Shown: positions 1-64,000 of the stretch, piece after piece
Layout of the letters: each line of letters starts with the position of its first letter
Position numbering within the stretch: the stretch's first letter is position 1
Virus record (IMG/VR): IMGVR_UViG_3300033146_005641
Span: 1-64,000 of that record
Origin: a virus
Direction: 5' to 3' (one strand)
Length of the DNA: 64,000 nucleotides
The notes under the pieces: model-generated
What the model was told of the DNA's origin: nothing
Database searches by the model: none
The model's input: only the letters and a program-made list of their open reading frames with translations
Made by a program: the position numbers and the translations under genes

Positions 1-483
1 ACCTCTCTAGAAGGGGCTCCTGAGATAGTTAATGGTAGTTTTTACTGTAATGAAAACAATCTAACTTCTCTAGAAGGAGTTCCTAAGGTAGTTAGAGGAG
101 ATTTTAATTGTTCTTACAACGATATATCTTCTCTAGAAGGGGTTCCTGAGTTAGTCGGTGGTATTTTTTATTGTTATAAAAACAATCTAACTTCTCTAGA
201 GGGTTCTCCTAAGGTAGTTAGAGGAGATTTTGATTGCTCTAAAAATAATCTAACTTCTCTAGAAGGGGCTCCTGAGGTAGTCGATGGTATTTTTTATTGT
301 TATAAAAACAATCTAACCTCTCTAGAGGGATCTCCTAAGGTAGTTAATGGTAGTTTTTACTGCTATGATAATCGATTATCTTCCCTAGAGGGACTACCTT
401 ATTCTAAATATGTATACTCTGATTTTAATAAAAATGAAGTTAATGATTACTTAAAATCTAAATTCCCTCAACATTTTATCTAA
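1..483 (+). CDS. Leucine-rich-repeat protein, C-terminal part (5' end outside window)
   Basis: The frame is open from base 1 to TAA at 481-483, so the start lies upstream. It holds about six repeats of about 23 residues with the pattern NLTSLEGxPxVVxGxFYC, a phage leucine-rich-repeat type. A capping segment (LEGLPYSKYVYSDF) and the C-terminal tail KFPQHFI follow. The same architecture recurs at 538-1830 and, broken, at 36939-37628. Such repeats normally form protein-binding solenoids; no partner can be named. The next gene has its own promoter just after this stop. Confidence 0.85.
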   Translation, partial: TSLEGAPEIVNGSFYCNENNLTSLEGVPKVVRGDFNCSYNDISSLEGVPELVGGIFYCYKNNLTSLEGSPKVVRGDFDCSKNNLTSLEGAPEVVDGIFYCYKNNLTSLEGSPKVVNGSFYCYDNRLSSLEGLPYSKYVYSDFNKNEVNDYLKSKFPQHFI

Positions 484-507
484 TTTTAAGTCTCTTTATT
501 CTATAAT
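484..507 (+). promoter_or_regulatory. Early-type promoter
   Basis: TTTTAAG and TATAAT are separated by 11 bases, starting directly after the upstream stop codon. A leader ending in GATAGAAAG precedes the ATG at 538. The same arrangement recurs across the window. Confidence 0.75.
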
Positions 508-537
508 ATGTTAATATAAAGATAGAAGGATAGAAAG

Positions 538-1830
538 ATGAGGTTTAAAGATACTAAATATGGTGATTTAACAGGACAAACCTATGAAGGAGATATTGAT
601 GTAGTTAATTCGGAACTAGCCTCTCTAGAAGGGGCTCCAGAGGTAGTTAAAGGAAGTTTTTACAGCTTTAATAATCAATTAACCTCTCTAGAAGGGGCTC
701 CTGAGATAGTTAATGGTAGTTTTTACTGTAATGAAAACAATCTAACTTCTCTAGAAGGAGTTCCTAAGGTAGTTAGAGGAGATTCTCTAGAAGGTGCTCC
801 AGAGGTAATTGGTGGTAGTTTTTACTGTAATGAAAACAATCTAACTTCTATAGAAGGAGCTCCTAGTGTGGTTGATGGTAATTTTTATTGCTCTAAAAAT
901 AATCTAACTTCTCTAGAGGGGTCTCCTGAGGCGGTCGATGGTAATTTTAATTGTTCTAAAAATAATCTAACTTCTCTAGAAGGTGCTCCAGAGGTCGTTA
1001 AAGGAGATTTTGATTGTTCAGAAAATGATCTAGCTTCTCTAGAAGGAGCTCCTAAGACAGTTAAAGGAGATTTTTATTGTTCTTACAACAATTTAACTTC
1101 TCTAGAGGAAGTTCCGGAGGTAGTCGATGGTAGCTTTTATTGTTCAAACAATCAACTAACTTCTCTAGAGGGAACTCCTGAGGTAGTCGATGGTAGTTTT
1201 GATTGCTCTAAAAATAATCTAACTTCTCTGGAAGGTGTTCCAGAGGTAGTTAATGGTAATGTTAATTGCTCTAAAAATAATCTAACTTCTCTAGAGGGGT
1301 CTCCAGAGGTAATTAAAGGAGGATTTTACTGTAACGAAAACAGTCTAGTCTCTCTAGAAGGATCTCCTGAAGTAGTTAGAGGATATTTTGATTGTTCAAA
1401 CAATCAACTAACTTCTCTAGAGGGGGCTCCTAGGGCGGTTGATGGTAATTTTAATTGCTCTAGCAACAATCTAGCTTCTCTGGAAGGAGCTCCTGAGGTA
1501 GTTAATGGTGTTTTTTATTGTTATAATAATCAATTAGCTTCTCTAGAAGGGTCTCCTGAGGTAATTAGAGGAGATTTTGATTGTTCTTACAATAATTTAA
1601 CTTCTCTAGAAGGTGCTCCTAGGGTGGTCGATGGTAATTTTTATTGCTATGATAATCAATTAACTTCTCTAGAGGGTGCTCCGGAGGTAGTCGATGGTAG
1701 TCTTGACTGTTCTAAAAATAATCTAACTACTCTAGAGGGTCTACCATACTCTAAAAATGTTAGTTCAGATTTTAGTAAATTAGAGGTTGATGAGTATATG
1801 AAGGATGTATTTCCTTATCATTTTATCTAA
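538..1830 (+). CDS. Leucine-rich-repeat protein (complete)
   Basis: This 430-residue protein has a short N-terminal segment (MRFKDTKYGDLTGQTYEGDI) also found on the broken paralogue at 36939. About 17 repeats of about 23 residues follow (LTSLEGAPEVVxGxFxCxxN), then the cap LEGLPYSKNV and the tail VFPYHFI. Near residue 82 a repeat is shortened (VVRGDSLEGAP), a footprint of in-frame deletion between tandem repeats. No signal peptide or enzyme motif is visible. It is probably a protein-interaction solenoid; the Cys at a fixed repeat position suggests a cytoplasmic protein. Function unknown. Confidence 0.85.
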   Translation: MRFKDTKYGDLTGQTYEGDIDVVNSELASLEGAPEVVKGSFYSFNNQLTSLEGAPEIVNGSFYCNENNLTSLEGVPKVVRGDSLEGAPEVIGGSFYCNENNLTSIEGAPSVVDGNFYCSKNNLTSLEGSPEAVDGNFNCSKNNLTSLEGAPEVVKGDFDCSENDLASLEGAPKTVKGDFYCSYNNLTSLEEVPEVVDGSFYCSNNQLTSLEGTPEVVDGSFDCSKNNLTSLEGVPEVVNGNVNCSKNNLTSLEGSPEVIKGGFYCNENSLVSLEGSPEVVRGYFDCSNNQLTSLEGAPRAVDGNFNCSSNNLASLEGAPEVVNGVFYCYNNQLASLEGSPEVIRGDFDCSYNNLTSLEGAPRVVDGNFYCYDNQLTSLEGAPEVVDGSLDCSKNNLTTLEGLPYSKNVSSDFSKLEVDEYMKDVFPYHFI

Positions 1831-1831
1831 C

Positions 1832-1854
1832 TTTAAGTCTTGTTATATTATAAT
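1832..1854 (+). promoter_or_regulatory. Early-type promoter
   Basis: TTTAAGTCTT lies 11 bases upstream of TATAAT, an exact match to the recurring form. It is followed by AGAGAAAAGGATAGAAAG and the ATG of the VWA-domain gene. Confidence 0.8.
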
Positions 1855-1883
1855 ATATTATATAAAGAGAAAAGGATAGAAAG

Positions 1884-3191
1884 ATGAATTCTTTACAAGA
1901 AAAATTTCAAGAAGCCGTAGTAAATTTGATCAGTAATGAAAAATACGTAGATCTTAGCTTTTACGGATTTATTATAGCTAAACTAAATGTTAAATATGCC
2001 AAAAATATGCCTACGGCGGGTGTAAGTTTTAATAAAGATTCATTAAATTATAATTTGATGATTGGACATGCTTTCGATAAATGGAATCTTGAAGAAAGAA
2101 TTGCGGTGCTGATTCACGAATGTAGACATATTTTAGGTCTTCATACAATTCGTAAAGGCGAAAGAGATCATCAATTATTTAATGTAGCTACAGATATTGC
2201 TATTAATCAGTTGATTAGAAACATTCCCGAGGGTGGAGTTTTTCCAGAGACTTTTGATTTTCCCAAAAACGAAAGCGCAGAAACTTATTATGAACTTCTC
2301 AAAAAAGAGAAAGAAAAACAAGAGCAATCTAAAAAAGAGCACGAAGAAAATGAAAAGGATAGTGAGAATGACGAAAATGAAACAGACTCTCAAGAAGATT
2401 CTAATTGTTCTTCTAGCGGATGGAAACCTGATAAAAATTCAAAAGGTGAAACTAAACCTGATTTAACTAGCCTTGATAAAGAGCCTCAAACTTTAGATGT
2501 TCATGATTGGAGCGATGAGGGAAATTCAGATGAGGGATTAGAAGAGCTTCAAAAATCTATAGCCGAAAATATGGTTAGAGAGGCTATAGATCAAACAAGA
2601 GGAAATTTACCACAGGATATTGAAAAAATTCTTGAATTTCTTAAAAAGAAAGCTAAAATTTCCTGGAAAAAAGAGCTTCGTAAAATTATTAGTTCAAGAA
2701 ACGGAGCAAGAATTGAGACTATTAAACGAAAAAATAGAAGATTTCCACACAGAGCAGATCTTAGAGGTAGAAAAGTACAAAAAGATAAACCTGTTGTTTT
2801 TGTAGGTGTAGATACTTCAGGCTCTATGGACGATAGCGATGTACTCAATGGGTTAGTAGAAATTAATGAAGTCATTAAAAATGTAGGTGAGCTTAAAATT
2901 ATCCAAATTGATACTGAGATTAAAGGTATTCAGAGTTTCGATAAAAATAATTTTAAAAGATTTAAAAGAAAAGGTTATGGTGGTACTTATATGGGTGCAT
3001 GTCCCGAATATATTGAAAAAAATAGATTGAAATGTGATGTATTGATAATGATTAGCGATATGTGGATCGAAAATATTCCTTCCGATGATAATTGGAAAAG
3101 TTTTAAAAAATCTGTCCTATGGCTTAGTACTTCAGGCGAAACACCAGAAATTCTAAGACATCATAAAATCTTTAATATCAGAAACGCCTAA
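1884..3191 (+). CDS. DUF2201-type metallopeptidase-like / VWA domain protein
   Basis: The N-terminal half (residues ~1-130) carries VLIHECRHILGLH, a zincin-like HExxH motif typical of DUF2201. A highly charged Glu/Lys/Asp linker spans ~140-215. The C-terminal half is a von Willebrand A domain with the MIDAS start DTSGSM at ~310 and conserved GGTYMG and ISDMW segments. Families of this kind usually pair with MoxR AAA+ ATPases, and one is encoded at 3682-4794. Inference: a chaperone-like pair that remodels or activates a target. It ends without the PQYFI tail. The Arg within the HECRH motif makes peptidase activity uncertain. Confidence 0.8.
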   Translation: MNSLQEKFQEAVVNLISNEKYVDLSFYGFIIAKLNVKYAKNMPTAGVSFNKDSLNYNLMIGHAFDKWNLEERIAVLIHECRHILGLHTIRKGERDHQLFNVATDIAINQLIRNIPEGGVFPETFDFPKNESAETYYELLKKEKEKQEQSKKEHEENEKDSENDENETDSQEDSNCSSSGWKPDKNSKGETKPDLTSLDKEPQTLDVHDWSDEGNSDEGLEELQKSIAENMVREAIDQTRGNLPQDIEKILEFLKKKAKISWKKELRKIISSRNGARIETIKRKNRRFPHRADLRGRKVQKDKPVVFVGVDTSGSMDDSDVLNGLVEINEVIKNVGELKIIQIDTEIKGIQSFDKNNFKRFKRKGYGGTYMGACPEYIEKNRLKCDVLIMISDMWIENIPSDDNWKSFKKSVLWLSTSGETPEILRHHKIFNIRNA

Positions 3192-3229
3192 AGTTTCTGA
3201 TATATTTCACTTATCACTTAGAGGTAAAG

Positions 3230-3628
3230 ATGAACCTAAACGAATTTATTGATCTTATTAGATCTAAAAGAACTATTAGTTTTAGAATAGATTCTCTAGA
3301 AGAGTTTAAAGAGATTTCAACTATTATAAACATTTTAGAAGATATAGGTGTAGTAAAGAAAAAATTACATATTGAGAAAAGAGTAGGAGATATAATACTC
3401 GATTCTTATAAAGATGAGAGTAAAGACTATCATAATATTCCTTGTTATGTTTCTTTAATGGCGAATAATGATGAAATTTTAACAGGACATCAGGGTGTAA
3501 ATACAAAAATGGAAAATCCTCTAAATACTAGTAGCTGGCCCGCCAGGCTATATTATGAGACATATAAAAACGCTAAACATTTGAAAGATTATATCGATAT
3601 TAGTAGATATCCTCAATATTTTATATAA
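3230..3628 (+). CDS. Hypothetical accessory protein with PQYFI tail
   Basis: A 132-residue protein with no recognised domain, lying between the VWA gene and its MoxR partner. It opens with an acidic/basic helix (MNLNEFIDLIRSKRTISFRI) and ends SRYPQYFI, the shared C-terminal tail. The RBS is GAGGTAAAG. The next gene has a separate promoter directly after the stop. The position suggests, but does not show, a link to the VWA-MoxR pair. Confidence 0.75.
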   Translation: MNLNEFIDLIRSKRTISFRIDSLEEFKEISTIINILEDIGVVKKKLHIEKRVGDIILDSYKDESKDYHNIPCYVSLMANNDEILTGHQGVNTKMENPLNTSSWPARLYYETYKNAKHLKDYIDISRYPQYFI

Positions 3629-3629
3629 C

Positions 3630-3652
3630 TTTAAGGTGGACTATATTATAAT
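3630..3652 (+). promoter_or_regulatory. Early-type promoter
   Basis: TTTAAG-N11-TATAAT followed by the conserved leader AGAGAAAAGGATAGAAAG and ATG 3682. Confidence 0.75.
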
Positions 3653-3681
3653 ATGTTATATAAAGAGAAAAGGATAGAAAG

Positions 3682-4794
3682 ATGTTAATTTCAAAAATGA
3701 AAGATGTATTTCAAGTAGCTCATATGAGTAATGATGCTGTACGTATGGTAGGACTTCACGGTATTGGTAAGTCTCAAGTAGTTGAACAATTTGCTAAAGA
3801 TAATGATTATCATATCGAAACATTATTTTTAAGTCAAAATGAGGTAGCTGATCTTATCGGTATTCCAGATATGAGAGATGGTATTACTTATTGGACAAAG
3901 CCGGTATGGTTAAAACGTATGGAAGATGCTAATCAAGCAGGTAAACATTGTGTATTGTTTCTCGATGAGCTTGCTAGAGCACCGATCGAAGTAAGACAAA
4001 GTGCTTTACAACTAGTTCTTGAAGGACGTATTCATGAACATAATCTACCTATACTCGACGGCTTGAGAACATTGATTGTAGCTGCGGACAATCCGAGTGA
4101 TATCTATCAAACAGATGAGCTTGATGATGCTCTACTTGATCGTTTCGGTAATTATAATGTAACCGTTGATGTAAAAGGTTGGTTGAAATGGTCAAGATTA
4201 AATAATATTAATTCTGTAGTAACCGATTATATCGCCGAGTTTAGTGATAAACTTCATTTCATTCCTGAGGATGAAAATGATAAAGGTGCTACACCTAGAT
4301 CTTGGGCAAAACTTTCAGATTTGATTAATAATGCAGAAAAACTAGGTCTTAGTAAAGGCGTTTTTTCAGAAATGCTTAAAAGTAAACTTGGAGAAACTGT
4401 TGGTTATAGTTTCCTTCATTTCTATAATGATTATGTAAAAATCGTAAAACCTGAAGATATTGAAAAAGCTATTATGAAAAAAGCAGGTAAAGATCTTAAA
4501 AAATCTGAAAAAGAATTTACTAAAATTTCTGAATCAATTCAAAGTATTACGAAAAATATCGAAGCTCTAGCCGCGAGTGAACTTGCTAATAAGATGAAAG
4601 AATTAACTAAAGAAGATGAAAAATGGTATGATATCCTTACTATTTATCTTGATTCATTGAATGTCGAAGTTTTTGTAAGTATTATTAAAACTTGGAAAGA
4701 GGGTGAAGATAGTGAGTTTTATTTCAAATGGTCAGAAACAGTACCAAATTTTTATATTTTCCAAAAAGTTCTAAGAATTAAAGAAGATTCTTAG
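3682..4794 (+). CDS. MoxR-type AAA+ ATPase
   Basis: A 370-residue ATPase. Walker A is GLHGIGKS (~24-31), Walker B is VLFLDELARA (~94-103), sensor 1 is in VAADNPSD and the arginine-finger region is LLDRFG (~150). A helical C-terminal part with a Lys/Glu-rich coiled segment spans ~255-310. The 'LARAP..VRQSALQLVLEGR' stretch is typical of MoxR proteins, which work with VWA-domain partners, and that partner lies just upstream (1884-3191). Inference: an ATP-driven remodelling pair acting on a phage or host complex. It has its own early promoter and no PQYFI tail. Confidence 0.85.
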   Translation: MLISKMKDVFQVAHMSNDAVRMVGLHGIGKSQVVEQFAKDNDYHIETLFLSQNEVADLIGIPDMRDGITYWTKPVWLKRMEDANQAGKHCVLFLDELARAPIEVRQSALQLVLEGRIHEHNLPILDGLRTLIVAADNPSDIYQTDELDDALLDRFGNYNVTVDVKGWLKWSRLNNINSVVTDYIAEFSDKLHFIPEDENDKGATPRSWAKLSDLINNAEKLGLSKGVFSEMLKSKLGETVGYSFLHFYNDYVKIVKPEDIEKAIMKKAGKDLKKSEKEFTKISESIQSITKNIEALAASELANKMKELTKEDEKWYDILTIYLDSLNVEVFVSIIKTWKEGEDSEFYFKWSETVPNFYIFQKVLRIKEDS

Positions 4795-4803
4795 GATTTT
4801 CTT

Positions 4804-5022
4804 ATGATGAGTAATAGTATCGAAGAAACGCTTATTAAGAAGCAGGATATAGTCCGAAAGTTGTATTAAAACCTTAGACGGAACTATAACCTTTCTTCGA
4901 GAAAGTAAAATACTTATAATGTCTATAGAGATATTTTACTTTAAAGATAGAATACAAATAGAATTATTGAAATAGAAAATTCAAAAATATTGAGAGAAAA
5001 ATATCCTCAGTATTATATTTAG
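4804..5022 (+). pseudogene. Decayed small gene retaining a YPQYYI tail
   Basis: An ATG at 4804 opens a frame that stops at 4867-4869 (21 residues). The same frame, after a further stop at 4948-4950, ends with REKYPQYYI and TAG at 5020-5022. The C-terminal tail is therefore preserved without an intact gene in front. Start and tail share a frame, so nonsense mutations rather than shifts appear to have broken it. Sequence error cannot be excluded. Confidence 0.5.
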
Positions 5023-5031
5023 GACGTATGC

Positions 5032-5253
5032 GTGACAGATTTTTTTGATATTCCTGCTAAAATAGGAGATAAAATATTATTCGTTAATCAAGATGAGTTT
5101 TGCACGGGAGCTATTCTGGAAAAGATACTTCACTTCGATAATATCAAAGTCTTGGTTAACATTGACAATGAAAAGAAATCTGTATTAGTACATAATAAAA
5201 ACTTTATTATTATAAATGATATTATAAAAAATCATCCTCAATATTTTATGTAG
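5032..5253 (+). CDS. Hypothetical small protein with PQYFM tail
   Basis: 73 residues from a GTG start. It looks like a small beta-rich domain (IGDKILFVNQDEFCTGAIL) and ends KNHPQYFM. It resembles in outline the protein at 14997-15236 (VGDFILYEY...GEIID), which suggests a distant small beta-barrel relationship. Function unknown. Confidence 0.65.
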   Translation: MTDFFDIPAKIGDKILFVNQDEFCTGAILEKILHFDNIKVLVNIDNEKKSVLVHNKNFIIINDIIKNHPQYFM

Positions 5254-5254
5254 T

Positions 5255-5277
5255 TTTAAGTTAAATTATAATATAAT
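5255..5277 (+). promoter_or_regulatory. Early-type promoter
   Basis: TTTAAG, 11 bases, TATAAT (a second overlapping TATAAT lies at 5267). The conserved leader to ATG 5307 follows. It is the last promoter of this type before about 11.5 kb, so it may drive the whole small-gene block up to thyX. Confidence 0.75.
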
Positions 5278-5306
5278 ATATTATATAAAGAGAAAAGGAT
5301 AGAAAG

Positions 5307-5675
5307 ATGACTAAAGAACAAATTAAAAAACATGGTAAAGTAATTAAATGGTTCTGCGATAACCCTGAAAAAGGTGTATGGGTTAAAATATCAAATCGTT
5401 GGGAACAAACAATTGAACCAGCTTTTAATCCTAAACTTATATATATACAAAATGATGAATATGTTGAACTTAGAAAAGCATTGGCTGAAGGTAAAACAGT
5501 ACAATTAGATAATCAGTTTGGATATGATAGTAGCAAATTAAAAAGCTGGATTAAAGTAGACGAAATATACAACCATATACCTATAGCACATTATCGTGTT
5601 AAACTAAATTCAAAGAATGGTATGAAGATGAGTAAATATTTAGATGATAAAGAGATAGAAGATGAAGATAACTAA
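5307..5675 (+). CDS. Hypothetical protein
   Basis: 122 residues, no recognised family. The Trp-rich N-terminus (VIKWFCDNPEKGVWVKISNRW) resembles phage proteins that set out environmental or binding loops, but no function can be assigned. It is the first gene of a tightly packed block with short overlaps. It overlaps the next gene by 14 bases and has no PQYFI tail. Confidence 0.65.
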   Translation: MTKEQIKKHGKVIKWFCDNPEKGVWVKISNRWEQTIEPAFNPKLIYIQNDEYVELRKALAEGKTVQLDNQFGYDSSKLKSWIKVDEIYNHIPIAHYRVKLNSKNGMKMSKYLDDKEIEDEDN

Positions 5676-5850
5676 TGCAATGGTGTTTGTAGAACTAGAT
5701 AATACAAAAGAATTAAGACAGTTATTTATTACAAAGGAAATGACAAAAGTTTTAATCAGCATGATTGAAGCTGGAGCCTTTCATAAAGAAGATGTAACTA
5801 TCAGTGATAAAATCTGTGAAGTATTAAGGATAAAAGATGAAGATAACTAA
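5662..5850 (+). CDS. Hypothetical small protein
   Basis: 62 residues starting in the end of the previous gene (ATGAAGATAACTAA overlap). It ends IKDEDN, as the preceding protein ends IEDEDN, and both ends are encoded by the near-identical run AGATGAAGATAACTAA, a small local duplication. No recognised domain. Confidence 0.55.
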   Translation: MKITNAMVFVELDNTKELRQLFITKEMTKVLISMIEAGAFHKEDVTISDKICEVLRIKDEDN

Positions 5851-5865
5851 AAGTTAGACAAGTTT

Positions 5866-5961
5866 TTGCTTAAGTATGATACGGCTGTTGGAGTAGTTTT
5901 ATTAGTAATGACTGCTTTTGCAGTTATAGGAGCTATATGGGCAGTAGGGAGTATATTATGA
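5866..5961 (+). CDS. Very small membrane protein
   Basis: 31 residues if started at TTG 5866 (LLKYDTAVGVVLL...). Nearly all of it is one hydrophobic helix (VVLLVMTAFAVIGAIWAVG). It overlaps the next tiny gene by ATGA, the translational-coupling pattern used throughout this block. Start codon and RBS are weak, so confidence is moderate. Confidence 0.45.
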   Translation: MLKYDTAVGVVLLVMTAFAVIGAIWAVGSIL

Positions 5962-6056
5962 ACCCAAGTAGCCCTGAAGAAGCGATTGTTGGAATAATAG
6001 GATGTATAGTATTAGTGATACTCGGTAAAATATTCTTAGAAGGCAGGACAGGATAA
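5958..6056 (+). CDS. Very small membrane protein
   Basis: 32 residues (MNPSSPEEAIVGIIG...). An acidic N-terminus is followed by one transmembrane helix (IVGIIGCIVLVILGKIF) and a basic end. It is coupled to the preceding membrane peptide by an ATGA overlap. The pair could act together on the membrane, for example as a holin-like or superinfection-related pair. This is only an inference from size and hydrophobicity. Confidence 0.5.
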   Translation: MNPSSPEEAIVGIIGCIVLVILGKIFLEGRTG

Positions 6057-6080
6057 TATTAAAAATTTAAGGAGTACAAA

Positions 6081-6557
6081 ATGAAAAAATACACAGTAGA
6101 GCTAACAAAAGAACAGTTACAACAATTAGGAATTGAGGTAGAACCTGAATTTACATATCCACTATACAAACGATGGAAAGCTACAGGAGAAGTTGTAAAA
6201 TTCACTTCTATGACAGAAGGTGTTACAGTATGGAGTGGTAATGAAGATAATAAAGTAGGTTATACTTCTGATGCATTTGTAGAGCATACTACCGATATGT
6301 GGGAAGATGTAGCTTATGATTCTGACAGAGATTTATGGGACGGACAACCAATAGAATGTTGGGATAATGCAGGTACTCATCAAAGATTAATTAAGTTTTA
6401 TGATACTGAACATACATGTTCTTTTGACTATACCGGGAAAAGAGATGGCTTGGCTTATAATAATTATAAAGCACTTCCATCCGATAGATACGACAAATGG
6501 ATACTGGAAGCTTATAAAACACTGGAGAAATACAATGACACTCAAACAGCCGATTAA
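6081..6557 (+). CDS. Hypothetical protein
   Basis: 158 residues with a good RBS (AAGGAG). It begins MKKYTVELTKEQLQQLGIEV, a style common in phage accessory proteins of unknown function. A Trp- and Asp-rich centre (WEDVAYDSDRDLWDGQPIECW) follows. No catalytic motif recognised. The next gene starts inside its last codons. Confidence 0.65.
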   Translation: MKKYTVELTKEQLQQLGIEVEPEFTYPLYKRWKATGEVVKFTSMTEGVTVWSGNEDNKVGYTSDAFVEHTTDMWEDVAYDSDRDLWDGQPIECWDNAGTHQRLIKFYDTEHTCSFDYTGKRDGLAYNNYKALPSDRYDKWILEAYKTLEKYNDTQTAD

Positions 6558-6636
6558 AGAGTTTACAAGATGGAAATATGCAAAACCCGTTAAACCTGAA
6601 GATTTATATCAAGGAGAAAAATATGACTGTTGCTAA
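6535..6636 (+). CDS. Very small protein
   Basis: 33 residues from ATG 6535 (MTLKQPIKEFTRWKYAKPVK), overlapping the end of the previous gene. It ends in EKYDCC. Preferred over a longer frame from 6400, which would lie almost wholly inside the preceding gene. Confidence 0.45.
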   Translation: MTLKQPIKEFTRWKYAKPVKPEDLYQGEKYDCC

Positions 6637-6751
6637 AAATAGTTGTGCAAGTATCGGCGATTATCTTCAAATAAGAAGACTAATCAGATACCACATAAGA
6701 CAAAGAGCTGATAGATTTTATCGACTAAGATATTTGAGAAGCAAAAGATGA
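6623..6751 (+). CDS. Very small basic protein
   Basis: 42 residues from ATG 6623 with RBS AAGGAG directly upstream. It is strongly basic and Arg-rich (IRRLIRYHIRQRADRFYRLR), which suggests nucleic-acid or membrane-surface binding. It overlaps its upstream neighbour by 14 bases. Function unknown. Confidence 0.5.
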   Translation: MTVAKNSCASIGDYLQIRRLIRYHIRQRADRFYRLRYLRSKR

Positions 6752-6827
6752 GTGTTACGACAGAAGGTATAAAAAATAGTGGGCTACTTCATAATATAAA
6801 GTTAAGTATTCTTAAAGGAGATAGAAA

Positions 6828-7196
6828 ATGTATCCAAAATATACAAGTTCAGATGGCTACGAATTTGACGATAAAGGTGATTGGGCTATATACGAATTAG
6901 AAAGTTCAAGCAATCCATATTGTAGAGCTGAAAATTATGGTGGAATAAAGCCAGATGACGACGACAATGATAATAGTTATAGCACTTCATATTCACATAA
7001 ACCGACCTATACAATTATTACAAACTTTAAGATTATATATGAAACAGAAAAGGCTATATTATTAAAAGGAGTACCAGATGATTGTTGGATACCAAAAGCT
7101 ATGATATATAATAAAACAAAAGATGCTATCAAAGTATATAGTAATTTTGATGGAAAAGATGCACTGAAACAAAATAGGATTATATGGAATAAATGA
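6828..7196 (+). CDS. Hypothetical protein
   Basis: 122 residues with RBS AAAGGAG. The acidic, Tyr-rich first half (KPDDDDNDNSYSTSYSH) is probably disordered. The second half (FKIIYETEKAILLKGVPDDCWIPKAMI) matches a common phage pattern in which a small fold ends in a 'trp-ile-pro-lys' loop. It overlaps the next start by ATGATG. No function assigned. Confidence 0.6.
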   Translation: MYPKYTSSDGYEFDDKGDWAIYELESSSNPYCRAENYGGIKPDDDDNDNSYSTSYSHKPTYTIITNFKIIYETEKAILLKGVPDDCWIPKAMIYNKTKDAIKVYSNFDGKDALKQNRIIWNK

Positions 7197-7384
7197 TGAC
7201 AGTAGAAGAATTAACAGAAGTTATAAAAAATAGTGGGCTACTTCATTGTGAAATAGCTAAAGCAGTTACAGATGCTATCAAAGAAGATATGGAGAAATAT
7301 TTTAATTCTTCTGCAATGGAAGATTTAGTAAATAATAATGATTATATTTCTTTTTACTTAGCAGCAAGAAGATTTGGAGATTAA
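7193..7384 (+). CDS. Hypothetical small protein
   Basis: 63 residues, predicted helical, starting in the stop of the previous gene. Its first part (IKNSGLLH) is encoded by a 25-base stretch present identically at 6768-6792, where it lies outside an intact gene. That points to a local duplication or gene remnant. Confidence 0.55.
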   Translation: MMTVEELTEVIKNSGLLHCEIAKAVTDAIKEDMEKYFNSSAMEDLVNNNDYISFYLAARRFGD

Positions 7385-7429
7385 TAATAGTAGGAGTAAT
7401 GCTATACTTCCACTATAAGGAGATAGAAG

Positions 7430-7586
7430 ATGAATAATGCAGTTTATGTCAATGGAAAACTTGTTGGATATAGATGTTCTGTTTGTGATGAAATTAAGTC
7501 TAAAATGTGGGGGAACAACATGTAATCAATGTAGAATACTTTTGAAAATTGAAAATATAGCAAGAAGATTTGGAGATAGAAAATGA
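7430..7586 (+). pseudogene. Zinc-ribbon protein split by a one-base shift
   Basis: ATG 7430 has RBS AAGGAG and reads MNNAVYVNGKLVGYRCSVCD, then terminates at 7525. Removing one A from the A run near 7501 would continue the frame as CGGTTCNQC and end at 7586, giving a 51-residue protein with paired CxxC zinc knuckles. The downstream part overlaps the next ATG by ATGA, as neighbours do. This is either a real frameshift, a slippery site or a homopolymer sequencing error. Confidence 0.55.
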
Positions 7587-7852
7587 AGATTAAACAAGAA
7601 GACATAAGAAATAGTATTATATGTATATTTCGTTACTGCTTACACAGAAATACTTATGCAGTATCAACAGCACAAAATATCATAAATTACAATCTGCAAG
7701 ACTTGTCTAACCATGATATAAAGCTTTTTATTAGAGAAATAACTGAAGCTTTTGATGAGTATTCTAAGCATAAATATGCAGGTATAGATAAATCATGGAT
7801 GCAAACAAGAGACCTATTAAAAGATGAATTACAAAGGAGAGACAATGAATAA
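7583..7852 (+). CDS. Hypothetical protein
   Basis: 89 residues, mostly helical (MKIKQEDIRNSIICIFRYCL). Coupled to its neighbours on both sides: it starts in ATGA and its stop overlaps ATG 7845. No recognised family. Confidence 0.6.
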   Translation: MKIKQEDIRNSIICIFRYCLHRNTYAVSTAQNIINYNLQDLSNHDIKLFIREITEAFDEYSKHKYAGIDKSWMQTRDLLKDELQRRDNE

Positions 7853-8009
7853 AGAAAAAGCATTGGAGATATTAAGATTATTATCTAACCTTGAAAGTGT
7901 TATGAACATGAAGATGTTTAGAGACCAAATACCAAGTGGTATTATTGATGAACTTGATAATGAGATATTATGGTTGTTTGACTATATAATGGAGATAGAA
8001 AATGACTAA
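7845..8009 (+). CDS. Hypothetical small protein
   Basis: 54 residues from ATG 7845, chosen because AAAGGAG lies at the right distance; an upstream ATG at 7824 would only add seven residues. All helical (ALEILRLLSNLESVMNMKMF). Function unknown. Confidence 0.5.
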   Translation: MNKEKALEILRLLSNLESVMNMKMFRDQIPSGIIDELDNEILWLFDYIMEIEND

Positions 8010-8044
8010 AAAAGAAATAATTAAAGAATTTAGGAGCATTAAAA

Positions 8045-8434
8045 ATGACAAAAATAGAAACTAAAACAGAAGAGGAAATGATAATACCTCATAAACGATT
8101 TAAAACTGTAATGAGTAGTAATTATAAACAAAGATTAGTAGAAATTATCAAAATTGAAGATAATTTTGTAAATACATATTATGACTGTGGAAAAGGTAAA
8201 CCAACATGTTTAGGTGAAGAAATAAATATCTATGAATTTGTACATATATGTAAAGAATGGGCATTAAGCGAAGGGATTACATTTAATATACAAATGAGCA
8301 AAGACATTACATTGCTTTATATACCTACACATAATATGGACATAGAAGCTAAGACTGAATTTAAAGCTGTTATTAAAGCGTGCAGCTGGTTATTAAATAA
8401 TAAAAGAAGACATAATTATGTATCAAATGAATAA
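8045..8434 (+). CDS. Hypothetical protein
   Basis: 129 residues with RBS AGGAG. Mixed alpha/beta composition with Cys at several sites (YYDCGKGKPTCLG). No catalytic motif or named family recognised. Part of the packed small-gene block. Confidence 0.6.
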   Translation: MTKIETKTEEEMIIPHKRFKTVMSSNYKQRLVEIIKIEDNFVNTYYDCGKGKPTCLGEEINIYEFVHICKEWALSEGITFNIQMSKDITLLYIPTHNMDIEAKTEFKAVIKACSWLLNNKRRHNYVSNE

Positions 8435-8495
8435 TAAATTTGGTTCTAAAAGTTATGTAGTTATTTTAGTAGAATTTAATAAATAAGGAGTTGAA

Positions 8496-8840
8496 GTGTT
8501 AACGCAAGAACAGTGGTTGATATATTTGTATGGAATATACCCAGAAGGTGGTTTAACAATAGCAATGATAGTAATAACATTAATTGGATGGGGATTTATG
8601 ATACCTATAATAAAAATATTTACACGAGAAGATATAGAAGAAGATATAACTATAAATAAAGCTATAACTATAAATAAAGCTATAACAATAGCTACTTTAA
8701 TAATTGCTTGTATAGGATATTTTATACCTCCTAAAAATGTATTCTTCACTATGATTGCTGCACCCTATGTAAAAGAAAATCTTATTGATGAAAAAGGTAA
8801 GTTACATAAGATAGATAATATATCATTGATAAAGCATTAG
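8496..8840 (+). CDS. Small membrane protein with internal tandem repeat
   Basis: 114 residues from GTG 8496 (RBS AAGGAG). Two hydrophobic helices (residues ~21-42 and ~65-90) flank an acidic loop. The loop is made by an 18-base tandem repeat giving ITINKA twice and ITIA once. The frame stops at 8838-8840. A shifted frame continues as DKALEKADKYLDEKEVKDE to about 8885, so the true protein may be longer if a one-base shift is corrected. Function unknown. Confidence 0.55.
   Translation: MLTQEQWLIYLYGIYPEGGLTIAMIVITLIGWGFMIPIIKIFTREDIEEDITINKAITINKAITIATLIIACIGYFIPPKNVFFTMIAAPYVKENLIDEKGKLHKIDNISLIKH
8645..8692 (+). repeat. 18-bp tandem repeat inside a membrane protein gene
   Basis: The unit TATAACTATAAATAAAGC occurs at 8645-8662 and 8663-8680, with a partial third copy to 8692. 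It adds six residues (ITINKA) per copy. Confidence 0.85.
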
Positions 8841-8879
8841 AAAAAGCAGATAAATATTTAGATGAGAAGGAGGTAAAAG

Positions 8880-9134
8880 ATGAATAGAGATGAAGCAATT
8901 GGAGAAGTACACAAATATAAATTTTGGTCTGGCGAAGAAGGATATGCAAACTATGTAGAGGAAACACTATCACTTATTGATGAAATCTATGATGATTTTG
9001 AAAATCAAGTATGTAGTAATTGTAAAGAATTAAAAAGTGGTATAGGGTGTGAAATATATCCTTGTGTTTGGACATGGCTATCAACACATGAAAATGAATT
9101 TGGATGTAATCAATGGAAACCAAAGGGGATATAA
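8880..9134 (+). CDS. Cysteine-rich hypothetical protein
   Basis: 84 residues. The N-terminal helices are acidic. The second half has VCSNCKELKSGIGCEIYPC...FGCNQW, a likely metal-binding cluster of five to six Cys. RBS GGAGG. Similar Cys-rich small proteins occur in phage accessory regions; function unknown. Confidence 0.6.
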   Translation: MNRDEAIGEVHKYKFWSGEEGYANYVEETLSLIDEIYDDFENQVCSNCKELKSGIGCEIYPCVWTWLSTHENEFGCNQWKPKGI

Positions 9135-9137
9135 AAA

Positions 9138-9347
9138 ATGCAACTTGATATTGAACCAAACAATGGAGAGTTATTCAGATGTCAAAAAAACAAGCATAAA
9201 GATACATGGATAACAAAAGATGGTAAAGTATTGATCATTAGTAAATTGACAACAGAATATATTAAAAATGCAATTGAATTATTTGGAGTGGATAATGTTC
9301 CAAGAACAATACTTGAAGAATATTATAACAGAACACAACAAGGATAG
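9138..9347 (+). CDS. Hypothetical small protein
   Basis: 69 residues, three bases after the previous stop. Beta-strand then helix pattern (TWITKDGKVLIISKLTTEYI). No named family. Confidence 0.55.
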   Translation: MQLDIEPNNGELFRCQKNKHKDTWITKDGKVLIISKLTTEYIKNAIELFGVDNVPRTILEEYYNRTQQG

Positions 9348-9350
9348 AAG

Positions 9351-9566
9351 ATGAATAAAACATGTAAAATATGTGGGCAAACAATGCAAATAAAATATAT
9401 ACCTAAAGGTAAAATATTTTTATGGAAGTATCCAGATAATATGAAATCAGATTGGTTCGATAGAAGGGAATTTAGTCTTGGTTCAGATTATAAACTAAAT
9501 AAGGACTTAAAATATCTATATTGTTCTTGTGGATATAGTGAATATAAGGAGATAGAAGATGAATAA
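9351..9566 (+). CDS. Zinc-ribbon protein
   Basis: 71 residues with CKICG near the N-terminus and CSCG near the C-terminus, the four Cys of a small zinc ribbon separated by a long insertion. Overlaps the next start. Probably nucleic-acid or protein binding. Confidence 0.6.
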   Translation: MNKTCKICGQTMQIKYIPKGKIFLWKYPDNMKSDWFDRREFSLGSDYKLNKDLKYLYCSCGYSEYKEIEDE

Positions 9567-10008
9567 AAAAGATGTATTAAACACATTTATAGACAGGTTA
9601 GATAATGAGTTAGTAGAATTAAGAGAGAAGTTTAATAAATTAGAATTATTTCTTAATGATAAAAAGAAGACAAAAAAGATTCCAGAGAAACAGATATTTC
9701 TATTAAGAAAGCAATATAAAATAATGCAAGATTATATTGATGTATTAGTTGAAAGAATATCATTAGCAAGAAATCCAGATAAAGATGAAAAACCTCAAGA
9801 AGCAGGAAAGAAAGTACAAACAATGTGGTCTGATAATGATAGAGAATTGCCTTATGTTTTTGATTTATTATTTGACATAAAAACAGAGGCACAACTTTAT
9901 AATGCTTTAAATTATGAAAAAACCGGTCACAGTAGAGATGTTGATGAAATTTATAGTGTAGCTTTAAATGAAGGATATACTAAAGAATATCTATCTAAAT
10001 ATAAATGA
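9559..10008 (+). CDS. Coiled-coil hypothetical protein
   Basis: 149 residues. The first ~75 are strongly heptad-like and charged (FIDRLDNELVELREKFNKLE), predicting a coiled coil. The C-terminal part is more globular. RBS AAGGAGATAGAAG. No function assigned. Confidence 0.6.
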   Translation: MNKKDVLNTFIDRLDNELVELREKFNKLELFLNDKKKTKKIPEKQIFLLRKQYKIMQDYIDVLVERISLARNPDKDEKPQEAGKKVQTMWSDNDRELPYVFDLLFDIKTEAQLYNALNYEKTGHSRDVDEIYSVALNEGYTKEYLSKYK

Positions 10009-10022
10009 TAAGGAGATAGAAT

Positions 10023-10268
10023 ATGAATAAATATGCAATAGCACAAAGCTCACTAACTAATAATATTTATGTTGGTAGGCTTAACGAAAAACGTACAGAG
10101 TGGCTAGATAAAGAAGATGCAACACTTGAAACTGTAAGTGCGGTAGTAAATCATATATTACAAAACATAGAAGATGAGAATAACAACACTGTCAATATTA
10201 GCAGAGGAGATAAAATATATAGCTTAACTTTAACAGTGGAAACAAAAAAGGAAAATCAAAGGATATAG
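10023..10268 (+). CDS. Hypothetical small protein
   Basis: 81 residues directly before thyX, with a good RBS (AAGGAG). Mixed composition (MNKYAIAQSSLTNNIYVGRL). No domain recognised. Confidence 0.55.
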   Translation: MNKYAIAQSSLTNNIYVGRLNEKRTEWLDKEDATLETVSAVVNHILQNIEDENNNTVNISRGDKIYSLTLTVETKKENQRI

Positions 10269-10271
10269 AAG

Positions 10272-11189
10272 ATGACTCATATAAAATTAAATAAAGGGTT
10301 TTTAAATGGATATAAAAAAGTAGGCGGACTAACTTATAGTCTACCAGAAGTTTGGCTATTGCAAAATACTGGTATTGGTACTTGTGAACTAGCCGCTAGA
10401 ACAGCTTATGACAGTTTTATAAACAGTGAACATGAGGTTATTGCAGAGGATTTTAATAGTGGAGCATTTAATACTGAAAGTATTAACCAACTTAATGATA
10501 TCAAGTCTAGCAGTTTACTTGATGATCTTGCTTGGACTTACTTTCACCATAGTGTATTAGAACATGCAAATCTAACATACTTGATTAAAGGTATTTCAAG
10601 AGGGGTATTACAAGAACATGCAAGACACCGTATTCAAGGTATCACTGTTAGAAGTACTCGCTATACAATGGGTAAACTCATTAATGCTTTTAATACAGAT
10701 AAATATATCAATCAGGGAAATGCTATTCCATCTGATTGGTTCATTGAAACAGTTTTAGGGTTTAATATGTTTGTAACTCAAGATGTAGAATACAATAAAT
10801 TACAAATTCAAGATATTTGGAAAAAACTAACATATCAAAAATCTGCAATGGATGAAGGAACTTTTTTAAAAGATACTATGTCAAGAGAACAACTAAATTG
10901 GATTACAAGTGACCTGTCTTCATCACTGACCCAAGATGATGTATTTACAATGCTGCAACGGCTAAAAAAGAAACGTAATGTAGGTGATATACTAAAACAT
11001 ATAGTTAATGACAATTGGAAAGTTGATATGGTGGTAACCTTTAATCTTCGCTCATTGAAAAACTATTTTGAACTTCGTGACTCAGGTGCTGCATTTTGGC
11101 AAATCCAAAAACTAGCTAAGGCTATGAAAGAAGCCACTCCTGAAAAATATCTCAGACTTATTGATAAGTCATATAAGAAGAATAAATAG
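10272..11189 (+). CDS. thyX: FAD-dependent thymidylate synthase ThyX
   Basis: 305 residues. Makes dTMP from dUMP using methylene-tetrahydrofolate, FAD and NADPH. The family signature RHRx7S is present as RHRIQGITVRS (~residues 116-126). The C-terminal NLRSLKNYFELRDSG segment (~255-270) matches the usual substrate-binding NLR...R region. It is longer than typical ThyX (about 220-250) owing to a central helical insertion. Together with NrdAB, dUTPase and the deoxynucleotidase it supplies DNA precursors. It is the last gene of the promoter-poor block starting at 5.3 kb. Confidence 0.9.
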   Translation: MTHIKLNKGFLNGYKKVGGLTYSLPEVWLLQNTGIGTCELAARTAYDSFINSEHEVIAEDFNSGAFNTESINQLNDIKSSSLLDDLAWTYFHHSVLEHANLTYLIKGISRGVLQEHARHRIQGITVRSTRYTMGKLINAFNTDKYINQGNAIPSDWFIETVLGFNMFVTQDVEYNKLQIQDIWKKLTYQKSAMDEGTFLKDTMSREQLNWITSDLSSSLTQDDVFTMLQRLKKKRNVGDILKHIVNDNWKVDMVVTFNLRSLKNYFELRDSGAAFWQIQKLAKAMKEATPEKYLRLIDKSYKKNK

Positions 11190-11202
11190 TGTTTTGAATA
11201 TT

Positions 11203-11268
11203 ATGGTTTATTTTATCCTTATAGAGTATATACATATCATAAAAAGAAATCCTCAAAGATATATTTAA
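11203..11268 (+). CDS. Very small peptide ending NPQRYI
   Basis: 21 residues from ATG 11203 (MVYFILIEYIHIIKRNPQRYI). It is a hydrophobic helix followed by a variant of the shared tail. The stop TAA overlaps ATG 11268 of the next gene (TAATG). It could be a remnant of a longer tailed gene or a leader peptide. Confidence 0.4.
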   Translation: MVYFILIEYIHIIKRNPQRYI

Positions 11269-11501
11269 TGACTAGAATTAGAAAATTTATTACGAGAGAA
11301 AAAGCGGATTCTATGAGCTTTTATATCCTATTAGATTTATTTGATAGGTTTCCTGAATTAGAAAATAATTATGTGATCTTAGATGATATAGCTTATAATT
11401 ATAAAGGACATCCTATAATAGTTTTAGATTATTATTTTGATGATGATTTAGAACTAAATGAAGAAGAGGCTAAAGCGAAGTTACCTCATCTTTTTATCTA
11501 A
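11268..11501 (+). CDS. Hypothetical small protein with PHLFI tail
   Basis: 77 residues, acidic (DDIAYNYKGHPIIVLDYYFD), ending AKLPHLFI, a variant of the shared tail. Coupled to the preceding peptide by TAATG; followed directly by an early promoter. Function unknown. Confidence 0.6.
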   Translation: MTRIRKFITREKADSMSFYILLDLFDRFPELENNYVILDDIAYNYKGHPIIVLDYYFDDDLELNEEEAKAKLPHLFI

Positions 11502-11502
11502 C

Positions 11503-11525
11503 TTTAAGTCTTATTATAATATAAT
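11503..11525 (+). promoter_or_regulatory. Early-type promoter
   Basis: TTTAAGTCTT, with TATAAT at 11520-11525 giving the standard 11-base spacing; a further TATAAT lies at 11515. A leader AAGAAAGAAGGATATAAAG precedes ATG 11560. Confidence 0.75.
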
Positions 11526-11559
11526 ATAATATATTATATAAAGAAAGAAGGATATAAAG

Positions 11560-12372
11560 ATGAATATTTGTTTACAATGCGGAAAAAATTATAAACGTTC
11601 TCATACGTGTAAAAAACCAGAAACTTTTAAAAATAAATTAAAAGATATAGAAAACTATAAAGAGTTCTGGAATATATTAGAAAATCACTTAAAAGACCTA
11701 AACATTAAAATAGAATTTGATGAATATCCTACAATTTTTTCAGATAACGCTTATGATTCTTATGAATATAAAGGACCTGGGTGGAGTGGAAGATTTGTAG
11801 GAAAGATAGAATCTGAATACGACATTTCTTTCTCTAATGTTTTTGGATGGTTTGATTCTTTATTAGAGGGAGGTGTAGAGACAGGTTCAGGATGCTCGGG
11901 AGAGAGATTTAGTATGAGCAATTCTCGAATAGATATGAGATTGTTTCCTAAGATGTATAAAGAATGGGAGAGAGAAAGTAATTATTTTTATAATGAAAGA
12001 GAACAAATTTCAGATAATATAAAGAATGTTATAAAAGATAGAAAAAGAAAATCTCATCATTATGCTGAGTATAGTGAAGAATATAGAGAGTTATATTGGA
12101 AGGAAAAGGAAATTAGAGAATGTCTTGTAGAGATTTCAAGAGTAAAAGATTTAATTTGGGATAAAAAAGTAAAAGAATTTCAATCAAATAATCCTATAGA
12201 TCTTCCAGATCCGAAAAGTGTTTCAGAAGCCGAATATTTTGAATTAAAGAAATTAAACTATACTATTCCTGAAATGGAATATGAAGATTTACAACACAAA
12301 GTGAGAAAAATAGTCGAGAGACTTAATAAATTAAAAGATTATATAAAAAATCACCCTCAATATTTTATCTGA
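11560..12372 (+). CDS. Hypothetical protein with zinc knuckle and PQYFI tail
   Basis: 270 residues. An N-terminal CLQCGKNYKRSHTC suggests a zinc-binding knuckle. The middle holds a Gly/Trp-rich segment (YKGPGWSGRFVGKI), then long charged helices (~140-260) likely forming a coiled coil. It ends KNHPQYFI. This is one of the larger tail-bearing proteins, so the tail is not limited to tiny genes. Function unknown. Confidence 0.7.
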   Translation: MNICLQCGKNYKRSHTCKKPETFKNKLKDIENYKEFWNILENHLKDLNIKIEFDEYPTIFSDNAYDSYEYKGPGWSGRFVGKIESEYDISFSNVFGWFDSLLEGGVETGSGCSGERFSMSNSRIDMRLFPKMYKEWERESNYFYNEREQISDNIKNVIKDRKRKSHHYAEYSEEYRELYWKEKEIRECLVEISRVKDLIWDKKVKEFQSNNPIDLPDPKSVSEAEYFELKKLNYTIPEMEYEDLQHKVRKIVERLNKLKDYIKNHPQYFI

Positions 12373-12373
12373 T

Positions 12374-12396
12374 TTTAAGTTTTATTATACTATAAT
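12374..12396 (+). promoter_or_regulatory. Early-type promoter
   Basis: TTTAAG, 11 bases, TATAAT. The leader here diverges from the usual one and runs about 105 bases before the next good start at 12503. Confidence 0.65.
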
Positions 12397-12502
12397 ATAC
12401 TATATAAAGAGAGAAGAAGATATTTATTCTGCAGATTGTGTGGATACTATTATTTTGCTCTTAATTATAGTCTCTAAAGATTAGATAGGAGTGATTGTTT
12501 AT

Positions 12503-12790
12503 ATGAAAAAAGTAGAAAAATTTAATGAAATAGATGAAGAAAATGTTATAGTTATTAAAAATATGTGTCACGCTATACCTGAAAGTCATATGTTTGAATA
12601 TACCGTATCTTATGAAATGAGAAATGATGAAGAAATTTTTGAAATATTGGGTATAGTTACTACTTCTCGTTCATATACTACCTTAAAAAATTTAAGAAAC
12701 AATATCAAAATTACTTTATATGAATATGATTTAGATTGGTGCGAAATGTTCGAGGATAACAAATCTGAATATCCTCAATATTTTATATAG
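12503..12790 (+). CDS. Hypothetical protein with PQYFI tail
   Basis: 95 residues from ATG 12503. An in-frame GTG at 12491 sits on top of the AGGAG and is less likely. Acidic, alpha/beta (VEKFNEIDEENVIVIKNM). Ends SEYPQYFI. No promoter follows the stop; the next gene starts 15 bases on after its own RBS. Confidence 0.65.
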   Translation: MKKVEKFNEIDEENVIVIKNMCHAIPESHMFEYTVSYEMRNDEEIFEILGIVTTSRSYTTLKNLRNNIKITLYEYDLDWCEMFEDNKSEYPQYFI

Positions 12791-12805
12791 AACGTAGGAG
12801 GATAA

Positions 12806-13162
12806 ATGTATAGAGCTTCAGAGTTTATTAATAAAGATAATATGATTAGAATTCTTAAAGATAATCTACCTCTATTCTTATTGAGAGATAGTGAAATTAT
12901 AGAAATTAAACATGTTTCTAAAAAATTTTATAGAGATAGAGCACCTTTAGAGACAGATAAAGACCATCCTGAATTTCCCGAAGATACCGGAAAATATGCT
13001 ATAGATACTAGGAAAGATGTATTGTTTGAAAACAGTATTGAGGCTGAGGCGTATAAAAGAATAGAGTATTCTAAACATATTATGAAAAATTTTGATTCTA
13101 TTAGGAGAGAATATTTAAAGATGAAGAAATTTAAGGAGGAGAATCCACAATATTTTATATGA
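12806..13162 (+). CDS. Hypothetical protein with PQYFI tail
   Basis: 118 residues (MYRASEFINKDNMIRILKDN), mixed charge, ending KEENPQYFI. RBS GGAGG. Directly followed by another gene with no promoter between, showing the tail is kept even where no promoter cassette overlaps it. Confidence 0.65.
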   Translation: MYRASEFINKDNMIRILKDNLPLFLLRDSEIIEIKHVSKKFYRDRAPLETDKDHPEFPEDTGKYAIDTRKDVLFENSIEAEAYKRIEYSKHIMKNFDSIRREYLKMKKFKEENPQYFI

Positions 13163-13171
13163 GGAAGAGTA

Positions 13172-13264
13172 ATGGAATATGTGATAATATTTATTATGAT
13201 GGTGATAATTTTAGGTACTACTTTAATATGTGCTGTAGAGTATAGTGAGGATTTAGATGACTAA
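13172..13264 (+). CDS. Very small membrane protein
   Basis: 30 residues, one transmembrane helix (VIIFIMMVIILGTTLICAV) and an acidic C-terminus (EYSEDLDD). RBS GAGGAAG. Overlaps the next ATG by eight bases. Confidence 0.5.
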   Translation: MEYVIIFIMMVIILGTTLICAVEYSEDLDD

Positions 13265-13646
13265 ATATAAAAGAAACGAAAGATTAAATAAAAGCCTTTA
13301 TTGGGGATTCTTTAAAGGTGGATATATCTCACCTAACCTAATTAAAAATAAAACTTCTAAAAATAGAAGTTTGGTACAATGTTCTTTTGAGATAGAAGAA
13401 ATTCCTTGTAAATCTGAGTTTGTGGTTATTAATACTATTGCTGATCCTTTAGAGTCTCTCTTGTTTAATCCTTTAAGAGATAAAAAATATAAATTCCAAT
13501 ATTGGTTATGGGAAGTTGAAAAGAACGGAAAAAGAAAAAGAGCTAAAGAAACCCTATTTAGAGACAGGAAAGATTTAGAAAATTATATCTATAAGATATG
13601 TAAACCTAACATATTAGAAAAAATTATAAAATTTATAGGGATGTAG
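13257..13646 (+). CDS. Hypothetical protein
   Basis: 129 residues, basic at both ends (KYKRNERLNKSLYWGFFKGG and KICKPNILEKIIKFIGM). Translationally coupled to the upstream membrane peptide. No tail and no recognised family. Confidence 0.6.
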   Translation: MTKYKRNERLNKSLYWGFFKGGYISPNLIKNKTSKNRSLVQCSFEIEEIPCKSEFVVINTIADPLESLLFNPLRDKKYKFQYWLWEVEKNGKRKRAKETLFRDRKDLENYIYKICKPNILEKIIKFIGM

Positions 13647-13648
13647 AA

Positions 13649-13821
13649 TGTGGAGATTAATAAAATTTTTATTTACCGGTTATTGGAATGAGCACGAGTG
13701 GGAGATTTTAGGCAAAACTAAAATATATAATGCTGATAGTATAGAATACGATATACCTGTTAGGATTGAATATATTTTACAATGTAAGAAGTGTGGAAAA
13801 TTGAAAAAGACAAAAGGATAA
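13649..13821 (+). pseudogene. Small zinc-binding protein with a one-base shift
   Basis: The start at 13649 reads MWRLIKFY and soon stops. Adding one T to the T run near 13667-13670 restores a frame reading GYWNEHEWEILGKTKIY and ending VLQ-like YILQCKKCGKLKKTKG at 13821. That is a common small phage family with a terminal CxxC. Single-base loss in a homopolymer, real or artefact. Confidence 0.55.
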
Positions 13822-13824
13822 AAT

Positions 13825-14067
13825 ATGAAAATTATAAAAACGATGTGTGATATAGAAAAGTGTAATAATGAAAATTGTAGTGAGAGAACAATTCAATGCA
13901 TTCGAACCACAGATACTACAGAAGGCAGATCATGTAATAGATATTTCGAAACCAATAAAATAGATATTTGTGAAGAGTGTTATAGCGAACTTCTACGCGG
14001 AGGTTACATTATTGTTTATGGCGCTCAAGGATATAATACTTACAAACTATATAAGAGATATAAATGA
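13825..14067 (+). CDS. Cysteine-rich small protein
   Basis: 80 residues with three Cys pairs: CDIEKCNNENC, a central CIR/CNR, and CEECY. This suggests a zinc-binding domain. It ends with a Tyr/Lys-rich strand. The next gene starts inside it in another frame. Confidence 0.55.
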   Translation: MKIIKTMCDIEKCNNENCSERTIQCIRTTDTTEGRSCNRYFETNKIDICEECYSELLRGGYIIVYGAQGYNTYKLYKRYK

Positions 14068-14269
14068 AAAAATAGAGATAGAAAATAAAATAAAAAAATT
14101 ATATAGAGAGATAGGTCATTTAGAATCAAGACTTCAGGAATATCCACAGATAGGCGATATCATTCAACATATATCAGAAGGAGATCCTTTTATATTGACT
14201 TCGAAGGAATCTGAAAAGATTGATTTTTATGATGACTGGTCTTATTACAGAAAGGTAGAAGATGAGTAA
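14018..14269 (+). CDS. Hypothetical small protein
   Basis: 83 residues if started at ATG 14018 (MALKDIILTNYIRDINEKIE). Charged helix then an acidic C-terminal part (DFYDDWSYYRKVEDE). The start is uncertain because the frame is open further upstream inside the preceding gene. Overlaps the phosphoesterase start by eight bases. Confidence 0.5.
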   Translation: MALKDIILTNYIRDINEKIEIENKIKKLYREIGHLESRLQEYPQIGDIIQHISEGDPFILTSKESEKIDFYDDWSYYRKVEDE

Positions 14270-14768
14270 AACATATTTCACGTCGGACTGGCATTTAGGT
14301 CATAAAAATATTTGCAACTACAGACCTAAATTTAAAACACCTGAAGAAAATGATCAACATTTTATTGATGAATTTAATAAGATTATTCGAAAAAGAGATA
14401 CAGTTTATTTTCTTGGTGATATAGCTTTTACAGAAGAAGCTTTAGAAAAACTAAAAGATCTTAATTACTGTAATAAGAAAATCTTATATTTAGGTAATCA
14501 TGATTATTTATCTACCGAAAAATATTTAGAAGTATTTGATGAGGTTTATGGATTAAGATCTTGGAATTCTTACTGGTTAAGTCATTGTCCTATTCATCCA
14601 CAGGAATTAAGAAATCGTAAAGGAAATATTCACGGACATCTTCATGCTAGCGTCTTAGAAGATATTGATAAAAGATATTTTGATGTTTCACCAGAAAAAA
14701 ATAATTATTCTTTAGTAGATTATGAGATTATTAGGGGGTATTTTGAGGAGTCAGAGAATGATAGTTAA
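14262..14768 (+). CDS. Calcineurin-like metallophosphoesterase
   Basis: 168 residues with the full set of metal-binding motifs: DxH in SDWHLGH (~8-14), GDI (~52), GNHD (~79-82), H in LSHCPIH (~107) and GHLH (~125-128). It matches the small phosphoesterase type seen in many phages. Probable hydrolysis of a phosphodiester or nucleotide; substrate unknown. It lies in a run of overlapping genes (next start at 14758). Confidence 0.85.
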   Translation: MSKTYFTSDWHLGHKNICNYRPKFKTPEENDQHFIDEFNKIIRKRDTVYFLGDIAFTEEALEKLKDLNYCNKKILYLGNHDYLSTEKYLEVFDEVYGLRSWNSYWLSHCPIHPQELRNRKGNIHGHLHASVLEDIDKRYFDVSPEKNNYSLVDYEIIRGYFEESENDS

Positions 14769-15000
14769 AAATGTAGATATGAACTATAATAATTTAGACG
14801 GTAATTCTTACAGCTATTATCCTCTAGAGATACATATTTGTTTAGGCTTATCGTTAGATGAGATGAAAGCTATAGGCACTTCATCTCCGGGAGAGATTAT
14901 GCAAGACGTTATTAAGATTTATTTTAAGAGTATAGGTTTTGATAGAGATGTATCTATAAATGAAATATTAAAAAAAGCATATCCACAGGATTTTATATGA
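14758..15000 (+). CDS. Hypothetical protein with PQDFI tail
   Basis: 80 residues from ATG 14758, chosen for the GAGGAG upstream. Ends KKAYPQDFI, a tail variant encoded by CCACAGGATTTTATATGA, so the codons differ from the common CCTCAATATTTTATATAA. Overlaps the next start by ATGA. Confidence 0.6.
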   Translation: MIVKNVDMNYNNLDGNSYSYYPLEIHICLGLSLDEMKAIGTSSPGEIMQDVIKIYFKSIGFDRDVSINEILKKAYPQDFI

Positions 15001-15236
15001 TTAGAATAGAAGTAGGAGATTTTATACTATATGAATATGATGAAAACAAATATATCGGTGAGATTATAGATATTAAAAAACATATTCTATTAGTTAATCC
15101 GGAGATTAGCCTCGATAAGGAAGAATTCTATACGGATACTATAGAGGTAAAGAGGTCACGGGTATTGAAAAAGCTTGAGGGTGTTAAAAGTGTATATAAT
15201 CAAGTAAAAGAAAAATTTCCATATTACACTATTTAA
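14997..15236 (+). CDS. Hypothetical small beta protein with FPYYTI tail
   Basis: 79 residues (MIRIEVGDFILYEYDENKYI) with a predicted small beta-barrel start, ending KEKFPYYTI, a diverged tail. Similar in outline to 5032-5253. The stop overlaps the promoter of nrdA. Confidence 0.6.
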   Translation: MIRIEVGDFILYEYDENKYIGEIIDIKKHILLVNPEISLDKEEFYTDTIEVKRSRVLKKLEGVKSVYNQVKEKFPYYTI

Positions 15237-15248
15237 GCCTAGTATAAT
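15232..15248 (+). promoter_or_regulatory. Early-type promoter of nrdA, variant
   Basis: TTTAAG overlaps the upstream stop. A TATAAT lies at 15243 and a TATTAT about 10 bases from the TTTAAG. Spacing to the best TATAAT is shorter than elsewhere, so this is a weaker match. Confidence 0.5.
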
Positions 15249-15292
15249 ATTATTATTATACAATTAAACAATTAAATGATTAAGGAGTTAGT

Positions 15293-17545
15293 TTGAACGT
15301 AAGGAAAAGAAGCGGAAATGTTGAGCCTTTCACAGTAGAAAAAACAAGAGGTCAAACAGAATTCGCAGTACTCGGAACTAGTATTCCCCATATTGAATTT
15401 GAATCTAGCATTCATTTTCCTCAAAAAGATACTATTACTTCTGATGATATTCAGAAGACTATTATTAGCACGGCAGTAAATAAGATTTCGGTTGAAGAAC
15501 CCGAATGGAATTATGTAGCAGGTAAAGCTAATATGTTTAATCTTTATAGACACGTATATAAAAATACTAAACATGATGTAAGAGAATGGGAAAAGCATAT
15601 TAGATATCTTATTAGAAACGATTACTATCGTTCAGATATTGGAGAATATTTAGATAATCTAGATGCAAAACAGAAGAGAAAAATAGATAATATTATTAGT
15701 TCTGTCAATGCTTCTAAAAATTATGATTTTAGTATGGTATTTGCTCAAGTAGAAGTATTAAAAACTAAATATCTTATTAAAAATAAAAGAGGTGTTATTG
15801 AATATCCTATTTTATCAGATATCGCTAATGCTTTAATTTTATCTAAAGGAGATAAAACTTTTGATAAGATTTTTTATTATATTCACAATCAATACATTTC
15901 GCTAGCATCCCCTTTTAAAAGAAATCTCAGAAGACCTAATGGAAATGTTGGTTCTTGTTTTATAGGCGAAAATATAGATTCTCTAACGGGACTAGCTAAA
16001 TCGTGGGCTGATATGGCGAACATCTCTAAAAACGGCGGAGGAATCGGATGGTATTTAGGTAAAGTTAGACCTGAAGATACTTGGAGTTATAGTGTAGTAA
16101 AAGCTAATAATATTACTAAATGGGTTAAAGTTATTAATGATATTGCGGTAGCTGTAAATCAAGGAGGCCAAAGACCAGGTGCTATTACTTTGGGATTAGA
16201 TTGGTGGCATATGGATATTGAGTCATTCCTTGATGTTAAATCTGAACTGAATGGTGATTTACGAGATAAGGCTTTTGACATTTTTCCTCAAATTGTAGTA
16301 GATTCATTTTTCATAAAAATGAAGAAAGTCAAAAAAGATGTATGGTTATTTAATCAACATGAATATCTTCAAAAGACGGGTAAAGATATTACCGAGTTAG
16401 TAGACGAAGAATTACAAGAGGCTATCTTAGAAGCTCAGGATATGGCAGAAAGGGGTACAATCTCCGGAAGAAAAGTTAACGCTAACGAACTTTGGAAGAA
16501 AGTTATGTGGACTTGGATAGAAATTGGTGATTTATTTATTACTCATAAAGATAATCTTAATAAATCTAACTACGTCAAATATGATCCTGAGGGCGGAATT
16601 ACTAAACAAGGTAATCTTTGTGTAGAATCTTTCAGTTTATCTAGGGCTCCTACAAAATGGAAGGAAGAGGTAGATGGTAGAACCAGAAAAACTACAGAAA
16701 CCAATGGATGGTATCACTCCTGTAACCTATGTTCAATAGTAGTTACAAATTTAGTTGGTGCTTCTGACAAGCTAATTGAAGACGTTTGTTATTATACTAC
16801 GCTAATTCTTGATAAAAGCATTGACGAAGGAAAGATGCCTGTTTTAGAAGCTAAAAGGTCTTCAGATGCTATTAGAAATATTGGTATTGGTGTTGTAGGA
16901 ATGGGTGACTTAATGGCATATAATAATAAAATGTATGATACAGAAGACGGTCAAAAATTTGGAGAGAAATTTGTAGAAAAAATTTCATGGTATTGTTATA
17001 ATGCTAGTGTAAGATTAGCAGAACAATTTGAACCTTATCCTATGTTTAAGCCTGAAAATTATGATAAAATTTTAGGATATGACCCTAAAGAACTAAATAA
17101 AATGTCTTTAAATGGATATGATTGGACAGGATTACAAAAAGATATCAAAGAGAAAGGTATTAGAAACTTTTATCTTTTAGCTTTTGCTCCAAACTCAACA
17201 ACCGGAGTTATGATGAATGCTGTAGCTAGTTATCTTCCGGTTTATAATAAAGAAATGTATCAAACTTTTGGAGATATGTCAGTACCTATTATTCCTAGAT
17301 TTATTAAATCTAAATATTGGGGGTATAAAACTAAATTTCAATATCATCCAAAAGATATTATTAAATTTACTAGAGGAATTCAAAGATGGATTGATACCGG
17401 CTGTTCAATGGAAATCAATATGTCTCCCGAAGTGATAAAAATTAATGAAGTATCTGATGCTATTATCGAAGGCTTTGAATCTGGAGAACTTAAGACTGTT
17501 TATTATAGTATGAGTGCCGAAGGATGCTCCGATTGTTCGAACTAG
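15293..17545 (+). CDS. nrdA: Ribonucleotide reductase class Ia, large subunit
   Basis: 750 residues from a TTG start with AAGGAG upstream. Reduces ribonucleoside diphosphates. Class Ia landmarks: GSCFIGENIDS (first redox Cys), NLCVES (active-site Asn-Cys-Glu), CNLCSIVV (second redox Cys), the APNSTTGVMMNAVASY phosphate-binding loop, TVYYS (radical-transfer tyrosines) and a C-terminal CSDC pair for re-reduction. The N-terminal region is short relative to host enzymes. Next to nrdB; supplies dNTPs for phage replication. Confidence 0.95.
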   Translation: MNVRKRSGNVEPFTVEKTRGQTEFAVLGTSIPHIEFESSIHFPQKDTITSDDIQKTIISTAVNKISVEEPEWNYVAGKANMFNLYRHVYKNTKHDVREWEKHIRYLIRNDYYRSDIGEYLDNLDAKQKRKIDNIISSVNASKNYDFSMVFAQVEVLKTKYLIKNKRGVIEYPILSDIANALILSKGDKTFDKIFYYIHNQYISLASPFKRNLRRPNGNVGSCFIGENIDSLTGLAKSWADMANISKNGGGIGWYLGKVRPEDTWSYSVVKANNITKWVKVINDIAVAVNQGGQRPGAITLGLDWWHMDIESFLDVKSELNGDLRDKAFDIFPQIVVDSFFIKMKKVKKDVWLFNQHEYLQKTGKDITELVDEELQEAILEAQDMAERGTISGRKVNANELWKKVMWTWIEIGDLFITHKDNLNKSNYVKYDPEGGITKQGNLCVESFSLSRAPTKWKEEVDGRTRKTTETNGWYHSCNLCSIVVTNLVGASDKLIEDVCYYTTLILDKSIDEGKMPVLEAKRSSDAIRNIGIGVVGMGDLMAYNNKMYDTEDGQKFGEKFVEKISWYCYNASVRLAEQFEPYPMFKPENYDKILGYDPKELNKMSLNGYDWTGLQKDIKEKGIRNFYLLAFAPNSTTGVMMNAVASYLPVYNKEMYQTFGDMSVPIIPRFIKSKYWGYKTKFQYHPKDIIKFTRGIQRWIDTGCSMEINMSPEVIKINEVSDAIIEGFESGELKTVYYSMSAEGCSDCSN

Positions 17546-17597
17546 GAACTTATAGATTCAAAAACATAAAATAAAAAACAATAAAGGAAAAATAAAA

Positions 17598-18626
17598 ATG
17601 AAACCACTATACAATCCAGACGTAGACGATAAAAAACAAAAAATATATAATGGAGAGACGACTAACTTATTAAATTTAAGTAATGTTAAGTATCCTCAAT
17701 TTATCGAGTATGTAAATACTGCATACTCTAATAATTGGCTTCCACAAAAAGTAGATATGTCTAAAGATAGAAAACAATATGAAAATGTTCTCTCGACAGA
17801 TGAAAGAGATGCTTTTGATAATCTTATCAGCTTTCTAACATTCCTAGATAGTATTCAAACTAATAATTTACCTAATATTAGTGATTATATTACTTTACCA
17901 GAAATTGTATATTTTCTTGCTAGACAAACTTGGGATGAGGCTCTACACTCTAGAAGCTACGGTCACATTCTACAGAATATGTTAAGTAAAGAAGAAGCAG
18001 ACGAAATTGTTTATAAATTTAGAGAAAATTCAATTCTAGCTAATAGAAACAAATATATTGCTGATACCTATACAGAGTCTAGAGATAATCATAATGATAA
18101 AAACTTTATTAGTGCACTAATCGCTAACTATCTTCTAGAGGGTGTTTATTTTTATAATGGATTTCAATTTTTTCATAATCTTGCTAATAGAGGATTAATG
18201 ATTGGAACAGATACTCAAATTAGATATATTCAAAGAGATGAAAATGTACACCTTGTAGCTTTTAAGGAAATTATTAGTCTCTTTCAACAAGAAGATCCTG
18301 AGATCTGGGAGAAACATACAGAAACAGTTTATGACATGTTTAAAAAAGCTGTTGAATGGGAATTAGAATTTAGTCTAGATGCTTTAGGCGATAAAATTCT
18401 AGGAATTACTAAACAAAGTATTACAGATTATACGTACTATCTTGCTAATAAGAGACTAAAAGACATCAATATGACTCCTATCTTTCCAAAAGTAAAGAAT
18501 CCTTACGAGCATCTTGAAAAAATTGCTGCTGTTGATGATGAAAGCTCTAATAGAAGTAATCAATTTGAGGTAACTAGTATTACATATAAATCACCAGAGA
18601 TTTTTGATGGTTGGGAGGATTTATAA
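17598..18626 (+). CDS. nrdB: Ribonucleotide reductase class Ia, small subunit
   Basis: 342 residues. Provides the diiron-tyrosyl radical for NrdA. Visible ligands: FLDSIQ (Asp), WDEALHSRSYGHIL (Glu, His and the radical Tyr), LLEGVYFY (Glu) and QRDENVH (Glu, His). Follows nrdA after 52 bases with RBS AAAGGAAAAA. A perfect 22-base palindrome spans its stop codon. Confidence 0.95.
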   Translation: MKPLYNPDVDDKKQKIYNGETTNLLNLSNVKYPQFIEYVNTAYSNNWLPQKVDMSKDRKQYENVLSTDERDAFDNLISFLTFLDSIQTNNLPNISDYITLPEIVYFLARQTWDEALHSRSYGHILQNMLSKEEADEIVYKFRENSILANRNKYIADTYTESRDNHNDKNFISALIANYLLEGVYFYNGFQFFHNLANRGLMIGTDTQIRYIQRDENVHLVAFKEIISLFQQEDPEIWEKHTETVYDMFKKAVEWELEFSLDALGDKILGITKQSITDYTYYLANKRLKDINMTPIFPKVKNPYEHLEKIAAVDDESSNRSNQFEVTSITYKSPEIFDGWEDL

Positions 18627-18634
18627 ATCCTCCC
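18613..18634. terminator. Perfect palindrome over the nrdB stop codon
   Basis: A 22-base perfect palindrome (GGGAGGATTT and its complement) includes the TAA at 18624-18626. It makes a strong hairpin without a following T run. It may act as transcript 3'-end protection, an RNase processing point or a weak terminator. Confidence 0.55.
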
Positions 18635-18749
18635 GAAAGCAATATATTGTTGTGACAGAAACAATAATACAAAAGGCAGGACTAACATTATAAGACGTTA
18701 GAACACCTAGGAGGTGTAGGTGTACCAGCTATAAAAGAATAAGGTTTAA

Positions 18750-18890
18750 AAGATACTTAAAGAAAAACTTAATTCTAAGATAATAGAATTTAATAAAGTT
18801 TTTAAAACTAAATTTGTAATAGACGCGGAGGATTTAGGAAAGATTCTTAAAAGGTTCGCTGAATTACATATGCCTCAAATTTTAGTTTAA
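18750..18890 (+). pseudogene. Open frame without start codon
   Basis: After nrdB one frame is open from 18750 to TAA 18888-18890 and reads as a charged helical protein end (FNKVFKTKFVIDAEDLGKIL...MPQILV). No ATG, GTG or TTG opens it properly. Probably the remains of a small gene. The rest of 18627-18915 holds nothing I recognise. Confidence 0.3.
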
Positions 18891-18915
18891 AATATAAAAA
18901 TATTAAGGTAGTAGT

Positions 18916-19062
18916 ATGGAATGGTATTATATTATAATTTATAGTATTTTAATTATTGGTGCAGTGAGCTCATATATGAATTATAAATTACAAAAGAAAT
19001 GGTTTGATCTAACTCATCCTCCAAAAGATGTAGAATATAAAACCGAACCTCATAAAGATTAA
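18916..19062 (+). CDS. Small membrane protein
   Basis: 48 residues. One N-terminal transmembrane helix (WYYIIIYSILIIGAVSSY) and a charged tail (KDVEYKTEPHKD). RBS AAGGTAG. Precedes another tiny membrane protein by two bases. Confidence 0.5.
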   Translation: MEWYYIIIYSILIIGAVSSYMNYKLQKKWFDLTHPPKDVEYKTEPHKD

Positions 19063-19064
19063 AT

Positions 19065-19157
19065 ATGAATAGAATTTTAGAAGTATTAATGATTTTACTT
19101 ATAGTTTTTGGAGTAAGCTTATGTACATTTTTTCTTACTTTAATATTTCTTTTATAG
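19065..19157 (+). CDS. Very small membrane protein
   Basis: 30 residues, almost entirely hydrophobic (VLMILLIVFGVSLCTFFLTL). Directly follows another membrane peptide. No motif beyond a single transmembrane segment. Confidence 0.45.
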   Translation: MNRILEVLMILLIVFGVSLCTFFLTLIFLL

Positions 19158-19160
19158 TAT

Positions 19161-19183
19161 TTTAAGTTTCTTTATTATATAAT
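19161..19183 (+). promoter_or_regulatory. Early-type promoter
   Basis: TTTAAGTTTC, TATAAT 11 bases after the G. Precedes GTG 19216 with RBS AGGAGGAT. Confidence 0.7.
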
Positions 19184-19215
19184 ATAGAACTTAACATAGG
19201 AATACAGGAGGATAG

Positions 19216-19560
19216 GTGTTAATATTTGCGAATAGAAAAATATGGAGAGCGCTTCCAGAAGAGCTAAAAATAGATTATATTAGAGATAATATGAATGATC
19301 TTATAGAAGAAGAGAACCTAGAAGAAGCCGATATTAAAAATATATCAGATATGATTAATAATATTATTCGAAGAAATGAAAAAGCTATTGATACTTTCGG
19401 TATAGAAAAATATTATAATATGGATTATCCGGCGGAATTTCACGAATGCGGATTTAGACATTCTACGGGCATTTATGCTGTTGGTGTTTTTGATTGGAGT
19501 ATGGAATCGTTTACTGATACGTCGTGGAACTACTCTTTCAATATCTATAAGGTTCTATAA
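19216..19560 (+). CDS. Hypothetical protein
   Basis: 114 residues from GTG 19216 (RBS AGGAGG). The acidic helical N-terminal half (LIEEENLEEADIKNISDMIN) is followed by an aromatic-rich half (HECGFRHSTGIYAVGVFDWS). No family recognised. Stop and next start overlap (TAATG). Confidence 0.6.
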   Translation: MLIFANRKIWRALPEELKIDYIRDNMNDLIEEENLEEADIKNISDMINNIIRRNEKAIDTFGIEKYYNMDYPAEFHECGFRHSTGIYAVGVFDWSMESFTDTSWNYSFNIYKVL

Positions 19561-19805
19561 TGTCTTTAGCTGTTATTGGTGGACTGCTAATGATCGTAGG
19601 ATCTTTTACTATGTATAGGGGTTTTATATTTTATAGTGTATTTTCTTATCTTGTAGCTGATCTTATATGGGCTGTTCTAGCATTTCAATCTGGAGATATG
19701 TTTGGAGGAATTACAATAGTATTGGGTACTATTTTTGGTATATTAACGTTTTTAAAAATGCATAAAGGCGAATTTGTAAAACATTTAAGGATAGATTATG
19801 AATAA
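19560..19805 (+). CDS. Membrane protein, about three helices
   Basis: 81 residues with hydrophobic segments at ~4-22, ~25-42 and ~48-66 and a basic C-terminus (KMHKGEFVKHLRI). Coupled to both neighbours by overlaps. Function unknown. Confidence 0.6.
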   Translation: MSLAVIGGLLMIVGSFTMYRGFIFYSVFSYLVADLIWAVLAFQSGDMFGGITIVLGTIFGILTFLKMHKGEFVKHLRIDYE

Positions 19806-19977
19806 ATTAAACGTTTTTAGTGATTTAACTATAGAAGATATTAGAAAACACTCTCCTCAACAAATTAAAAATTTTGCAGAAGTACTAAAGGAATATAAAA
19901 ACTTAAAAAATAATTTTGATGTTGTTTTAGTTAATATTAAAATTATGGAAGAAAACTATCCATATCTTTTTATCTGA
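19798..19977 (+). CDS. Small protein with PYLFI tail
   Basis: 59 residues (MNKLNVFSDLTIEDIRKHSP...). Helical, ending EENYPYLFI, a variant of the shared tail. Starts inside the membrane protein gene. A weak promoter-like GGCTTC...TATTATGTAGTATG follows. Confidence 0.55.
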   Translation: MNKLNVFSDLTIEDIRKHSPQQIKNFAEVLKEYKNLKNNFDVVLVNIKIMEENYPYLFI

Positions 19978-20060
19978 CCTCAGGCTTCTTTATTATGTAG
20001 TATGTGTATAAGAGATAGTGAGGCTCGCTACGTAAATGAGAAAAATGGTGTTTGAAACAG

Positions 20061-20163
20061 ATTACTTTAAATAGGGATCTATATTATATAAATCAAACCA
20101 AGCTTTTAGAGATTTGCTAGGCTTCCCGGATTTTGGATATTTTTCTTTAAAGAATTTTTTACA
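20061..20163 (-). pseudogene. Out-of-frame C-terminal fragment downstream of the endonuclease
   Basis: On the minus strand just beyond the stop of the 20165-21532 gene, another frame reads KKFFKEKYPKSGKPSKSLKA...YNIDPYLK and ends at 20061. It has the look of the end of a homing-endonuclease DNA-binding module. It may be the original C-terminus cut off by a one-base shift, or a remnant of another gene. Confidence 0.35.
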
Positions 20164-20164
20164 T

Positions 20165-21532
20165 TTATTCTAATTTTGTAATAGATAAATACTCATTATT
20201 TATCCATTTATACTTACCTTTTTTTCTAAATAATTTTCCATCTTTTCTTAATGCCTCCATCCATATATTTTTAGGTATACTATTATCATTTATAAGATAC
20301 TGCTCTAGATATCCTTTAAAAATTATTTTATTTTTCTTTTTGATTTTAACTTTTTGTGTTTTTATACCTACTAAATATTTATTATTTTTCATCTCGTCTT
20401 TAGATACTGTTACTTTAGTGTCTGTTCTTATATCTATTGCAAATACTTTATCGTTTGTATTAAAGTTTTCTCTATATAATTGTCCTTTTTTCCAACCACT
20501 ATTACTATTTAGAAATTCATTTCTTTCCTGTTCAGATCCAAAGTGTTTCTGAATAATACCATCAGTCACATGAAAACGTCTACCTATAATGATATTGGTT
20601 CCTTTTTGCCATCCTTTTTCTATATAAGAATTTACGTCTTCTATATCGATAAACCTATAAACCTCATCCTTAAAAACAGCTACTTTATTCTTTATATATA
20701 TATTACTTCTTCCAGGATAATATCCTTCAAATAGTGATATATCGTTTACCCTAACTTTTTTATCTTCTACACCATTAGTTATCCATATCATATTATTATT
20801 ACCAGAGAAACCGCAATACCAGTCAGTATTATTTTTTAAGAAAATCTCTGCTTCTTCAATGGTCATTAATTTATTATTTATTCCATTAGTAATTCTTTTT
20901 TTAATATGACCTAAATTATAGTTATCTATCTCTTCTTTTTCTACATATAGATTTCTTATTCCGTCGTTAACCGGTATTTTTTTACGTATTTTACCATAAA
21001 CCCAATTACTATTTTTAACTAGTTTTTCAGCATTTCTTATGCTCATAACCTTATTAACATTTCCATTATTAACCCATTTTTTATTTTTATTACCTTCAAT
21101 ATTTTCCGAGTTAAAATAATTTCTTAAATCACCTTCTAAATTATACATAACGGGCGATTTAAAATATTTTCCTAAAATGTTTTTATTATAATAAAGAGAA
21201 TCCTCGCTCAAAACATCTCTTTCTATCTGCTCTTTTACTTCTAAATATCCGCTCTCTCCTCGTGTTCGACATAAATAAAGTATTTCTCTCTTAAAATTAT
21301 GTTTACCATATTTTTTTATATCCTCTTGAAGATCTTTAGACGAGCCGTAGTAATCTTGCCAATCAGATTCTTTCTTTACTCCACCTTTTAACTTATTAAA
21401 AAATACCTTTTTACCTATATAATATATGGGTCTATTAGGTTCTTCTATATAATTTAACCTCGTAATTAAATATACAAAGCTTTCAAATTCCTCTATAATA
21501 TCACTAAATACTTGATTATTATATGTCCACAT
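20165..21532 (-). CDS. GIY-YIG-like homing endonuclease with repeated C-terminal modules
   Basis: 455 residues. The N-terminal region (~15-125) has VYLITRLNYI..PIYYIGKK, a GIY-YIG motif. Next come SDWQDYYGSSKDLQEDIKKY and FKREILYLC, the pattern of Seg-type phage endonucleases. From ~145 onward four or more short modules repeat with a core like W(V/I)(N/T)NG...K.M..A, probably DNA-contacting NUMOD-like units. It is the only minus-strand gene in this part and is inserted between small accessory genes, as expected of a mobile free-standing endonuclease. It has no PQYFI tail. Confidence 0.75.
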   Translation of the reverse strand: MWTYNNQVFSDIIEEFESFVYLITRLNYIEEPNRPIYYIGKKVFFNKLKGGVKKESDWQDYYGSSKDLQEDIKKYGKHNFKREILYLCRTRGESGYLEVKEQIERDVLSEDSLYYNKNILGKYFKSPVMYNLEGDLRNYFNSENIEGNKNKKWVNNGNVNKVMSIRNAEKLVKNSNWVYGKIRKKIPVNDGIRNLYVEKEEIDNYNLGHIKKRITNGINNKLMTIEEAEIFLKNNTDWYCGFSGNNNMIWITNGVEDKKVRVNDISLFEGYYPGRSNIYIKNKVAVFKDEVYRFIDIEDVNSYIEKGWQKGTNIIIGRRFHVTDGIIQKHFGSEQERNEFLNSNSGWKKGQLYRENFNTNDKVFAIDIRTDTKVTVSKDEMKNNKYLVGIKTQKVKIKKKNKIIFKGYLEQYLINDNSIPKNIWMEALRKDGKLFRKKGKYKWINNEYLSITKLE

Positions 21533-21587
21533 ATTCTTCTCTAATATTAATAATGTCTTTTGATTTTAGTTGAGTAAGATTTTGCAT
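21519..21587 (-). CDS. Leader peptide of the endonuclease
   Basis: 22 residues (MQNLTQLKSKDIINIREEYV...). A strong GGAGG lies just upstream and its stop overlaps the start of the endonuclease gene, so translation is probably coupled. Could also be a remnant. Confidence 0.35.
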   Translation of the reverse strand: MQNLTQLKSKDIINIREEYVDI

Positions 21588-21617
21588 TTTCCCTCCAATT
21601 CCTCTATTTTATTTATA

Positions 21618-21640
21618 TTTAAGTTAAATTATAATATAAT
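21618..21640 (+). promoter_or_regulatory. Early-type promoter
   Basis: TTTAAG, TATAAT at 21635-21640 (11-base spacing), second TATAAT at 21630. Followed by AAAGAGATAAGGATGGAAG. Confidence 0.75.
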
Positions 21641-21668
21641 ATGATATATAAAGAGATAAGGATGGAAG

Positions 21669-21893
21669 GTGATATTATTGAAGATTAGAGATATTGATGA
21701 CGTTGAATTAAATATTGATGATAAAATTCAATTAGTTGATGAAAATACTTATGAACCTATTGGAGATATATCTAGCGTTAGATTATCTTTAACGGATGAG
21801 GGTGCTTATGAGATTAAAGCATTTGAAAAAGAATATTCATACGTAAGAATTTATGAAGGCGCTTTCGCTCCTTTATTTAAAATTATTAAATGA
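21669..21893 (+). CDS. Hypothetical small acidic protein
   Basis: 74 residues if started at GTG 21669; a TTG at 21678 is the alternative. Beta-rich and acidic (IDDVELNIDDKIQLVDENTY). No recognised family. Confidence 0.55.
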   Translation: MILLKIRDIDDVELNIDDKIQLVDENTYEPIGDISSVRLSLTDEGAYEIKAFEKEYSYVRIYEGAFAPLFKIIK

Positions 21894-21900
21894 TAGAGAG

Positions 21901-21999
21901 ATGTTTTTATTAATAGCTTTAATTTTATTATTTTCTGGGAATATTCCCTGGGCTATAGGAATGATAATTTTACATATGTTGTTAGACGAGGATTGTTGA
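21901..21999 (+). CDS. Very small membrane protein
   Basis: 32 residues, one or two short hydrophobic stretches (FLLIALILLFSGNIPWAIGM), acidic end DEDC. No further motif. Confidence 0.45.
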   Translation: MFLLIALILLFSGNIPWAIGMIILHMLLDEDC

Positions 22000-22155
22000 A
22001 TGGATTTAATTATAAATCCTGTCTATAATTGATATCCGTCGAATATTTATTATAGATCTGTAAATTGTAATGAGTCTATTAACCAAAATATAGAATCCGT
22101 TTATAGTTATTTTTACTATATTAGTGATGATGTTAATTATAGCATACGTTTATAA
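22000..22155 (+). pseudogene. Small gene interrupted by in-frame TGA
   Basis: ATG 22000 opens directly after the previous stop and reads MDLIINPVYN, then TGA at 22030-22032. The same frame continues for 40 codons (YPSNIYYRSVNCNESINQNI...) to 22155. Neighbouring genes use TGA as a genuine stop and the phage tRNA-Trp has anticodon CCA, so a nonsense mutation is likelier than recoding. Confidence 0.45.
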
Positions 22156-22168
22156 AAAGGAAATATAA

Positions 22169-23452
22169 ATGATTAAACAAATATTAGATGAGCTGAATTT
22201 AGAAAATGGCTCTAATTATAAAATAGCGGTTCTTGAAAAATATAAGGATAACGAGCTTCTTAAAAGAGTCCTTAAAATGACATATGATAAAGTATGTTAT
22301 ACCTACGGTATAACTATGAAAAATATTATTTGGGAGTCTGAGTCTCAAAGAGATATTAACGCTACCCTAATAGATGCTTTAGATTATTTGGAGGAATTTT
22401 TAAATACTAGGGAGCATACGGGTCATAAAGCTTTAAAAGGAGTTACTAATTTATTAGAAAGACTACCTAAAGATGATGCTGAAATTTTAGAAAAAATCAT
22501 TAATAGAGACTTGAGAATCAATCTCGGTACTAAGCAGATTAATAAGGTATTTAAAAATCTAATATTTGAAGTTCCCTATCAAAGATGTTCTCTACCTTCA
22601 GAAAAAACTTTCAAAAATATTAATTATCCCGCATATTCTCAAGAAAAATGCGATGGTCGATTCTGTTATGTTGTAAAGGATACCGATATTAGATTCTTTG
22701 CTAGAAGCGGAGAAGAAAATTATTTTCCAGAGTTAGCTAAAGAATTTGAAAATATTCCTAATGGAGTGTATACCGGTGAGTTATTAGTACACTCAGAAAC
22801 TAATAGATTTCTCGCTAATGGATTAATAAATTCTGATAATCCTCCGAGCGATATTTTTATGGTTTGCTGGGATTATTTAACTATTGAAGAATTTAATAAT
22901 AAAAGGTCAAATAGAATATATAAAGATAGATTTAGTGATCTGATGAAAAATATTAGACAATCAGGAATTCATCTGGTAGATACTAAAATAGTTCAAAACT
23001 ATGAAGAAGCGTATCATCACTTTACAGGTTTATTGAAGGAAGGAAAGGAAGGAACTATATTAAAAGATATGAGTTCTAAGTGGAAATCTAATACAGCTAC
23101 AGATCAAATCAAAATGAAAATGGAGATGACTATAGATGTTCGTTGTGTCGGTTTTGTTGAGGGAAAGGGTCGATTAAAAAATAGCCTTGGAGCCCTCGAG
23201 TTTCAAACAGATGATAAAACGGTTATTGGTACGTGTTCAGGTTTTTCAGATGAGCAACGACAAACGATATGGAATAATAAAGAAAAATATTTAAATAGAG
23301 TTTTTGAGGTTAAGTGTAATGAAGTTACTAAAGCTAAGAATAAAGATACATATGGGTTAAGCTATCCAAATTTTGTAGAGTTTCGTGATAAGGATACTAC
23401 AGATAATATTGAAAGAGTATTAGAAATTAGAGATTCTGTTTTAGGAGTATAG
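22169..23452 (+). CDS. ATP-dependent DNA ligase
   Basis: 427 residues. Seals nicks using ATP. The adenylation motif I is EKCDGRF with the catalytic Lys near residue 159. Downstream are GELLV (motif III type), GTILKDM (motif IV) and IKMKMEM (motif V). It resembles T4 gp30 in layout but is about 60 residues shorter, mainly in the N-terminal domain. It starts the replication and nucleotide cluster. Confidence 0.88.
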   Translation: MIKQILDELNLENGSNYKIAVLEKYKDNELLKRVLKMTYDKVCYTYGITMKNIIWESESQRDINATLIDALDYLEEFLNTREHTGHKALKGVTNLLERLPKDDAEILEKIINRDLRINLGTKQINKVFKNLIFEVPYQRCSLPSEKTFKNINYPAYSQEKCDGRFCYVVKDTDIRFFARSGEENYFPELAKEFENIPNGVYTGELLVHSETNRFLANGLINSDNPPSDIFMVCWDYLTIEEFNNKRSNRIYKDRFSDLMKNIRQSGIHLVDTKIVQNYEEAYHHFTGLLKEGKEGTILKDMSSKWKSNTATDQIKMKMEMTIDVRCVGFVEGKGRLKNSLGALEFQTDDKTVIGTCSGFSDEQRQTIWNNKEKYLNRVFEVKCNEVTKAKNKDTYGLSYPNFVEFRDKDTTDNIERVLEIRDSVLGV

Positions 23453-23456
23453 AATT

Positions 23457-23753
23457 ATGAATGCAAAGACGATTTATATAAGAAAATATCAAACACCTAT
23501 GAAAATCACCACGTATTTTAAAATAATTAAGAAATGGGGACCTTTTAGATGGATTTTACATAAAGAGGTTGATTTACATATAGAACATATGTCGTATGAA
23601 TATACACCTATAAAAATAAGAGAAGTACATGAAGTTGTTAAGAATAGAATAGATGATTTTGTTTGGAGACTAATTTTTAAAAAAAGTTCAGAATTTGTTA
23701 AAGAATATACTATAAAAGAATTTGAGAGAGAATATGGAGCATATTTAATATGA
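23457..23753 (+). CDS. Hypothetical protein
   Basis: 98 residues, basic and aromatic (MKITTYFKIIKKWGPFRWIL). Ends FEREYGAYLI, which is reminiscent of but does not match the shared tail. Overlaps the next start by ATGA. Function unknown. Confidence 0.55.
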   Translation: MNAKTIYIRKYQTPMKITTYFKIIKKWGPFRWILHKEVDLHIEHMSYEYTPIKIREVHEVVKNRIDDFVWRLIFKKSSEFVKEYTIKEFEREYGAYLI

Positions 23754-24088
23754 TTATAGAAGAACATAAAGGAATGAAAATATTTAGAAACGTCTCTGAA
23801 TCTACTACACCCAAAGATATTAAAATGATATCTATCGATGAAAAAGATATCTCAAATTTTTTATGTATATATAAAGGCACTACGTTTGACGTATATAATA
23901 ATGATCCTATGAAATCTAAAGAAATTGAGTATTATTATATTTATTTAGATGATAGTGACGAATTCGGATTAAGATTTGATAATATAGAAATAGCTAAGTG
24001 GTATTTTGAGAAATTAAGAGAGAGTCATATACCGCATTTTAAAACTAAAGAAACTATTGAAAAAGATAAACCTAGCTTTTTTATATAG
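23750..24088 (+). CDS. Hypothetical protein with PSFFI tail
   Basis: 112 residues, alpha/beta (MIIEEHKGMKIFRNVSESTT), ending EKDKPSFFI, a variant of the shared tail. Coupled to the preceding gene. No family recognised. Confidence 0.6.
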   Translation: MIIEEHKGMKIFRNVSESTTPKDIKMISIDEKDISNFLCIYKGTTFDVYNNDPMKSKEIEYYYIYLDDSDEFGLRFDNIEIAKWYFEKLRESHIPHFKTKETIEKDKPSFFI

Positions 24089-24103
24089 TTCGTATAGGAG
24101 ATA

Positions 24104-24331
24104 AATGGAATTACGAATGGGCGATTTATTATTTAGGGAGGTCCTGTTGGTCTAAAGATATAAGAAGACTAGAGAAATATATTATCTATACAGTTCATCC
24201 TATTTATTATAAATGTATTATTTTAGATGAAGAGGATAGATATAATGATAGATATAAACAAGTTAAAAATTGGAGGAGATTTTCTTACTAAATCACAAAC
24301 AAAAGTAAAATTTCCTCAATATTTTATATAA
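24104..24331 (+). pseudogene. Frameshifted small gene retaining a FPQYFI tail
   Basis: ATG 24104 with RBS AGGAG reads MELRMGDLLF and soon stops. A shifted frame continues GRSCWSKDIRRLEKYIIYTV...NWRRF. A second shift gives GGDFLTKSQTKVKFPQYFI and stops at 24329-24331. Two frame changes are needed to read it through. The tail itself is intact. Confidence 0.5.
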
Positions 24332-24332
24332 A

Positions 24333-24354
24333 CTTAATAATATTATATTATAAT
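24333..24354 (+). promoter_or_regulatory. Early-type promoter of the deazaguanine/nucleotide cluster
   Basis: CTTAAT, 10 bases, TATAAT, right after the tail of the broken gene. Followed by AAAAGGAGAAAAG and TTG 24376. The next eight genes overlap or abut and probably form one operon. Confidence 0.55.
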
Positions 24355-24375
24355 AAATCATAAAAGGAGAAAAGA

Positions 24376-24789
24376 TTGAATAAACCAATAATTTATTTGT
24401 CGGGTAACATGACGCCTTCACCAGAATTTTATAATAGTTGGACCGAAAAGATTATACATAAGGTGGGTTCTAAGTTTCGGTGTACTCATTCAAGATATAA
24501 GGAAGGTGGTAGTTTTATAGTTCAAACAGATTTAGCCAGATTAAAAAATTCACACATTTTAGTAGTTAATTTAGGTGTACAAGATAAATCTCATCACTTA
24601 ACAGGTTCAATAGTAGAAATCTATGAAGCATTTAAGAGAAATATACCCGTATATGCTTTTACCTGTAATAATTTAATAAGAAGCGAACAAGCAGACTCTC
24701 CATGGATTCAATCCTTCATAGCTAAAGAATTTAGTTCAGAAATAGAACTAGTCAGATATTTAATGATTAATGAGAATTTAGTAGTATGA
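24376..24789 (+). CDS. Nucleoside 2-deoxyribosyltransferase-like protein
   Basis: 137 residues from TTG 24376. The start IIYLSGNM, the central VQTDLARLKNSHILVVNLG and the TGSIVEIYEAFKRNIPVYAF segment follow the pattern of the nucleoside deoxyribosyltransferase superfamily: a Gly-rich first loop, an Asp in the D.....S..lv.n pattern and a Glu in G...E...A. Probably acts on modified nucleosides or nucleotides. As first gene of the QueC/DpdA/QueE operon it may handle the modified base. Specific substrate not visible. Confidence 0.65.
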   Translation: MNKPIIYLSGNMTPSPEFYNSWTEKIIHKVGSKFRCTHSRYKEGGSFIVQTDLARLKNSHILVVNLGVQDKSHHLTGSIVEIYEAFKRNIPVYAFTCNNLIRSEQADSPWIQSFIAKEFSSEIELVRYLMINENLVV

Positions 24790-25274
24790 AGACATTAATA
24801 ATAGATGTAGATGAAACTATAGTATCTCTACGCAAAAAATGGAATAAATGGAGTGAAGATAATCTAGGATATTCTCTAGACTTTACTAAAGAGATTAATG
24901 ATGATAGAGCTCTAGAGTTCTGGAAAAGAGATAGTTTATATGATAATCTTGAACCTATTCCGGAGGCTCTTAATACTATTAAAAAGATAAGTAAAGATTA
25001 TAATATTATATTCTGTAGTCATTGTTTTGATGAGCATGTGGAATCTAAGAAAAAATTTATACAAAAATATTTTGATGATATTGAATATAGGTTTATTAAT
25101 ACAGGAGATAAACATAATGTAGAGGGAGATATTATAATTGATGATAGAGAAAGATTTCTGACATCTGATGAACACATAACAATTTTACTTAAGACAGAGT
25201 TTAATAGTACAGGTATAGCTGATTATGAAATGAACTGGAAAGAAATCGAAAAATTTTTAGAAAAGGAAGTATAG
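24786..25274 (+). CDS. 5'(3')-deoxyribonucleotidase-like HAD phosphatase
   Basis: 162 residues. HAD motif I is IDVDETI (~6-12), with a Ser/Cys motif II near FCSHCF and the acidic motif IV IIIDDRERF (~118-126). The layout matches the small NT5C-type deoxyribonucleotidases common in phages. Likely removes phosphate from dNMPs to steer the pool. Starts in the previous stop (ATGA). Confidence 0.75.
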   Translation: MKTLIIDVDETIVSLRKKWNKWSEDNLGYSLDFTKEINDDRALEFWKRDSLYDNLEPIPEALNTIKKISKDYNIIFCSHCFDEHVESKKKFIQKYFDDIEYRFINTGDKHNVEGDIIIDDRERFLTSDEHITILLKTEFNSTGIADYEMNWKEIEKFLEKEV

Positions 25275-26045
25275 ATGATTAAAGATATAGATAATATATT
25301 TAATAAGTCGCTAGATAAGAAATGTTTATTATATAGTGGAGGATTAGATTCTTATATTATATATCAGCTAGAAAAAGATAATTTAGATTTTATTTTATAT
25401 ATAGACTCTAAATCTAAATATAGTAAGTATGAAATTGAATATCTAAAGAAGCAGAAATTAGATATTCCTATTATTATAGATGATAGATTAGATCTATCAG
25501 ATGTAGAGATGTCTAATAGTTATGTGCCTCTACGAAACCTATTTTTTAGTATGATAGCTGTTTTACACGGTGCAAGCGATATTCTTATTGGTGTAACTAG
25601 CGGAGATAGAGCTAAAGATAAAGATACTACCTTTAAAAAATTAACCGAAGATGTAATAAATTATCAACTTGAATCTCAGTGGTGGCATCCAGGATCTAAA
25701 ATTAATATTAATATGAAATATAAAAATTTTACTAAAAAAGATTTAATAGAGGAATATATTAGAAGGAGATATGATGTTAGAGATTTAATAGATAAATCAT
25801 TTAGTTGTTATCATCCTACCAAAGAAGGAAAAGAATGTCTATCATGTAAACCGGACATTAGAAAGTATACATTCTTGAGTAAGTATATAGATATTGGACA
25901 AGAAAGAAAAACAGCTTTAAGAAAATTTTATACTAAAGATATTATAATTGAGATAAAAGAAAGAGTAAATACTTCTAATAGTAGAGGTCAAGAAGATTTA
26001 GAAACTTTAGAAGCTATAGAAAGGAATTTTGAATGTCAAAAATAA
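25275..26045 (+). CDS. queC: QueC-like 7-cyano-7-deazaguanine synthase
   Basis: 256 residues. PP-loop ATPase motif SGGLDS (~20-25). C-terminal zinc-site region SFSCYHPTKEGKECLSCKPD (~183-202) resembles the QueC cysteine cluster. QueC turns 7-carboxy-7-deazaguanine into preQ0 with ATP and ammonia. It lies with QueE and a transglycosylase-like protein, which supports a DNA-base modification role. It is diverged, so a different PP-loop substrate is possible. Confidence 0.75.
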   Translation: MIKDIDNIFNKSLDKKCLLYSGGLDSYIIYQLEKDNLDFILYIDSKSKYSKYEIEYLKKQKLDIPIIIDDRLDLSDVEMSNSYVPLRNLFFSMIAVLHGASDILIGVTSGDRAKDKDTTFKKLTEDVINYQLESQWWHPGSKININMKYKNFTKKDLIEEYIRRRYDVRDLIDKSFSCYHPTKEGKECLSCKPDIRKYTFLSKYIDIGQERKTALRKFYTKDIIIEIKERVNTSNSRGQEDLETLEAIERNFECQK

Positions 26046-26584
26046 TTTTTGTTGGAGCTCAAGGAACAGGTAAGACTACTATGAATAATATAATAAGTTC
26101 TTACCTTCCCGATTATAGAGTTATTGATAGTATGTCAGAGAAGTTTTTTAAGAAGGATTTCTTTAAAGATGTTAATTCTGATAGGTATCTAAGAGCTCAG
26201 ATAGATATATATAACTATGCTTCTAGTGAGTATCTACAGAATGCAGATATTATAAGTTCTAGAGGATTTGCAGATAGTTACGGATATGTAAAGCATAGTT
26301 TAGATCAAACAGGAAAAGAGGAATTTAGAGAAATAATCAGAAGAATATTTTTAGATCAAGAAGCACTTTTAAAACAAGATGTGGTTCATTTCTATTTTCC
26401 GATTGAGTTTGATATAGAGAGTAAAGAACTTAGAAGTACTAATAAAGAATTCCAAGAGAAAACAGATAAGAATATATTAAAGTTTTTAAAAATGACAGAT
26501 ACTCCATTTTATGAAGTTAGAGGAACGGTTGAAGATAGAGAAAAATATATTCTAAAAATATTAAAAGCGAGGAAAATTATATGA
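26033..26584 (+). CDS. P-loop kinase-like protein (AAA_28 / nucleotide kinase type)
   Basis: 183 residues. Walker A GAQGTGKTT (~8-16), an SRGFADSYGY segment (~83) in the place of the DR-type kinase motif, and a C-terminal region like deoxynucleoside or NadR-type kinases. Probably phosphorylates a nucleoside, nucleotide or cofactor. In this operon it could act on deazaguanine nucleotides. It overlaps queC by 13 bases. Confidence 0.65.
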   Translation: MSKIIFVGAQGTGKTTMNNIISSYLPDYRVIDSMSEKFFKKDFFKDVNSDRYLRAQIDIYNYASSEYLQNADIISSRGFADSYGYVKHSLDQTGKEEFREIIRRIFLDQEALLKQDVVHFYFPIEFDIESKELRSTNKEFQEKTDKNILKFLKMTDTPFYEVRGTVEDREKYILKILKARKII

Positions 26585-27330
26585 TTTTCAGTCATGAAAT
26601 TCCTAAAAACCTATTAGACGTTTCTAGGTTTTTTAATCATTATGATTATGCATTAGACATACACTTCGATGATGAGAAATACTATAATTTTTTTAAAGAA
26701 AGTATAGAACTAGGCAGAACTGTAATATTAGATAATAGTTTATATGAGCGTAGAATTACTAATATATCTTTCGACGAAGAAAAGTATGCAAAATATATAA
26801 AAGACCTAAATCCTACATATTATATAATTCCTGATGCTTATGAATCTAGTGAGAAAAATATTATGTTATTTGAAAATTGGATGAAAAAGTTTAATATAGA
26901 TATTATAGGTAATAGTAAAATAGTCGTAATTCATGGTAGGGATTATAGTGACTATGTAAAATGCTATAAGTATTTTGATACTCATATACGAGATGAGGAT
27001 ATTATAGCTTTTAGTGGCGGAGATTCAAATATAGATAGAGAAAAGGTAATTCGTAGGATGTATTTAGAAGGACATATTAATCTAAAACGAAAACATCATC
27101 TATTAGGATTAGTACATCCTAAAGAACTAGAATCATATAAACATTTTAGTTTTATTACAAGTGTAGATACAAGCTTACCTATTATTTGTGCTGTAGAAAA
27201 TCATAAAATAGACGAGATAACAGAAAAACCTAAAACAGTAATTACTAAGATATTTAATGAAGATGTTAAATTAGATTTTAGATTACTATATTATAATATA
27301 TATAAATTAAGAGAGGTAGTTAATGATTAG
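26581..27330 (+). CDS. TGT/DpdA-like base transglycosylase
   Basis: 249 residues. The pattern VILDNSLYERR (~50-60), YYIIPDAYES (~79-88), IVVIHGRDYSDY (~116-127), HHLLGLVHPKELESY (~180-194) and SVDTS (~203-207) fits the DpdA branch of the tRNA-guanine transglycosylase fold, which swaps guanine for preQ0 in phage DNA. The fixed Asp residues in LDNS, IPD and VDTS are plausible catalytic positions. Between kinase-like and QueE genes. The assignment rests on motif pattern only. Confidence 0.65.
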   Translation: MIFSHEIPKNLLDVSRFFNHYDYALDIHFDDEKYYNFFKESIELGRTVILDNSLYERRITNISFDEEKYAKYIKDLNPTYYIIPDAYESSEKNIMLFENWMKKFNIDIIGNSKIVVIHGRDYSDYVKCYKYFDTHIRDEDIIAFSGGDSNIDREKVIRRMYLEGHINLKRKHHLLGLVHPKELESYKHFSFITSVDTSLPIICAVENHKIDEITEKPKTVITKIFNEDVKLDFRLLYYNIYKLREVVND

Positions 27331-28099
27331 TATAATGGAGATATTTTACTCGGTTCAGGGTGAAGGTGAAAGAACCGGTAGACCGAGTATTTTTGTAAGA
27401 TCGGGATTATGTAATTTTACATGTCAGGGATTCGGCGTAGAATACGAAGATCCTAGAACAGGAGAATCTAAATATGGGTGTGATAGTTATTATTCAGTAA
27501 ATCCCGGATTTGCTAAGAGTTGGGACCTTTATGAAAATTATATAGATATTGTATATAGAATAGATGGTTGTATTCCTAAATTTAGTAAGCATAATTTGAT
27601 TAAACCCGATATAGTATTTACAGGTGGAGAACCTCTTATTCTCTGGAAAGATAAGGAATATCAGAAGCTTTTAGCTCACTATATTAGTAGAGGACATCAC
27701 GTTACTATTGAAACTAATGCTTCTATAGATATTGAATTCACTAGAAAATATCAAGAACAAATACAATTCAGTATGTCAGTTAAACTTAGTAACTCGGGAG
27801 AGCCTAAACATAAACGTATTAATATTAATAATATAACAAATATATTAGAAAATAGTACTAATAGTTATCTAAAATTTGTAGTTGATAGAGATACATGGTA
27901 TACAGACTTCGACGAAATTAAAGAAATTTTAAAAGATATTCCATACTATGTAGAAGATGTATATCTAATGCCCTTAGGAGATACTAGAGAAAAACTAGAG
28001 CAGAACGCAAAATTTGCTATGGAGAAATGTATAGAGATAGGTTTTTTATATAGTGATAGAGTACATATTAGAGTATGGGATAATAAAGGAGGAGTATAA
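27323..28099 (+). CDS. queE: 7-carboxy-7-deazaguanine synthase, radical SAM
   Basis: 258 residues. Starts IMEIFYSVQGEGERTGRPSI, the QueE opening. The cluster Cys are in GLCNFTC, with the third in YGCDSYYS after an insertion of about 15 residues. The SAM-binding FTGGEPLI is at ~95 and IETNAS at ~130. Makes 7-carboxy-7-deazaguanine from 6-carboxytetrahydropterin. QueD and FolE are not in the window, so the precursor probably comes from the host or from elsewhere in the genome. Confidence 0.85.
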   Translation: MISIMEIFYSVQGEGERTGRPSIFVRSGLCNFTCQGFGVEYEDPRTGESKYGCDSYYSVNPGFAKSWDLYENYIDIVYRIDGCIPKFSKHNLIKPDIVFTGGEPLILWKDKEYQKLLAHYISRGHHVTIETNASIDIEFTRKYQEQIQFSMSVKLSNSGEPKHKRININNITNILENSTNSYLKFVVDRDTWYTDFDEIKEILKDIPYYVEDVYLMPLGDTREKLEQNAKFAMEKCIEIGFLYSDRVHIRVWDNKGGV

Positions 28100-28330
28100 G
28101 TGAAAAATAATGGAGGAGATACAGACTACTATAAAGTAAAGCCTGAATGGAAAATGGCTCAGGATATTATAGAAGATAGAGATATGAACTTCAGTCAAGG
28201 TAACATACTTAAAGTGGCTTTTACATTTAATCTAGGAAGACATTCCGGTACAGACTATGAAAGAGATCTAAATAAAATTATATATTTTGCTCGAAGAGAA
28301 TTAAATAAAATTAAAAATAAAGGAAATTAA
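28100..28330 (+). CDS. DUF3310 family protein
   Basis: 76 residues from GTG. DYYKVKPEWKMAQDIIEDRD then FNLGRHSGTDYERDLNKIIY matches the DUF3310 phage family, found alone or fused to nucleotide kinases. Function not established; often near nucleotide metabolism genes, as here (between queE and dut). Confidence 0.75.
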   Translation: MKNNGGDTDYYKVKPEWKMAQDIIEDRDMNFSQGNILKVAFTFNLGRHSGTDYERDLNKIIYFARRELNKIKNKGN

Positions 28331-28782
28331 TGGTAACGGTATATATTCATAAAGAAAACAAAAACGCGGTAACACCGGAGGTAGCATATAACAATACGAG
28401 TGCATGTTTTGATTTAACGTGTACGGAGACAGTAACGATTCCTGCCGGTGAATCCCGAGTAGTAGAAAACGGTTTAAACGTTTGTATAGATCAAGGAGAC
28501 CCATATTGGATGCAAATCCAGCTAAGAAGTTCTAAGGGATTTAAGTATGATTTAATACCTCACTATGGAACAGTAGATGCGGGATATACAGGTCCTTTAG
28601 GAGTAAAAGTATATAATGTTGGTAAGGAAGATGTAACTATTCAAAAAGGTGAAAGATATGCACAAATTGCAGTAATTCCTAAACCACAATATAACATTAG
28701 AGAACTATCTGATGATGAGTTTAAAGAATTTGAACAAAAGCAACATAGAGGTTCAGGCGGTTTTGGTAGTTCTGGTAAGTAA
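28330..28782 (+). CDS. dut: dUTPase (trimeric)
   Basis: 150 residues. Motifs in order: SACFDLTC (I), RSSKGF (II), GTVDAGYTGPLGVKV (III), KGERYAQIAVIP (IV), RGSGGFGSSG (V). Hydrolyses dUTP to dUMP, feeding ThyX and keeping uracil out of DNA. Start overlaps the previous stop (TAATG). Confidence 0.92.
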   Translation: MVTVYIHKENKNAVTPEVAYNNTSACFDLTCTETVTIPAGESRVVENGLNVCIDQGDPYWMQIQLRSSKGFKYDLIPHYGTVDAGYTGPLGVKVYNVGKEDVTIQKGERYAQIAVIPKPQYNIRELSDDEFKEFEQKQHRGSGGFGSSGK

Positions 28783-28811
28783 TTAATATAATATTAATAC
28801 AAAAGTTATAT

Positions 28812-28817
28812 TATAAT
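28812..28817 (+). promoter_or_regulatory. Possible promoter of the DNA polymerase gene (-10 only)
   Basis: TATAAT follows TTATAT in a T-rich stretch, but no clear TTTAAG lies upstream. RBS AAAGGAG precedes ATG 28834. Confidence 0.4.
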
Positions 28818-28833
28818 AGTAGAAAGGAGCGTA

Positions 28834-31800
28834 ATGGAGTTTACTAAATATCAATATGAAAATATCTTTCAGGTTAGTAGAAAAGAGGGTAGAAAAAATA
28901 TAGTTGAGGTAAAGGCTCGGATTTTTGATCCCGAATCTAAAGAATCTTTTTTTATAGACGTGACAAGTGATAGTATACCAGATTTATATACTATCACAAC
29001 CCAAGATACACTATGGAAATCATATTTAGATAGTAATGTTAGCCTACAAAAACACTCATTTGAAAGTATTCAAGAATATAAAAAATTTTTAAAAGACTAT
29101 AAGTATAATGTACTTGATGAGGAGGGTAGTCAAGTATATAAAACTATCGATTTTGATGGTGAAGAAATAGAAATACCTGTAACAGAGTTTAAAGATACTA
29201 TATTTGGATATCAGAATTTGTCTCATACGTTTATTCGAAATAAATTTAAAGATTCTGAAAAAAGTAATCATACTCATAGAGTATGGTTCTTAGATATTGA
29301 AACTAGAGCTAATCAAGCAGTTGACCACTTTCCGTGGCCAGAAACAGCACCTGAAGAAATTACTATGATTCAGATATATGATAATTTCGATAATATGTAT
29401 TATATATTTGGTAGAAAGGATTTTACGGGAGCTTTCGAAAAGAGTAATGTAAAATATATTAAAATAGCCGAAGAAAAAGATCTTTTAGAAATATTTCTGA
29501 GACTCCTAGAAAAGAAGAAACCGTCTGTTATATCTGGGTGGAACTCTCTAGGTTTTGATATGACATATATAACAAATCGTATAGCTATAGTCTTAGATGG
29601 TGTACGAGCAACAGAAAATGAACTAAAAGAAATTCTAAATCATAAGCATAGTTATAAAGAACTTAAAAATGTAAAAAGATTAAGTCCTGTAGGCATTGTA
29701 GAAGCTAAATCTAGCTTTACTATGGACGGTATGGACTGTACGGAAGTAAAATGGTATGGTATTAATCTTATAGATTATAGAGAACTTACAATCAAGTATG
29801 GATTTTTAGGACTGCCTAGTTATAGTTTAAAAAATGTTGCTAAACATTTTGATCTATCTCAAAAACTTGATAATAGTATGTATAAATCTTTTGATGGATT
29901 TTATACAGGAGAGGGTTGGATTCAGCCACCCGAGGATGAAACAGACCTAGATGATATAGTTACAAGATATCAACTAGGATATAAATCAGGTAAATATTCT
30001 AAAAAAGAATTACAACAGGTAGTATATAATAGATTCGTTGACTATTCCTTAAGAGACGTGGAAATACTTGTTGAACTAGATGAACTGACTAAATATTTAG
30101 ATTCACATAAACAAATTGCATATTTTGCTGGTGTATCTATGGATGATAATTGGGGAACGCAAAAACACTGGGTTTCTATGATGTATAGAGAATCTCTAAA
30201 TAAAGGATTAGTTCTTCCCCTAAAACAACAGTATGGTGATGAGAGCACTCCGTGGTTAGCAGGATGGGTTCGTACAATTCCTGGTAGATATAGATATATT
30301 AGCTCGTTCGACTTTACCTCTCTATATCCTAGTCTTATTAGAGCGTGGAATATTGGAGGAGATACATACCTAAAAGAATATCAGATTCCTCAAGAATTAA
30401 AAGATCTAAGAGATAAATATTTCTGGTATTTTACAAGAAAAAACCTTAATAGGGATGAAGCGTTTGGAGAGCTAGGCGAAACCGTTAAGAAATATGATGA
30501 TAAAATCAATGATATACCTGAAGAGAAGAAATTTTATTTAGAACTTATGGAGAATAGAGATATTATCTCTAAAACTCTTAAAAAATATAATGTTCAAATT
30601 ACACCTAATGGATATTTTTATAGAAAAGATACCCAGAGTATTTTCTCGGGACAGATGGAGAAATTTTTTAAAGAGAGACTTAAAGAAAAAAGACTAGGTC
30701 AAAAATATGAAGCTATTTTATCAGATACAGATAAAGATAATGATAAATATCAAGAGATAAAACAAAAGAAAGAATATCATGAAAATAGATCTATCGTACT
30801 TAAAGTACTATTAAATAGTGCATATGGTGTTTCAGCCTTAAGTAGTAATCCTTTCGGACAGGGAAGAATTACGGGAGGTAGTATTACTATTAGTGGTAGA
30901 ATGAGTAATAATCTTGTCTCTATGAATCTGAATAAATATATAGCAGAGGTCGTTGACGATAAAGAGACTGTCAAAAATCCGTGGAATATGAAGTATATTA
31001 TTCAAGCCGATACAGATAGTTGCTACGTTAATCTGGGATCTATTATAGAGAAAAAGTTTAAAAATCTAGAGGAATCTAAAAAAATTAAGCTTTTACTTAA
31101 ATTAAGTAGTGAAAAACTTCAAGATATTATTAATAATACTATACAGGAGATAGGAGATACTTTTAATCTTTCAGAGCCTGAAGCACTAAAGATGGAAAAT
31201 GAGGTAATTACAGAAAGTTTTGTATCTCTAGCTTTAAAGAGATACTTTACAGATGTAGTAGTAAATGATGGACATATACTATCTAAACCTAAAAGAAAAA
31301 TAGTAGGTGTTTCTTTGGTATCATATAGTACTCCACCTGCCTTAAAGAGGTTACTATCACCTGTTGTGGATATTGCTTTAGAGGGAGGAGAGACAGAGGT
31401 AAGAGAATATATACATAAGTCAAGACACGAATTTGCTGAATTAGATCCTGTTGAATTTGCTAGAACAGCTAAAGTGAATAATTTAAATTATATGGAAAGA
31501 GATGGAAAGTATAAAAGACAAAAAGAGGATGGTACGTGGTTAACAGCACCTCTAGGTAGTACGGCCGCTCTTAATCATAATAAAATTACTAAAATGTTAA
31601 ATATTCAAGAGATATTCCCGCCTGTAGAAAAAGGTGATTCTTTAAGCTATGTATATATAAAAGAACCTAATAAATTAAATATACGTTCTGCACTAGGATG
31701 GACAGATCCTAAATTAAGTAAAAAGATAAACTTGAAATCATTTGCAGACTATGATTTACACTGGGAAAAAGATTTTATAAATAAGATAGATATAATTATT

Positions 31801-31854
31801 AAACCATTAAATTGGAATATTCACGCCAGAACTCAAGAAATTGATGAATGGTAG
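28834..31854 (+). CDS. Family B DNA polymerase, T4 gp43-like
   Basis: 1006 residues. The exonuclease domain has FLDIETR (Exo I, ~150) and VISGWNSLGFDMTYI (Exo II, ~232). Polymerase motif A is FDFTSLYPSLI (~492), motif B KVLLNSAYGVSAL (~657) and motif C QADTDSCYV (~725). Length and layout match the T4-type replicative polymerase. Its C-terminus (RTQEIDEW) is unlike the PQYFI tail. Replicates the phage genome with the helicase at 41062 and the clamp-loader-like protein at 40631. Confidence 0.95.
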   Translation: MEFTKYQYENIFQVSRKEGRKNIVEVKARIFDPESKESFFIDVTSDSIPDLYTITTQDTLWKSYLDSNVSLQKHSFESIQEYKKFLKDYKYNVLDEEGSQVYKTIDFDGEEIEIPVTEFKDTIFGYQNLSHTFIRNKFKDSEKSNHTHRVWFLDIETRANQAVDHFPWPETAPEEITMIQIYDNFDNMYYIFGRKDFTGAFEKSNVKYIKIAEEKDLLEIFLRLLEKKKPSVISGWNSLGFDMTYITNRIAIVLDGVRATENELKEILNHKHSYKELKNVKRLSPVGIVEAKSSFTMDGMDCTEVKWYGINLIDYRELTIKYGFLGLPSYSLKNVAKHFDLSQKLDNSMYKSFDGFYTGEGWIQPPEDETDLDDIVTRYQLGYKSGKYSKKELQQVVYNRFVDYSLRDVEILVELDELTKYLDSHKQIAYFAGVSMDDNWGTQKHWVSMMYRESLNKGLVLPLKQQYGDESTPWLAGWVRTIPGRYRYISSFDFTSLYPSLIRAWNIGGDTYLKEYQIPQELKDLRDKYFWYFTRKNLNRDEAFGELGETVKKYDDKINDIPEEKKFYLELMENRDIISKTLKKYNVQITPNGYFYRKDTQSIFSGQMEKFFKERLKEKRLGQKYEAILSDTDKDNDKYQEIKQKKEYHENRSIVLKVLLNSAYGVSALSSNPFGQGRITGGSITISGRMSNNLVSMNLNKYIAEVVDDKETVKNPWNMKYIIQADTDSCYVNLGSIIEKKFKNLEESKKIKLLLKLSSEKLQDIINNTIQEIGDTFNLSEPEALKMENEVITESFVSLALKRYFTDVVVNDGHILSKPKRKIVGVSLVSYSTPPALKRLLSPVVDIALEGGETEVREYIHKSRHEFAELDPVEFARTAKVNNLNYMERDGKYKRQKEDGTWLTAPLGSTAALNHNKITKMLNIQEIFPPVEKGDSLSYVYIKEPNKLNIRSALGWTDPKLSKKINLKSFADYDLHWEKDFINKIDIIIKPLNWNIHARTQEIDEW

Positions 31855-31870
31855 CGATATTTAATCTTAT

Positions 31871-31892
31871 CTTAAGATTATTATTATATAAT
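31871..31892 (+). promoter_or_regulatory. Early-type promoter before the tRNA cluster
   Basis: CTTAAG, 10 bases, TATAAT. First promoter after DNA polymerase; may drive the small gene at 31945 and the first tRNAs. Confidence 0.6.
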
Positions 31893-31944
31893 TATAAAAG
31901 TTAAAAAGATATAAATAACTAAAATTTAAAAAAGGAAAGCTAAT

Positions 31945-32109
31945 ATGTGTAAATATATAAGACAAGATTTATTACAACCGTCATCATATAGTTATAGTAT
32001 TGGTTTTCCCAGTGATATAAAACAGTCACATAACTCTTGTGATGAGTATATGAAAGCTAATACGGTCGAATTTAAGGCCTGTATTAATTTTCAAGGTCTC
32101 ACCGAGTAG
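31945..32109 (+). CDS. Hypothetical small protein
   Basis: 54 residues with RBS AAAGGAAAG. Polar, Ser/Tyr-rich (MCKYIRQDLLQPSSYSYSIG). No family; its stop codon lies in a hairpin. Confidence 0.4.
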   Translation: MCKYIRQDLLQPSSYSYSIGFPSDIKQSHNSCDEYMKANTVEFKACINFQGLTE

Positions 32110-32166
32110 TTCCTATTATCAGGAACTACGAAAGTGGTTCCTGACTTCAAAATCAGAAATCACTTC
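32106..32166 (+). terminator. Two consecutive hairpins before the first tRNA
   Basis: GTAGTTCCT/AGGAACTAC (9 bp, 32106-32129) is followed by an imperfect stem GAAAGTGGTTCCTGA/TCAGAAATCACTTC (32130-32166). Only A-rich sequence follows, so this looks more like a processing or attenuation structure than a classical terminator. Confidence 0.5.
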
Positions 32167-32179
32167 AAAAAAATTTAAT

Positions 32180-32256
32180 GCCGGTTTAGCTCAGTTGGCC
32201 AGAGTGCTTCACTTGTAATGAAGAGGCCGAGGGTTCGAATCCTTCAACCGGCACCA
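32180..32256 (+). tRNA. tRNA-Thr (UGU)
   Basis: Acceptor GCCGGTT/AACCGGC, D-stem GCTC, anticodon loop CTTGTAA, T-loop TTCGAAT, discriminator A, encoded CCA. Confidence 0.95.
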
Positions 32257-32265
32257 CTTAAATAT

Positions 32266-32342
32266 CTAGGTATAGTTCAGTTAGGCAGAACACCTGGTTT
32301 GGGACCAGGAGGTCGTAGGTTCGATCCCTACTACCTAGACCA
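32266..32342 (+). tRNA. tRNA-Pro (UGG)
   Basis: Acceptor CTAGGTA/TACCTAG, anticodon stem CCTGG/CCAGG with loop TTTGGGA, discriminator A, encoded CCA. Confidence 0.95.
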
Positions 32343-32345
32343 TAT

Positions 32346-32420
32346 ACACCTATAACTCAGTGGTAGAGTACTTCTCTTACAAGGAAGGAGTCGATAGTTC
32401 GAGTCTATCTAGGTGTACCA
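32346..32420 (+). tRNA. tRNA-Val (UAC)
   Basis: Acceptor ACACCTA/TAGGTGT, D-stem ACTC/GAGT, anticodon loop CTTACAA, encoded CCA. Confidence 0.93.
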
Positions 32421-32434
32421 TGTAGATCGTAAAT

Positions 32435-32510
32435 GGGGTGTTAGCTCAGCGGGTAGAGCGCTTGTTTTGCAAGCAAGAGGTCCAGAGTTCGATTCTCTGA
32501 CATTCCACCA
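32435..32510 (+). tRNA. tRNA-Ala (UGC)
   Basis: Acceptor GGGGTGT/ACATTCC includes a G3-U70 pair, the alanine identity element. Loop TTTGCAA, encoded CCA. Confidence 0.95.
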
Positions 32511-32514
32511 TTTT

Positions 32515-32601
32515 GGATACGTCGTCAGTAGGGAGACAGCCGGTCTTGAAAACCGTGTGCGGATCAAACCGTTGTGAGTTCGAGTCTCACCGTATCCTCC
32601 A
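32515..32601 (+). tRNA. tRNA-Ser (UGA)
   Basis: Acceptor GGATACG/CGTATCC, anticodon loop CTTGAAA, long variable arm as in serine tRNAs, T-stem GTGAG/CTCAC, discriminator T (unusual for Ser), encoded CCA. Confidence 0.88.
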
Positions 32602-32702
32602 TAAAATAAAAAGGGTTTATAAATGGAAAAGAGTTTAGAGTTTAAAGGTAGCTTTAGATAATAAAATAGTTGTTTTGTGAAGCTTTTTAGATGATTTATT
32701 AC

Positions 32703-32778
<76 letters not shown>

Positions 32779-32781
32779 TTT

Positions 32782-32857
<76 letters not shown>

Positions 32858-32862
32858 GGTGG

Positions 32863-32946
32863 GCTCCGATGGCGAAATTGGTAGACGCGCTAGATTTAGG
32901 ATCTAGTACATTGAGTGTGAGAGTTCGAGTCTCTCTCGGAGTACCA
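32863..32946 (+). tRNA. tRNA-Leu (UAG)
   Basis: Acceptor GCTCCGA/TCGGAGT, anticodon stem CTAGA/TCTAG with loop TTTAGGA, extended variable arm, encoded CCA. Confidence 0.93.
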
Positions 32947-32970
32947 AAGAAATTTAATATTTTATTTGTT

Positions 32971-32993
32971 TTTAAGGTATATTACTATATAAT
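32971..32993 (+). promoter_or_regulatory. Early-type promoter inside the tRNA cluster
   Basis: TTTAAG-N11-TATAAT after tRNA-Leu(UAG), so the cluster is read from several promoters. Confidence 0.7.
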
Positions 32994-33058
32994 ATATGTA
33001 TAAAAAGAGATAGATAATATTTTAGGTTATTTAAGTTATAATTGTTAATAATACATTT

Positions 33059-33186
33059 TATATAAACTCAAATTATATGAAGATTGGATAGACTGAGCGA
33101 ATGAGTTCGATTCTCATTAACAAAGGTATGGTACAGATCGCGAGGTAGTTAGTCGGTTCGATTCCGACATAATTTGAGTTTATATA
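33059..33186 (+). ncRNA. tRNA-like relic with an 18-bp closing stem
   Basis: Perfect 18-bp inverted repeat (33059-33076 with 33169-33186) closes a 92-base region. Inside, one T-arm (GTCGG-TTCGATT-CCGAC) abuts the 3' strand exactly as in a tRNA, with AAATTAT/ATAATTT as a 7-bp acceptor. A second T-arm-like hairpin (GAGTTCGATTCTC) occurs at about 33102. No anticodon arm or CCA. Either a fused or decayed tRNA or a tRNA mimic. Confidence 0.55.
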
Positions 33187-33307
33187 AGGCGTTGATTTTT
33201 CTCTTGTAGTGAGAGTTTCCTGTCTCGTCTGAAGCCGAATTATTAGATAGTCGTTCTAACCAAACGATACTTTTAATTTGAGGGATATTAAATAGGAAAA
33301 AATAAAC

Positions 33308-33384
33308 GTACTGGTAGCTCAGCGGGTAGTAGCATCCGATTTTTAATCGGAAGGTCGTGAGTTCGATTCTCACTCAGTACACCA
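33308..33384 (+). tRNA. tRNA-Lys (UUU)
   Basis: Acceptor GTACTGG/TCAGTAC, anticodon stem TCCGA/TCGGA with loop TTTTTAA, encoded CCA. The D-arm carries an extra base pair of nucleotides (GGGTAGTAGC). Confidence 0.92.
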
Positions 33385-33386
33385 AA

Positions 33387-33460
33387 CCTCAGTTAGTTCA
33401 ATGGTAGAACGTTCGACTGATAATCGGAAAACGGAAGTTCAATTCTTCCACTGAGGACCA
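33387..33460 (+). tRNA. tRNA-Ile (GAU)
   Basis: Acceptor CCTCAGT/ACTGAGG, D-stem GTTC/GAAC, anticodon loop CTGATAA, encoded CCA. Confidence 0.93.
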
Positions 33461-33465
33461 TAAAC

Positions 33466-33550
33466 GTAGTCTAAAAGCTGATCGGATTCAGCAGCGGGAC
33501 TGTAAATCCCGTCCTTAAAGGGGGTGGTTCGAGTCCACTAGACTACACCA
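33466..33550 (+). tRNA. tRNA-Tyr (GUA)
   Basis: Acceptor GTAGTCT/AGACTAC, anticodon stem CGGGA/TCCCG with loop CTGTAAA, long variable arm, encoded CCA. Confidence 0.94.
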
Positions 33551-33555
33551 TTAAT

Positions 33556-33640
33556 GCATCTATGGCGGAATTGGTAGACGCGCTGGACTTAAAATCCAGT
33601 TCTTTAGAGAGTTCCGGTTCAAATCCGGATAGATGCACCA
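33556..33640 (+). tRNA. tRNA-Leu (UAA)
   Basis: Acceptor GCATCTA/TAGATGC, anticodon stem CTGGA/TCCAG with loop CTTAAAA, extended variable arm, encoded CCA. Confidence 0.94.
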
Positions 33641-33731
33641 GACAATATAAAAGAACGTTTTATAAAAGTTTAAGAAAATTTTTGTAAAGCGTTCTAAAAT
33701 AAGTCCTAGGTTTATTTTGGAGCGTGAGATC

Positions 33732-33817
33732 ACAAATAAAGTTCTTGGTTAGACGTGCGGTGCAAATCCGTTTTACCATAGTAGGTGCGGAAGGTTCAAT
33801 CCCTTCGCTTTATTTGT
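33732..33817 (+). ncRNA. tRNA-like relic with a T-arm but no usable anticodon
   Basis: Inverted repeat ACAAATAAAG/CTTTATTTGT closes an 86-base region. A T-arm GAAGG-TTCAATC-CCTTC abuts an acceptor-like 7-bp stem ATAAAGT/GCTTTAT. The centre has CGG-TGCAAAT-CCG but no U33, and the 3' end reads TGT rather than CCA. Likely a decayed tRNA or a structural mimic. Confidence 0.5.
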
Positions 33818-33882
33818 TAAAACTTATAATGAAGGCCAAGTTATAAGGATTTCCGGTTAGGTCTTCCGTAAAAAGACTATCA

Positions 33883-33967
33883 GGAAGTGGCACGTAAGGT
33901 ACGTAAGAGGTTTGCTAAACCTTGGCCGGTAAAACGGTAGTGAGTTCGATTCTCACCATTTCCACCA
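33883..33967 (+). tRNA. tRNA-Ser (GCU)
   Basis: Acceptor GGAAGTG/CATTTCC, anticodon stem GAGGT/ACCTT with loop TTGCTAA, long variable arm, T-stem GTGAG/CTCAC, encoded CCA. The 65 bases before it hold small inverted repeats, including GGCCAAG complementary to its own CTTGGCC. Confidence 0.88.
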
Positions 33968-33980
33968 TATTTAATTGTAT

Positions 33981-34003
33981 TTTAAGCAAGATTATTATAT
34001 AAT
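33981..34003 (+). promoter_or_regulatory. Early-type promoter inside the tRNA cluster
   Basis: TTTAAG-N11-TATAAT between tRNA-Ser(GCU) and tRNA-Glu. Confidence 0.7.
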
Positions 34004-34014
34004 ATGTGTATAAT

Positions 34015-34088
34015 GGCTCCTTAGATTATTGGTAGATCGACGCTCTTTCACAGCGTAGAGACCGGGTCAGTACCGGTAGGAGTCACCA
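34015..34088 (+). tRNA. tRNA-Glu (UUC)
   Basis: Acceptor GGCTCCT/AGGAGTC, D-stem GATT/GATC, anticodon stem ACGCT/AGCGT with loop CTTTCAC, encoded CCA. Confidence 0.93.
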
Positions 34089-34090
34089 TT

Positions 34091-34165
34091 GCTCTCATAG
34101 TATAGTGGTTATTACGCCGGTTTGTCACATCGGTAACCGGAGTTCAATTCTCCGTGGGAGCGCCA
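34091..34165 (+). tRNA. tRNA-Asp (GUC)
   Basis: Acceptor GCTCTCA/TGGGAGC, anticodon loop TTGTCAC, discriminator G as expected for Asp, encoded CCA. Confidence 0.93.
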
Positions 34166-34169
34166 TTAA

Positions 34170-34246
34170 GGACTAATAGCTCAGTTGGTTAGAGCCCTCT
34201 GCTCATAACGGAGTGGTCGTAAGTTCGAATCTTACTTAGTCCACCA
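34170..34246 (+). tRNA. tRNA with CAU anticodon (Ile2 or elongator Met)
   Basis: Acceptor GGACTAA/TTAGTCC, anticodon stem CTCTG/CGGAG with loop CTCATAA, encoded CCA. The GGAC...GTCC ends and the TTGGTTAGAGC D-arm resemble bacterial tRNA-Ile2, in which C34 is lysidine-modified. Met cannot be excluded. Confidence 0.9.
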
Positions 34247-34254
34247 TTTTATAT

Positions 34255-34326
34255 TCCGGTGTACTCAATTGGCACGAGGCGGAGCTGTTAACTCTAAATA
34301 TGCTGGTTCAAATCCAGCCACCGGAG
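34255..34326 (+). tRNA. tRNA-Asn (GUU)
   Basis: Acceptor TCCGGTG/CACCGGA, anticodon loop CTGTTAA, T-stem GCTGG/CCAGC, discriminator G. What follows is CCCACCA, so the CCA is not encoded in the usual place. A hairpin with GAAC/GTTC follows. Confidence 0.88.
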
Positions 34327-34389
34327 CCCACCACCAAGTTTTGACTTATTGAACTTCAAAGTTCAGGTGGTGACCATCATAAAAAATAA

Positions 34390-34465
34390 GGATGAGTAGC
34401 ACAACTGGCAGTGCAACAGGTTTTGAGCCTGTGGGTTAGAGGTTCGAATCCTCTCTCATCTTCCA
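34390..34465 (+). tRNA. tRNA-Gln (UUG)
   Basis: Acceptor GGATGAG/CTCATCT, D-stem GCAC/GTGC, anticodon stem ACAGG/CCTGT with loop TTTTGAG, encoded CCA. Confidence 0.92.
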
Positions 34466-34475
34466 TTTTAAATAT

Positions 34476-34552
34476 CGCTGGCGGGAGGTAGGTATCTCAC
34501 GAGGGCTCATAACCCTTGTTAACTCGGTTCAATTCCGAGGCTTCAGTAACCA
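34476..34552 (+). tRNA. Initiator tRNA-fMet (CAU), diverged acceptor
   Basis: The anticodon stem has GGG/CCC pairs around loop CTCATAA, the initiator signature. The first base C faces A (C1xA72), also typical. T-arm CTCGG-TTCAATT-CCGAG is sound. Acceptor pairing is imperfect (one C:T mismatch, two G:U). CCA is encoded. Confidence 0.7.
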
Positions 34553-34555
34553 AAT

Positions 34556-34631
34556 ATATCAGTAGCTCTAATGGTAGAGCAGGAGATTCCAAATCTTCAG
34601 GTTGTGGGTTCAAATCCTACCTGGTATGCCA
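34556..34631 (+). tRNA. tRNA-Trp (CCA)
   Basis: Acceptor ATATCAG/CTGGTAT, D-stem GCTC/GAGC, anticodon loop TTCCAAA, discriminator G, encoded CCA. The CCA anticodon reads UGG only, so UGA stays a stop. Confidence 0.92.
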
Positions 34632-34787
34632 AAAAATTAAAAAATTTTAGTTAAGTTTTTCGACATTAAATAAAGTTTATAGGAGGCTACTCGAGCAGAA
34701 TCTAATATTCTGTGCTTCTGAAAAAGTTCCTGTGGAGATAGGACAATTATTATAGTTAACTCAGAAATTTTCTAGAAAATTTTTAGG

Positions 34788-34862
34788 GTGACTATAGTAC
34801 AACGGTTAGTACACTCGTCTGTGGAACGAGGTATTGGAGTTCGATTCTCCATAGTCACACCA
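34788..34862 (+). tRNA. tRNA-His (GUG)
   Basis: Acceptor GTGACTA/TAGTCAC with an extra G just before position 1, as usual for His. Anticodon stem CTCGT/ACGAG with loop CTGTGGA, encoded CCA. Confidence 0.93.
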
Positions 34863-34865
34863 AAT

Positions 34866-34942
34866 GCCGCCTTATCTCAGCCGGATAGAGCAGAGAACTT
34901 CTAATTCTCGGGTCACACGTTCAAATCGTGTAGATGGTACCA
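34866..34942 (+). tRNA. tRNA-Arg (UCU)
   Basis: Anticodon stem GAGAA/TTCTC with loop CTTCTAA, T-loop TTCAAAT, encoded CCA. The acceptor GCCGCCT/AGATGGT has one mismatch and two G:U pairs. Confidence 0.85.
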
Positions 34943-35297
34943 TAGAAAATTTTAATAGGTCTTCATATTAGGTTGAAGATCTACAAAGTTTTCTTATTTT
35001 TGATGAAAAATAAGTGGTGAGTCCTAATAGGCAATCAGCGCCTCTCAATCATATAATATCTGTATGTAAAACATCGACTTAGTATGATAAGCGGGAACCT
35101 AAAATAGTTTTATATTTGGCTTCAAACAAATATAAATTAAAAGTAATTCTATTGAAACTACTGACAATCTATGACAAACAGGATAAAACACTCCATTGTA
35201 TCTCTGTGATAGAAGGAAGCGGGAAAATCCTTACAAATCCTGTAGTTAAGTTATTAAAAGACCTTGAAAGAGGTCGCTTAACTTTAAGATATATAAT
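34943..35297 (+). other. 355-base stretch, probably structured RNA, unassigned
   Basis: No convincing gene. It contains GTTAAG/CTTAAC around an inner GACCT/AGGTC hairpin (about 35243-35283), TATATTTG/CAAATATA (about 35111-35134) and two AGCGGGAA motifs. An ATG-free frame opens late (35116) but reads through the next tRNA-like gene, so I do not call it coding. A diverged self-splicing intron or tRNA debris are both possible; neither is shown. Confidence 0.4.
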
Positions 35298-35370
35298 GGC
35301 TAGATTCAATGGAGAAAACTCAGATCTCATAAGTCAGAGAAGTGCGGGTCGGTGCCGCATCTAGTCACCA
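35298..35370 (+). tRNA. Degenerate tRNA-Met (CAU) candidate
   Basis: Acceptor GGCTAGA/TCTAGTC with discriminator A and encoded CCA. The anticodon loop CTCATAA is in the right place. The T-stem TGCGG/CCGCA abuts the acceptor, but its loop is GTCGGTG instead of TTCRANN, the D-arm is reduced and the anticodon stem has an A:A mismatch. The 73-base geometry fits a tRNA. It could be the elongator tRNA-Met or a dying copy. Confidence 0.55.
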
Positions 35371-35386
35371 TCGGAAGGAAAAATAA

Positions 35387-35674
35387 ATGCTAAAAGATGT
35401 CAAGAATGTAGAAGATTGTGAGATTGGAAACTATCTTTTCATTTTATTTCGACGTTCTAGGGGAAGATTTTCAGAAGCGTTTATTAGTAAAGTGATAGAT
35501 GATAACATATTTAAAAATACCCTAGTTCTGAAAGATATTAAGAATTTTACAAATCCTGAAGATATTAATCAAGAATGGTATTGTAATTTTAATTCTGAAT
35601 TTAAAGTTATTAAAAAAATAAAGAAAGAAAATATTGAAAATTTTGAAGAAAAGTTTCCTCAATATTTTATATAA
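35387..35674 (+). CDS. Hypothetical protein with PQYFI tail, within the tRNA cluster
   Basis: 95 residues (RBS GGAAGGAAA). Alpha/beta, ending FEEKFPQYFI. It lies between tRNA genes; tRNA-Cys starts two bases after its stop. Function unknown. Confidence 0.65.
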   Translation: MLKDVKNVEDCEIGNYLFILFRRSRGRFSEAFISKVIDDNIFKNTLVLKDIKNFTNPEDINQEWYCNFNSEFKVIKKIKKENIENFEEKFPQYFI

Positions 35675-35676
35675 AC

Positions 35677-35751
35677 GTCGCAATGTCTGAATGGTAAAGA
35701 ACCTGATTGCAAACCGGGTATTAGTGAGTTCGATTCTCACTTGCGACTCCA
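35677..35751 (+). tRNA. tRNA-Cys (GCA)
   Basis: Acceptor GTCGCAA/TTGCGAC, anticodon loop TTGCAAA (closing pair A:C mismatched), T-stem GTGAG/CTCAC, discriminator T, encoded CCA. Starts two bases after a stop codon. Confidence 0.9.
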
Positions 35752-35756
35752 TAGAC

Positions 35757-35833
35757 GTCTCGATAGTTCAACTGGATAGAATATTCGGCTACGGACCGAA
35801 AGGCTGAGGGTTCGAATCCTTCTCGGGACACCA
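35757..35833 (+). tRNA. tRNA-Arg (ACG)
   Basis: Acceptor GTCTCGA/TCGGGAC, anticodon stem TTCGG/CCGAA with loop CTACGGA (A34 normally becomes inosine), encoded CCA. Last tRNA of the cluster. Confidence 0.93.
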
Positions 35834-35841
35834 AAGGGAAA

Positions 35842-36018
35842 ATGAAAGCTTTAGACTTAGATTCTTTAGAAAGAGAAGTAGTTATCTTAAGATCATATCT
35901 ATCTTTTAGAGAATGCGTTTTGCAAAACGCAAAACGCAAAACGCAAAACAAACAGGATACTTATAGAATTAGTTTTAAAAAGAAGAAAGTTAAAAAATTT
36001 CAAATATATAAAGAATAA
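35842..36018 (+). CDS. Hypothetical small basic protein with tandem-repeat core
   Basis: 58 residues. The middle (LQNAKRKTQNKQ) is encoded by four tandem copies of GCAAAAC (35922-35949). The C-terminal end is Lys-rich (ISFKKKKVKKFQIYKE). It abuts the RNase H-like gene by two bases. Confidence 0.45.
   Translation: MKALDLDSLEREVVILRSYLSFRECVLQNAKRKTQNKQDTYRISFKKKKVKKFQIYKE
35922..35949 (+). repeat. Heptanucleotide tandem repeat (GCAAAAC)x4
   Basis: Four exact tandem copies, preceded by GTTTTGC, so the start can also fold on itself. As the unit is not a multiple of three, changes in copy number would shift the reading frame of the gene it lies in. Confidence 0.9.
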
Positions 36019-36020
36019 AA

Positions 36021-36488
36021 ATGAAAAAAAGAGAAAGAAAAGTTCATACGATGGATGTAGAGGAAGTGAGGAAGTTTATATTAGATTATCCAACAGCTAA
36101 AATTTATCTCGGAGCCGATTCTCAAAGAATCCGAAAGAAAAGAGTAAAATTTGTCGTTGTTGTTGTTGTTCACTATGAGGGTCATTGCGGAGCTAAAATA
36201 TTTTATGAAACATCTTATGATCACATTACAGATGCTAAACTTTCAAGACCCTTCAATAGAATGATGAAGGAAGTTCAGCTTTTAACAGAATTATATACTC
36301 AATTAGAAGATATTTTATGGAATAGAGATTTTGAAATTCATATCGATGTTAATCCTGAAAAAGGTACCGGTTCTAATGTTGCTTATCAGGCAGCTAAAGG
36401 TGTTATTTGGGGTATGATAGGTGTAGAGCCTGTATGTAAACCTGAGGCATGGTGTGCCTCAACTGTGGCGGATAAATATTCGAAATAA
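36021..36488 (+). CDS. DUF458 / YkuK-type RNase H-like protein
   Basis: 155 residues. The YLGADSQRIRKKRVKFVVVVVVH segment (~30-52), then the IHIDVNPEKGTGSN acidic stretch (~108-121) and AWCASTVADKYSK end follow the DUF458 (YkuK) family, which has an RNase H-like fold. Asp33, Asp110 and Asp150 are candidate metal ligands. Lying next to the tRNA cluster it might process structured RNA; that is inference. Confidence 0.75.
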   Translation: MKKRERKVHTMDVEEVRKFILDYPTAKIYLGADSQRIRKKRVKFVVVVVVHYEGHCGAKIFYETSYDHITDAKLSRPFNRMMKEVQLLTELYTQLEDILWNRDFEIHIDVNPEKGTGSNVAYQAAKGVIWGMIGVEPVCKPEAWCASTVADKYSK

Positions 36489-36490
36489 GT

Positions 36491-36706
36491 ATGAAAAAGA
36501 GTATATACCTATACGTTATTAATAATAAACTCTATGAGGTTTACTATAAATATAATAAAAATATTACTTATAGATATGTAAAAGAGTATGGATCACGAGA
36601 TAAACCTATAAGATATTATGATTATGGAAGAAAAAAATCATTAGGTATGGCCCGGGTTCTTACTAAAGAACAAGCTAGAGAAAAATTTCCTCAATATTTT
36701 ATTTGA
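36491..36706 (+). CDS. Hypothetical small protein with PQYFI tail
   Basis: 71 residues, very Tyr/Lys-rich (YLYVINNKLYEVYYKYNKNI), ending REKFPQYFI. Three bases after the previous stop; a promoter follows directly. Confidence 0.6.
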   Translation: MKKSIYLYVINNKLYEVYYKYNKNITYRYVKEYGSRDKPIRYYDYGRKKSLGMARVLTKEQAREKFPQYFI

Positions 36707-36707
36707 T

Positions 36708-36730
36708 TTTAAGTTTTATTACACTATAAT
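36708..36730 (+). promoter_or_regulatory. Early-type promoter
   Basis: TTTAAGTTTT, TATAAT at 11-base spacing, followed by the conserved leader AGAGAAAAGGATAGAAAG. Confidence 0.75.
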
Positions 36731-36759
36731 ATATTATATAAAGAGAAAAGGATAGAAAG

Positions 36760-36927
36760 ATGAAAACGAGATTTAACAATGCTGAATATTATGATTTTAT
36801 ATATGGTGAAGATATTGTAATAACTTCATTAGAAGGATATCCATATTCTGAAGATATTAATTCAGATTTCAACGAAAACGATAGTAATTAATATTTTAAA
36901 TCTAAAATTAATCAATATTTTATTTGA
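36760..36927 (+). pseudogene. LRR gene reduced to its ends, with in-frame stop
   Basis: ATG 36760 reads a short N-terminus, then SLEGYPYSEDINSDFNENDSN and TAA (36889-36891). The same frame continues YFKSKINQYFI to TGA 36925-36927. This is the cap and tail of the LRR family without its repeats, plus a nonsense mutation. Confidence 0.6.
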
Positions 36928-36938
36928 TTTATAGAAAG

Positions 36939-37628
36939 ATGAAGTTCAGAGACACTAAATATGGTGATTTAACGGGACAAACTTATGAAGGAGATATTGA
37001 TGTAAGCGAATTAAGTCTTACTTCTCTAGAGGGGCTCCGGAGACAGTTAATGGTAATTTTTATTGTACTCATAACAATCTAACTTCTCTAAAAGGATCTC
37101 CTAAGGTAGTTAATGGTAATTTTAGTTGCTCAGATAACAATTTAACTTCTCTAGAGGGGGCTCCAGAGACAGTTAATGGTAGTTTTAATTGTTTAAACAA
37201 TCAACTAACCTCTCTAGAGGGGGTTCCAGAGGTAGTTAACGGAAGCTTTTATTGTTCAAACAATCGATTAACATCTCTAGAAGGGGTTCCGAAGGTAATC
37301 GATGGTAGTTTTTATTGCTCTTACAACAATTTAACTTCTCTAGAGGGGGCTCCGGAGACAGTTAATGGTAATTTTTATTGTACTCCATAACAATCTAGCC
37401 TCTCTAGAGGGATCTCTGAGAGAAGCTAATGGTAATTTTAATTGTTCTTACAACGATCTAGCTTCTCTAGAGGAGGTTCCGGAGGTAGTTATTGGTAATT
37501 TTTATTGTACTCATAACAATCTAGCCTCTCTAGAGGGATTACCTTATTCTAAATATGTATACTCTGATTTTAGTGATAAAGAAGTTAATGATTATTTAAA
37601 ATCTAAATTTCCTCAATATTTTATATAA
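36939..37628 (+). pseudogene. LRR paralogue broken by two compensating frameshifts
   Basis: ATG 36939 gives the family N-terminus (MKFRDTKYGDLTGQTYEGDI). At about 37030 the repeat core reads GAGGGGCTCC where other copies have GAGGGGGCTCC, a lost G that shifts the frame. At about 37384 TACTCCATAAC has an extra C relative to TACTCATAAC and restores the frame. About nine repeats, cap and KSKFPQYFI are otherwise intact. Real decay, slippage or sequencing error. Confidence 0.65.
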
Positions 37629-37629
37629 C

Positions 37630-37652
37630 TTTAAGGTATATTACACTATAAT
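37630..37652 (+). promoter_or_regulatory. Early-type promoter
   Basis: TTTAAG-N11-TATAAT after the LRR pseudogene. The leader is cut short (AAAGAGAGG) before ATG 37671. The nearest stable product downstream is the tmRNA. Confidence 0.7.
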
Positions 37653-37670
37653 ATATTATATAAAGAGAGG

Positions 37671-37801
37671 ATGAAACCTTTCAATATTATATTTTGGAAT
37701 ATCGTTAGTAGTCTTTTTAGGTCAGATAATTGTTTCTATTTGACTTGGAGTAAAAGTTGTTAATGAGGGTATGAAATAACTATAAATATTAAGCGTTGGT
37801 T
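37671..37801 (+). pseudogene. Decayed small membrane protein gene
   Basis: ATG 37671 has RBS AGAGAGG but gives only 30 codons with no clear fold. A neighbouring frame reads GISLVVFLGQIIVSI, then TGA, then LGVKVVNEGMK and a stop, a typical single-helix membrane protein. A shift plus a nonsense change would explain it. Confidence 0.35.
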
Positions 37802-37841
37802 CGTCAGTGACGACGCTATATAAAAGAACTGCTGACGTTAT

Positions 37842-38129
37842 GGGGTTGATAGGTTTCGATTAGATTCTTATTAATTTTCAAAATCAAGCGGTTTAGAGTA
37901 ACCTAAAAGCTCACCAAAAAATAACTGTAAACAACACAGACTATACGCCAGCGGCGCAAGTAGCCTAATACTACAGGGTTATATAGTACCTAGTAACAGA
38001 AACTATATAAAGTGTCTACTTAAAAATTCAAAGCGTTATGATTCGTTAAAAATCTATCCTTAAAGCTTGTATAAATTTTAATTATAAACGGGATTTAAGA
38101 CTGGAGTTCGATTCTCCACAACTCCACCA
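37842..38129 (+). ncRNA. ssrA: Phage-encoded tmRNA
   Basis: 288 bases. 5' GGGGTTG pairs with 3' CAACTCC including a G3-U70 pair (alanine identity). AGGTTTCGAT, the tmRNA D-loop hallmark, follows. The 3' end has a T-arm GGAG-TTCGATT-CTCC and encoded ACCA. The resume frame at 37927 (GTA) reads VNNTDYTPAAQVA, stop TAA 37966-37968. The start of the tag matches the Helicobacter tag VNNTDYAP as I know it. The end, QVA, departs from the usual KAA/LAA degron. Confidence 0.9.
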
Positions 38130-38289
38130 ATTAAGAAAAAAAATATGAAAAAACAGATTTAAAAATCAACTCAGACGTACTCGCTTTAAGAAGATCTCTT
38201 ATGAATAGATTTTAGAATGTTTTTATCTATTATAACTGAAGATAATTTCTACGGTTAGAAATATATTTTTAAAAAATATGACTACTAAA

Positions 38290-38333
38290 AAATTCAAGAT
38301 TATTTTAATAATCGTCCTCAATATTTCATTTAA
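38290..38333 (+). pseudogene. Orphan PQYFI tail remnant
   Basis: A frame without a start reads KIQDYFNNRPQYFI and stops at TAA 38331-38333, just upstream of the capsid-like gene's late promoter. Only the tail of a lost gene remains. Confidence 0.5.
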
Positions 38334-38345
38334 ATATCTAAAACA

Positions 38346-38353
38346 TATAAATA
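38346..38353 (+). promoter_or_regulatory. Late promoter (TATAAATA)
   Basis: T4-type late promoter sequence 20 bases upstream of ATG 38374, with RBS ATAGGAAAA. Confidence 0.75.
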
Positions 38354-38373
38354 AAATAAAAATAGGAAAATTT

Positions 38374-39465
38374 ATGCCTAAAGAAATTTTATTATATGAA
38401 GAAGATATTAACACCACTTCTTTGACAGAAGGAACAGATGTTCAAGATGTTGCTCCTACTGCTTCAAATCTAACTAATATAGCAGTACCTACAGTTTCTC
38501 AAACTTTACCTTTTATGGTAGGATATGTTCAAAATATTAATGCACCTCAAGGATTTGTTTTCGGATTAACTTCTAGAGATAGAACATCTATATCTAACCC
38601 TGATTACCCAGCCACTCCTGATAATTCTGCTAGTCCCGATACTCCAGATGATTTAATAGTTACAAGATCACTAATCAAAACTTCTGAAAGAGGAGTAAAT
38701 ATTTCAGTAACTAATGAAGTGGAACATGATGTTATGACTTTATTTAATCCTATTTCTAGTAATACTGAATTTTATGGTAGTGAAAACGGTAAGGTAGGTC
38801 AATTCTTTTTAGAGTACGGAAACTGGAGACTTAATAATAAAACTAATGTTGATTTTATGAATTGGTTAGATAGTGTATGTACAGTAAAGGGTTCAGCAAC
38901 TATAGATAATTATGCTGAGATGAATAAAATACTTGGAATTATTGGTGAATTAAAGGAAGCTCTTTTTAAACAATCTGAAAAATCAGGTAGAACCTGGGTA
39001 ATTGTAACACCAAGAATAGCTAATTATTTATCTACAGTAAACGGATTCATAAACCATAATAATTCTGACTGGTTTATGAATGGTAGAAAAATACCTAGCA
39101 CTAGCATTAATCCTTATGTAGGTACTTTTGGAGATACTGATGTATTCATTTATAATAGTACAAGTCTAAAAGGAGGAACTTCTAATACTACAGAAACCTC
39201 AGGAGAAATTTTTATGGGATTATCGGGAGGACCTGGCACATCATCTATATTCTACTCACCTTATAAAAAGTTCGTTATAAAAGGTGGTAGTGATAGTTAT
39301 ACAGGTCAAAGTGTTATGTTCTTTAGAATTAGAGATGCTTGGATGCTAAACCCTCAAGATACTTTAGACGAAAATACAACGGGGACTGAACTTCCTGAAC
39401 CTAATAATAACTCTAAGTTTGTGGTTAAGGCTGATATAACATTTACAGAAACTTTATTATCATAA
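38374..39465 (+). CDS. gp23-like capsid protein
   Basis: 363 residues from ATG 38374, chosen because a late promoter and an RBS lie just upstream; a longer frame from 38278 overlaps the tail remnant. Landmarks of T4-type capsid proteins: long N-terminal arm (LLYEEDINTTSLTEGTDVQD), SGRTWVIVTPRIANYL in the core, and SSIFYSPYKKFVIKGGSDSY...IRDAWMLNPQD near the end. Either the major capsid protein or a vertex-type paralogue. No PQYFI tail. Confidence 0.65.
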   Translation: MPKEILLYEEDINTTSLTEGTDVQDVAPTASNLTNIAVPTVSQTLPFMVGYVQNINAPQGFVFGLTSRDRTSISNPDYPATPDNSASPDTPDDLIVTRSLIKTSERGVNISVTNEVEHDVMTLFNPISSNTEFYGSENGKVGQFFLEYGNWRLNNKTNVDFMNWLDSVCTVKGSATIDNYAEMNKILGIIGELKEALFKQSEKSGRTWVIVTPRIANYLSTVNGFINHNNSDWFMNGRKIPSTSINPYVGTFGDTDVFIYNSTSLKGGTSNTTETSGEIFMGLSGGPGTSSIFYSPYKKFVIKGGSDSYTGQSVMFFRIRDAWMLNPQDTLDENTTGTELPEPNNNSKFVVKADITFTETLLS

Positions 39466-39480
39466 TATAGGAAAATAATA

Positions 39481-39957
39481 GTGTCATATAAAGATGAGCT
39501 CCAAGAATTAGTTAAAAAAAGAATGATAGACGAAATTTCGGCAGCAACTTTTTATTTAGATGCTGCATCTCTTATCAGAGATCTTGAGTTAGCAGAAGAA
39601 ATACAAAAACACGCATTAGAAGAATTTGATCATTTTTCAAGATTGATAACGTTTGCTAGAGCTCACGGATTAGAGGTTAAATATGATTTTGATAGGAGTG
39701 TAATAAAAAATGTACCTCCTAGAGAAAAAGCACTAATATCTATTATCCAAAATCTAGAAAGAAAAGCCATTACCGATTATAGAGAAATGGTTTTACTATG
39801 TAGAAATAATGAAGATATAGAAGGTGAGAAGTTTTTTAAAGAAATAATGTTAGAAGAAATAGAGCATTTTGATGATGTAGCGCAAAAGACAGGCGAAACT
39901 AGAAAACTAGGAGAGTCTTTTAAGAAATTTAAAAAATTTAAAGATAGATTTAAGTAA
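39481..39957 (+). CDS. Ferritin-like four-helix protein
   Basis: 158 residues from a GTG start. Four helices carry the carboxylate/His pattern of ferritin-like diiron proteins: DEISAATFYLDAAS (Glu ~18), LEEFDHFSRLI (Glu ~47, His ~50), ERKAITDYREM (Glu ~95) and MLEEIEHFDDV (Glu ~128, His ~131). Resembles bacterioferritin/rubrerythrin-type domains. A role in iron storage, peroxide defence or scaffold use is possible. Co-transcribed with the capsid-like gene from a late promoter. Confidence 0.7.
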   Translation: MSYKDELQELVKKRMIDEISAATFYLDAASLIRDLELAEEIQKHALEEFDHFSRLITFARAHGLEVKYDFDRSVIKNVPPREKALISIIQNLERKAITDYREMVLLCRNNEDIEGEKFFKEIMLEEIEHFDDVAQKTGETRKLGESFKKFKKFKDRFK

Positions 39958-39959
39958 TT

Positions 39960-39981
39960 TTTAAACTCCTTATATTATAAT
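39960..39981 (+). promoter_or_regulatory. Early-type promoter
   Basis: TTTAAA, 10 bases, TATAAT. RBS AAGGAG before ATG 40008. Confidence 0.6.
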
Positions 39982-40007
39982 ACTAATATATAAAATAAGG
40001 AGACCAA

Positions 40008-40274
40008 ATGACAGAACAAACAGAACAACCTAGAGAAATAGCTACAATCAATAATAAACACTATTTTAAAGATTCCATGTCCGAGGATGCTCAGGTAGCT
40101 TTTGAACAAGCTATAGAAATGAATCAAAAGATTGCAGCTAAAGAAACTGAAATTAGAGATTTAAAATATGCTAGACAGTTTTTAATTAATTTTGTAGAAG
40201 ATAAGTCATCAGAATTTAAAGAATATATTCCAGAGGAAGAGGATTCTAGAGAGGATTCTAAAGATGGTGAGTAA
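40008..40274 (+). CDS. Hypothetical acidic helical protein (DUF6447-like)
   Basis: 88 residues. IATINNKHYFKDSMSEDAQV then helical ETEIRDLKYARQFLINFVED and an acidic end (EEEDSREDSKDGE). The layout resembles small T4-type/cyanophage proteins of the DUF6447 kind; function unknown. Overlaps the next start. Confidence 0.5.
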   Translation: MTEQTEQPREIATINNKHYFKDSMSEDAQVAFEQAIEMNQKIAAKETEIRDLKYARQFLINFVEDKSSEFKEYIPEEEDSREDSKDGE

Positions 40275-40557
40275 TTACGAATACATAATACTCACTAATA
40301 ATGTTATCCTAATCGGTAAAACTTCTTTTGAGGAAAATTTTACTACTATAGAAAATCCATACCTGGTTCAAAATAATGGTACGGAGGTGCTGCTTTTACC
40401 TTTCTTAGAAGCGGCTTTAAAACAAAAAGTACCTACTTTTAAAACTCACAATAGAAATATTCTTTCTACAATACCTGTAGAAAAAAATGATATATTAGAT
40501 ACATATCTTTCCTCAATTACTAATATAGAACTTCCAAAACAAGAGATCGTCGTTTAG
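40264..40557 (+). CDS. Sm-like (LSm) domain protein
   Basis: 97 residues. ILTNNVILIGKTSFEENFTTIENPYLV is an Sm1-type five-strand start; LLLPFLEAALKQKVPTF...ILSTIPVEKNDILDTYLSS matches phage Sm-like proteins of marine T4-type phages. Possible RNA-binding role; ligands unknown. A strong terminator overlaps its stop. Confidence 0.6.
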   Translation: MVSNYEYIILTNNVILIGKTSFEENFTTIENPYLVQNNGTEVLLLPFLEAALKQKVPTFKTHNRNILSTIPVEKNDILDTYLSSITNIELPKQEIVV

Positions 40558-40572
40558 ACGATCTCTTTTATC
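40542..40572 (+). terminator. Rho-independent terminator
   Basis: AGAGATCGTC/GACGATCTCT, 10 bp with a 5-base loop, followed by TTTATCTT. Overlaps the stop codon of the Sm-like gene. Confidence 0.85.
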
Positions 40573-40576
40573 TTAT

Positions 40577-40598
40577 TTTAATAAATTTACTATATAAT
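40577..40598 (+). promoter_or_regulatory. Early-type promoter
   Basis: TTTAAT, 10 bases, TATAAT, directly after the terminator; serves the clamp-loader-like and helicase genes. Confidence 0.6.
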
Positions 40599-40630
40599 AT
40601 AATAATAATATATTAAAACTAGGAAACGAA

Positions 40631-41029
40631 TTGTCAACAAAACTAAATCAAAAACTTAGCCCCTATAAAATTATGACATCTGTTCTAACCTCGTACTCAC
40701 CTACTAGAGAAGAAAAAAACTCTATAAATTCTTTCTTTCTTTGTAGATGGTTATCTAACTCTCCTAGAGCCATTTTCATAAGTAGTATAATTAATAGGTA
40801 TTACAAGGAAATTCCTCCAAGCATACAATATGATTTCGTAAAAGATACTTTATCTAGAGACGGAATAAAATATATAAAATATAGTAAAAAAGAGCAATCT
40901 CCCGAACAAACCGTAGAAAATATTTCTAAATTTTATAAAATATCTATAGTAGATGCTAAATCTTATTTTGATTTAATGGATAACGAAGAAAAAAATAAAT
41001 TTAAACATCTATATGATGGGCTAGAATAG
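40631..41029 (+). CDS. gp62-like clamp loader subunit (tentative)
   Basis: 132 residues from a TTG start. INSFFLCRWLSNSPRAIFIS and YKEIPPSIQYDFVKDT resemble the small clamp-loader subunit of T4-type phages, in which a helical protein follows the gp44 ring. Placed just before the helicase gene. No gp44 or gp45 is in the window. Assignment rests on pattern and context only. Confidence 0.5.
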   Translation: MSTKLNQKLSPYKIMTSVLTSYSPTREEKNSINSFFLCRWLSNSPRAIFISSIINRYYKEIPPSIQYDFVKDTLSRDGIKYIKYSKKEQSPEQTVENISKFYKISIVDAKSYFDLMDNEEKNKFKHLYDGLE

Positions 41030-41061
41030 AAACAAAGAAACAAAGGAGAAAAAGGAGAAAA

Positions 41062-42519
41062 ATGGAAGATATTAACACATCAAACGTAACTAAAATTTTT
41101 GAAGAAGAGGTATTAACTCATTTAGTTAATGATTCTAAATATTTTAAATCTGTAATGCCGTATTTAAAGAATAATTATTTTTCTAAAGCAGGAACTGCTG
41201 AATTATTTACGGTAATAAAAGATATATATTTAAAATACGATTCAATACCAACGCTAAAAGACATAGTACTAACAGTTAAAGATTTACCTAAAAGAGTAAA
41301 GGAAGATGTAGTACCTGTTCTAAAAGAGGTATCATCTAACGCTACTAAAAATGAATCATCTGTGAATTATAAGCTTTTATTAGATAGAACGGAAGAGTTT
41401 ATTAGTAGATCTATTCATACCGAGGCTTTATTATTAGGTGCTGAAGCTATGGGCGAAGATGATAAAGACAAATTATTAGAATCCTTTAGATTATCAGAAG
41501 AGGCATTGAAGGTATCTTTAGATGAGGATTTTGGAGTTAGTTTAGATCAAATTGACGAAGCTATAGATAAATATCAAGATAAACAAATACAACTACTAAC
41601 AGGTATTGATAGTTTTGACTATATGATAGGAAGAGGATATGTTACTAAAACTTTACATAACTTTTTAGCACCTCCGGGAATTGGAAAGTCTGCAACTATG
41701 GCTGCTTTTGTATGTCAATTTTTAAGACAAGGAAAAGATGTTGCTGTTTTTACACTAGAAATGGATGAATACGAATGGTTAAAAAGAATATATGCTAATA
41801 TAGTAGATATTCCTATTAGTGATCTTGAAAATGTTCCGAAAGAGACTATTCTTAAAAAATGGGATGAGGTTAAAAACGGTTTAGGTAGATTAGTGGTTAA
41901 AGAGTATCCTTCATATACAGCGTCTTCTTTAACTATTGAAAATTTCTTAGATAAATACGCTTCAAAAACAGGAATAACTAATCCTATAGTATTCATAGAC
42001 TATTTAGGATTAATGAACTCGTCAAGACTGCCGGCTAATACACAATCTTATGAATATATTAAAAGTATTACAGCAGAAGTAAGAAGCATAGCTCAAAAAT
42101 TAGATATAGTTATCTTTTCGGCTCATCAGTTAAACAGAAGCGCTATTGGTAATCTAGAAGCAGGACAAGAGGCTGTTTCAGATTCCGCGGGTATTTCTAT
42201 GTTCTCAGATAGTATGGTATTTTTATTACAAACTAAAGAAATGAAAGAATTAGGTGAGATTGTAGTTAATTTTGAAAAAAATAGGATGTCAGGTAAGACC
42301 ACATCTTTTAAAATAGGGTTTGATTATTCTAAAATGAGATTTGAGGATAGATTTATAGACCCTCAAATTAGCGAGAAACTACATAAAAATATAGGTGAAA
42401 ACACTAAACATATATTTAATATAGATACCGGACTATCTTTAAGAAAAGACAAAAATGAAGAGGATGAATTTTTAAAATCGTCTACTAGTGATTTAGATGA
42501 TCTTTTGAACGACTTTTAA
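41062..42519 (+). CDS. Replicative DNA helicase, gp41/DnaB-like
   Basis: 485 residues. The N-terminal helical domain (~1-170) precedes a RecA-type core: Walker A APPGIGKSA (~205), TLEMDEYEWLKR (~230), Walker B IVFIDYLGLM (~313), SAHQLNRSAIG (~355) and the C-terminal arginine-finger segment EKNRMSGKT (~410). Unwinds DNA at the fork with a primase not seen here. Acidic C-terminus (STSDLDDLLNDF). Confidence 0.9.
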   Translation: MEDINTSNVTKIFEEEVLTHLVNDSKYFKSVMPYLKNNYFSKAGTAELFTVIKDIYLKYDSIPTLKDIVLTVKDLPKRVKEDVVPVLKEVSSNATKNESSVNYKLLLDRTEEFISRSIHTEALLLGAEAMGEDDKDKLLESFRLSEEALKVSLDEDFGVSLDQIDEAIDKYQDKQIQLLTGIDSFDYMIGRGYVTKTLHNFLAPPGIGKSATMAAFVCQFLRQGKDVAVFTLEMDEYEWLKRIYANIVDIPISDLENVPKETILKKWDEVKNGLGRLVVKEYPSYTASSLTIENFLDKYASKTGITNPIVFIDYLGLMNSSRLPANTQSYEYIKSITAEVRSIAQKLDIVIFSAHQLNRSAIGNLEAGQEAVSDSAGISMFSDSMVFLLQTKEMKELGEIVVNFEKNRMSGKTTSFKIGFDYSKMRFEDRFIDPQISEKLHKNIGENTKHIFNIDTGLSLRKDKNEEDEFLKSSTSDLDDLLNDF

Positions 42520-42545
42520 GAATAGGATTAGGCTCCTATTCTTTT
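42518..42545. terminator. Bidirectional terminator between convergent genes
   Basis: AAGAATAGGA/TCCTATTCTT with a 6-base loop, A run on one side and T run on the other. It ends the helicase transcript and the minus-strand gene starting at 43034. Confidence 0.8.
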
Positions 42546-43034
42546 CTTAGTATTATGTAAACCTCTTTTTATAGCATCATTACGAGATTTTTGATATTTT
42601 TTAATCTTCATTTTATTTTTTCTTCTATATAATTTATTTTTAATTTTATTTTTTCTATTTCTAATCTTATTTTTGATTTTTTCTTTTCTTAATTGAGATT
42701 TAGTTTTTGTAAATTTACGAAGACCTTTTCGCTTGTTTTTAAATCTAGCGGAGACTGTTTCGTCTAGCTCATCATCAGATTCATCGTCTTCCCTGTCTTC
42801 CTCATTGAAGCTCACCCCGTCGAGGTCGTCGTCGAGGTCGTCGTCGAGGTCGTCATCAAGGTCATATTCATCATCAAGGTCATATTCATCCTCAATAAGA
42901 TCTACTATTAGCTCAGCCACTTCAGCATAGTCTTCAGGCTCTAAATCTTCTAATAGATCTCTTAGATCTTCTATAGTGATATTTTCATCCTCCTCTTTAA
43001 TTTGAGGTCTTAATATTTCTTTGAAACTTTTCAT
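42528..43034 (-). CDS. Acidic-then-basic low-complexity protein, possibly prohead core
   Basis: 168 residues. The N-terminal part (~1-95) is strongly acidic with DDLDDDLDDDLD repeats; the C-terminal part (~100-168) is strongly basic (NKIRNRKNKIKNKLYRRKNK). Such charge-segregated proteins occur in T4 prohead cores (gp67/gp68 type). It has its own late promoter. No enzymatic motif; the prohead role is an inference. Confidence 0.5.
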   Translation of the reverse strand: MKSFKEILRPQIKEEDENITIEDLRDLLEDLEPEDYAEVAELIVDLIEDEYDLDDEYDLDDDLDDDLDDDLDGVSFNEEDREDDESDDELDETVSARFKNKRKGLRKFTKTKSQLRKEKIKNKIRNRKNKIKNKLYRRKNKMKIKKYQKSRNDAIKRGLHNTKKRIGA

Positions 43035-43052
43035 TTGATTCCTTTAAACTTT

Positions 43053-43074
43053 TTTAAGTTTATTAATATATAAT
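43053..43074 (+). promoter_or_regulatory. Early-type promoter
   Basis: TTTAAG, 10 bases, TATAAT, for the small gene at 43102. It sits beside a minus-strand late promoter. Confidence 0.6.
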
Positions 43075-43075
43075 A

Positions 43076-43083
43076 TATTTATA
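43076..43083 (-). promoter_or_regulatory. Late promoter (TATAAATA)
   Basis: Minus-strand TATAAATA 42 bases upstream of the acidic/basic gene. Confidence 0.65.
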
Positions 43084-43101
43084 AAATAAAAAGGTTATAA
43101 T

Positions 43102-43344
43102 ATGAATAAAGGGCTAGAGTATGATAAATTTGTTAGTCTATTATCAGAATTTCAGCTGAAAAATCCGAAAGAGTTAATTTTAGATATTAAAGAAACATCT
43201 TTTAAGGATAAATATAAAGAAGAAGAGATAGAATTATTAGTTAGTGATTTATTTATAGAATATTTTGAGATGAGATATCCGGAGAAAGATTTCGATCTTT
43301 CTCTAGATAATTATATTGAACGGAAATTTTTAAGATCTATTTAA
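43102..43344 (+). CDS. Hypothetical small acidic protein
   Basis: 80 residues, helical (LEYDKFVSLLSEFQLKNPKE) with a basic end (RKFLRSI). RBS AAAAGG. Convergent with the fibre genes; no family. Confidence 0.55.
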   Translation: MNKGLEYDKFVSLLSEFQLKNPKELILDIKETSFKDKYKEEEIELLVSDLFIEYFEMRYPEKDFDLSLDNYIERKFLRSI

Positions 43345-43352
43345 TATTATGT

Positions 43353-44141
43353 TTATGCTCCTTCAGATACTTTAACATATCCGCCATCATTCCACAATTT
43401 TCCTGCTACTCCAGGATCAGAGTGCGGAAGAGAGTTTCCAAACTCTGCACTAAATAGGTATTCCAGAGTAACTAAACACTCGTTATCTATAATTTCATCA
43501 GGTCTTATCGAAGGAGCTAAAATAGCACCCGTAGAATGAACCTCTAAGGCATTAGAACGTGTAGAATCACTATTACCGTTTCCTACCTCGAATAGAGTTC
43601 CTAAAACTGGAGAATTATACTGACCTATAGCCGTCTGGTTGTTATTAACGGCTTTAGTATATAATCCACCAGCATGTGAGTAATCACCACTAGCTTCTAC
43701 AAAATATCCTTCTGCATGAGCGCTGTTACCCGACGCATTAGCACCAGACCCTTCCGCATGAGACGCATAACCGTATGCCTTAGTCCACGCACCTTCTGCA
43801 TGTGAGTAAAGACCCGATGCATCAGTATCCCATCCTTCTGCATGAGACGCCATACCGAAGGATTTAGTATACGCGCCTTCCGCATGCGAGTAAAGACCCG
43901 ATGCATCCGTTCCGTATCCTACAGCAACAGAACATTCTCTTGATGCCTCTACATTCTTACCAATAGCAACAGAACATTCTCCTGATGCCTCTACATTCTT
44001 ACCAATAGCAACAGAACATTCTCCCGTTGCACCATATGATGATCCGCCTCCGCCTCCGCCTCCGCCTCCGCCTTCACCTTTACCTAAATTAAACGTAAAA
44101 CTATCTATAAATAGTTTTCTAAAAATTTTAAATAACATCAT
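43353..44141 (-). CDS. Tail fibre/tip protein with YadA-like head repeats
   Basis: 262 residues. A short N-terminus and a run of ten or so Gly (~21-33) are followed by about ten repeats of AxG..xxASG.xSHAEG type (~40-190), the left-handed roll found in trimeric adhesins and phage fibres. The C-terminal domain has LEVHSTGAILAPSIRPDEII. Likely a trimeric receptor-contacting tip; last gene of the fibre array. Confidence 0.75.
   Translation of the reverse strand: MMLFKIFRKLFIDSFTFNLGKGEGGGGGGGGGGSSYGATGECSVAIGKNVEASGECSVAIGKNVEASRECSVAVGYGTDASGLYSHAEGAYTKSFGMASHAEGWDTDASGLYSHAEGAWTKAYGYASHAEGSGANASGNSAHAEGYFVEASGDYSHAGGLYTKAVNNNQTAIGQYNSPVLGTLFEVGNGNSDSTRSNALEVHSTGAILAPSIRPDEIIDNECLVTLEYLFSAEFGNSLPHSDPGVAGKLWNDGGYVKVSEGA
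44044..44073 (-). repeat. Hexanucleotide repeat encoding poly-glycine
   Basis: Five tandem CCGCCT units (plus-strand reading) encode the glycine run of the fibre protein. As the unit is six bases, slippage changes linker length without shifting the frame. Confidence 0.85.
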
Positions 44142-44144
44142 TTT

Positions 44145-44558
44145 TTAAAAGCCTCCCTGTTCTTCTTCGTATATTGAAAGATCTATAGCATGATTACCTA
44201 TAGGACCCTTATTAGATCTATCATCACCTGCTAAATAATATCCTTCTCCGTTACCCTCATCAACCTTCACTAGTCCTTCGCCTCCTCCGGTTCCTCCTCC
44301 AGGAGTTCCACTAACAGGGTCACTCCAGATAACATCTCCGTCGATATTAGTGTTTTTAGTAAGAACTTGTCCGGCTATTCCGCCTGTAGGTATCTCGTCT
44401 TCTAATTTACCCCATTTTATTGTTACACCATCTTCATCAAGAAAACCAAAATTAGTAGTATTTAAATCCATTACTAATTCGCCAGGGATAGGTGTTTCCT
44501 CTCCCGTGAATAGATTTTTTCCTAATTTTCTCCTTAAAATAATTCCCGTACTAGCCAT
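44145..44558 (-). CDS. Small tail fibre protein with virion-attachment-type N-terminus
   Basis: 137 residues. GIILRRKLGKNLFTGEETPIPGELVMDL...FGFLDEDGVTIKWGKL is the beta-rich N-terminal domain shared with 44587-47901 and related to that of phage tropism-determinant proteins. A Gly-rich linker (GTPGGGTGGGEG) and a short C-terminal domain follow. Confidence 0.65.
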   Translation of the reverse strand: MASTGIILRRKLGKNLFTGEETPIPGELVMDLNTTNFGFLDEDGVTIKWGKLEDEIPTGGIAGQVLTKNTNIDGDVIWSDPVSGTPGGGTGGGEGLVKVDEGNGEGYYLAGDDRSNKGPIGNHAIDLSIYEEEQGGF

Positions 44559-44583
44559 TATTTCACCTTATCTTCAATTATCA

Positions 44584-44591
44584 TATTTATA
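44584..44591 (-). promoter_or_regulatory. Late promoter (TATAAATA)
   Basis: Minus-strand TATAAATA about 26 bases upstream of the small fibre gene. Confidence 0.65.
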
Positions 44592-47500
44592 TTATATAAT
44601 TAACTCTTACCCAGTCACCGCCTACGAAAGAATTGACGAAAGTAATAGTGGTGTCTGTACCGTCATCTGAAATAGAATAGTCTGTTGTAATTCTTTTTAG
44701 AGTACCGTTTACAAACACATCCATAATTTTATCATCATTTAAAACTTTACCAGATATTACAACTGTAGCATCTAAAGCGGCGGGATCAAAATCTTCTTTA
44801 TTAATTGTAAAATGGATTGAGGAGTCACTAGTATGATTATCAATATGACTATCTACTTCATTAATTGCATTAACGGTGTTATCTTGAACATCTGTAGTTA
44901 AATTAGATAGTGTACCTATATTAGTAGCGTTAGTATCTGAATGACTATCTACTTCATTAATAGCTGAAACCAGATCTGTTTGAACATCTGTAGTTAAACT
45001 AGATAGTGTACCTTCTACACCTGTCGCTCTATTCACCTCATTATCTATATTAGTTTGAAGAGTAGAATCTGATGAATCAACATATGTAATTAAAGCATAG
45101 TCATCTATATTATATTGTTCAGTAGTATAAATTCTGAAATCTTTAGTTCCCGGATTACCGGAACCATCATCATCAAAATATTTTCTAACGATAGGGTCTA
45201 ATCCATAATTAAGAGCTTCCGTAGAATATAGTACAGTCTGAACATCTTTATCACCTACTTGTACATCATTATTTCTATAAAAATTGCCTGTACTTGTAGT
45301 AGTTCTCTTAATTAAATTAACCGTCTCTGTTAAATCTGACGCATTTTCTTTAAGACCTTTAATGGAAAAATCATTGTATACTAATATATCTGAAATAATA
45401 GTTCCTGATAGTTTAATACCCTGATCGTCTTGTGAGATATCTACATATTTTAAATCAGTACCAAAAGGTGGAAGATTTACTGGTTCTTTATTCCACTTAA
45501 TTACATTATTAGTAGTGATAGAACCGTCATTTATAGTAATACCTATATTATCTACAAAAGAATAATCCGCTTTTAAATCTAAAGCTATCTGTGTTAGGTT
45601 ATTGATTGGTTTATCTAAATCAGCAGTATTATCACAACTACCTAGTCCTACGTCAGATTTCGTTACATTATGAGGATTACCTACTATTTGAGATATATGA
45701 TTATCGACATGACTATCTACTTCATTAATTGCATTAACGATATTATCTTGAGCATCTGTAGTTAAATTAGATAGTGTACCTATATTAGTAGTATGATTAT
45801 CGACATGACTATCTACTTCATTAATTGCATTAACGATATTATCTCTAACATCAGTAGTTAAACTACTTAATGTTCCTACGTTAGTTTCATTTTGTAACGC
45901 TAAATCTCTAGTATCGTAATAATTTTGATAAGTAAATCCCTCATCAGTATGAATCATATAGTCAGCTTCTGCACCTGAAGATCCTTTTCTAACTATAGGA
46001 TTTAAAGTACTATTTTCGGCTCTTATAAAGGATTTTATTCCGAAATCGCCAATTTCTAAATCATTATTAGAGTTTAATTTAACTAAATTTTTAACATCAT
46101 TATAAAATGAATTATTAGAAGAAATGCTTATATCATTATTTAATTTAATATTAGATTTAATATCACTATCTATAGAAACTAAAGATAAAGAATCTCCTAA
46201 TTTTATTTCTGAAATCGATGAAGTCTTACCAAAAGACGTTCCGTCTATAATAGAATATTTTAAAATACTTTCAGTAGAGTCTGTACCTTCAGTTACTAAA
46301 GAAGCATCGGTATTTAAAATAAATTCTCCTACTCTATCGCTTCCACCAATTCTTTCGTTAAGTTTTTGTTGAAGGACACTAGGATTAGTAGTTTCGTCTC
46401 CTGAAATATCTATCATACCTATATCATTAATAGATAAAGAATTAAATTCTAATCCATCTTCTGTATGTTTTACTCTAGGAAAAAGATATTGTGAACCAGT
46501 ATACGTTTCTGGAGTATCGTGAAGATCGTTAAATCTTTTTTCACCTGTTAGGAATATCTCTACATTTAATTCAACACCATCCAACCAAGGTCCTCCTGAC
46601 GCTGAAAGTGGCGTTACTGAAATATTATAATAAGACGGATCTGTTCCTGCTATAGGTGGTGTATTAACTACAAATATCATATAACTATTATCAGTAGAGT
46701 CTCTGAATCCTATTAGATCATCTTTTTGTAATGATTCTATTCCAAAAGCCCTATCGTTTAAATATCTATCTAATTTAGAAATATATAAAACACTTATAGA
46801 TGAAAAATCGGAATTATTAGTTCTTGCTTGACTATCATACTGTCCGGCAGGATCAACAGTTTCGCTATCAAAATAATAATCAGCAGATAATATAGAATTT
46901 CCAGCAGATGGTTCAAAAATTAACCCATCTTCATTGTCATTAACTGTTACTCTCATACCTTTATAGCCTAGATAAGGTTTTAAAGTATCTTGCGAAACAG
47001 GGGTATCTTCTAAGGTTACGAATTTAGTTTTATGTGGATTAGATCCATCTTGTAGAGAAATATGTGCTTGAATGGCTGAATCATAAGGTTCATATTCTAT
47101 TTCGGAACCGTTTCCTGGATTATGTGAGTGACCTATATTAGATTTTAAATCTAAACCTGTCTGTAGTGTTTGTTGATTAACCGCATCTAGAGGATTTTCA
47201 GGATCTTTAACATTTCTTACTAAATGATTATTAACATCAATATCGCCAAACATAGAAGTAGTTCCGTCTCTTCTTAAATAGGCGTCGGGATTTACATTTC
47301 CCGGTACTACCATCCATCCTGAAGTAGAATAAGTTAATTGATCATTATTAAAAACCGTTTCTGATTGTAGTTCACCTGTTTGATATGTGTAACCATTATT
47401 TACATCTACATTAATAACTAAGAAAAAATCTCCAGTAACTAATCCCGAAACTTCTGGATATTCATTGCCTATTTCAGGTGTAAATTGTCCTTTTAAAGTA

Positions 47501-47901
47501 AATGAAGTAGATTCTATTAATGTATTATCTATTAAACCGTTAGAATTAGTTTTAACAGGTTGACCTGATATGCCTGTTTTATGATCTATAAAATCAGTTT
47601 TAAGATATCTACTATTCAGTTCAGAGTCTAAATTATTAACATCGTCAATTGAATGAGAGTGATTAATATCTGACTTAAATGCTAGAGCATCTTTAAGATC
47701 TATTTGATTATCTAAAAATCCTTGAATATCCCCCCATTCTACAGAGTTTTCTCCTAAAGTAGTCCAATTTACTACATCACCATCAAATTTTACATATCCA
47801 AATTCATCAGTATCTGTAGCGTATACTAATTCACCTTCAACAGGCGGTGTAGCTACCAATTCTGCTTTAAAGCCTCTTCTTAATACTATTCCTGTTGCCA
47901 T
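44587..47901 (-). CDS. Long tail fibre protein
   Basis: 1104 residues. The N-terminal attachment domain (ATGIVLRRGFKAELVATPPV) is followed by a long fibrous body. At ~690-790 and ~1000-1060 it holds near-identical repeats NIGTLSNLTTDxQDNIVNAI with a NEVDSHVDNH helix, typical of trimeric fibre shafts. The C-terminal domain (FVNGTLKRITTDYSISDDGT) is a small beta-sandwich like those closing phage fibres. Binds host surface structures. Confidence 0.8.
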   Translation of the reverse strand: MATGIVLRRGFKAELVATPPVEGELVYATDTDEFGYVKFDGDVVNWTTLGENSVEWGDIQGFLDNQIDLKDALAFKSDINHSHSIDDVNNLDSELNSRYLKTDFIDHKTGISGQPVKTNSNGLIDNTLIESTSFTLKGQFTPEIGNEYPEVSGLVTGDFFLVINVDVNNGYTYQTGELQSETVFNNDQLTYSTSGWMVVPGNVNPDAYLRRDGTTSMFGDIDVNNHLVRNVKDPENPLDAVNQQTLQTGLDLKSNIGHSHNPGNGSEIEYEPYDSAIQAHISLQDGSNPHKTKFVTLEDTPVSQDTLKPYLGYKGMRVTVNDNEDGLIFEPSAGNSILSADYYFDSETVDPAGQYDSQARTNNSDFSSISVLYISKLDRYLNDRAFGIESLQKDDLIGFRDSTDNSYMIFVVNTPPIAGTDPSYYNISVTPLSASGGPWLDGVELNVEIFLTGEKRFNDLHDTPETYTGSQYLFPRVKHTEDGLEFNSLSINDIGMIDISGDETTNPSVLQQKLNERIGGSDRVGEFILNTDASLVTEGTDSTESILKYSIIDGTSFGKTSSISEIKLGDSLSLVSIDSDIKSNIKLNNDISISSNNSFYNDVKNLVKLNSNNDLEIGDFGIKSFIRAENSTLNPIVRKGSSGAEADYMIHTDEGFTYQNYYDTRDLALQNETNVGTLSSLTTDVRDNIVNAINEVDSHVDNHTTNIGTLSNLTTDAQDNIVNAINEVDSHVDNHISQIVGNPHNVTKSDVGLGSCDNTADLDKPINNLTQIALDLKADYSFVDNIGITINDGSITTNNVIKWNKEPVNLPPFGTDLKYVDISQDDQGIKLSGTIISDILVYNDFSIKGLKENASDLTETVNLIKRTTTSTGNFYRNNDVQVGDKDVQTVLYSTEALNYGLDPIVRKYFDDDGSGNPGTKDFRIYTTEQYNIDDYALITYVDSSDSTLQTNIDNEVNRATGVEGTLSSLTTDVQTDLVSAINEVDSHSDTNATNIGTLSNLTTDVQDNTVNAINEVDSHIDNHTSDSSIHFTINKEDFDPAALDATVVISGKVLNDDKIMDVFVNGTLKRITTDYSISDDGTDTTITFVNSFVGGDWVRVNYII

Positions 47902-47916
47902 TATTATTCCTTTCCG

Positions 47917-48492
47917 TTATTCACAATTTGTAGAAGGTTCGTTACCGTCTACATCATCTATATTTCCGTCGACTAAAACATCATCACCATAAATTCTACA
48001 ATCTAAAATGACGCCATCGCCTGTCTCGTTGATATTATAATCTGTATTAAAAGATTCGGCAAATTCTTTAGATACACTCTCACAAATATTAATCATTTCG
48101 TGTTTGTCAAAAAAGCTAAAACTAAAAGACTCGTCAAATCCTCTCTTATATGTTAAGCACTCATCTTCTCTTTCTAAAAAAGATACAAATTTTTTCGATT
48201 CACATTCACACTCTACTAACACACCTCCAAGATGTATTAATAACTCGGAACCAGATAGACATTTATTAGATATTGGGAGTTTTTTAGTTATGAACGTTCT
48301 TCTATAGATGTCCAAATAAACATTTAAATTGTTATATCCTTCTTCAAGTTCTTTACAATTTATTTGTATTAATGAATCAGATATAAAACCCCTTACATCT
48401 ACACCCTTAAAAGATCCTCCAGCAATATATAATTCATTATATTTTAAAGATTTATCTTTATCTATATCTATATTACTAGTTAAAATATACAT
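47917..48492 (-). CDS. Hypothetical tail-associated protein
   Basis: 191 residues with six or more Cys (LNVYLDIYR..., VECECESKK). Beta-rich first half. No family recognised; position in the fibre array suggests a virion or fibre-assembly role. Confidence 0.55.
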   Translation of the reverse strand: MYILTSNIDIDKDKSLKYNELYIAGGSFKGVDVRGFISDSLIQINCKELEEGYNNLNVYLDIYRRTFITKKLPISNKCLSGSELLIHLGGVLVECECESKKFVSFLEREDECLTYKRGFDESFSFSFFDKHEMINICESVSKEFAESFNTDYNINETGDGVILDCRIYGDDVLVDGNIDDVDGNEPSTNCE

Positions 48493-48494
48493 AA

Positions 48495-49007
48495 TTACTC
48501 TTTAATTATCGTTAGGATTTCTACTTCATCATCTTTATTAAGAGGACTTAATAACGTTACCGATGTACCTGTATTAGTGATAATTTGAGATTTTTTAATT
48601 TTCCTACCGTTTACATAAACCTCTACTAAATCTTCAGAATAATTACAAGCAAAAACATTCTGATTTTTAGAAGCTATATATTCATAGTTTTCACGTTTTT
48701 CGCTTACAGGTGATATATTATTTGATATTTGTGTGAGAAATTTTCTATCTTTAGGTTGATTTATCTGAGAAATATATAAACCATTTTCTTTAGGAGTGGA
48801 TTTATAGATAGAAACTAAAGAACCCTCATAAATCGTAGGATTATCTTGCTCTTCAAATTTTTCTAATGTAGTAAATTTATTAATAATAACCTCTTTATCT
48901 TCGAATATATCATCAATAAATTTTCTTAACGTTTCTGCCGTAATATTACCTACAGTATTATCGGCAAAAAGACGTAAGAGAATATCTTTTTTATTATTGT
49001 TAGTCAT
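48495..49007 (-). CDS. Tail protein with MTNNNxKD-type N-terminal domain
   Basis: 170 residues. The first ~85 residues (MTNNNKKDILLRLFADNTVG, ITAETLRKFIDDIF, DKEVIINKF) are paralogous to those of 53344-54204. The C-terminal part (VYVNGRKIKKSQIITNTGTS) is a fibre-type beta-sandwich, like the end of the long fibre. A short two-module fibre protein. Confidence 0.65.
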   Translation of the reverse strand: MTNNNKKDILLRLFADNTVGNITAETLRKFIDDIFEDKEVIINKFTTLEKFEEQDNPTIYEGSLVSIYKSTPKENGLYISQINQPKDRKFLTQISNNISPVSEKRENYEYIASKNQNVFACNYSEDLVEVYVNGRKIKKSQIITNTGTSVTLLSPLNKDDEVEILTIIKE

Positions 49008-49032
49008 GTTTATTAGACCTCTACTTTTTTAA

Positions 49033-49040
49033 TATTTATA
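49033..49040 (-). promoter_or_regulatory. Late promoter (TATAAATA)
   Basis: Minus-strand TATAAATA 26 bases upstream of 49007, set within an inverted repeat CTACTTTT/AAAAGTAG. Confidence 0.7.
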
Positions 49041-49056
49041 AAAAGTAGAGTCCTGG

Positions 49057-49560
49057 TTATTGTGTTGGTGTTATAGGAAGTATAGGAAGTTCATTAACGA
49101 GATCTGTCTTAGTAGAAGGGAAAGTTCTTATGCCTGCTTGTATATCACTAAAAGCCTGAATAGTATACGTCCAACATTCGGTACACCATCGAGCAATATC
49201 GGTACACTCCGCCTGAAAAGGATTAGAGAATCCGGTATAGCTCCTAACGGACTTTATATCATCATATCCAAAAGATAGAGATGTTTCGTCTAAATATTCT
49301 TGAATCCACTTCTTCATTTCTTCTACTTTATTAGAAAAAATTAGAGCATCTTTATCTTCTTTCGTTAAATCAAAATACGATTCAGCTAAATCAAATATTT
49401 TCTCTTCACTAACGTCACTAGAACATGTTATAACTAAATATCCGTTATTTATAGCCATATCATAAATTAAATCTATATTTTTAAAGAAAACAGTATATTT
49501 TAATTCCAATAAATCAAAGCCGTTATCATATATTTTTATATTTTTTGTTTGTAAAATCAT
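49057..49560 (-). CDS. Hypothetical tail-fibre-associated protein
   Basis: 167 residues. The N-terminal part is alpha/beta; the C-terminal part (FSNPFQAECTDIARWCTECW...IRTFPSTKTDLVNELPILP) resembles the end of phage tail-fibre assembly or attachment proteins, in which a helix and a 'fPs..eLi.eLP' segment close the chain. A chaperone or a small virion protein. Confidence 0.5.
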   Translation of the reverse strand: MILQTKNIKIYDNGFDLLELKYTVFFKNIDLIYDMAINNGYLVITCSSDVSEEKIFDLAESYFDLTKEDKDALIFSNKVEEMKKWIQEYLDETSLSFGYDDIKSVRSYTGFSNPFQAECTDIARWCTECWTYTIQAFSDIQAGIRTFPSTKTDLVNELPILPITPTQ

Positions 49561-49569
49561 TTAAACTTC

Positions 49570-50466
49570 CTATATACTAGTTAAGGTGAGTTTATCTATA
49601 CATAAATCTCCCTGATATCCTGTAGCTCCTACGTATTCAAATCTTATAGCCTCTATCTTTTTTCCTGTGGTATCTATGTTAACGTATTTCCATTCTTCAC
49701 CCTGACTATCAGAGACAATAAAAATCTGCTGCCATGCTCCTTGAATATTTCCTAGGATCTTAAATTGACCCGAATTAGATCCTGATAAATAATAATATAG
49801 TTCAATAGTAGTCAATTCAGCAAAATCTTCAGTTTCTAACAAAAAGTCTGTAGTGTTAGCTCCGCTAGATACTTCAGCATATATAAAATTAGTACCACTG
49901 TATGCGCTTGGAGCTCCCGTGTTAGATGATGGTGTTTTATTATTAATATTCCATAATCCTGGAGTGGTAGAACCAATACTATTCGAAATCGTTGTACTAG
50001 TAAGATATCCAGCGTCAAAATCACTTAAATCATCAAACTCGTAAATTTTAACTCCTGGTAAACCTAATCCTTTACCGATATAATTTAATCTCGTGCCTTT
50101 GAATGTTAGCCATGCTCCTGTTAACTCACTCCAATATCCTGGTTCTCCTAGATCGGTAATATATACTATCTCACCAGGATACGCAGCAACAGCATCTTGA
50201 GCATCTGTAGATAATAATCTTCTCATACCATTTTCTGGTGAAATTTTTCCTGCTAGTATTAAGAAAGAATCTGTAGTAGGAATCTCATTTCCGTAATTAT
50301 CTACTAGTACTATATTACCTGAAGCTAAATTATCAGACAAATCTATAGAATACCTATACTGAACCTCGATATCTTCATCAAAAGATAAATCAGAATTAGC
50401 TAGAACAGTTATTCCTCCCAAATCACCTAATTCTATATCTTCAGAGGTTTTATTTCTTAATAACAT
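49570..50466 (-). CDS. Tail tip protein with carbohydrate-binding-like C-terminal domain
   Basis: 298 residues. N-terminal module (LLRNKTSEDIELGDLGGITV) is shared with 50468-51118. C-terminal ~170 residues (VKIYEFDDLSDFDAGYLTST ... WKYVNIDTTGKKIEAIRFEY) form a beta-sandwich with the look of MAM/CBM-type sugar-binding domains. Likely receptor binding. Confidence 0.6.
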   Translation of the reverse strand: MLLRNKTSEDIELGDLGGITVLANSDLSFDEDIEVQYRYSIDLSDNLASGNIVLVDNYGNEIPTTDSFLILAGKISPENGMRRLLSTDAQDAVAAYPGEIVYITDLGEPGYWSELTGAWLTFKGTRLNYIGKGLGLPGVKIYEFDDLSDFDAGYLTSTTISNSIGSTTPGLWNINNKTPSSNTGAPSAYSGTNFIYAEVSSGANTTDFLLETEDFAELTTIELYYYLSGSNSGQFKILGNIQGAWQQIFIVSDSQGEEWKYVNIDTTGKKIEAIRFEYVGATGYQGDLCIDKLTLTSI

Positions 50467-50467
50467 A

Positions 50468-51118
50468 TTATAGTCTCCATCTTATTCTCAGCTCTATTAT
50501 AGTGTCTTGTATAGTATGACCACTATTACACTTTAATCTTAATTTTTGCCCTGCATCTACATCTATATTTATGGTATTATCTATCTGTCGATCTTCAGTA
50601 CTAGTACCTGCAAAGGAAAATAGGGTTCCGTTGTTGTTATCATCTATATATAAATCTATAGGTTTAGCAGAAGAGTCTACTTTTGAAGATTGAGCCATAA
50701 CACCGACAATAGTACAATTCATAGAAGCTACCCATCCGGATAACCTATCTACCGCTCTAGACAATCCTATCCACTCTTTTGAACTTAGTTTATTCTCAGA
50801 CCATAGTACGTTTTGAGTCTCTACAGATAAAAATTTATTTCTATCTATGTCTCTAAAAAAATATATAGTTTGTCCGTCTATATTTCTAGATATTTGATGT
50901 ATACCTACATTTTGTAGAGCATTTAGTGTATCTATAGTCTCTCCAAAATCTCCTATAATGCTTAAGTCACCTAAACTTATTAAATTTTTTAATTCGTTGT
51001 TATGTCTCCAAACATTACTTATTCTATGATTAATTAAATAGTCAGAAGAAGCAGGAATTGTGATTCCTTTTAAACTAATAATATGTATATCTGATGCAGT
51101 GTTATTTCTAATTACCAT
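50468..51118 (-). CDS. Tail tip protein, modular
   Basis: 216 residues. N-terminal module (VIRNNTASDIHIISLKGITI) is shared with 49570-50466. The C-terminal module (INIDVDAGQKLRLKC...IIELRIRWRL) is shared with 51123-51860. It thus joins two modules that occur in different combinations next door. Confidence 0.6.
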   Translation of the reverse strand: MVIRNNTASDIHIISLKGITIPASSDYLINHRISNVWRHNNELKNLISLGDLSIIGDFGETIDTLNALQNVGIHQISRNIDGQTIYFFRDIDRNKFLSVETQNVLWSENKLSSKEWIGLSRAVDRLSGWVASMNCTIVGVMAQSSKVDSSAKPIDLYIDDNNNGTLFSFAGTSTEDRQIDNTINIDVDAGQKLRLKCNSGHTIQDTIIELRIRWRL

Positions 51119-51122
51119 TTAT

Positions 51123-51860
51123 TTAAATCCTATATCTTAATCTTATTTCTATCATAGTATTATCTATAGATGCTAAGAAACCACTAAAATCACCAGACTT
51201 GATTCTTAGTTTATCACCCTGATTAATATTTATATTTAAATTATTAACTATAATAGTTTCTTCGCCACTATTTCCTACTAGTGTATTATTATATACTGAA
51301 GTTCCTCCAACAAACAAATTAAAAGGAACAGCGTGTCCATTAGCGTCTATCGTATATATTGTGATACCTATAATTGTAGCATTATAGGGTACGATATAAC
51401 CAAAATTACCATTAGAACCATTTCCAAAAGATATCCACTGATTCTTACTTACCGAAGAATCTGTAAAAATGATATGATTTATGTTTGTACTTAATTCTTT
51501 ATTCCTAGTGTCATTAAATACCGTAAAGTTTTCAGTATTAATAATTTTTATATTTACATTTTGAGAGATCCAGCTTCGAACACCTGAAGCGGATGATGAT
51601 AGAATTAATCCGTCGGTAGAAGGATTATTTAGGTAGTTTTCTTTACCGTTTAATGCGGTTTGTAAATCTGATTGATTAGAGAGAATACCATTAATATTAC
51701 CCCATACCGCGTTTTCATCTTTTCCTGAAAAAGAAATTAGGTTTCCGGAGCTATTTGCAGAATATATTATCTTATCTGATAGATTCCATGCTAATTCTCT
51801 TTCGCCTAATCCTGTAGGTACTGCTCCAGATGTTTCAGAGCCTTTAAATTTTATTGCCAT
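51123..51860 (-). CDS. Tail fibre/tip protein, modular
   Basis: 245 residues. N-terminal attachment domain (AIKFKGSETSGAVPTGLGER) of the type also on 52271-53311. C-terminal beta module (LNININQGDKLRIKS...MIEIRLRYRI) shared with 50468-51118. The linker contains SNQSDLQTALNGKE, common in fibre proteins. Confidence 0.6.
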   Translation of the reverse strand: MAIKFKGSETSGAVPTGLGERELAWNLSDKIIYSANSSGNLISFSGKDENAVWGNINGILSNQSDLQTALNGKENYLNNPSTDGLILSSSASGVRSWISQNVNIKIINTENFTVFNDTRNKELSTNINHIIFTDSSVSKNQWISFGNGSNGNFGYIVPYNATIIGITIYTIDANGHAVPFNLFVGGTSVYNNTLVGNSGEETIIVNNLNININQGDKLRIKSGDFSGFLASIDNTMIEIRLRYRI

Positions 51861-51910
51861 ATTTTACCTTATGCTTTCGCTATACACTAAAGTGTTTCGG
51901 TTAATTTTAG

Positions 51911-52240
51911 TTATTTATTATATTTTAATTTGTGATATATTCTCACACCATAATAAAATATTGTAATAATTGTTTTATTGATTCTAATTTCCCGCATAAT
52001 ATCTTTGAAATATTGATCTGCTTTTTGATACTCTTTCATATCAGTTAAATAGTCGTGTATTATTACGGCAGGCATATAATCACTCTTATTAGGAGGAAAT
52101 ATGCTCCAGAATATTCTAGGTATATTAGCGCCGTTAGTCATATATCCCTTAGGTACTATTATATCTTTATATTTTATGTCTTTTAGAATTTTATATCTGT
52201 TATTTCTGAGAGGTTGTATTTGTATATCTGTATATTTCAT
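51911..52240 (-). CDS. DUF1353 family protein
   Basis: 109 residues. GYMTNGANIPRIFWSIFPPN and VIIHDYLTD match DUF1353, a phage family in which 'TdGaSiPr.fW' and 'HD' are conserved. Exact role unknown; often near tail genes. It lies within the fibre array. Confidence 0.75.
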   Translation of the reverse strand: MKYTDIQIQPLRNNRYKILKDIKYKDIIVPKGYMTNGANIPRIFWSIFPPNKSDYMPAVIIHDYLTDMKEYQKADQYFKDIMREIRINKTIITIFYYGVRIYHKLKYNK

Positions 52241-52270
52241 TTTACTCTCCTCTTAGTGACCTACCCGTCA

Positions 52271-53311
52271 CTAGGTGTATAAACCGTAGTCTACATCGAT
52301 AGGCATAAATGATGCGTTAAGTTTATTAACAGACCATGTTTTAGTAGTATTTGCAGCAGTAGCAGTATCATCTACTTCTGTAGCTCCTGTTACTAAAGAT
52401 TCGATTTGTTGACTAGAATATGTAGTTGTAGATGAAATATTAGCATCGTCTATTTTAGCAAACCCCATAGTATTTACATACGTATCAACCCTATTATCTG
52501 TATAATATAAACTAGTAGAACCTTCAACAATATCGTCTGTCGTTAAAACTACTACGCCTTTTTTACCATTAACGCTTTGTACCTCATTACTATTAATAGA
52601 TCTTTCCCATACAGCCGAAACACCATCATAAATTACTGCGTCACCAACGTTAAAAGTTATAGAACCCGAACCTAGGTCTTGAGTTCCTGCTACAGATACG
52701 ATATAATAATCGCCGTTATTACCTGTACCGTCCGCGATAGTCGGTGTATTAGTACTAGCATCCCAATGACCCTTATACTTAACACCCGATGTTACTAGAG
52801 CTTCTATTTTTTGACTAGAATATAGTGTTGTAGAAGAAGACGTAGTATCGTCGATTAGTGTACCTGTTACATATGTATCAACTCTAGCATCCGTATAATA
52901 TAAATTAGTAGAGCCTTCTGTTAAGTCATCTGTAGTCGCTGCAGCTAATTTATTATCAAACATCGACTCACCGCGAGCTACGGTCCAATATAAATTAACC
53001 CCTTCTGTTAGATTAGACGTTGTTTTAGTACTAAAAGAGGTATCGAATCTAGTTTCTGTATAATAAAAATTAGTAGAGCCTTCACTAATATCGTCAGTAG
53101 ATAAAGTTACATTTCCGTTAGTGTCAGGTCCGATAGTATTAACTGACAGTACTGTACCGGCACCACCACCCGCAATTTCAATAACGTTTGTACCATCGCT
53201 TGAAGTATATATTTTTTTATCAAACGTATTTAACGCGATCTCACCTGCTAATAATGAACCGGACGCCGGAGCACCCGATGCGGAAGTTTTCCTTTTAAAC
53301 TGAATAGCCAT
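52271..53311 (-). CDS. Tail fibre protein with repeated shaft motifs
   Basis: 346 residues. N-terminal attachment domain (AIQFKRKTSASGAPASGSLL), then a Gly-rich hinge (GGGAG). Four copies of a shaft repeat follow (TDD...EGSTNFYYTETRFD and variants), and a CBM-like segment YKGHWDASTNTP...GDYYIVSVAG. A late promoter lies upstream. Confidence 0.7.
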   Translation of the reverse strand: MAIQFKRKTSASGAPASGSLLAGEIALNTFDKKIYTSSDGTNVIEIAGGGAGTVLSVNTIGPDTNGNVTLSTDDISEGSTNFYYTETRFDTSFSTKTTSNLTEGVNLYWTVARGESMFDNKLAAATTDDLTEGSTNLYYTDARVDTYVTGTLIDDTTSSSTTLYSSQKIEALVTSGVKYKGHWDASTNTPTIADGTGNNGDYYIVSVAGTQDLGSGSITFNVGDAVIYDGVSAVWERSINSNEVQSVNGKKGVVVLTTDDIVEGSTSLYYTDNRVDTYVNTMGFAKIDDANISSTTTYSSQQIESLVTGATEVDDTATAANTTKTWSVNKLNASFMPIDVDYGLYT

Positions 53312-53331
53312 TCTAGTTTTCCTTTTTTATT

Positions 53332-53339
53332 TATTTATA
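53332..53339 (-). promoter_or_regulatory. Late promoter (TATAAATA)
   Basis: Minus-strand TATAAATA 21 bases upstream of the fibre start at 53311. Confidence 0.75.
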
Positions 53340-53343
53340 AAGA

Positions 53344-54204
53344 TTATAGATATTCGCCGTAGTCTGCGGTACTAGTCCATGATTTATATTTTCTCCAGTA
53401 TACGTTTCCATCGTCAGGAACATCGGGTAGAAGCACGTTTTCCCAAAATGAAGGAGAGGTATCTGGCTGATTACCTGTATTAGTTTGAAGTGCTTTCCAC
53501 ATAAATCCATTAAAAGATACCAGAGAGTTAGCATTATACATTATACCTGAGGCCCACTCTATAGCTCCAGGTATAGTCGGTTGCCAAAGCTTAGTTCCAT
53601 TGGTATCTAGTGTTAATATATATCCTGCAGAACCGGAAGGTAATTTATCTTCTTTTGTATCATTTAGTAGTTTACCCATACTAGCTGACAGTGCATCTGA
53701 ATCTGAGGACGAGTCTAAACTGTTTATCACACTTATGTTACCCGAACTTACGAGAATCCAGTAAGAACCGTCAAATGCTCCGGCAGGAATAGGAGTATTT
53801 TGAATACATATATATGCGTTATTTTGGTTTGAGGCGATATCTCCTACAAGATAATATTTTAGTTCATCGTATGGTAAACCTCCTCTTTCAAATCCTCCAC
53901 TAAACGCCCCTGTTATTCTAGATACTTGTATTAAATCTGTTGGCAATACGGGTTGATTAACTTTAGATAGATATATTCCTACATTGTTAACATCATCATC
54001 GTTATATATAACTAGAAGAGATCCTTCGTATATATTAGAATTATTAGCCGCCAGATCTGAGAGTTGTTTTATTTTTATAATAACAACCTCTTTATCATTA
54101 AAAATAGCCTCTACATATGTTCTCATGTCTGATGCAGTAATTTCAAAATTGTTATTATCTGGAAATAGTGCTAGTATTTGATCTTTTAAATTATTATTCG
54201 TCAT
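53344..54204 (-). CDS. Tail protein with chitin-binding-like (CBM5/12) C-terminal domain
   Basis: 286 residues. N-terminal domain MTNNNLKDQILALFPDNNNF is paralogous to that of 48495-49007. The C-terminal part WASGIMYNANSLVSFNGFMW ...NTGNQPDTSPSFWENV has the spaced Trp/Tyr pattern of CBM5/12 sugar-binding modules. Likely a receptor-binding tip. Confidence 0.68.
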   Translation of the reverse strand: MTNNNLKDQILALFPDNNNFEITASDMRTYVEAIFNDKEVVIIKIKQLSDLAANNSNIYEGSLLVIYNDDDVNNVGIYLSKVNQPVLPTDLIQVSRITGAFSGGFERGGLPYDELKYYLVGDIASNQNNAYICIQNTPIPAGAFDGSYWILVSSGNISVINSLDSSSDSDALSASMGKLLNDTKEDKLPSGSAGYILTLDTNGTKLWQPTIPGAIEWASGIMYNANSLVSFNGFMWKALQTNTGNQPDTSPSFWENVLLPDVPDDGNVYWRKYKSWTSTADYGEYL

Positions 54205-54214
54205 TTATCTCTCC

Positions 54215-55156
54215 CTATTGTATCTCGAACCTATATAATAGTTTTTTACTAGAGGATAGATCACTTTGAGGATTTTCTACTAAACCGAATCTATTATATA
54301 AAAACATACTAAAATCACCTGAATCTGGATTAATAATGTCTTGGATCTCATATTGATATGGCGCAAAGATTAGAGAACTATATCCTATTTCTTTAGATTT
54401 TAAACCTACATAACAATAGTCTTTATCATTTGAGCTATTAGAGTTTTCATAGTCATTACTAAAATCATTATTAAATTGATTTCTATTCGGCGAAATAGGG
54501 TTAATATAGAAATCGGTTCTACCATATCTTCCTACAAAATACGTGCTATTATTATCTTTATTATCTAGTACAAAAGAAGCGGTACCTAGAAAAGCCTCAG
54601 CCCATTTAGCAGGAAGGATACAAAAACTATCTAAGGTTTTAAAAGATTTTGAATTCATTTCTATGACACATTCGGCTACTTTCATAGATATTTGAGATGT
54701 AATCCATCCTGTATTGGTAGAATTAATCGCTAAGATAGATTTAGATATAGAGTTATTTCTCAAATAGTCTATTAAATAAAAATTTTCTTGATCATCTGAA
54801 ATACCTCTAAGAATAGAGGCGGCTTTTTTAGAACTATCATCTTTAAACATTCGTATTATATCTTGCCATGCCTCTCTCGTGAATCCTGTAGGTATTTTAA
54901 TATTTTGAGTATATATATCTTTTCTTAAAATTTCAAAATTAGTTGTATCTGGATTTCTAAATGTAGTGAAGAAGCTTCCCCAGGTACTATCTAACGGAAA
55001 TACTTCACATACAGAATACATCAGACTATTATTATATTTTTCATCTATTAAGCGAGATAAAATATCTTGTGTACTAGCAATATCAAAAGAATTTGTACCT
55101 TCCGTAAGGTCGATTCCTGAATTTTTTTTAATTATCTCTAGGCTATTTTCTTCCAA
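54215..55156 (-). CDS. gp23-like capsid-fold protein, second copy
   Basis: 313 residues. N-terminal IIKKNSGIDLTEGTNSFDIA mirrors the arm of the protein at 38374. IEMNSKSFKTLDSFCILPAKWAEAFL corresponds to its core, and IGYSSLIFAPYQYEIQDIINPDSG...MFLYNRFGLVENPQS to its C-terminal part. Either the major capsid or a vertex/decoration relative. Its place among tail genes is unlike T4. Confidence 0.55.
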   Translation of the reverse strand: MEENSLEIIKKNSGIDLTEGTNSFDIASTQDILSRLIDEKYNNSLMYSVCEVFPLDSTWGSFFTTFRNPDTTNFEILRKDIYTQNIKIPTGFTREAWQDIIRMFKDDSSKKAASILRGISDDQENFYLIDYLRNNSISKSILAINSTNTGWITSQISMKVAECVIEMNSKSFKTLDSFCILPAKWAEAFLGTASFVLDNKDNNSTYFVGRYGRTDFYINPISPNRNQFNNDFSNDYENSNSSNDKDYCYVGLKSKEIGYSSLIFAPYQYEIQDIINPDSGDFSMFLYNRFGLVENPQSDLSSSKKLLYRFEIQ

Positions 55157-55173
55157 GTTTTCTCCTTACTAAT

Positions 55174-55181
55174 TATTTATA
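55174..55181 (-). promoter_or_regulatory. Late promoter (TATAAATA)
   Basis: Minus-strand TATAAATA 18 bases upstream of the capsid-fold gene, back to back with an early promoter on the plus strand. Confidence 0.7.
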
Positions 55182-55185
55182 TATT

Positions 55186-55208
55186 TTTAAGTTAAATTAC
55201 TATATAAT
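55186..55208 (+). promoter_or_regulatory. Early-type promoter
   Basis: TTTAAG-N11-TATAAT for the coiled-coil gene at 55231. Confidence 0.7.
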
Positions 55209-55230
55209 ATAATAATAAAAAGGAGTTGTG

Positions 55231-55530
55231 ATGTATAGTATTAGTGAGGAGGAGTGGAATAAAGTTTTAAAAAGATTTAAAAATAAATCTAAAGAGATTG
55301 ATCTTTTAGAGAAAGAAATTTTAGAGTTAAATAAAAAACTAGAAAAACAAGAAGAGGTTAAAAAAGAATTAAAAGAAGAAAAGGAAAAATTAGAGAAAGA
55401 AAATTTTATTCTTCTAAATACTCAAAAAACTCTTTTAGAAAACCTTAACGATTCTTTGCTTTTGTTAGAAACTTATAATATAAAACAATATAAAACAATA
55501 ACTTCTAATAGCTTGGATGAATATGTATAA
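55231..55530 (+). CDS. Coiled-coil protein
   Basis: About 99 residues (start at ATG 55231; an ATG three bases earlier at 55228 is equivalent). Nearly the whole chain is a Lys/Glu-rich heptad coiled coil (LEKEILELNKKLEKQEEVKK). RBS AAGGAG. It is an early gene set inside the late region on the opposite strand. Confidence 0.6.
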   Translation: MYSISEEEWNKVLKRFKNKSKEIDLLEKEILELNKKLEKQEEVKKELKEEKEKLEKENFILLNTQKTLLENLNDSLLLLETYNIKQYKTITSNSLDEYV

Positions 55531-55688
55531 ATTAGAATAGAATGTATTATATTATCTTTTTTAGTAGGTTTATCGATTGAATTAATCGTTTCATCTATAT
55601 TATACTCTATTAGTTTTAATAAGATGTATGAAGACTATCAAAGTAAACTGCTTTGGGCGATGTCGTATCTATAGAAAATTAAGATGAT

Positions 55689-55710
55689 TTTAAGTTTTTT
55701 ATATTATAAT
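55689..55710 (+). promoter_or_regulatory. Early-type promoter
   Basis: TTTAAGTTTT, 10 bases, TATAAT for the gene at 55739. The 150 bases before it hold a hydrophobic frame without a start codon, perhaps a lost membrane peptide. Confidence 0.65.
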
Positions 55711-55738
55711 ATATAATATATAAAATGAAGTATTGAAG

Positions 55739-55954
55739 ATGACTGATACAAAAGAATTAGCAAAGCTAATATGGCTAGAAGATGATCTAGACGCCAAAAA
55801 AGAGCTATCATATAAAATGATTGATAGTTTAGTTGCTAAAAATGAAACCAAAGAAAGGTTTAGAAAAAATATTTCTAATTGTAAATCTAAAAATAAAATA
55901 GATAAGCTGGCCGCAGATATTACATTAGTCGGATATAACCTGAAGGTATTATGA
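55739..55954 (+). CDS. Hypothetical small protein
   Basis: 71 residues from ATG 55739 (MTDTKELAKLIWLEDDLDAK); an upstream TTG would add two residues. All helical. Overlaps a short ORF at 55951. No family. Confidence 0.5.
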   Translation: MTDTKELAKLIWLEDDLDAKKELSYKMIDSLVAKNETKERFRKNISNCKSKNKIDKLAADITLVGYNLKVL

Positions 55955-56043
55955 TAGATGATTTAGATGCTAAAATTTTAGGTATAATTGAGACATTGAT
56001 GATATAGCAATAGATCTTAATTCTAGTGAGAATAATCTAATTT

Positions 56044-56130
56044 ATGATTATAAAAAAATTTAATATACCTATTTTAAAAGAATATAATGATCAGTTACTC
56101 TCTTTAAATAAATTAGAAGAGATATTATAG
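56044..56130 (+). CDS. Very small peptide
   Basis: 28 residues (MIIKKFNIPILKEYNDQLLS...), no clear RBS. Its stop lies in the terminator hairpin. Low confidence. Confidence 0.3.
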   Translation: MIIKKFNIPILKEYNDQLLSLNKLEEIL

Positions 56131-56149
56131 AGACTGAAGTCTCTATAAT
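56124..56149. terminator. Bidirectional terminator
   Basis: ATTATAGAGACT/AGTCTCTATAAT, 12 bp with almost no loop, between the plus-strand small genes and the convergent tail sheath gene. Confidence 0.75.
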
Positions 56150-58255
56150 TTAAGCACCTATAACAGTTGCAAATGATCTAGTTCCAACATTATTAAAATT
56201 CAGCTTAATAAATTCAGCAGCATATTTAGGCTTAATGTAAATATCTACAACTAATTCGTTTCTACTAATCACATCTGGAGTATTGTTAGTTTCATCACAA
56301 ACAACTAAGAAATCCTCTATACCTCTTCCTGCCTTAACAGAACTTAGGAACGGATTAAACATTGCTAAAATGGCATTTCTTGTGAAAGAATCATTAAATT
56401 CAAAAGTTTGAGATTTTGCGGCTTTAGCCATAGCTCTTTCAAGAACATTAAATAATCCTCTTACATTGATTCTATCAAATGAAGAAGCATAATTAATCAT
56501 AGTCTTTTGACCCCAAACTAAATTACCTTCACCCGGAAAATTAACTATAGGATTAATATTATTAGAATACAAAGAGTCTCTTTGAGGTTGATTAGGACTA
56601 AAAGAGATTCTATCAATATTTCTTAATCTACCTCTTTTAAGACCCGCCGAAGCCCACCAAGAAGCTTGATTAGTATTAGTATTAGCTCTAAGACCTGCTA
56701 CATCACCCGCAATATTAATCCATCTAAATTTTTTAGCATATCCGTCATAAATTCTAACATAATTTCCAAAGTAAGATGCAAACATAGTTCTTAGGAATGG
56801 TGGATTATTTTTAATTTTTCTAGTTATTCCCTCAACAACTACTGCAGCCTTCTTACCCACTACGTCTGAATAAGATGCTCCAATGAAAGCAATACAATCT
56901 TTTCTATTATCGGCTAGTAGTGCTGCTGAACCTCCTTCATCGTTTTCGTTACCAATAACTATATCTATAAGATATAATTCTTTATCTTCTACGGTCATAT
57001 ATGCATCTTGAATAGAACCTTGATCAGTAATAATAGGTGAAACTCCGCCCCATAAACTTAAAGGTCCTTGTACATAATTAGTATTAGGTAAAGAGGGATC
57101 ATCATTTACGTCAAATCCTTGAGAATCTTTAAAGACTGCAGAATATACATATGATTTATACGTACTTGTAGTAATTTCACCTGTAATCGGATTAGGTTTA
57201 GAGTGAACTTCTACATCAAAAGTACTTAAAGACCGATTATCTATAACGTAAACAAGTTCAGAGTTTTCATTAATTACTGTTTCTATATATTTAGACTTTC
57301 CGTTTCCGTCCACGGCTTCAGGATTAAAAGATACTATAAAGGTTTCGTATGATTCGTCCTTTTTAATAATAATTCCTACTTCATCTTCTTCGGTAGGAGG
57401 ATAGTCGAATAAATCTAAAACAGAAACACCTTCAAAAGCCTCACTCGCTGAGCTAACATTTTCGTATCCTATAACTTGATCTACAAAGTCATAAGAATTA
57501 ACTATTGCTATTTCAATTCCATTATTAACGCTACCAGCAGTTTTAGAGAAGAATCTTAATTTAACTTCATCTTCAAATCCGTAGAAGTCTTTAGAATATT
57601 CAAAATCATTAAAATTTTTAATCAATTCATATTTTTGATTAAAATCAGGTTCTTTAACCACTGCAGGATTAGTTATATCTCTATAAGCATAAACTCCTGA
57701 ATTTTGATGTTGTGAATATACTATAATTTTACTTCCTGGAAGGATTTCATATTGTAAACCTTCGTCAACCTCTGATTGAGTATTTGTATCCCATAAAATA
57801 AAAGTTAATGCGTAAGATTGTGTAGCTTCATCGAAATCTATCTTCTTTACTTTGTATTTAGATTGATTTTCTTGACCCTCAAAAGTAATAATAGAACCTC
57901 TATAGATATCTTTCACACTTGATAAACCGTTTACTAATCTATCTCCAACAGTATGATTCCCCGGTACTTCAATAGTAGTCTTATTATATACACCTGATTC
58001 TGAAAATACTCTAGAAATTACTAATTTATCTGAATAATCTAAAAATTTAGAACATTGAAACCACTCATTGTAGTTTTTATCTGTAGGTTTTCCGAAGTAA
58101 TATTCTAGCTCTTTTTTATTAGTTATTAAAAAAGGTTGTTCAATCGCACCCTTTTCAAAATTACCTGCGAAAAACGCTACCGATGTAGAAACGCTAGGTA
58201 CAATCGCGGAATTGTCAATTTCGTTTATATAAACGCCCGGACTTAAATATGCCAT
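56150..58255 (-). CDS. Tail sheath protein, T4 gp18-like
   Basis: 701 residues. Starts MAYLSPGVYINEIDNSAIVP, the universal sheath opening, followed by ATSVAFFAG-type. The C-terminal domain (~500-700) has GRLRNIDRISFSPNQPQRDS, ARGLFNVLERAMAKAAKSQTF-like helices and the terminal strand DIYIKPKYAAEFIKLNF. Polymerises around the tube and contracts at injection. A 117-base leader separates it from its late promoter. Confidence 0.95.
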   Translation of the reverse strand: MAYLSPGVYINEIDNSAIVPSVSTSVAFFAGNFEKGAIEQPFLITNKKELEYYFGKPTDKNYNEWFQCSKFLDYSDKLVISRVFSESGVYNKTTIEVPGNHTVGDRLVNGLSSVKDIYRGSIITFEGQENQSKYKVKKIDFDEATQSYALTFILWDTNTQSEVDEGLQYEILPGSKIIVYSQHQNSGVYAYRDITNPAVVKEPDFNQKYELIKNFNDFEYSKDFYGFEDEVKLRFFSKTAGSVNNGIEIAIVNSYDFVDQVIGYENVSSASEAFEGVSVLDLFDYPPTEEDEVGIIIKKDESYETFIVSFNPEAVDGNGKSKYIETVINENSELVYVIDNRSLSTFDVEVHSKPNPITGEITTSTYKSYVYSAVFKDSQGFDVNDDPSLPNTNYVQGPLSLWGGVSPIITDQGSIQDAYMTVEDKELYLIDIVIGNENDEGGSAALLADNRKDCIAFIGASYSDVVGKKAAVVVEGITRKIKNNPPFLRTMFASYFGNYVRIYDGYAKKFRWINIAGDVAGLRANTNTNQASWWASAGLKRGRLRNIDRISFSPNQPQRDSLYSNNINPIVNFPGEGNLVWGQKTMINYASSFDRINVRGLFNVLERAMAKAAKSQTFEFNDSFTRNAILAMFNPFLSSVKAGRGIEDFLVVCDETNNTPDVISRNELVVDIYIKPKYAAEFIKLNFNNVGTRSFATVIGA

Positions 58256-58371
58256 TATATTTCCTTAATTTTAGTCAATAGGAAAGTGTAATTCTTGATA
58301 CTTTTTCTGAGGTTAGGGCTCTTCACCGTTAACAGCATCTCGAAGCCTATCACTACTCACTATTGCTAAAA

Positions 58372-58379
58372 TATTTATA
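58372..58379 (-). promoter_or_regulatory. Late promoter (TATAAATA) of the sheath gene
   Basis: Minus-strand TATAAATA about 117 bases upstream of the start, much further than other late promoters here (about 20-40 bases). Confidence 0.65.
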
Positions 58380-58386
58380 AAATATA

Positions 58387-58962
58387 TTAAAGAGCGTTTT
58401 CGTTTTCTGATGCGTTTTTAGGCTCGTAAGAAGATGATTCTTCATTACCTATAACCCAGTCACTGTAAGCGAAGGTCATATCAAATTCAGCAATTGTATC
58501 TGAAGAGTCATCGCCATAAGAAATCTCACCGATGCTTTGAGGAAAACAATTGTGAAGTGTATAAGTAGCTACAGGTTTTCCTGCTGAATCTAATTGTTCA
58601 ACTCTTAAATCAGCTAAAACCGAGCCAGGGTTTCCTGCGTGTTTATTTTCTTGAAAATTGTCGCAGGCGTCAGCCCATTTAATCATATCTAATCTGAATG
58701 AATGATTTTCTTGTAGATAGAAACTTAAACTCCAAGCATTATCGAATGTAGTATCGCCAGGTAAGATTAATTTTCTACCTTGACTCCATACTTCAATTTG
58801 TCCTACTTCTTTACCCGGTGCTGTAGCACTTTTCGCTAAAACGTCTACTTCATTCAAAGCTGTAGCACCTGAAACTGAAGAAGGAAAAGAAAATGTTACT
58901 CTATATTTATTTGCTCTTGCTCCTGCTCCAAGTGCAGCAGAAAGTTCTTTGATTGTAGCCAT
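58387..58962 (-). CDS. Tail tube protein, T4 gp19-like
   Basis: 191 residues. MATIKELSAALGAGARANKY, VDVLAKSATAPGKEVGQIEV and RKLILPGDTTFDNAWSLSFY follow the gp19 pattern. IGEISYGDDSSDTIAEFDMT lies near the end. Forms the inner tube of the contractile tail, downstream of the sheath's promoter and with its own late promoter. Confidence 0.88.
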   Translation of the reverse strand: MATIKELSAALGAGARANKYRVTFSFPSSVSGATALNEVDVLAKSATAPGKEVGQIEVWSQGRKLILPGDTTFDNAWSLSFYLQENHSFRLDMIKWADACDNFQENKHAGNPGSVLADLRVEQLDSAGKPVATYTLHNCFPQSIGEISYGDDSSDTIAEFDMTFAYSDWVIGNEESSSYEPKNASENENAL

Positions 58963-58983
58963 AAGGATATTCCTTTTTTTATT

Positions 58984-58991
58984 TATTTATA
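58984..58991 (-). promoter_or_regulatory. Late promoter (TATAAATA) of the tube gene
   Basis: Minus-strand TATAAATA 22 bases upstream of ATG 58962, RBS AAGGAAT-type. Confidence 0.75.
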
Positions 58992-58993
58992 AA

Positions 58994-59674
58994 CTAACTT
59001 ATTAAGCCGCCTAGGCGATCGCCTAGTATATTTTCAGCGGCCTGTTTCTCTACGCTATTACCGATTATTACATCTGAAAATGCAAAAGTAATAGATGTAG
59101 AAGATATCTCTGATGTACTATCATCTAATTGTATATCTTCTACATTTATGGGAAAAGCGCCTATAATGGTAGCTTCTAATATTATGTTTTCCGAATTTCC
59201 TAACTGCTGTATTTTTATATCTTTTTGATATTCGGGTGCAACACCCGATAATAATAGTTGTGTATGATCTTTTACTATAGCTTTTACTTCTTTTACAGCA
59301 TCTTTTAAAGAGTTGATTTCGCTTAATGCTAAACCAGATAAAGTATCTAGTCCTTTAAAATATCCGCCCTGATTTTTTAGTGCTAGAGAGTGCATATCTT
59401 CCATCCATTGTGTAAAATATCTTCTCGCTACCATCTCAGAATCATTATAAAATACTACTGTCCAGGAGCCGGATAAAGAGGTCTCACCTATTATTTGAGT
59501 TTTTTTACCCTTAATAGTTACATCTACAGGAGTTATTACTCTACCGGGAAGTGCGGCAGCATGACACATAACGTCTAAGCTTCTAGAGATTTCAATCGTA
59601 GGAACTAATAATCTATACTTATTAGACCTAGCACCACTTTTAAGAGTATTGATTAAGTTTTTTATTTTAGACAC
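58994..59674 (-). CDS. Tail tube-like protein, second copy
   Basis: 226 residues from GTG. SKIKNLINTLKSGARSNKYR, MCHAAALPGRVITPVDVTIK and KKTQIIGETSLSGSWTVVFY match the tube fold. VEDIQLDDSTSEISSTSITF closes it. A middle helical insertion (~100-145) is absent from the 58387 protein. Perhaps a tube-initiator or terminator (gp54/gp3-type position). Its GTG overlaps the previous TAG by one base. Confidence 0.75.
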   Translation of the reverse strand: MSKIKNLINTLKSGARSNKYRLLVPTIEISRSLDVMCHAAALPGRVITPVDVTIKGKKTQIIGETSLSGSWTVVFYNDSEMVARRYFTQWMEDMHSLALKNQGGYFKGLDTLSGLALSEINSLKDAVKEVKAIVKDHTQLLLSGVAPEYQKDIKIQQLGNSENIILEATIIGAFPINVEDIQLDDSTSEISSTSITFAFSDVIIGNSVEKQAAENILGDRLGGLIS

Positions 59675-60432
59675 TATACACCTTTATTTAATAAATTAGA
59701 AAAAGATTTTATCATTTCTTTTTTATCTTTTAATAATTCAGGAATATCTGGAAGACTATCTGAAAATATATCACCTAAAGAATTTTCAATACCTGAAGTA
59801 GCTGAACGTACTCTTTTATCTAATGCTGTTACGGCAGCCCTAACCAATCTTTGAACAGCACCTACACTCATATTTTCAAAAGACTCATCTTTAGTCATGA
59901 TTAAAAAAGAGAATTCGACGTGTAGTTCTAAGAATCCTGATACACTACTTGTATCAAATTCTATATTAGATACTTTAGTAGGATATACACCCTCGAAAAT
60001 ATATTTAGCTACTTCGTTTTCATTCCAATCTTTTACTATTAAATTGATAGATCCTAAAATATCTTGCTTAACTTGTCTGCTAAACATTAATTTAATGTCT
60101 TCGTTTGGTTTAATTGTATTTTTATCTAAACCTTTCTGCCAAGTAATTAGATCTCTTAAAATTTCATGTTTTTCATCTATTATTAGAGTTACACTTAAAG
60201 ATCTATTATAATCCACTCTAGTCATAATAGGAATAGTAGAACCTTTATAATTTATTTCTACTTTTTTTGTATCAATTTCAGGAATTGATATATTTTTACA
60301 TAATATATCGTACTGATGTGAAGTTTTTTGATTATTGAGATTTTTAGGAAAAGTTATTTCTACAGAAAAATTGGCAGGCCTTGATAAATTCCCACCAGCG
60401 TCAAATAATAAATTTCCTATAGAATTACTCAT
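59674..60432 (-). CDS. Tail tube-like protein, third copy
   Basis: 252 residues. SRPANFSVEITFPKNLNNQK, ISIPEIDTKKVEINYKGSTI and VSNIEFDTSSVSGFLELHVE give a tube-type fold; a helical C-terminal extension (~190-252) is unique to this copy. Probably a baseplate-proximal or distal adaptor of the tube. Confidence 0.65.
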   Translation of the reverse strand: MSNSIGNLLFDAGGNLSRPANFSVEITFPKNLNNQKTSHQYDILCKNISIPEIDTKKVEINYKGSTIPIMTRVDYNRSLSVTLIIDEKHEILRDLITWQKGLDKNTIKPNEDIKLMFSRQVKQDILGSINLIVKDWNENEVAKYIFEGVYPTKVSNIEFDTSSVSGFLELHVEFSFLIMTKDESFENMSVGAVQRLVRAAVTALDKRVRSATSGIENSLGDIFSDSLPDIPELLKDKKEMIKSFSNLLNKGV

Positions 60433-60457
60433 TTATTTTTTCCTTTTTATATTTAAA

Positions 60458-60465
60458 TATTTATA
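60458..60465 (-). promoter_or_regulatory. Late promoter (TATAAATA), minus strand
   Basis: Overlaps the plus-strand late promoter in the palindrome TATTTATAAATA; 26 bases from the minus-strand tube-like gene. Confidence 0.75.
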
Positions 60466-60469
60466 AATA
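60462..60469 (+). promoter_or_regulatory. Late promoter (TATAAATA), plus strand
   Basis: Shares four bases with the minus-strand promoter and serves ATG 60488, RBS AAAGGA. Confidence 0.75.
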
Positions 60470-60487
60470 TCCTAATAAAGGAACTAA

Positions 60488-61045
60488 ATGAAAGTAGAAG
60501 ATATTGTTCAAAATATTTATAATACTAATTGGGTACTATCTGATGAATTTGAAATAGAAATAGATAATCCCGGCGAAATAAAACAAGAAGTATGGAATAT
60601 GTGTGTTATATCTTTTTCTATGCCTGAATTGTCGTCGGCGGCAGGTAGTTCTGTTTTAGGAGGAATTAGAAAACTTACATCACGAATGTATGATACTTTC
60701 ATAATTAATATAGCTTTTAGAGATATCGGCCATACCAAACTTAGAAAATATTTTGAAAGAAAATTTGCTTTACAACAAAAAATGTATTATGATCAAATAT
60801 CTACTAAAATAGGCTTATTTCATATTGATTCTTCTGAAGGAAGTAGAAGAAAGTTATTTTCAGCAGATGCGTTAATAACCAATATATCAGGATTAACTTT
60901 CAATAATGCAGAAAGTAATATTCAGGAGTTTACGGTGAGTTTTTCGGCTAGCTCTTTCAGTACTGATGAACTATTAAATTTCGGTACTTCTGAATTCGAA
61001 TCAGAGGTAATTGATAACTTAATTGCTAACTTAAAAGATGATTAA
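60488..61045 (+). CDS. Tail tube-like/baseplate protein
   Basis: 185 residues. LSDEFEIEIDNPGEIKQEVW, ISFSMPELSSAAGSSVLGGI and ITNISGLTFNNAESNIQEFT follow the tube-type arrangement (strand, loop, aligned final beta segment). Divergent from the other tube-like genes. Could be a gp48/gp54-type tube-baseplate connector. Confidence 0.6.
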   Translation: MKVEDIVQNIYNTNWVLSDEFEIEIDNPGEIKQEVWNMCVISFSMPELSSAAGSSVLGGIRKLTSRMYDTFIINIAFRDIGHTKLRKYFERKFALQQKMYYDQISTKIGLFHIDSSEGSRRKLFSADALITNISGLTFNNAESNIQEFTVSFSASSFSTDELLNFGTSEFESEVIDNLIANLKDD

Positions 61046-61062
61046 GATTATTATTATATAAT
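61041..61062 (+). promoter_or_regulatory. Early-type promoter before the hub genes
   Basis: ATTAAG, 10 bases, TATAAT, and no TATAAATA nearby: an early-type signal ahead of a structural gene. Confidence 0.5.
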
Positions 61063-61083
61063 AAAATATTAGAGGAGAAAAAT

Positions 61084-61827
61084 ATGGCAGTAGTAATAAA
61101 TACTCAGAGTAAACAAGATAACCTAAAATCACAGACGTCAACGAATAAAACATCGGACTCAATGAATAAGACTTTACAATTAGGTCCTAGAAAAAGCGTT
61201 ACTATTCATCCGTGGAAAGCAAAAGCTAAAAAGGATTTTATTAAGGTTTTTAAGAAAAAAGGTAAAAATGTATCGGAAAGAGATGTTTTAGACGTTTTGG
61301 TGTATCCGTATATCGAAGAAAAAATATTTTTAAATTCTGCAGAAGTTCAATATATTTTAACTGAATTAAGAAAGATTTCGATAAAAGATCAGAATATTGA
61401 GTTTATTCTTACTTGTGATAAGTGTACAAAAGAGTTTGATGTAGAAACTAATATAGATAATTTAGTACACTATAAAGAAACTCTAATACCTATAAAAGAC
61501 GATAATATTGAATGGAAAGAAGTTTCGTCGCTAAAGGAATTAGAAAATAATTTAAAGAAATTTTCTGAAGAACCTCCTAGTATAATTAACATGGCTATGA
61601 ATATAAAAAACTATAATGGGAATGAAATAGATTCTATTGAAAAATTTATAGAGATTTATGATGATATGAGCATGGGTGAAGTCGATATTATCGAAACTAG
61701 ATGGAAGGAAGTTTCTTCAAACTTTGAAATATATCAAGAATTAGAATGTCCTCATTGTAAATATAAGACGGCATATTTATTTGATATTATACCTTCGTTT
61801 TTTGATCCTCTTTTGCCTAAAGAGTAA
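61084..61827 (+). CDS. Baseplate hub protein, T4 gp26-like
   Basis: 247 residues. A disordered N-terminus (~1-35), then a helical domain, with a zinc site made by LTCDKCTKEF (~118) and LECPHCKYKTAYLFD (~221-236). The end DIIPSFFDPLLP resembles the terminal 'FFwp' segment of gp26-type baseplate hub proteins of T4-type phages. Acts in hub assembly. Confidence 0.6.
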   Translation: MAVVINTQSKQDNLKSQTSTNKTSDSMNKTLQLGPRKSVTIHPWKAKAKKDFIKVFKKKGKNVSERDVLDVLVYPYIEEKIFLNSAEVQYILTELRKISIKDQNIEFILTCDKCTKEFDVETNIDNLVHYKETLIPIKDDNIEWKEVSSLKELENNLKKFSEEPPSIINMAMNIKNYNGNEIDSIEKFIEIYDDMSMGEVDIIETRWKEVSSNFEIYQELECPHCKYKTAYLFDIIPSFFDPLLPKE

Positions 61828-61835
61828 TATTTATT

Positions 61836-62477
61836 ATGTGTTTCAGAGATAAATTAAAAAAAGTAAAAAGATATAATTCATTTCAAGAAAAAGAAGCACT
61901 ATTATCTATATTAGACGAGGATAGCGTTGATATAATTAATACCTCGAAAATTTTAGGTCTAACTCCGACTAATAAATTAGAAGCTGAAGCACTTATTATG
62001 AAGGCTAGAGAAATTTCTGTTTCAGAATCTATTGACTTAACTAGTTCTTGTCCTAATTGTGACTATATTAACATGACTAGTATTGATATACCTTCTATGT
62101 TTTTTAAGGGGGAGATTGATTCAAAAATACCCGAAGGTATTTATGAAGATTTATCAGAAGCAAATATTGAAGGCTTGGAAGATTTAGAACTAGATAAATA
62201 TAATGAATTAGAAAATAAATTAGAAAGTAATAATAAAAATATTTTTGATAATGTAGTTGAAATTAATTGTTTATCTTGTAAATATAAATATCAAACTAAA
62301 ATAGAGCCACTAAAGTTTATTTCTAAATTCTCTATATCTAACCTGTATGAACAATATTCTGATATTACTTACTATTCTCATATGAATAAGTCTGACGTAG
62401 ATAATATGTATCCTTTTGAGAGAGAAATATTCATTGGATTAATACAGAAAAAAGAAGATGAAAAAGACTCTGTCTAA
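61836..62477 (+). CDS. Baseplate hub assembly protein, gp51/gp26-like
   Basis: 213 residues. Zinc-type pairs SCPNCDYINM (~70) and INCLSCKYKYQT (~150). The C-terminal helix LYEQYSDITYYSHMNKSDVD...MYPFEREIF follows the 'Y...h..g.s..di..mp..ER' pattern of T4-type hub assembly proteins. Probably pairs with the preceding gene. Confidence 0.6.
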   Translation: MCFRDKLKKVKRYNSFQEKEALLSILDEDSVDIINTSKILGLTPTNKLEAEALIMKAREISVSESIDLTSSCPNCDYINMTSIDIPSMFFKGEIDSKIPEGIYEDLSEANIEGLEDLELDKYNELENKLESNNKNIFDNVVEINCLSCKYKYQTKIEPLKFISKFSISNLYEQYSDITYYSHMNKSDVDNMYPFEREIFIGLIQKKEDEKDSV

Positions 62478-62478
62478 A

Positions 62479-62486
62479 ATATAAAT
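62479..62486 (+). promoter_or_regulatory. Late promoter (TATAAATA)
   Basis: TATAAATACT 21 bases before GTG 62507; the strongest match to the T4 late consensus in the window. Confidence 0.8.
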
Positions 62487-62506
62487 ACTTAAAAACTAGG
62501 AGACTA

Positions 62507-64000
62507 AGTGATTTTAGGTATTGTTAAAGCTATCGGAAAGGTGGCTATTAAAGGCTCTATAAAATCTTTTTCTGCAATAGGTAAATCTCTTTCATCAGTA
62601 GCTAAAATATCTAAAAAAGGTGTCTCGGCGGGTATCAAAAAAGGTATTAGGGCTAAAGTTAGAGCTAGAGCTAGGTCTAAAAAAGCATCTTCTTCGAATC
62701 GAGAAAATCAAAAAACATCTTCTAATAAAACAGAATATCAAGATGAGACTGGCGAAAACACCCCATTAGATAATAGTTCTAAAAAATATAATAAACAAAT
62801 ATCAATAAAAGACGAAACTCTAGATAAGTTAGGAAACTTACTAACTTTAGCAGATATTAATGGAGGTACTGGTGGTACTAAAGCAGATCAGAGACAAGAA
62901 TCTATAGCTAGAGCTAAATTTAGAGATAAATCTATAGATATTTTAGAAGAAATTAAAGATGAAATTAAAGACGGGATTAATGATGATACGGACGAGAATC
63001 AATGTGTTAGTAATGGAGCCTTAAAAGATGAAAGTAAAGATGCGGGAACTTTTATATCCGACTCAATTCCGAATATAGGTAAAAAAATAAATTCTAATAA
63101 AGGCGATATGTTTGCAATCCTACTCTTAGCTGTAAGAAGCATATGGAAAACGATTCAGAATATTTTAGGATCTATTGCAGATGCTGGAGGATTTATTCCT
63201 TGGATTAGAGATAATATAGGAACGTTTTGGAATAATTTTCAAGAGCTAATCAATGAAGAGTATGGCGGATGGGTTCAATTTATATGGGCTCAAATAAAAG
63301 AAAGCGCAGAGATGATACTTTGGATAGCGGATAAAATAGGAGAGTTTTTATTTGGTCCTACCTGGAAAGAATCGTTAGAATGGTGGAAGTTAAATTTTGG
63401 ATTATTAACTGCTTGGTGGAATAATTACGGTCAACAGCTTTCTGACTGGTGGAAATATGTTCAGGATATCGGTATTACGAAATATATATTAGAGATTATT
63501 AAGAATTCAATAAACGATGTCGCTAAAATGATTTTAGGAGATAGTGTTATCTCTGAAATGATCGACTGGTGGAATGAAGTAAATGACTCTGGTGGATTTT
63601 TAGATTATTTATCTATCAAAATTCAAAGATGGTGGGAGGATTTTATTATAAACTCCTCAATGTATGATTGGTTAAAAAAAGCGTTACTAGGCGGAAAGTC
63701 TATAAGAGATATTCAAATAGCTAGAGCTGAACAAGATAAGATAATTTTACAGCGAAAAGAATCAAGACTGGAAAAAGAGAAAAGAGAGAAAGAATCTAAA
63801 CAAAAGGCTTTAGATGACTATAATAAGAGAAGAAAAAAGACAAAAAGTCAATATAATAGAGAAAGATCAGGAATTTATAAACAATATTATAAAAATATGT
63901 ATAACATAGGACATAAACATAAAAAATATATTAATACTAGTCAGAATCTTATTACGCCTACTAAAGAAAAAAATAGATTCGCATACGTTGGTAGTAATTC
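62507..64000 (+). CDS. Large tail structural protein, 5' part (runs off the window)
   Basis: 498 codons from GTG 62507 (RBS TAGGAG), open to the last base. Gly/Ala/Lys-rich start (ILGIVKAIGKVAIKGSIKSF), basic linker (~45-75), acidic segment (~150-165), hydrophobic Trp-rich helices (~205-380; AILLLAVRSIWKTIQ, WWNNYGQQLSDWWK), then a long charged coiled coil (~405-460). The composition fits a tape-measure or baseplate-hub scaffold; its place after hub genes supports a tail role. Confidence 0.6.

What the first reader, a model, noticed from the sequence alone, without database searches (positions are those of the whole stretch)
1..38333. A shared C-terminal tail (PQYFI) on about 19 unrelated accessory proteins
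Seen directly: proteins or remnants ending at 483 (PQHFI), 1830 (PYHFI), 3628, 5022 (PQYYI), 5253 (PQYFM), 11268 (PQRYI), 11501 (PHLFI), 12372, 12790, 13162, 15000 (PQDFI), 15236 (PYYTI), 19977 (PYLFI), 24088 (PSFFI), 24331, 35674, 36706, 36927 (NQYFI), 37628 and 38333 all stop within or right after P-Q-Y-F-I, although their other residues are unrelated. Pro is nearly always five residues before the last residue, which is Ile or Met. Codons vary (CCT/CCA, CAA/CAG, TAT/TAC) and the tail is kept where no promoter cassette overlaps it (12790, 13162, 15000), so peptide-level selection is likely. NrdAB, ligase, polymerase, helicase, virion proteins and the 5.3-11.2 kb island lack it. Inference: a short address or binding tag recognised by one common partner (clamp-type hub, membrane, protease or a phage compartment). 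I know of no described system of this kind.
Basis: partly seen in the sequence, partly recalled or inferred. Interest (0 to 1): 0.95.

Follow-up and report, generated by a model that had tools for sequence, protein, structure and literature searches.

The report
Phage-wide tail tag on unrelated proteins
In a group of large bacterial viruses, about 9% to 34% of the predicted proteins, mostly small and unrelated to each other, end in the same five-residue tail, which looks like a docking tag read by a protein-remodelling machine that these viruses also encode, and I found no earlier description of it.

Summary
Over the whole 183-kb T4-like phage, 34 gene models end in P-x-x-F-I or close to it (Pro at -5: 37 seen, 6.8 expected, p=1e-16). 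The same tail, mostly as [YHF]-P-E-x-[FL]-I, occurs in 74-76 proteins of Vibrio phages SRILMA and phiKT1024 (p~1e-53, 1e-56) and in many IMG/VR contigs; 331 tagged proteins fall into 214 unrelated clusters. T4, a Campylobacter phage and other controls lack it. Selection is on the peptide: in 63 SRILMA/phiKT1024 orthologue pairs Pro and Glu never change (body 81% identical) while the Pro codon differs in 17. The best candidate reader is a phage-encoded pair, a MoxR AAA+ ATPase and a DUF2201 zincin-VWA protein (window 3682-4794 and 1884-3191): the only two families found in all six large tagged lineages. All tagged genomes with a DUF2201 gene lie in one clade of it, and tagged genes cluster beside the pair (p<0.0002). 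Binding is inferred, not shown; whether tagged proteins are clients or adaptors is open.

The parts
1..483 (+). tagged protein, cut by the window start, ends ...KSKFPQHFI
538..1830 (+). leucine-rich-repeat protein, 430 aa, ends FPYHFI; one of 8 tagged LRR paralogues in the genome
1884..3191 (+). candidate tag reader: DUF2201 protein, zincin metallopeptidase domain (HECRH...H) plus VWA domain with MIDAS (DTSGS), untagged
3230..3628 (+). tagged 132-aa protein lying between the two candidate reader genes, ends YPQYFI
3682..4794 (+). candidate tag reader: MoxR-type AAA+ ATPase (AAA_5), untagged
5005..5022 (+). remnant tail PQYYI without an intact gene upstream
5032..5253 (+). tagged 73-aa protein, ends HPQYFM
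11251..11268 (+). remnant tail PQRYI without an intact gene upstream
11268..11501 (+). tagged 77-aa protein, ends LPHLFI
11560..12372 (+). tagged 270-aa protein with cysteine-rich N-terminus (family shared with SRILMA, phiKT1024, G019), ends HPQYFI
12491..12790 (+). tagged 99-aa protein, ends YPQYFI, no promoter behind it
12806..13162 (+). tagged 118-aa protein, ends NPQYFI, no promoter behind it
14722..15000 (+). tagged 92-aa protein, ends YPQDFI
14997..15236 (+). tagged 79-aa protein, ends FPYYTI; in a 15-member family tagged in 8 genomes
19798..19977 (+). tagged 59-aa protein, ends YPYLFI
23750..24088 (+). tagged 112-aa protein, ends KPSFFI
24230..24331 (+). remnant ending FPQYFI (frame open for 34 codons)
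35387..35674 (+). tagged 95-aa protein, ends FPQYFI, followed by a tRNA gene
36491..36706 (+). tagged 71-aa protein, ends FPQYFI
36910..36927 (+). remnant tail NQYFI
37365..37628 (+). LRR fragment, 87 aa, ends FPQYFI
38316..38333 (+). remnant tail PQYFI just upstream of the capsid gene

Best explanation
The tail is a C-terminal docking tag, consensus [YHF]-P-E-x-[FL]-I with a free carboxylate (in the window phage's lineage Glu is replaced by Gln, Tyr or His). It is fixed in the genes of unrelated accessory proteins and is most likely read by a phage-encoded machine made of a MoxR-type AAA+ ATPase and a DUF2201 protein, whose zincin peptidase domain is joined to a VWA domain with a metal site (MIDAS). 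Shown: the tag, selection on the peptide, its phage-wide use, its restriction to genomes with one clade of this machine wherever the machine gene could be seen, and clustering of tagged genes next to the machine's genes. Inferred: that the machine binds the tag, and that it then unfolds or cuts tagged proteins (clients), or is steered by them to other targets (adaptors). I favour clients (about 0.3) over adaptors (about 0.2). A MoxR-VWA machine that depends on an exact C-terminus has a precedent in the rubisco activase CbbQO.
For: (1) Peptide-level tag: -5P enrichment p=1e-16 (window phage), 1e-53 (SRILMA), 1e-56 (phiKT1024), 3e-37 (G008), 1e-17 (G015), and none in T4, Campylobacter phage, N4, LUZ7, SBP1, AR9, Moorella or AD45 at this threshold; 63/63 Pro and 63/63 Glu kept among orthologues, Pro codon changed in 17; 331 tagged proteins in 214 clusters. 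(2) Of all gene families compared, only MoxR and DUF2201 occur in all six large tagged lineages A-F; both absent from T4 and the Campylobacter phage by HMM. (3) Among 37 IMG/VR loci with DUF2201, tags occur near relatives with at least 34% identity and essentially not below 30%; the tree puts every tagged genome that has the gene in one clade of 22 (99/96). (4) Tagged genes are enriched next to the pair: 19 of 57 direct neighbours against 7.7 by circular shift, p<0.0002; L206 has DUF2201 flanked by 8 tagged genes of 9; L177's only strict tag lies between DUF2201 and MoxR. (5) A nucleotidyltransferase-like family, often beside MoxR, keeps a tag in all 9 distinct members from tag-clade phages, including sparsely tagged AD45 (APELLL) and L189 (YPEIMF), and lacks it in Moorella phage, outside the clade. 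(6) The tag dialect is uniform within a genome and differs between phages, as expected if each phage brings its own reader. (7) CbbQO needs rubisco's exact C-terminus, and its VWA MIDAS needs a substrate carboxylate (PMC4660213).
Against: No binding, degradation or co-folding was tested. Phages with more distant MoxR/DUF2201 pairs (N4, LUZ7, SBP1, AR9, Moorella) have no tag, so the pair works without it there. Some contigs inside the tag clade show few or no tags (L180, L185, L186; AD45 has three). In the eight sparsely tagged loci alone, distance to the pair was not significantly short (p=0.11). In G015 the catalytic Glu of HExxH is Asn although 25 proteins are tagged, which argues against proteolysis as the universal outcome. 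Basic DUF2201 residues lost in the phages without tag Glu are no more frequent than other losses (p=0.40). The association could partly reflect shared descent and shared accessory gene regions.
Confidence: 0.5

Rival explanations
1. The tag is real and peptide-level but is read by something else: a host factor such as a cellular AAA+ protease, RNA polymerase or a membrane protein, or another phage protein. The MoxR/DUF2201 link is then shared ancestry of accessory gene regions.
For: Other families are shared by several tagged lineages (one in BCDEF, one in ABDEF). The pair occurs without tags in other phages. Host proteases commonly read C-termini (general knowledge).
Against: Only the pair covers all six lineages. 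The tag is confined to one DUF2201 clade and tagged genes cluster beside the pair under a control that keeps tag clustering. Different dialects in different phages argue against one conserved host reader.
Confidence: 0.3
2. Sliding-clamp hub: the tail is a clamp-binding peptide that tethers accessory proteins to DNA-bound clamp, as the C-termini of T4 gp43, gp55 and gp33 do.
For: T4 proteins share interchangeable C-terminal clamp motifs (PMC2988020), the closest known principle in a T4-like phage.
Against: In these phages polymerase ends -EIDEW or -SLDDW and the small gene after the gp55-like gene ends -IEEW or -DEW, unlike the tag. T4 and the Campylobacter phage have no such tag. No tagged protein of SRILMA or the window phage has a T4 or Campylobacter-phage homologue (0 of 76 and 0 of 33).
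Confidence: 0.04
3. A nascent-peptide signal: the last five residues slow translation termination or couple it to the next gene, so the tag acts on the ribosome.
For: TGA stops are over-represented behind tags (p=0.03 to 8e-9 in five of seven genomes) and most tagged genes are followed closely by another gene in SRILMA, G004, G008 and G015.
Against: The TGA excess comes from ATGA overlaps with the next start codon and vanishes without them in all but the window phage. All three stops are used. Four to eight tagged genes per genome have no same-strand gene within 150 nt downstream. It would not explain confinement to phages with one clade of the machine.
Confidence: 0.06
4. By-product of recombination cassettes: the nucleotide block CCTCAATATTTTAT plus promoter was copied between genes and the peptide has no function.
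For: In the window phage 19 of 34 tagged genes are followed by the same promoter against 7 of 236 untagged, and CCT CAA and TTT are the dominant tag codons.
Against: Relatives keep the peptide with varied codons and without the promoter; orthologues show synonymous but not amino-acid change at Pro and Glu.
Confidence: 0.01

Closest known systems
C-terminal sliding-clamp-binding motif of T4 gp43, gp55 and gp33
   Same: Short hydrophobic C-terminal peptide shared by otherwise unrelated proteins of a T4-like phage, docking to one hub (PMC2988020)
   Different: Three proteins of replication and late transcription, not 34 to 76 accessory proteins; different residues; the tagged phages have their own separate clamp-like tail
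CbbQO rubisco activase and other MoxR-VWA machines (RavA-ViaA, NorQD, midasin MIDAS)
   Same: AAA+ MoxR ring with a VWA partner whose MIDAS binds a carboxylate; CbbQO requires the exact C-terminal residues of its client (PMC4660213)
   Different: Known machines serve one or a few clients without a common tag; the phage VWA protein carries a zincin peptidase domain and has no significant sequence match to a solved structure
ssrA tag / C-terminal degrons of AAA+ proteases
   Same: Free hydrophobic C-terminus as recognition signal for an AAA+ machine (general knowledge)
   Different: Written in the genes and not added by tmRNA; residues unlike -LAA; this phage's own tmRNA tag is VNNTDYTPAAQVA
LPXTG/sortase and PEP-CTERM/exosortase sorting signals
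   Same: A short C-terminal signal on many unrelated proteins that tracks with one enzyme in the same genome (general knowledge)
   Different: Those are cell-surface signals with a membrane segment; the tails examined here show no hydrophobic segment before the tag and sit mostly on small phage proteins
MoxR-vWA-centred conflict systems (Kaur et al. 2020, PMC7159879)
   Same: MoxR-vWA pair with a variable set of associated proteins; peptidase domains sometimes fused to the vWA protein
   Different: Bacterial systems with VMAP or other third components; no common C-terminal tag is described in the passages read

Membership tests
T4-type C-terminal clamp-binding motif | tail shared with DNA polymerase and gp55/gp33 homologues | tested here: not met
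   Polymerase ends -EIDEW/-SLDDW, gene after the gp55-like gene ends -IEEW/-DEW; none tagged
T4-type C-terminal clamp-binding motif | binding to gp45 | not testable with these tools
   needs purified proteins
DUF2201 metallopeptidase-VWA family (window 1884-3191) | Pfam DUF2201_N and DUF2201 above curated cut-offs | tested here: met
   PF13203 58 bits (cut-off 23.2), PF09967 37.8 bits (26.4)
DUF2201 metallopeptidase-VWA family (window 1884-3191) | HExxH zinc motif and MIDAS residues | tested here: met
   H78 E79 H82 H87 and D310 S312 S314 T368 D392 conserved; G015 has HNxxH
MoxR AAA+ ATPase (window 3682-4794) | AAA_5 domain with P-loop | tested here: met
   PF07728 44.6 bits, cut-off 22; GLHGIGKS
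C-terminal degron of an AAA+ protease | conserved free C-terminal residues on unrelated proteins | tested here: met
C-terminal degron of an AAA+ protease | tag-dependent degradation by the protease | not testable with these tools
   needs a reporter assay; the G015 machine lacks the catalytic Glu
ssrA/tmRNA tagging | tag identical to the tmRNA-encoded peptide | tested here: not met
   phage tmRNA tag is VNNTDYTPAAQVA
PEP-CTERM/LPXTG-like sorting signal | hydrophobic membrane segment before the C-terminus | tested here: not met
   residues -16 to -7 of tagged proteins are mildly enriched in E, K and Q and not in hydrophobic residues
Recombination-cassette artefact | nucleotide, not peptide, conservation | tested here: not met

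The most novel reading that the evidence does not exclude
The tagged proteins are interchangeable adaptors: each small, fast-changing accessory protein binds a different (host) target with its body and plugs into one phage AAA+/zincin-VWA machine with its tail, so that the phage carries a library of targeting subunits for one remodelling or degrading engine. The eight tagged LRR paralogues and the lack of T4 homologues among tagged proteins fit this, but nothing here tests it.
Probability: 0.2. Interest if true: 0.97.

Novelty: categorically new. Interest (0 to 1): 0.9.

Why it matters
Between about 9% and 34% of the predicted proteins of the large tagged genomes and contigs carry one genetically encoded C-terminal address. 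Most tagged proteins examined have no known function; the tag groups them by presumed partner and gives a handle for studying them. If the MoxR/DUF2201 pair reads it, these phages encode their own tag-directed protein-handling system, which would give a function to a widespread phage gene pair and to many small hypothetical proteins, and possibly a portable tag-machine pair for controlling proteins in bacteria.

Tried and rejected
Close relatives of the polymerase and capsid protein in IMG/VR: none found. Clamp hub: rejected on polymerase and gp33-position ends. tmRNA-type tag: rejected. Cassette by-product: rejected. Stop-codon or termination signal: TGA bias explained by ATGA overlaps except in the window phage. 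A tag in other carriers of the pair (N4, LUZ7, SBP1, AR9, Moorella): no C-terminal motif of comparable kind found. Distance test restricted to eight sparsely tagged loci: p=0.11. Charge co-variation between tag Glu and basic DUF2201 residues: six candidate positions but no more than background (p=0.40). Family searches of tagged proteins gave almost nothing except LRR and nucleotidyltransferase-like hits. A first profile search with the full DUF2201 alignment failed for lack of conserved stretches. Literature searches for a shared phage C-terminal tag found nothing, and find-in-text checks of two papers on the phiKT1024 group show no 'C-terminal', 'motif' or 'MoxR'.
Full report
1. Observation. 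Fifteen are ends of open genes and five are remnant tails without an intact gene upstream. The window is the first 64 kb of a 183,351-bp IMG/VR virus record with a T4-type family-B DNA polymerase, whose best hits in the phage collection are Campylobacter phages at 28%, and with 23 tRNA genes and a tmRNA gene. In the whole genome 34 gene models match the tail pattern. Counting from the C-terminus, Pro at -5 is found in 37 of 258 proteins (6.8 expected, p=1e-16), and F(-2) with P(-5) in 32 (0.34 expected, p=3e-52). Core genes such as NrdA, NrdB, ligase and polymerase lack it.

2. The tail in other phages. A search with the tagged LRR protein led to Vibrio phages VB_VaC_SRILMA and phiKT1024. In them the tail reads [YHF]-P-E-x-[FL]-I and is commoner still: 76 of 340 and 74 of 328 gene models, Pro at -5 in 89 against about 10 expected (p~1e-53 and 1e-56). 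The codon-level pattern gives 42 and 39 sites on the coding strand, none on the other strand and none in the reversed-pattern control. Degenerate-pattern scans of IMG/VR found further carriers: G004 (224 kb), G008 (103 kb), G011 (83 kb), G015 (52 kb), G019 (26 kb), and G007 (44 kb), a close relative of the window phage. Per-position enrichment is significant in all of these. It is absent from T4 and Campylobacter phage NCTC12673, and KVP40, S-PM2, HTVC008M, ICP1, phiKZ, phiW-14 and Aeh1 show at most one pattern match each.

3. It is a peptide signal. 331 tagged proteins fall into 214 BLAST clusters after the last ten residues are removed. Between SRILMA and phiKT1024, 63 orthologue pairs are tagged in both: Pro is identical in 63/63 and Glu in 63/63, against 81% identity elsewhere, while the Pro codon differs in 17 of 63 (27%, against 21% elsewhere). 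All four Pro codons are used. In the nucleotidyltransferase-like family (21-32% identity to the window phage's member) the only invariant residue of the C-terminal third is the tag Pro. Each phage has its own dialect: Q, Y or H at -4 in the window phage and G007, E nearly everywhere else; final Leu is frequent in G015. In the window phage 19 of 34 tagged genes are followed by a promoter (TTTTAAG-N-TATAATA) against 7 of 236 untagged, but that promoter occurs once in SRILMA and not in G008. The recombination-cassette reading therefore explains, at most, how tagged genes move in this phage.

4. Which proteins carry it. Tagged proteins are short (medians 84 to 112 aa against 131 to 169 aa for untagged), occur in runs along the genome and, in SRILMA and the window phage, never have a T4 or Campylobacter-phage homologue (0/76 in SRILMA against 61/234 untagged, p=6.6e-9; 0/33 in the window phage against 49/209, p=6.6e-4). 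Families that could be recognised are LRR proteins (8 tagged copies in the window phage) and a nucleotidyltransferase-like family.

5. Candidate reader. I compared gene content of the tagged records, grouped into lineages A-F and the 26-kb fragment G019. Only two families occur in all six lineages A-F: the MoxR AAA+ ATPase (window 3682-4794) and the DUF2201 zincin-VWA protein (window 1884-3191). Neither is found in T4 or the Campylobacter phage. Both keep their motifs: HExxHxxxxH and MIDAS in DUF2201, P-loop in MoxR. AlphaFold gives a fairly confident DUF2201 model (mean pLDDT 78.9) whose VWA part matches integrin I domains, and more weakly the midasin MIDAS and NorQD, in the PDB.

6. Association tests. 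Of 37 IMG/VR loci with DUF2201 relatives, tags occur near those at 34% identity or more and essentially not below 30%. In the tree all tagged genomes that have the gene fall in one clade of 22 sequences (99/96), which also holds AD45 and a few loci without tags in the stretch read. Tagged genes are enriched beside the pair: 19 of 57 direct neighbours against 7.7 expected under circular shifts that keep tag clustering (p<0.0002), and 41 of 145 within three genes against 20.2. A 4-kb contig in an archaeal MAG, probably viral, has DUF2201 flanked by eight tagged genes out of nine. In L177 the only strict tag in 20 kb lies between DUF2201 and MoxR. The nucleotidyltransferase-like family, often beside MoxR, is tagged in all nine distinct members from tag-clade phages and untagged in Moorella phage, which has a pair outside the clade. 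A narrower distance test on eight sparsely tagged loci gave p=0.11.

7. Mechanism. CbbQO, a MoxR-VWA machine, needs the exact C-terminal residues of rubisco, loses activity if one residue is added or removed there, and needs a client carboxylate that its VWA MIDAS is thought to bind (PMC4660213). By analogy I propose that the phage machine reads the free tail of tagged proteins. What happens next is inferred: unfolding or cutting of tagged proteins (clients), or use of tagged proteins as target-specific adaptors. In a model of the nucleotidyltransferase-like family the tail lies outside the confident core (pLDDT about 52 at the end against mostly 80-95 in the core; six sequences, weak).

8. 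Other readings. The clamp hub is unlikely: T4's clamp-binding C-termini are shared by gp43, gp55 and gp33 (PMC2988020), and in these phages the polymerase and the gp33-position protein carry a different tail, -EIDEW/-SLDDW and -IEEW/-DEW. A termination signal is unlikely: the TGA excess disappears when ATGA overlaps are removed in all but the window phage. An unknown host or phage partner remains possible, with the MoxR/DUF2201 link as inherited linkage.

9. Novelty. Searches of the held paper library found no description of such a tag, and find-in-text checks of two papers on the phiKT1024 group show no mention; subscription papers were not searchable. The principle of a shared C-terminal docking peptide is known; a phage-wide set of up to 76 unrelated tagged proteins with a candidate MoxR/zincin-VWA reader is, as far as I could test, not.

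Noticed in passing
window 31854; G000 78158; SRILMA 13233 and 86313: A second C-terminal class: DNA polymerase (-EIDEW, -SLDDW) and a small gene after the gp55-like gene (-IEEW, -DEW) end in an acidic tail plus Trp; Trp at -1 is enriched in SRILMA and phiKT1024 (15 against 3 expected). Probably this group's clamp-binding tail.
   Followed up: partly
window phage genome, 42 forward sites, e.g. 484, 1831, 3629, 5254, 11502, 12373: A repeated promoter unit [CT]TTTA[AG]G-N-TATAATA, preferentially right behind tagged genes; looks like exchangeable gene cassettes.
   Followed up: partly
window 32180-38129: 23 tRNA genes and a tmRNA gene (tag VNNTDYTPAAQVA) in a phage.
   Followed up: no
window 538-1830, 36760-37628 and elsewhere in the genome: At least eight LRR paralogues, some broken, with a tag; relatives in Vibrio phages and G007.
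   Followed up: partly
window 25275-28099: Gene run that reads like 7-deazaguanine (queuosine-type) synthesis genes, including a QueE-like radical SAM protein; judged from the sequence only.
   Followed up: no
L122 7930-9153 (G015) and L175: DUF2201 with HNMLH in place of HEMLH, so probably no peptidase activity, in a heavily tagged phage.
   Followed up: partly
L115 15280-16470 (G011): MoxR gene split into two overlapping open frames (73779-74075 and 74068-74970 of the contig).
   Followed up: no

Follow-up and report, generated by a model that had tools for sequence, protein, structure and literature searches.

The window analysed here, the first 64,000 nucleotides of the 183-kb virus record IMGVR_UViG_3300033146_005641, carries an operon at 24376-28099 whose six genes overlap or abut, delineated from the ORF list, profile searches and structure models. 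With a further small ORF at 28100-28330, seven plus-strand ORFs overlap or abut over 24376-28330 (Table 1). The first ORF overlaps the HAD gene (start 24786) by 4 bp, the HAD and QueC genes abut at 25274/25275, and overlaps of 13, 4 and 8 bp follow at the QueC/KIN, KIN/transglycosylase and transglycosylase/QueE junctions. An earlier note on this DNA had described such a seven-gene operon; its layout and its HAD, QueC, kinase-like, TGT-like and QueE assignments hold, while the deoxyribosyltransferase and DUF3310 assignments correspond to weak matches.

Table 1 Genes of the operon, its downstream neighbours and the distant precursor genes. Positions of FolE and QueD are those of the whole record.
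Feature	Position	Strand	Details and evidence
Nucleoside 2-deoxyribosyltransferase-like	24376-24789	+	137 aa, TTG start; weak Pfam match, motif
HAD-fold 5'(3')-deoxyribonucleotidase-like	24786-25274	+	Pfam NT5C, PHROG; DVDET motif
QueC-like PP-loop synthase	25275-26045	+	Pfam QueC, PHROG; SGGLDS
KIN, small P-loop deoxynucleoside/deoxynucleotide kinase-like	26033-26584	+	AAA_28, PHROG, AF2 model; GAQGTGKTT
DpdA3-like guanine transglycosylase	26581-27330	+	TGT barrel model, PHROG, immuto relative
QueE, 7-carboxy-7-deazaguanine synthase-like radical SAM	27323-28099	+	PHROG; CX3CX18C cluster motif
76-aa protein, possibly DUF3310-like	28100-28330	+	GTG start; weak PHROG link
dUTPase, next downstream gene (dNTP-pool gene)	28330-28782	+	Pfam dUTPase E 8e-17
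Family B DNA polymerase	28834-31854	+	Pfam DNA_pol_B E 3e-10, exonuclease E 3e-12
FolE	105505-106014		E 2e-28
QueD	106113-106697		E 6e-24

FolE, QueD, QueE and QueC occur with the transglycosylase in this one record, and the phage almost certainly carries a 7-deazaguanine DNA-modification system. The operon had been described as one without FolE and QueD; both are indeed absent from the 64-kb window, but a search of the whole record places them near 105-107 kb, so that the description is wrong for the virus. QueF was not found in a search of the record. The QueC-like protein exceeds the Pfam QueC cut-off (E 7e-12, 45.7 versus 22 bits), matches phrog_1550 (E 1.5e-16) and contains a readable PP-loop; its score against TIGR00364 is far below the cut-off (23.4 versus 150.3 bits), its zinc motif SCY...CLSCKPD has Asp in place of the fourth Cys, and a QueC search of PDB sequences returned nothing at E 0.1. 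QueE matches phrog_2076 (E 1e-56) and, below the cut-off, TIGR03963 (E 1e-18).

The 26581-27330 protein is predicted to form a guanine-transglycosylase barrel (AF2 model, pLDDT 94.1) that matches archaeosine TGT (1iq8, Z 17.2) and Z. mobilis TGT (Z 16.8). The barrel spans model range 1-249 (Z 16.4-17.2, rmsd 3.1-3.5 Å over 222-232 residues, among the 50 matches listed), and Foldseek aligns the model to DpdA 7ui4 at E 1.9e-6. An unrelated fold, which would have spoken against the 7-deazaguanine pathway with a transglycosylase proposed earlier, is not what the model shows. By sequence, the protein matches phrog_19058 (E 7e-23), and its best Pfam match, DUF6610 at E 0.02, is unconvincing; a search of PDB sequences with a DpdA3 profile returned no match at E 1. 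With hhalign, E. coli TGT aligns at 4% probability, in a register that sets VVQG against FGIIQG and HHLLG against RYLMG, and DpdA3 aligns to DpdA1 at low probability and without detectable profile likeness, so that the relation to both rests on structure. Conservation of D51, D85, D196 and H173 rounds to 1.00 among 156 sequences; by motif, we take the three aspartates to be the counterparts of TGT catalytic residues. The classical tRNA-guanine transglycosylase zinc site is CXCX2C plus a His, and the CXCX2C motif is absent from this translation.

As a single query, the window's transglycosylase found no relatives among viral contigs, and alignment queries were required. In tblastn searches it matches the 'DNA guanine transglycosylase' of Flavobacterium phage immuto (32%, E 2e-30) and Campylobacter phages (firehammervirus proteins 34-36%, E 2e-24 to 7e-21), with which it forms one sequence group. 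We take this clade to be DpdA3, linked to complete guanine replacement, and Cui and colleagues reportedly placed these proteins in DpdA3. Compared with that subfamily, the present protein has His for the Gln of VVQG, and the phage has QueC without QueF together with extra nucleotidase and deoxyribosyltransferase-like genes.

KIN matches Pfam AAA_28 (E 4e-10) and phrog_2107 'thymidylate kinase' (E 2e-11), and scores 14 versus 83.25 bits against the curated threshold of thymidylate kinase TIGR00041. Its AF2 model (pLDDT 90.8) adopts a P-loop nucleoside/nucleotide kinase fold (Z 15.0-17.6 among the 50 matches listed). The nearest solved folds among these are nucleoside and dTMP kinases, including NadR kinase (Z 17.6), M. 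mycoides deoxyadenosine kinase (Z 17.2) and thymidylate kinase (Z 16.2). The KIN family is also present in 89 Streptomyces phage records, none of which is among the 24 phage records matching the window's transglycosylase, so KIN is not exclusive to such loci.

The 24376-24789 protein lies below the Pfam cut-off for PF05014 (E 0.032, 14.8 versus 28.8 bits) and is not a member by curated score; its GSHPx match (E 7.5e-5) is also below cut-off, and a PDB search gave no useful match. It contains ...HLTGSIVEIYEAFKRNIPV..., which we take to resemble GTxxELGxAxxxGKPV, a motif of the nucleoside 2-deoxyribosyltransferase superfamily. The HAD protein is above the Pfam cut-off for NT5C (E 1e-11) and matches phrog_2643 (5'-3' deoxyribonucleotidase, E 4e-5) and phrog_420 (E 2e-26). 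The 28100-28330 protein matches phrog_7063 (E 3e-8) and, weakly, phrog_25460 (E 2e-4), a link also common to a true DUF3310 protein; PF11753 (DUF3310) gave no Pfam match, in one search none for the control either, and hhalign against three DUF3310 proteins was negative. The polymerase gene lies on the operon's strand and is at most a candidate member of the operon.

We then compared loci that encode DpdA3-type and DpdA1-type transglycosylases. The first set comprised 88 DpdA3 loci (scan retaining the best 80 of 340), the second 68 counted loci (best 80 of at least 389) and the DpdA1 control 84 loci (best 80 of 164). Eight second-scan loci whose contigs the first set already covered were left out (L206, L208, L210, L224, L225, L244, L250, L256), and L023, L036, L059 and L070, which recurred in the second scan, were dropped before counting. 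With flanks of 3 kb or more required on each side, 59/88, 39/68 and 67/84 loci remain, respectively, and the 98 DpdA3 loci so filtered divide into 83 LDNS-type and 15 LDNG-type (phiST-like). Profiles for KIN, QueC and the other genes were built in two rounds on the same loci and, once complete, run against the DpdA1 loci; structure alignments used 43/90 and 28/70 relatives after redundancy and completeness filtering.

Our main new result, obtained from these sequence comparisons, is that a kinase-like gene is linked to the DpdA3 type of transglycosylase across many virus loci. KIN occurs in 69/88 first-set loci (from the best 80 of 340), on the strand of the transglycosylase in 69/69 and within 1.5 kb of it in 67/69. 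Among LDNS-type loci of both best-80 scans with flanks of at least 3 kb, 78/83 hold a kinase-like or DUF3310 gene (KIN 72, DUF3310 4, AAA_18-type kinase-like 2) and no kinase was found in five; two of the 72 KIN matches (L239, L255) sit 6.8-6.9 kb from the transglycosylase. LDNG-type loci, filtered and scanned in the same way, have a kinase in 7/15, and DNA polymerase is the next gene in the kinase-free L192 and L231. In the DpdA1 control (best 80 of 164), KIN was found in 0/84 loci (0/67 with flanks of at least 3 kb), and KIN, DUF3310 or AAA_18-type genes in 1/67; these loci nonetheless hold FolE (81/84) and QueC (78/84). Because many loci are near-duplicates, clusters were also counted, giving KIN in 18/33 DpdA3 versus 0/8 DpdA1 clusters at 60% identity (p 0.0056) and 27/46 versus 0/19 at 70% (p 3.4e-6); at 50% all DpdA1 loci collapse into one cluster and the test is uninformative. 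Among the papers that literature searches listed, none describes a kinase partner of DpdA3.

Nine first-set loci without KIN (from the best 80 of 340) carry a DUF3310 gene, directly before QueF in eight; the DUF3310 copy of locus L018 matches Pfam at E 1e-9. A compact dpdA3-kin-queF cassette without other dNTP genes is present in 30/68 second-set loci (from the best 80 of at least 389), with overlapping genes in 28. KIN accompanies varied side-chain pathways, with QueF and a formyltransferase, QueF alone, or neither. By single-sequence profiles, the deoxyribosyltransferase-like and HAD genes were not found in the other 87 first-set and the 68 second-set loci.

MazG-type profiles match 40/83 LDNS-type loci (flanks of at least 3 kb, best-80 scans). 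As a partner of DpdA3, the MazG type is strong by locus (38/59 versus 1/67 for DpdA1) but falls short of significance when clusters are counted (p 1 at 60%, 0.09 at 70%), and was therefore not taken as main evidence. A phosphoribosyltransferase of guanine recycling was not specific (42/88 versus 32/84 DpdA1 loci), and the isoelectric point, considered as a sign of DNA binding, was uninformative (median 5.26 for DpdA3 versus 5.64 for DpdA1). Searches for a DpdA2 control gave just three loci, all of one mycobacteriophage type, and a stretch of Vibrio phage nt-1 without an annotated transglycosylase, so that the control loci used are of DpdA1 type.

The link to Campylobacter firehammerviruses drawn in the earlier note is strengthened by the transglycosylase relatives and by QueE, which is 69.5-71% alike by DNA over 8-11% of the query. 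In Campylobacter phage CP220, the transglycosylase and KIN genes adjoin as they do here, whereas its QueE and transglycosylase genes are 41 kb apart rather than in one operon. The best 40 records for the present polymerase are all Campylobacter phages, at just 27-29% identity. DpdA1 systems (phage 9g, Seurat group) also bring together FolE, QueD, QueE, a QueC-type gene and a transglycosylase, and differ in their QueE motif, which is CX3CX2C in 72/72 matches. Campylobacter phages are described in passages of PMC6884629 as highly modified by dADG and of PMC8713573 as having guanosine replaced by deazaguanosine.

Because DpdA3-type enzymes are mostly encoded near a kinase-like gene, the comparison suggests that the base may be swapped on nucleotides before they enter DNA, lending comparative support to the earlier suggestion of a kinase that could make nucleotide-level modification possible. 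FolE, QueD, QueE and QueC would convert GTP to a 7-deazaguanine base, ending in preQ0 or its amide ADG, which the DpdA3-type transglycosylase would exchange for the guanine of a free nucleotide, probably dGMP. Phosphorylation by KIN would then lead from the exchanged nucleotide towards its triphosphate, which the phage polymerase would incorporate instead of dGTP. Competing dGTP may be lowered by pool enzymes: the HAD nucleotidase, the deoxyribosyltransferase-like protein, perhaps an HD-AAA protein (110.9-112.0 kb of the record; homologue of the gene preceding the CP220 transglycosylase and KIN), and in some relatives MazG-type enzymes or dATP/dGTP diphosphohydrolases. We favour this sequence of exchange, phosphorylation and polymerisation, at about even chances. 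Sequence and structure comparison shows the complete gene set, the TGT fold and its invariant acidic residues, the kinase fold of KIN, and the link of KIN with this transglycosylase type across loci; that a nucleotide is the substrate, that the steps run in this order and that this phage replaces its guanine completely are inferences.

The proposed logic resembles that of the Z-cluster (PurZ, MazZ, DatZ; 2-aminoadenine genomes), which, as outlined in PMC8342488, proceeds from MazZ to dGMP, then PurZ, then the triphosphate: an altered dNMP is phosphorylated and the competing dNTP removed. Base exchange is proposed here instead of PurZ, and no MazG-type enzyme (MazG/PRA-PH; PF03819 or PF01503) was found in this record. 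At somewhat under even chances, DpdA3 with KIN (or DUF3310) could constitute a minimal route from dGMP through 7-deaza-dGMP to the triphosphate, equivalent for guanine to the route that builds Z genomes.

To our knowledge, all nucleic-acid-modifying TGT and DpdA enzymes of known chemistry act on polynucleotides; Cui and colleagues reportedly concluded that insertion by DpdA, DpdA3 included, is post-replicative, and dADG phosphates were reportedly not found in infected cells by Crippen and colleagues, all of which counts against exchange on nucleotides. The loci in which no kinase was found, the two distant KIN matches, the KIN family's presence in Streptomyces phages and the lack of MazG, PRA-PH or QueF matches in this record point the same way. 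The conclusion ascribed to Cui and colleagues favours instead an exchange in polymerised phage DNA, as by DpdA1, with KIN and the nucleotide genes of the same early cluster serving only to raise dNTP supply. This would agree with the modelled TGT/DpdA fold, with NrdA, NrdB, ThyX and dUTPase being encoded in the window, and with the insertion of 7-deazaguanines into plasmid DNA by phage 9g dpdA, for which a passage of Hutinet 2019 (PMC6884629) gives up to ~18% of Gs modified. The kinase-like gene at 78/83 LDNS-type DpdA3 versus 1/67 DpdA1 loci (best-80 scans) and the cassette free of other dNTP genes (30/68) argue otherwise, and we regard post-replicative exchange as a real but minority prospect. 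In favour of exchange on nucleotides, a TGT-family enzyme can leave polynucleotides, as described for Cap10 (PMC11996544).

KIN might also act at the DNA level, on an inserted or hypermodified base: it is located with modification genes, and the P-loop kinases of thymine hypermodification act on the base in polymeric DNA. Yet preQ0, ADG and preQ1 have no hydroxyl for phosphorylation, KIN occurs with different side-chain pathways, and its closest folds among the matches listed are nucleoside and nucleotide kinases, which makes such a role improbable. A role in tRNA queuosine or in modifying host tRNA, instead of phage DNA, is very unlikely for these genes, even though QueC, QueE, FolE and QueD are queuosine precursor genes and the phage has 23 tRNA genes; the transglycosylase is nearer to its phage relatives than to TGT, to which structure only ties it, it lacks the CXCX2C motif, and Campylobacter phages are reported to have modified DNA (passages of PMC6884629 and PMC8713573).

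In a passage of Hutinet 2019 (PMC6884629), Campylobacter phages are grouped with those lacking DpdA, and a modified-dGTP route is raised as a possibility. The transglycosylase type of these phages now has one linked partner in many virus loci, the gene for a small kinase-like protein, which reduces the question of full guanine replacement to a two-protein in vitro problem. If DpdA3 acts on free nucleotides, it would be the first mononucleotide-acting TGT-family enzyme known to us. Exchange at the nucleotide level, if true, would explain guanine-free genomes and would offer a gene module for producing guanine-replaced DNA.

The transglycosylase of the operon was modelled with AlphaFold2 from 44 sequences (pLDDT 94.1). 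In the PDB, Foldseek places it closest to tRNA-guanine transglycosylases and to DpdA (7ui4), which inserts preQ0 into DNA, and among the 50 matches listed by a second structure comparison it aligns with Z scores of 16.4–17.2 over 222–232 residues. Across 156 sequences, the window copy included, conservation of D51, N52, D85, H173, L175, G176, D196 and N239 rounds to 1.00; Gln118 is 96% conserved and is His in the window protein, the translation of which contains no CXCX2C zinc motif. We take this clade to be the subfamily that Cui et al. (2023) call DpdA3. A single motif divides the family into an LDNS type, which includes the window protein, and an LDNG type, which includes that of phiST. By tblastn, relatives occur in 24 phage records (15 Campylobacter, 4 Flavobacterium and 5 Cellulophaga), where the Flavobacterium copies are annotated as 'DNA guanine transglycosylase' and the others are hypothetical or unannotated.

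A P-loop kinase-like protein, here KIN, is encoded one to three genes away from the transglycosylase in phages CP220, CC_R7 and immuto, and in phiST a different P-loop-type protein (AAA_18) adjoins it. We assembled 88 DpdA3 loci, comprising the window, four named phages and 83 fetched loci from an IMG/VR scan (best 80 of 340 relatives) and GTDB contigs, which added three. KIN is present in 69 of the 88, always on the transglycosylase strand (69/69) and at a median gap of 538 bp; the other genes found are formyltransferase-like (71), QueF (68), QueE (63), FolE (61), QueD (61) and QueC (54). The 19 loci without KIN include nine with a DUF3310 gene, phiST with its own P-loop protein, seven that stop no more than 0.55 kb beyond the transglycosylase, and a further two (L028 and L094) with none of these. 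The DUF3310 gene immediately precedes QueF in eight of those nine, and one locus (L071) carries both KIN and DUF3310. The substrates of T7 gp1.7 are dGMP and dTMP. This protein is a DUF3310 member and has been implicated in nucleotide kinase activity (PMC10700055).

A wider and evolutionarily more remote set came from a second scan led by phiST (at least 389 relatives, best 80 kept, 68 new loci). Here KIN occurs in 44 loci, the phiST-type protein (KIN2) in seven and DUF3310 in four, so that 55 of 68 have at least one. Over both sets, where at least 3 kb is available on either side, a kinase-like gene accompanies 78 of 83 LDNS-type and 7 of 15 LDNG-type transglycosylases; in two of the 72 KIN-bearing LDNS loci (L239 and L255) the KIN match lies 6.8–6.9 kb away. 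Among kinase-free LDNG loci, a DNA polymerase directly follows the transglycosylase in L231 (a PolA fused to a uracil-DNA-glycosylase-superfamily domain) and L192 (PolB), and the kinase-free LDNS locus L193 has such a fusion three genes before its DpdA3-like gene. In 30 of the 68 second-set loci DpdA3 directly adjoins KIN, with QueF after them, and the DpdA3 and KIN genes overlap in 28; this cassette contains no other nucleotide genes, and its neighbours are on the opposite strand in most of the 30. Examples combining overlapping genes with opposite-strand neighbours include L199, L200, L207, L219, L220 and L247, among others. QueD was found in one of eight cassette records searched, which are possibly fragments.

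As a control, we scanned likewise for DpdA1, the enzyme of phage 9g, keeping the best 80 of 164 for a total of 84 loci that include 9g itself and near-copies. These carry FolE (81), QueD (80) and QueC (78), with KIN in none and DUF3310 and MazG types in one each. A profile-free count of small ORFs with a P-loop pattern within 2.5 kb gave 66/88 DpdA3 loci versus 6/84 DpdA1 loci. After clustering at 60% identity, KIN is found in 18/33 DpdA3 versus 0/8 DpdA1 clusters (Fisher p 0.0056), and at 70% in 27/46 versus 0/19 (p 3.4e-6); at 50% all DpdA1 loci collapse into a single cluster, and the counts by locus therefore overstate how much of the evidence is independent.

The KIN model (pLDDT 90.8) matches NadR ribosylnicotinamide kinase, Mycoplasma deoxyadenosine kinase and thymidylate kinases, with Z scores of 15.0–17.6 among the matches listed. 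The immuto copy has relatives in 114 phage records, of which 89 are from Streptomyces phages; in the one examined, Jay2Jay, no 7-deazaguanine gene is listed within 6 kb of the KIN relative, and MazG and DNA polymerase III genes lie nearby. KIN may be a general deoxynucleotide kinase that was recruited to DpdA3 loci. Titles and abstract openings in the literature searched describe no kinase partner of a DpdA3 transglycosylase; this is no proof of novelty, because Cui 2023 and the de Crecy-Lagard 2024 review, the papers closest to this subject, fell outside that search.

The phage itself looks T4-like, judged on its gp23-type capsid (E 5e-8), both ribonucleotide reductase subunits, ThyX, DnaB-type helicase and family B polymerase genes; the 40 best-ranked records matching the polymerase are all Campylobacter phages (27–29%). 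At the DNA level the operon region has matches in 15 phage records, exclusively from Campylobacter phages and confined to queE (69.5–71%, 8–11% of the query). The earlier note described the operon as lacking FolE and QueD, a description that does not hold for the full record of 183,351 bases, of which the window is bases 1–64000. An HD-AAA protein near these genes is homologous to gp055 of CP220, which in that phage directly precedes the transglycosylase and kinase genes. QueF, MazG and PRA-PH have no match anywhere in the record, nor does Pfam DUF3310, a search that gave no match in any control genome either. Since the precursor genes are present and QueF was not found in the record, one would expect preQ0 or its amide as the base, and not preQ1. 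The window QueC has Asp in place of the fourth Cys of the canonical zinc motif. By pattern, CX3CX2C is found in 4/64 QueE hits of DpdA3-type loci versus 72/72 in DpdA1 loci; the CP220 motif is CX3CX17C.

Features of the record and of compared loci
Feature	Position	Remark
Leucine-rich-repeat-like protein	window 538-1830	
DUF2201 metallopeptidase/VWA protein, 132-aa ORF, AAA_5 ATPase	window 1884-4794	in this order
Operon	window 24376-28330	7 ORFs, all plus strand, abutting or overlapping
KIN	window 26033-26584	
Transglycosylase (DpdA3)	window 26581-27330	
QueE	window 27323-28099	cluster motif CX3CX18C
tRNA genes with a tmRNA	window 32180-38129	23 tRNA genes (ARAGORN)
tmRNA	window 37842-38129	Rfam 89 bits; tag VNNTDYTPAAQVA
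FolE	about 105.3-106.0 kb of record	same record as window
QueD	106.1-106.7 kb of record	same record as window
Phosphoribosyltransferase	108.2-108.7 kb of record	near FolE/QueD
HD-AAA protein	110.9-112.0 kb of record	near FolE/QueD
Leucine-rich-repeat-like phage protein	L004:5859-6497	read from sequence
Overlapping DpdA3 tandem, 265 and 289 aa	L023:6572-8231; L025:8765-10424	
UDG-PolA fusion	L231:6345-9080	
UDG-PolA fusion	L193:2962-5301	
Candidate family B DNA polymerase with intein (reads like)	L094:10879-15101	Clostridia MAG contig; gene after DpdA3
KIN relative of Jay2Jay	L181, 68249-68878	

A kinase partner is not expected of an enzyme that acts on finished DNA, because DpdA1 lacks one although its loci carry the same precursor genes, and from this comparison of gene neighbourhoods we give an even chance to a nucleotide-level route, in which the base would be swapped on a free deoxyguanosine nucleotide. 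The habits of the TGT family count against such a route; DpdA insertion, that of DpdA3 included, was reportedly found to be post-replicative by Cui et al. in 2023, and Crippen et al. in 2019 are said not to have found dADG phosphates in infected cells. The main alternative is exchange within DNA by the transglycosylase, with KIN as a general kinase for dNTP supply, an explanation that we regard as a serious possibility short of probable; the contrast between DpdA3 loci and the KIN-free DpdA1 loci counts against it.

In the nucleotide-level route, MazG-type enzymes could provide dGMP and remove dGTP; L028 has a dATP/dGTP diphosphohydrolase (PF18909, E 1e-25) that could do the same. A comparable role is described for Z-genome phages, where MazZ supplies dGMP and clears dGTP (PMC8342488). 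This part of the proposal is weaker, since the link does not reach significance in the cluster counts and the MazG type is missing from the window's record; in its place the operon has the HAD nucleotidase and the deoxyribosyltransferase-like protein. The kinase association seen across DpdA3 loci is the pattern to be expected if the transglycosylase produces a modified deoxynucleoside monophosphate on which host kinases act poorly; this product would need a kinase supplied alongside, a place that unrelated kinase families could fill.
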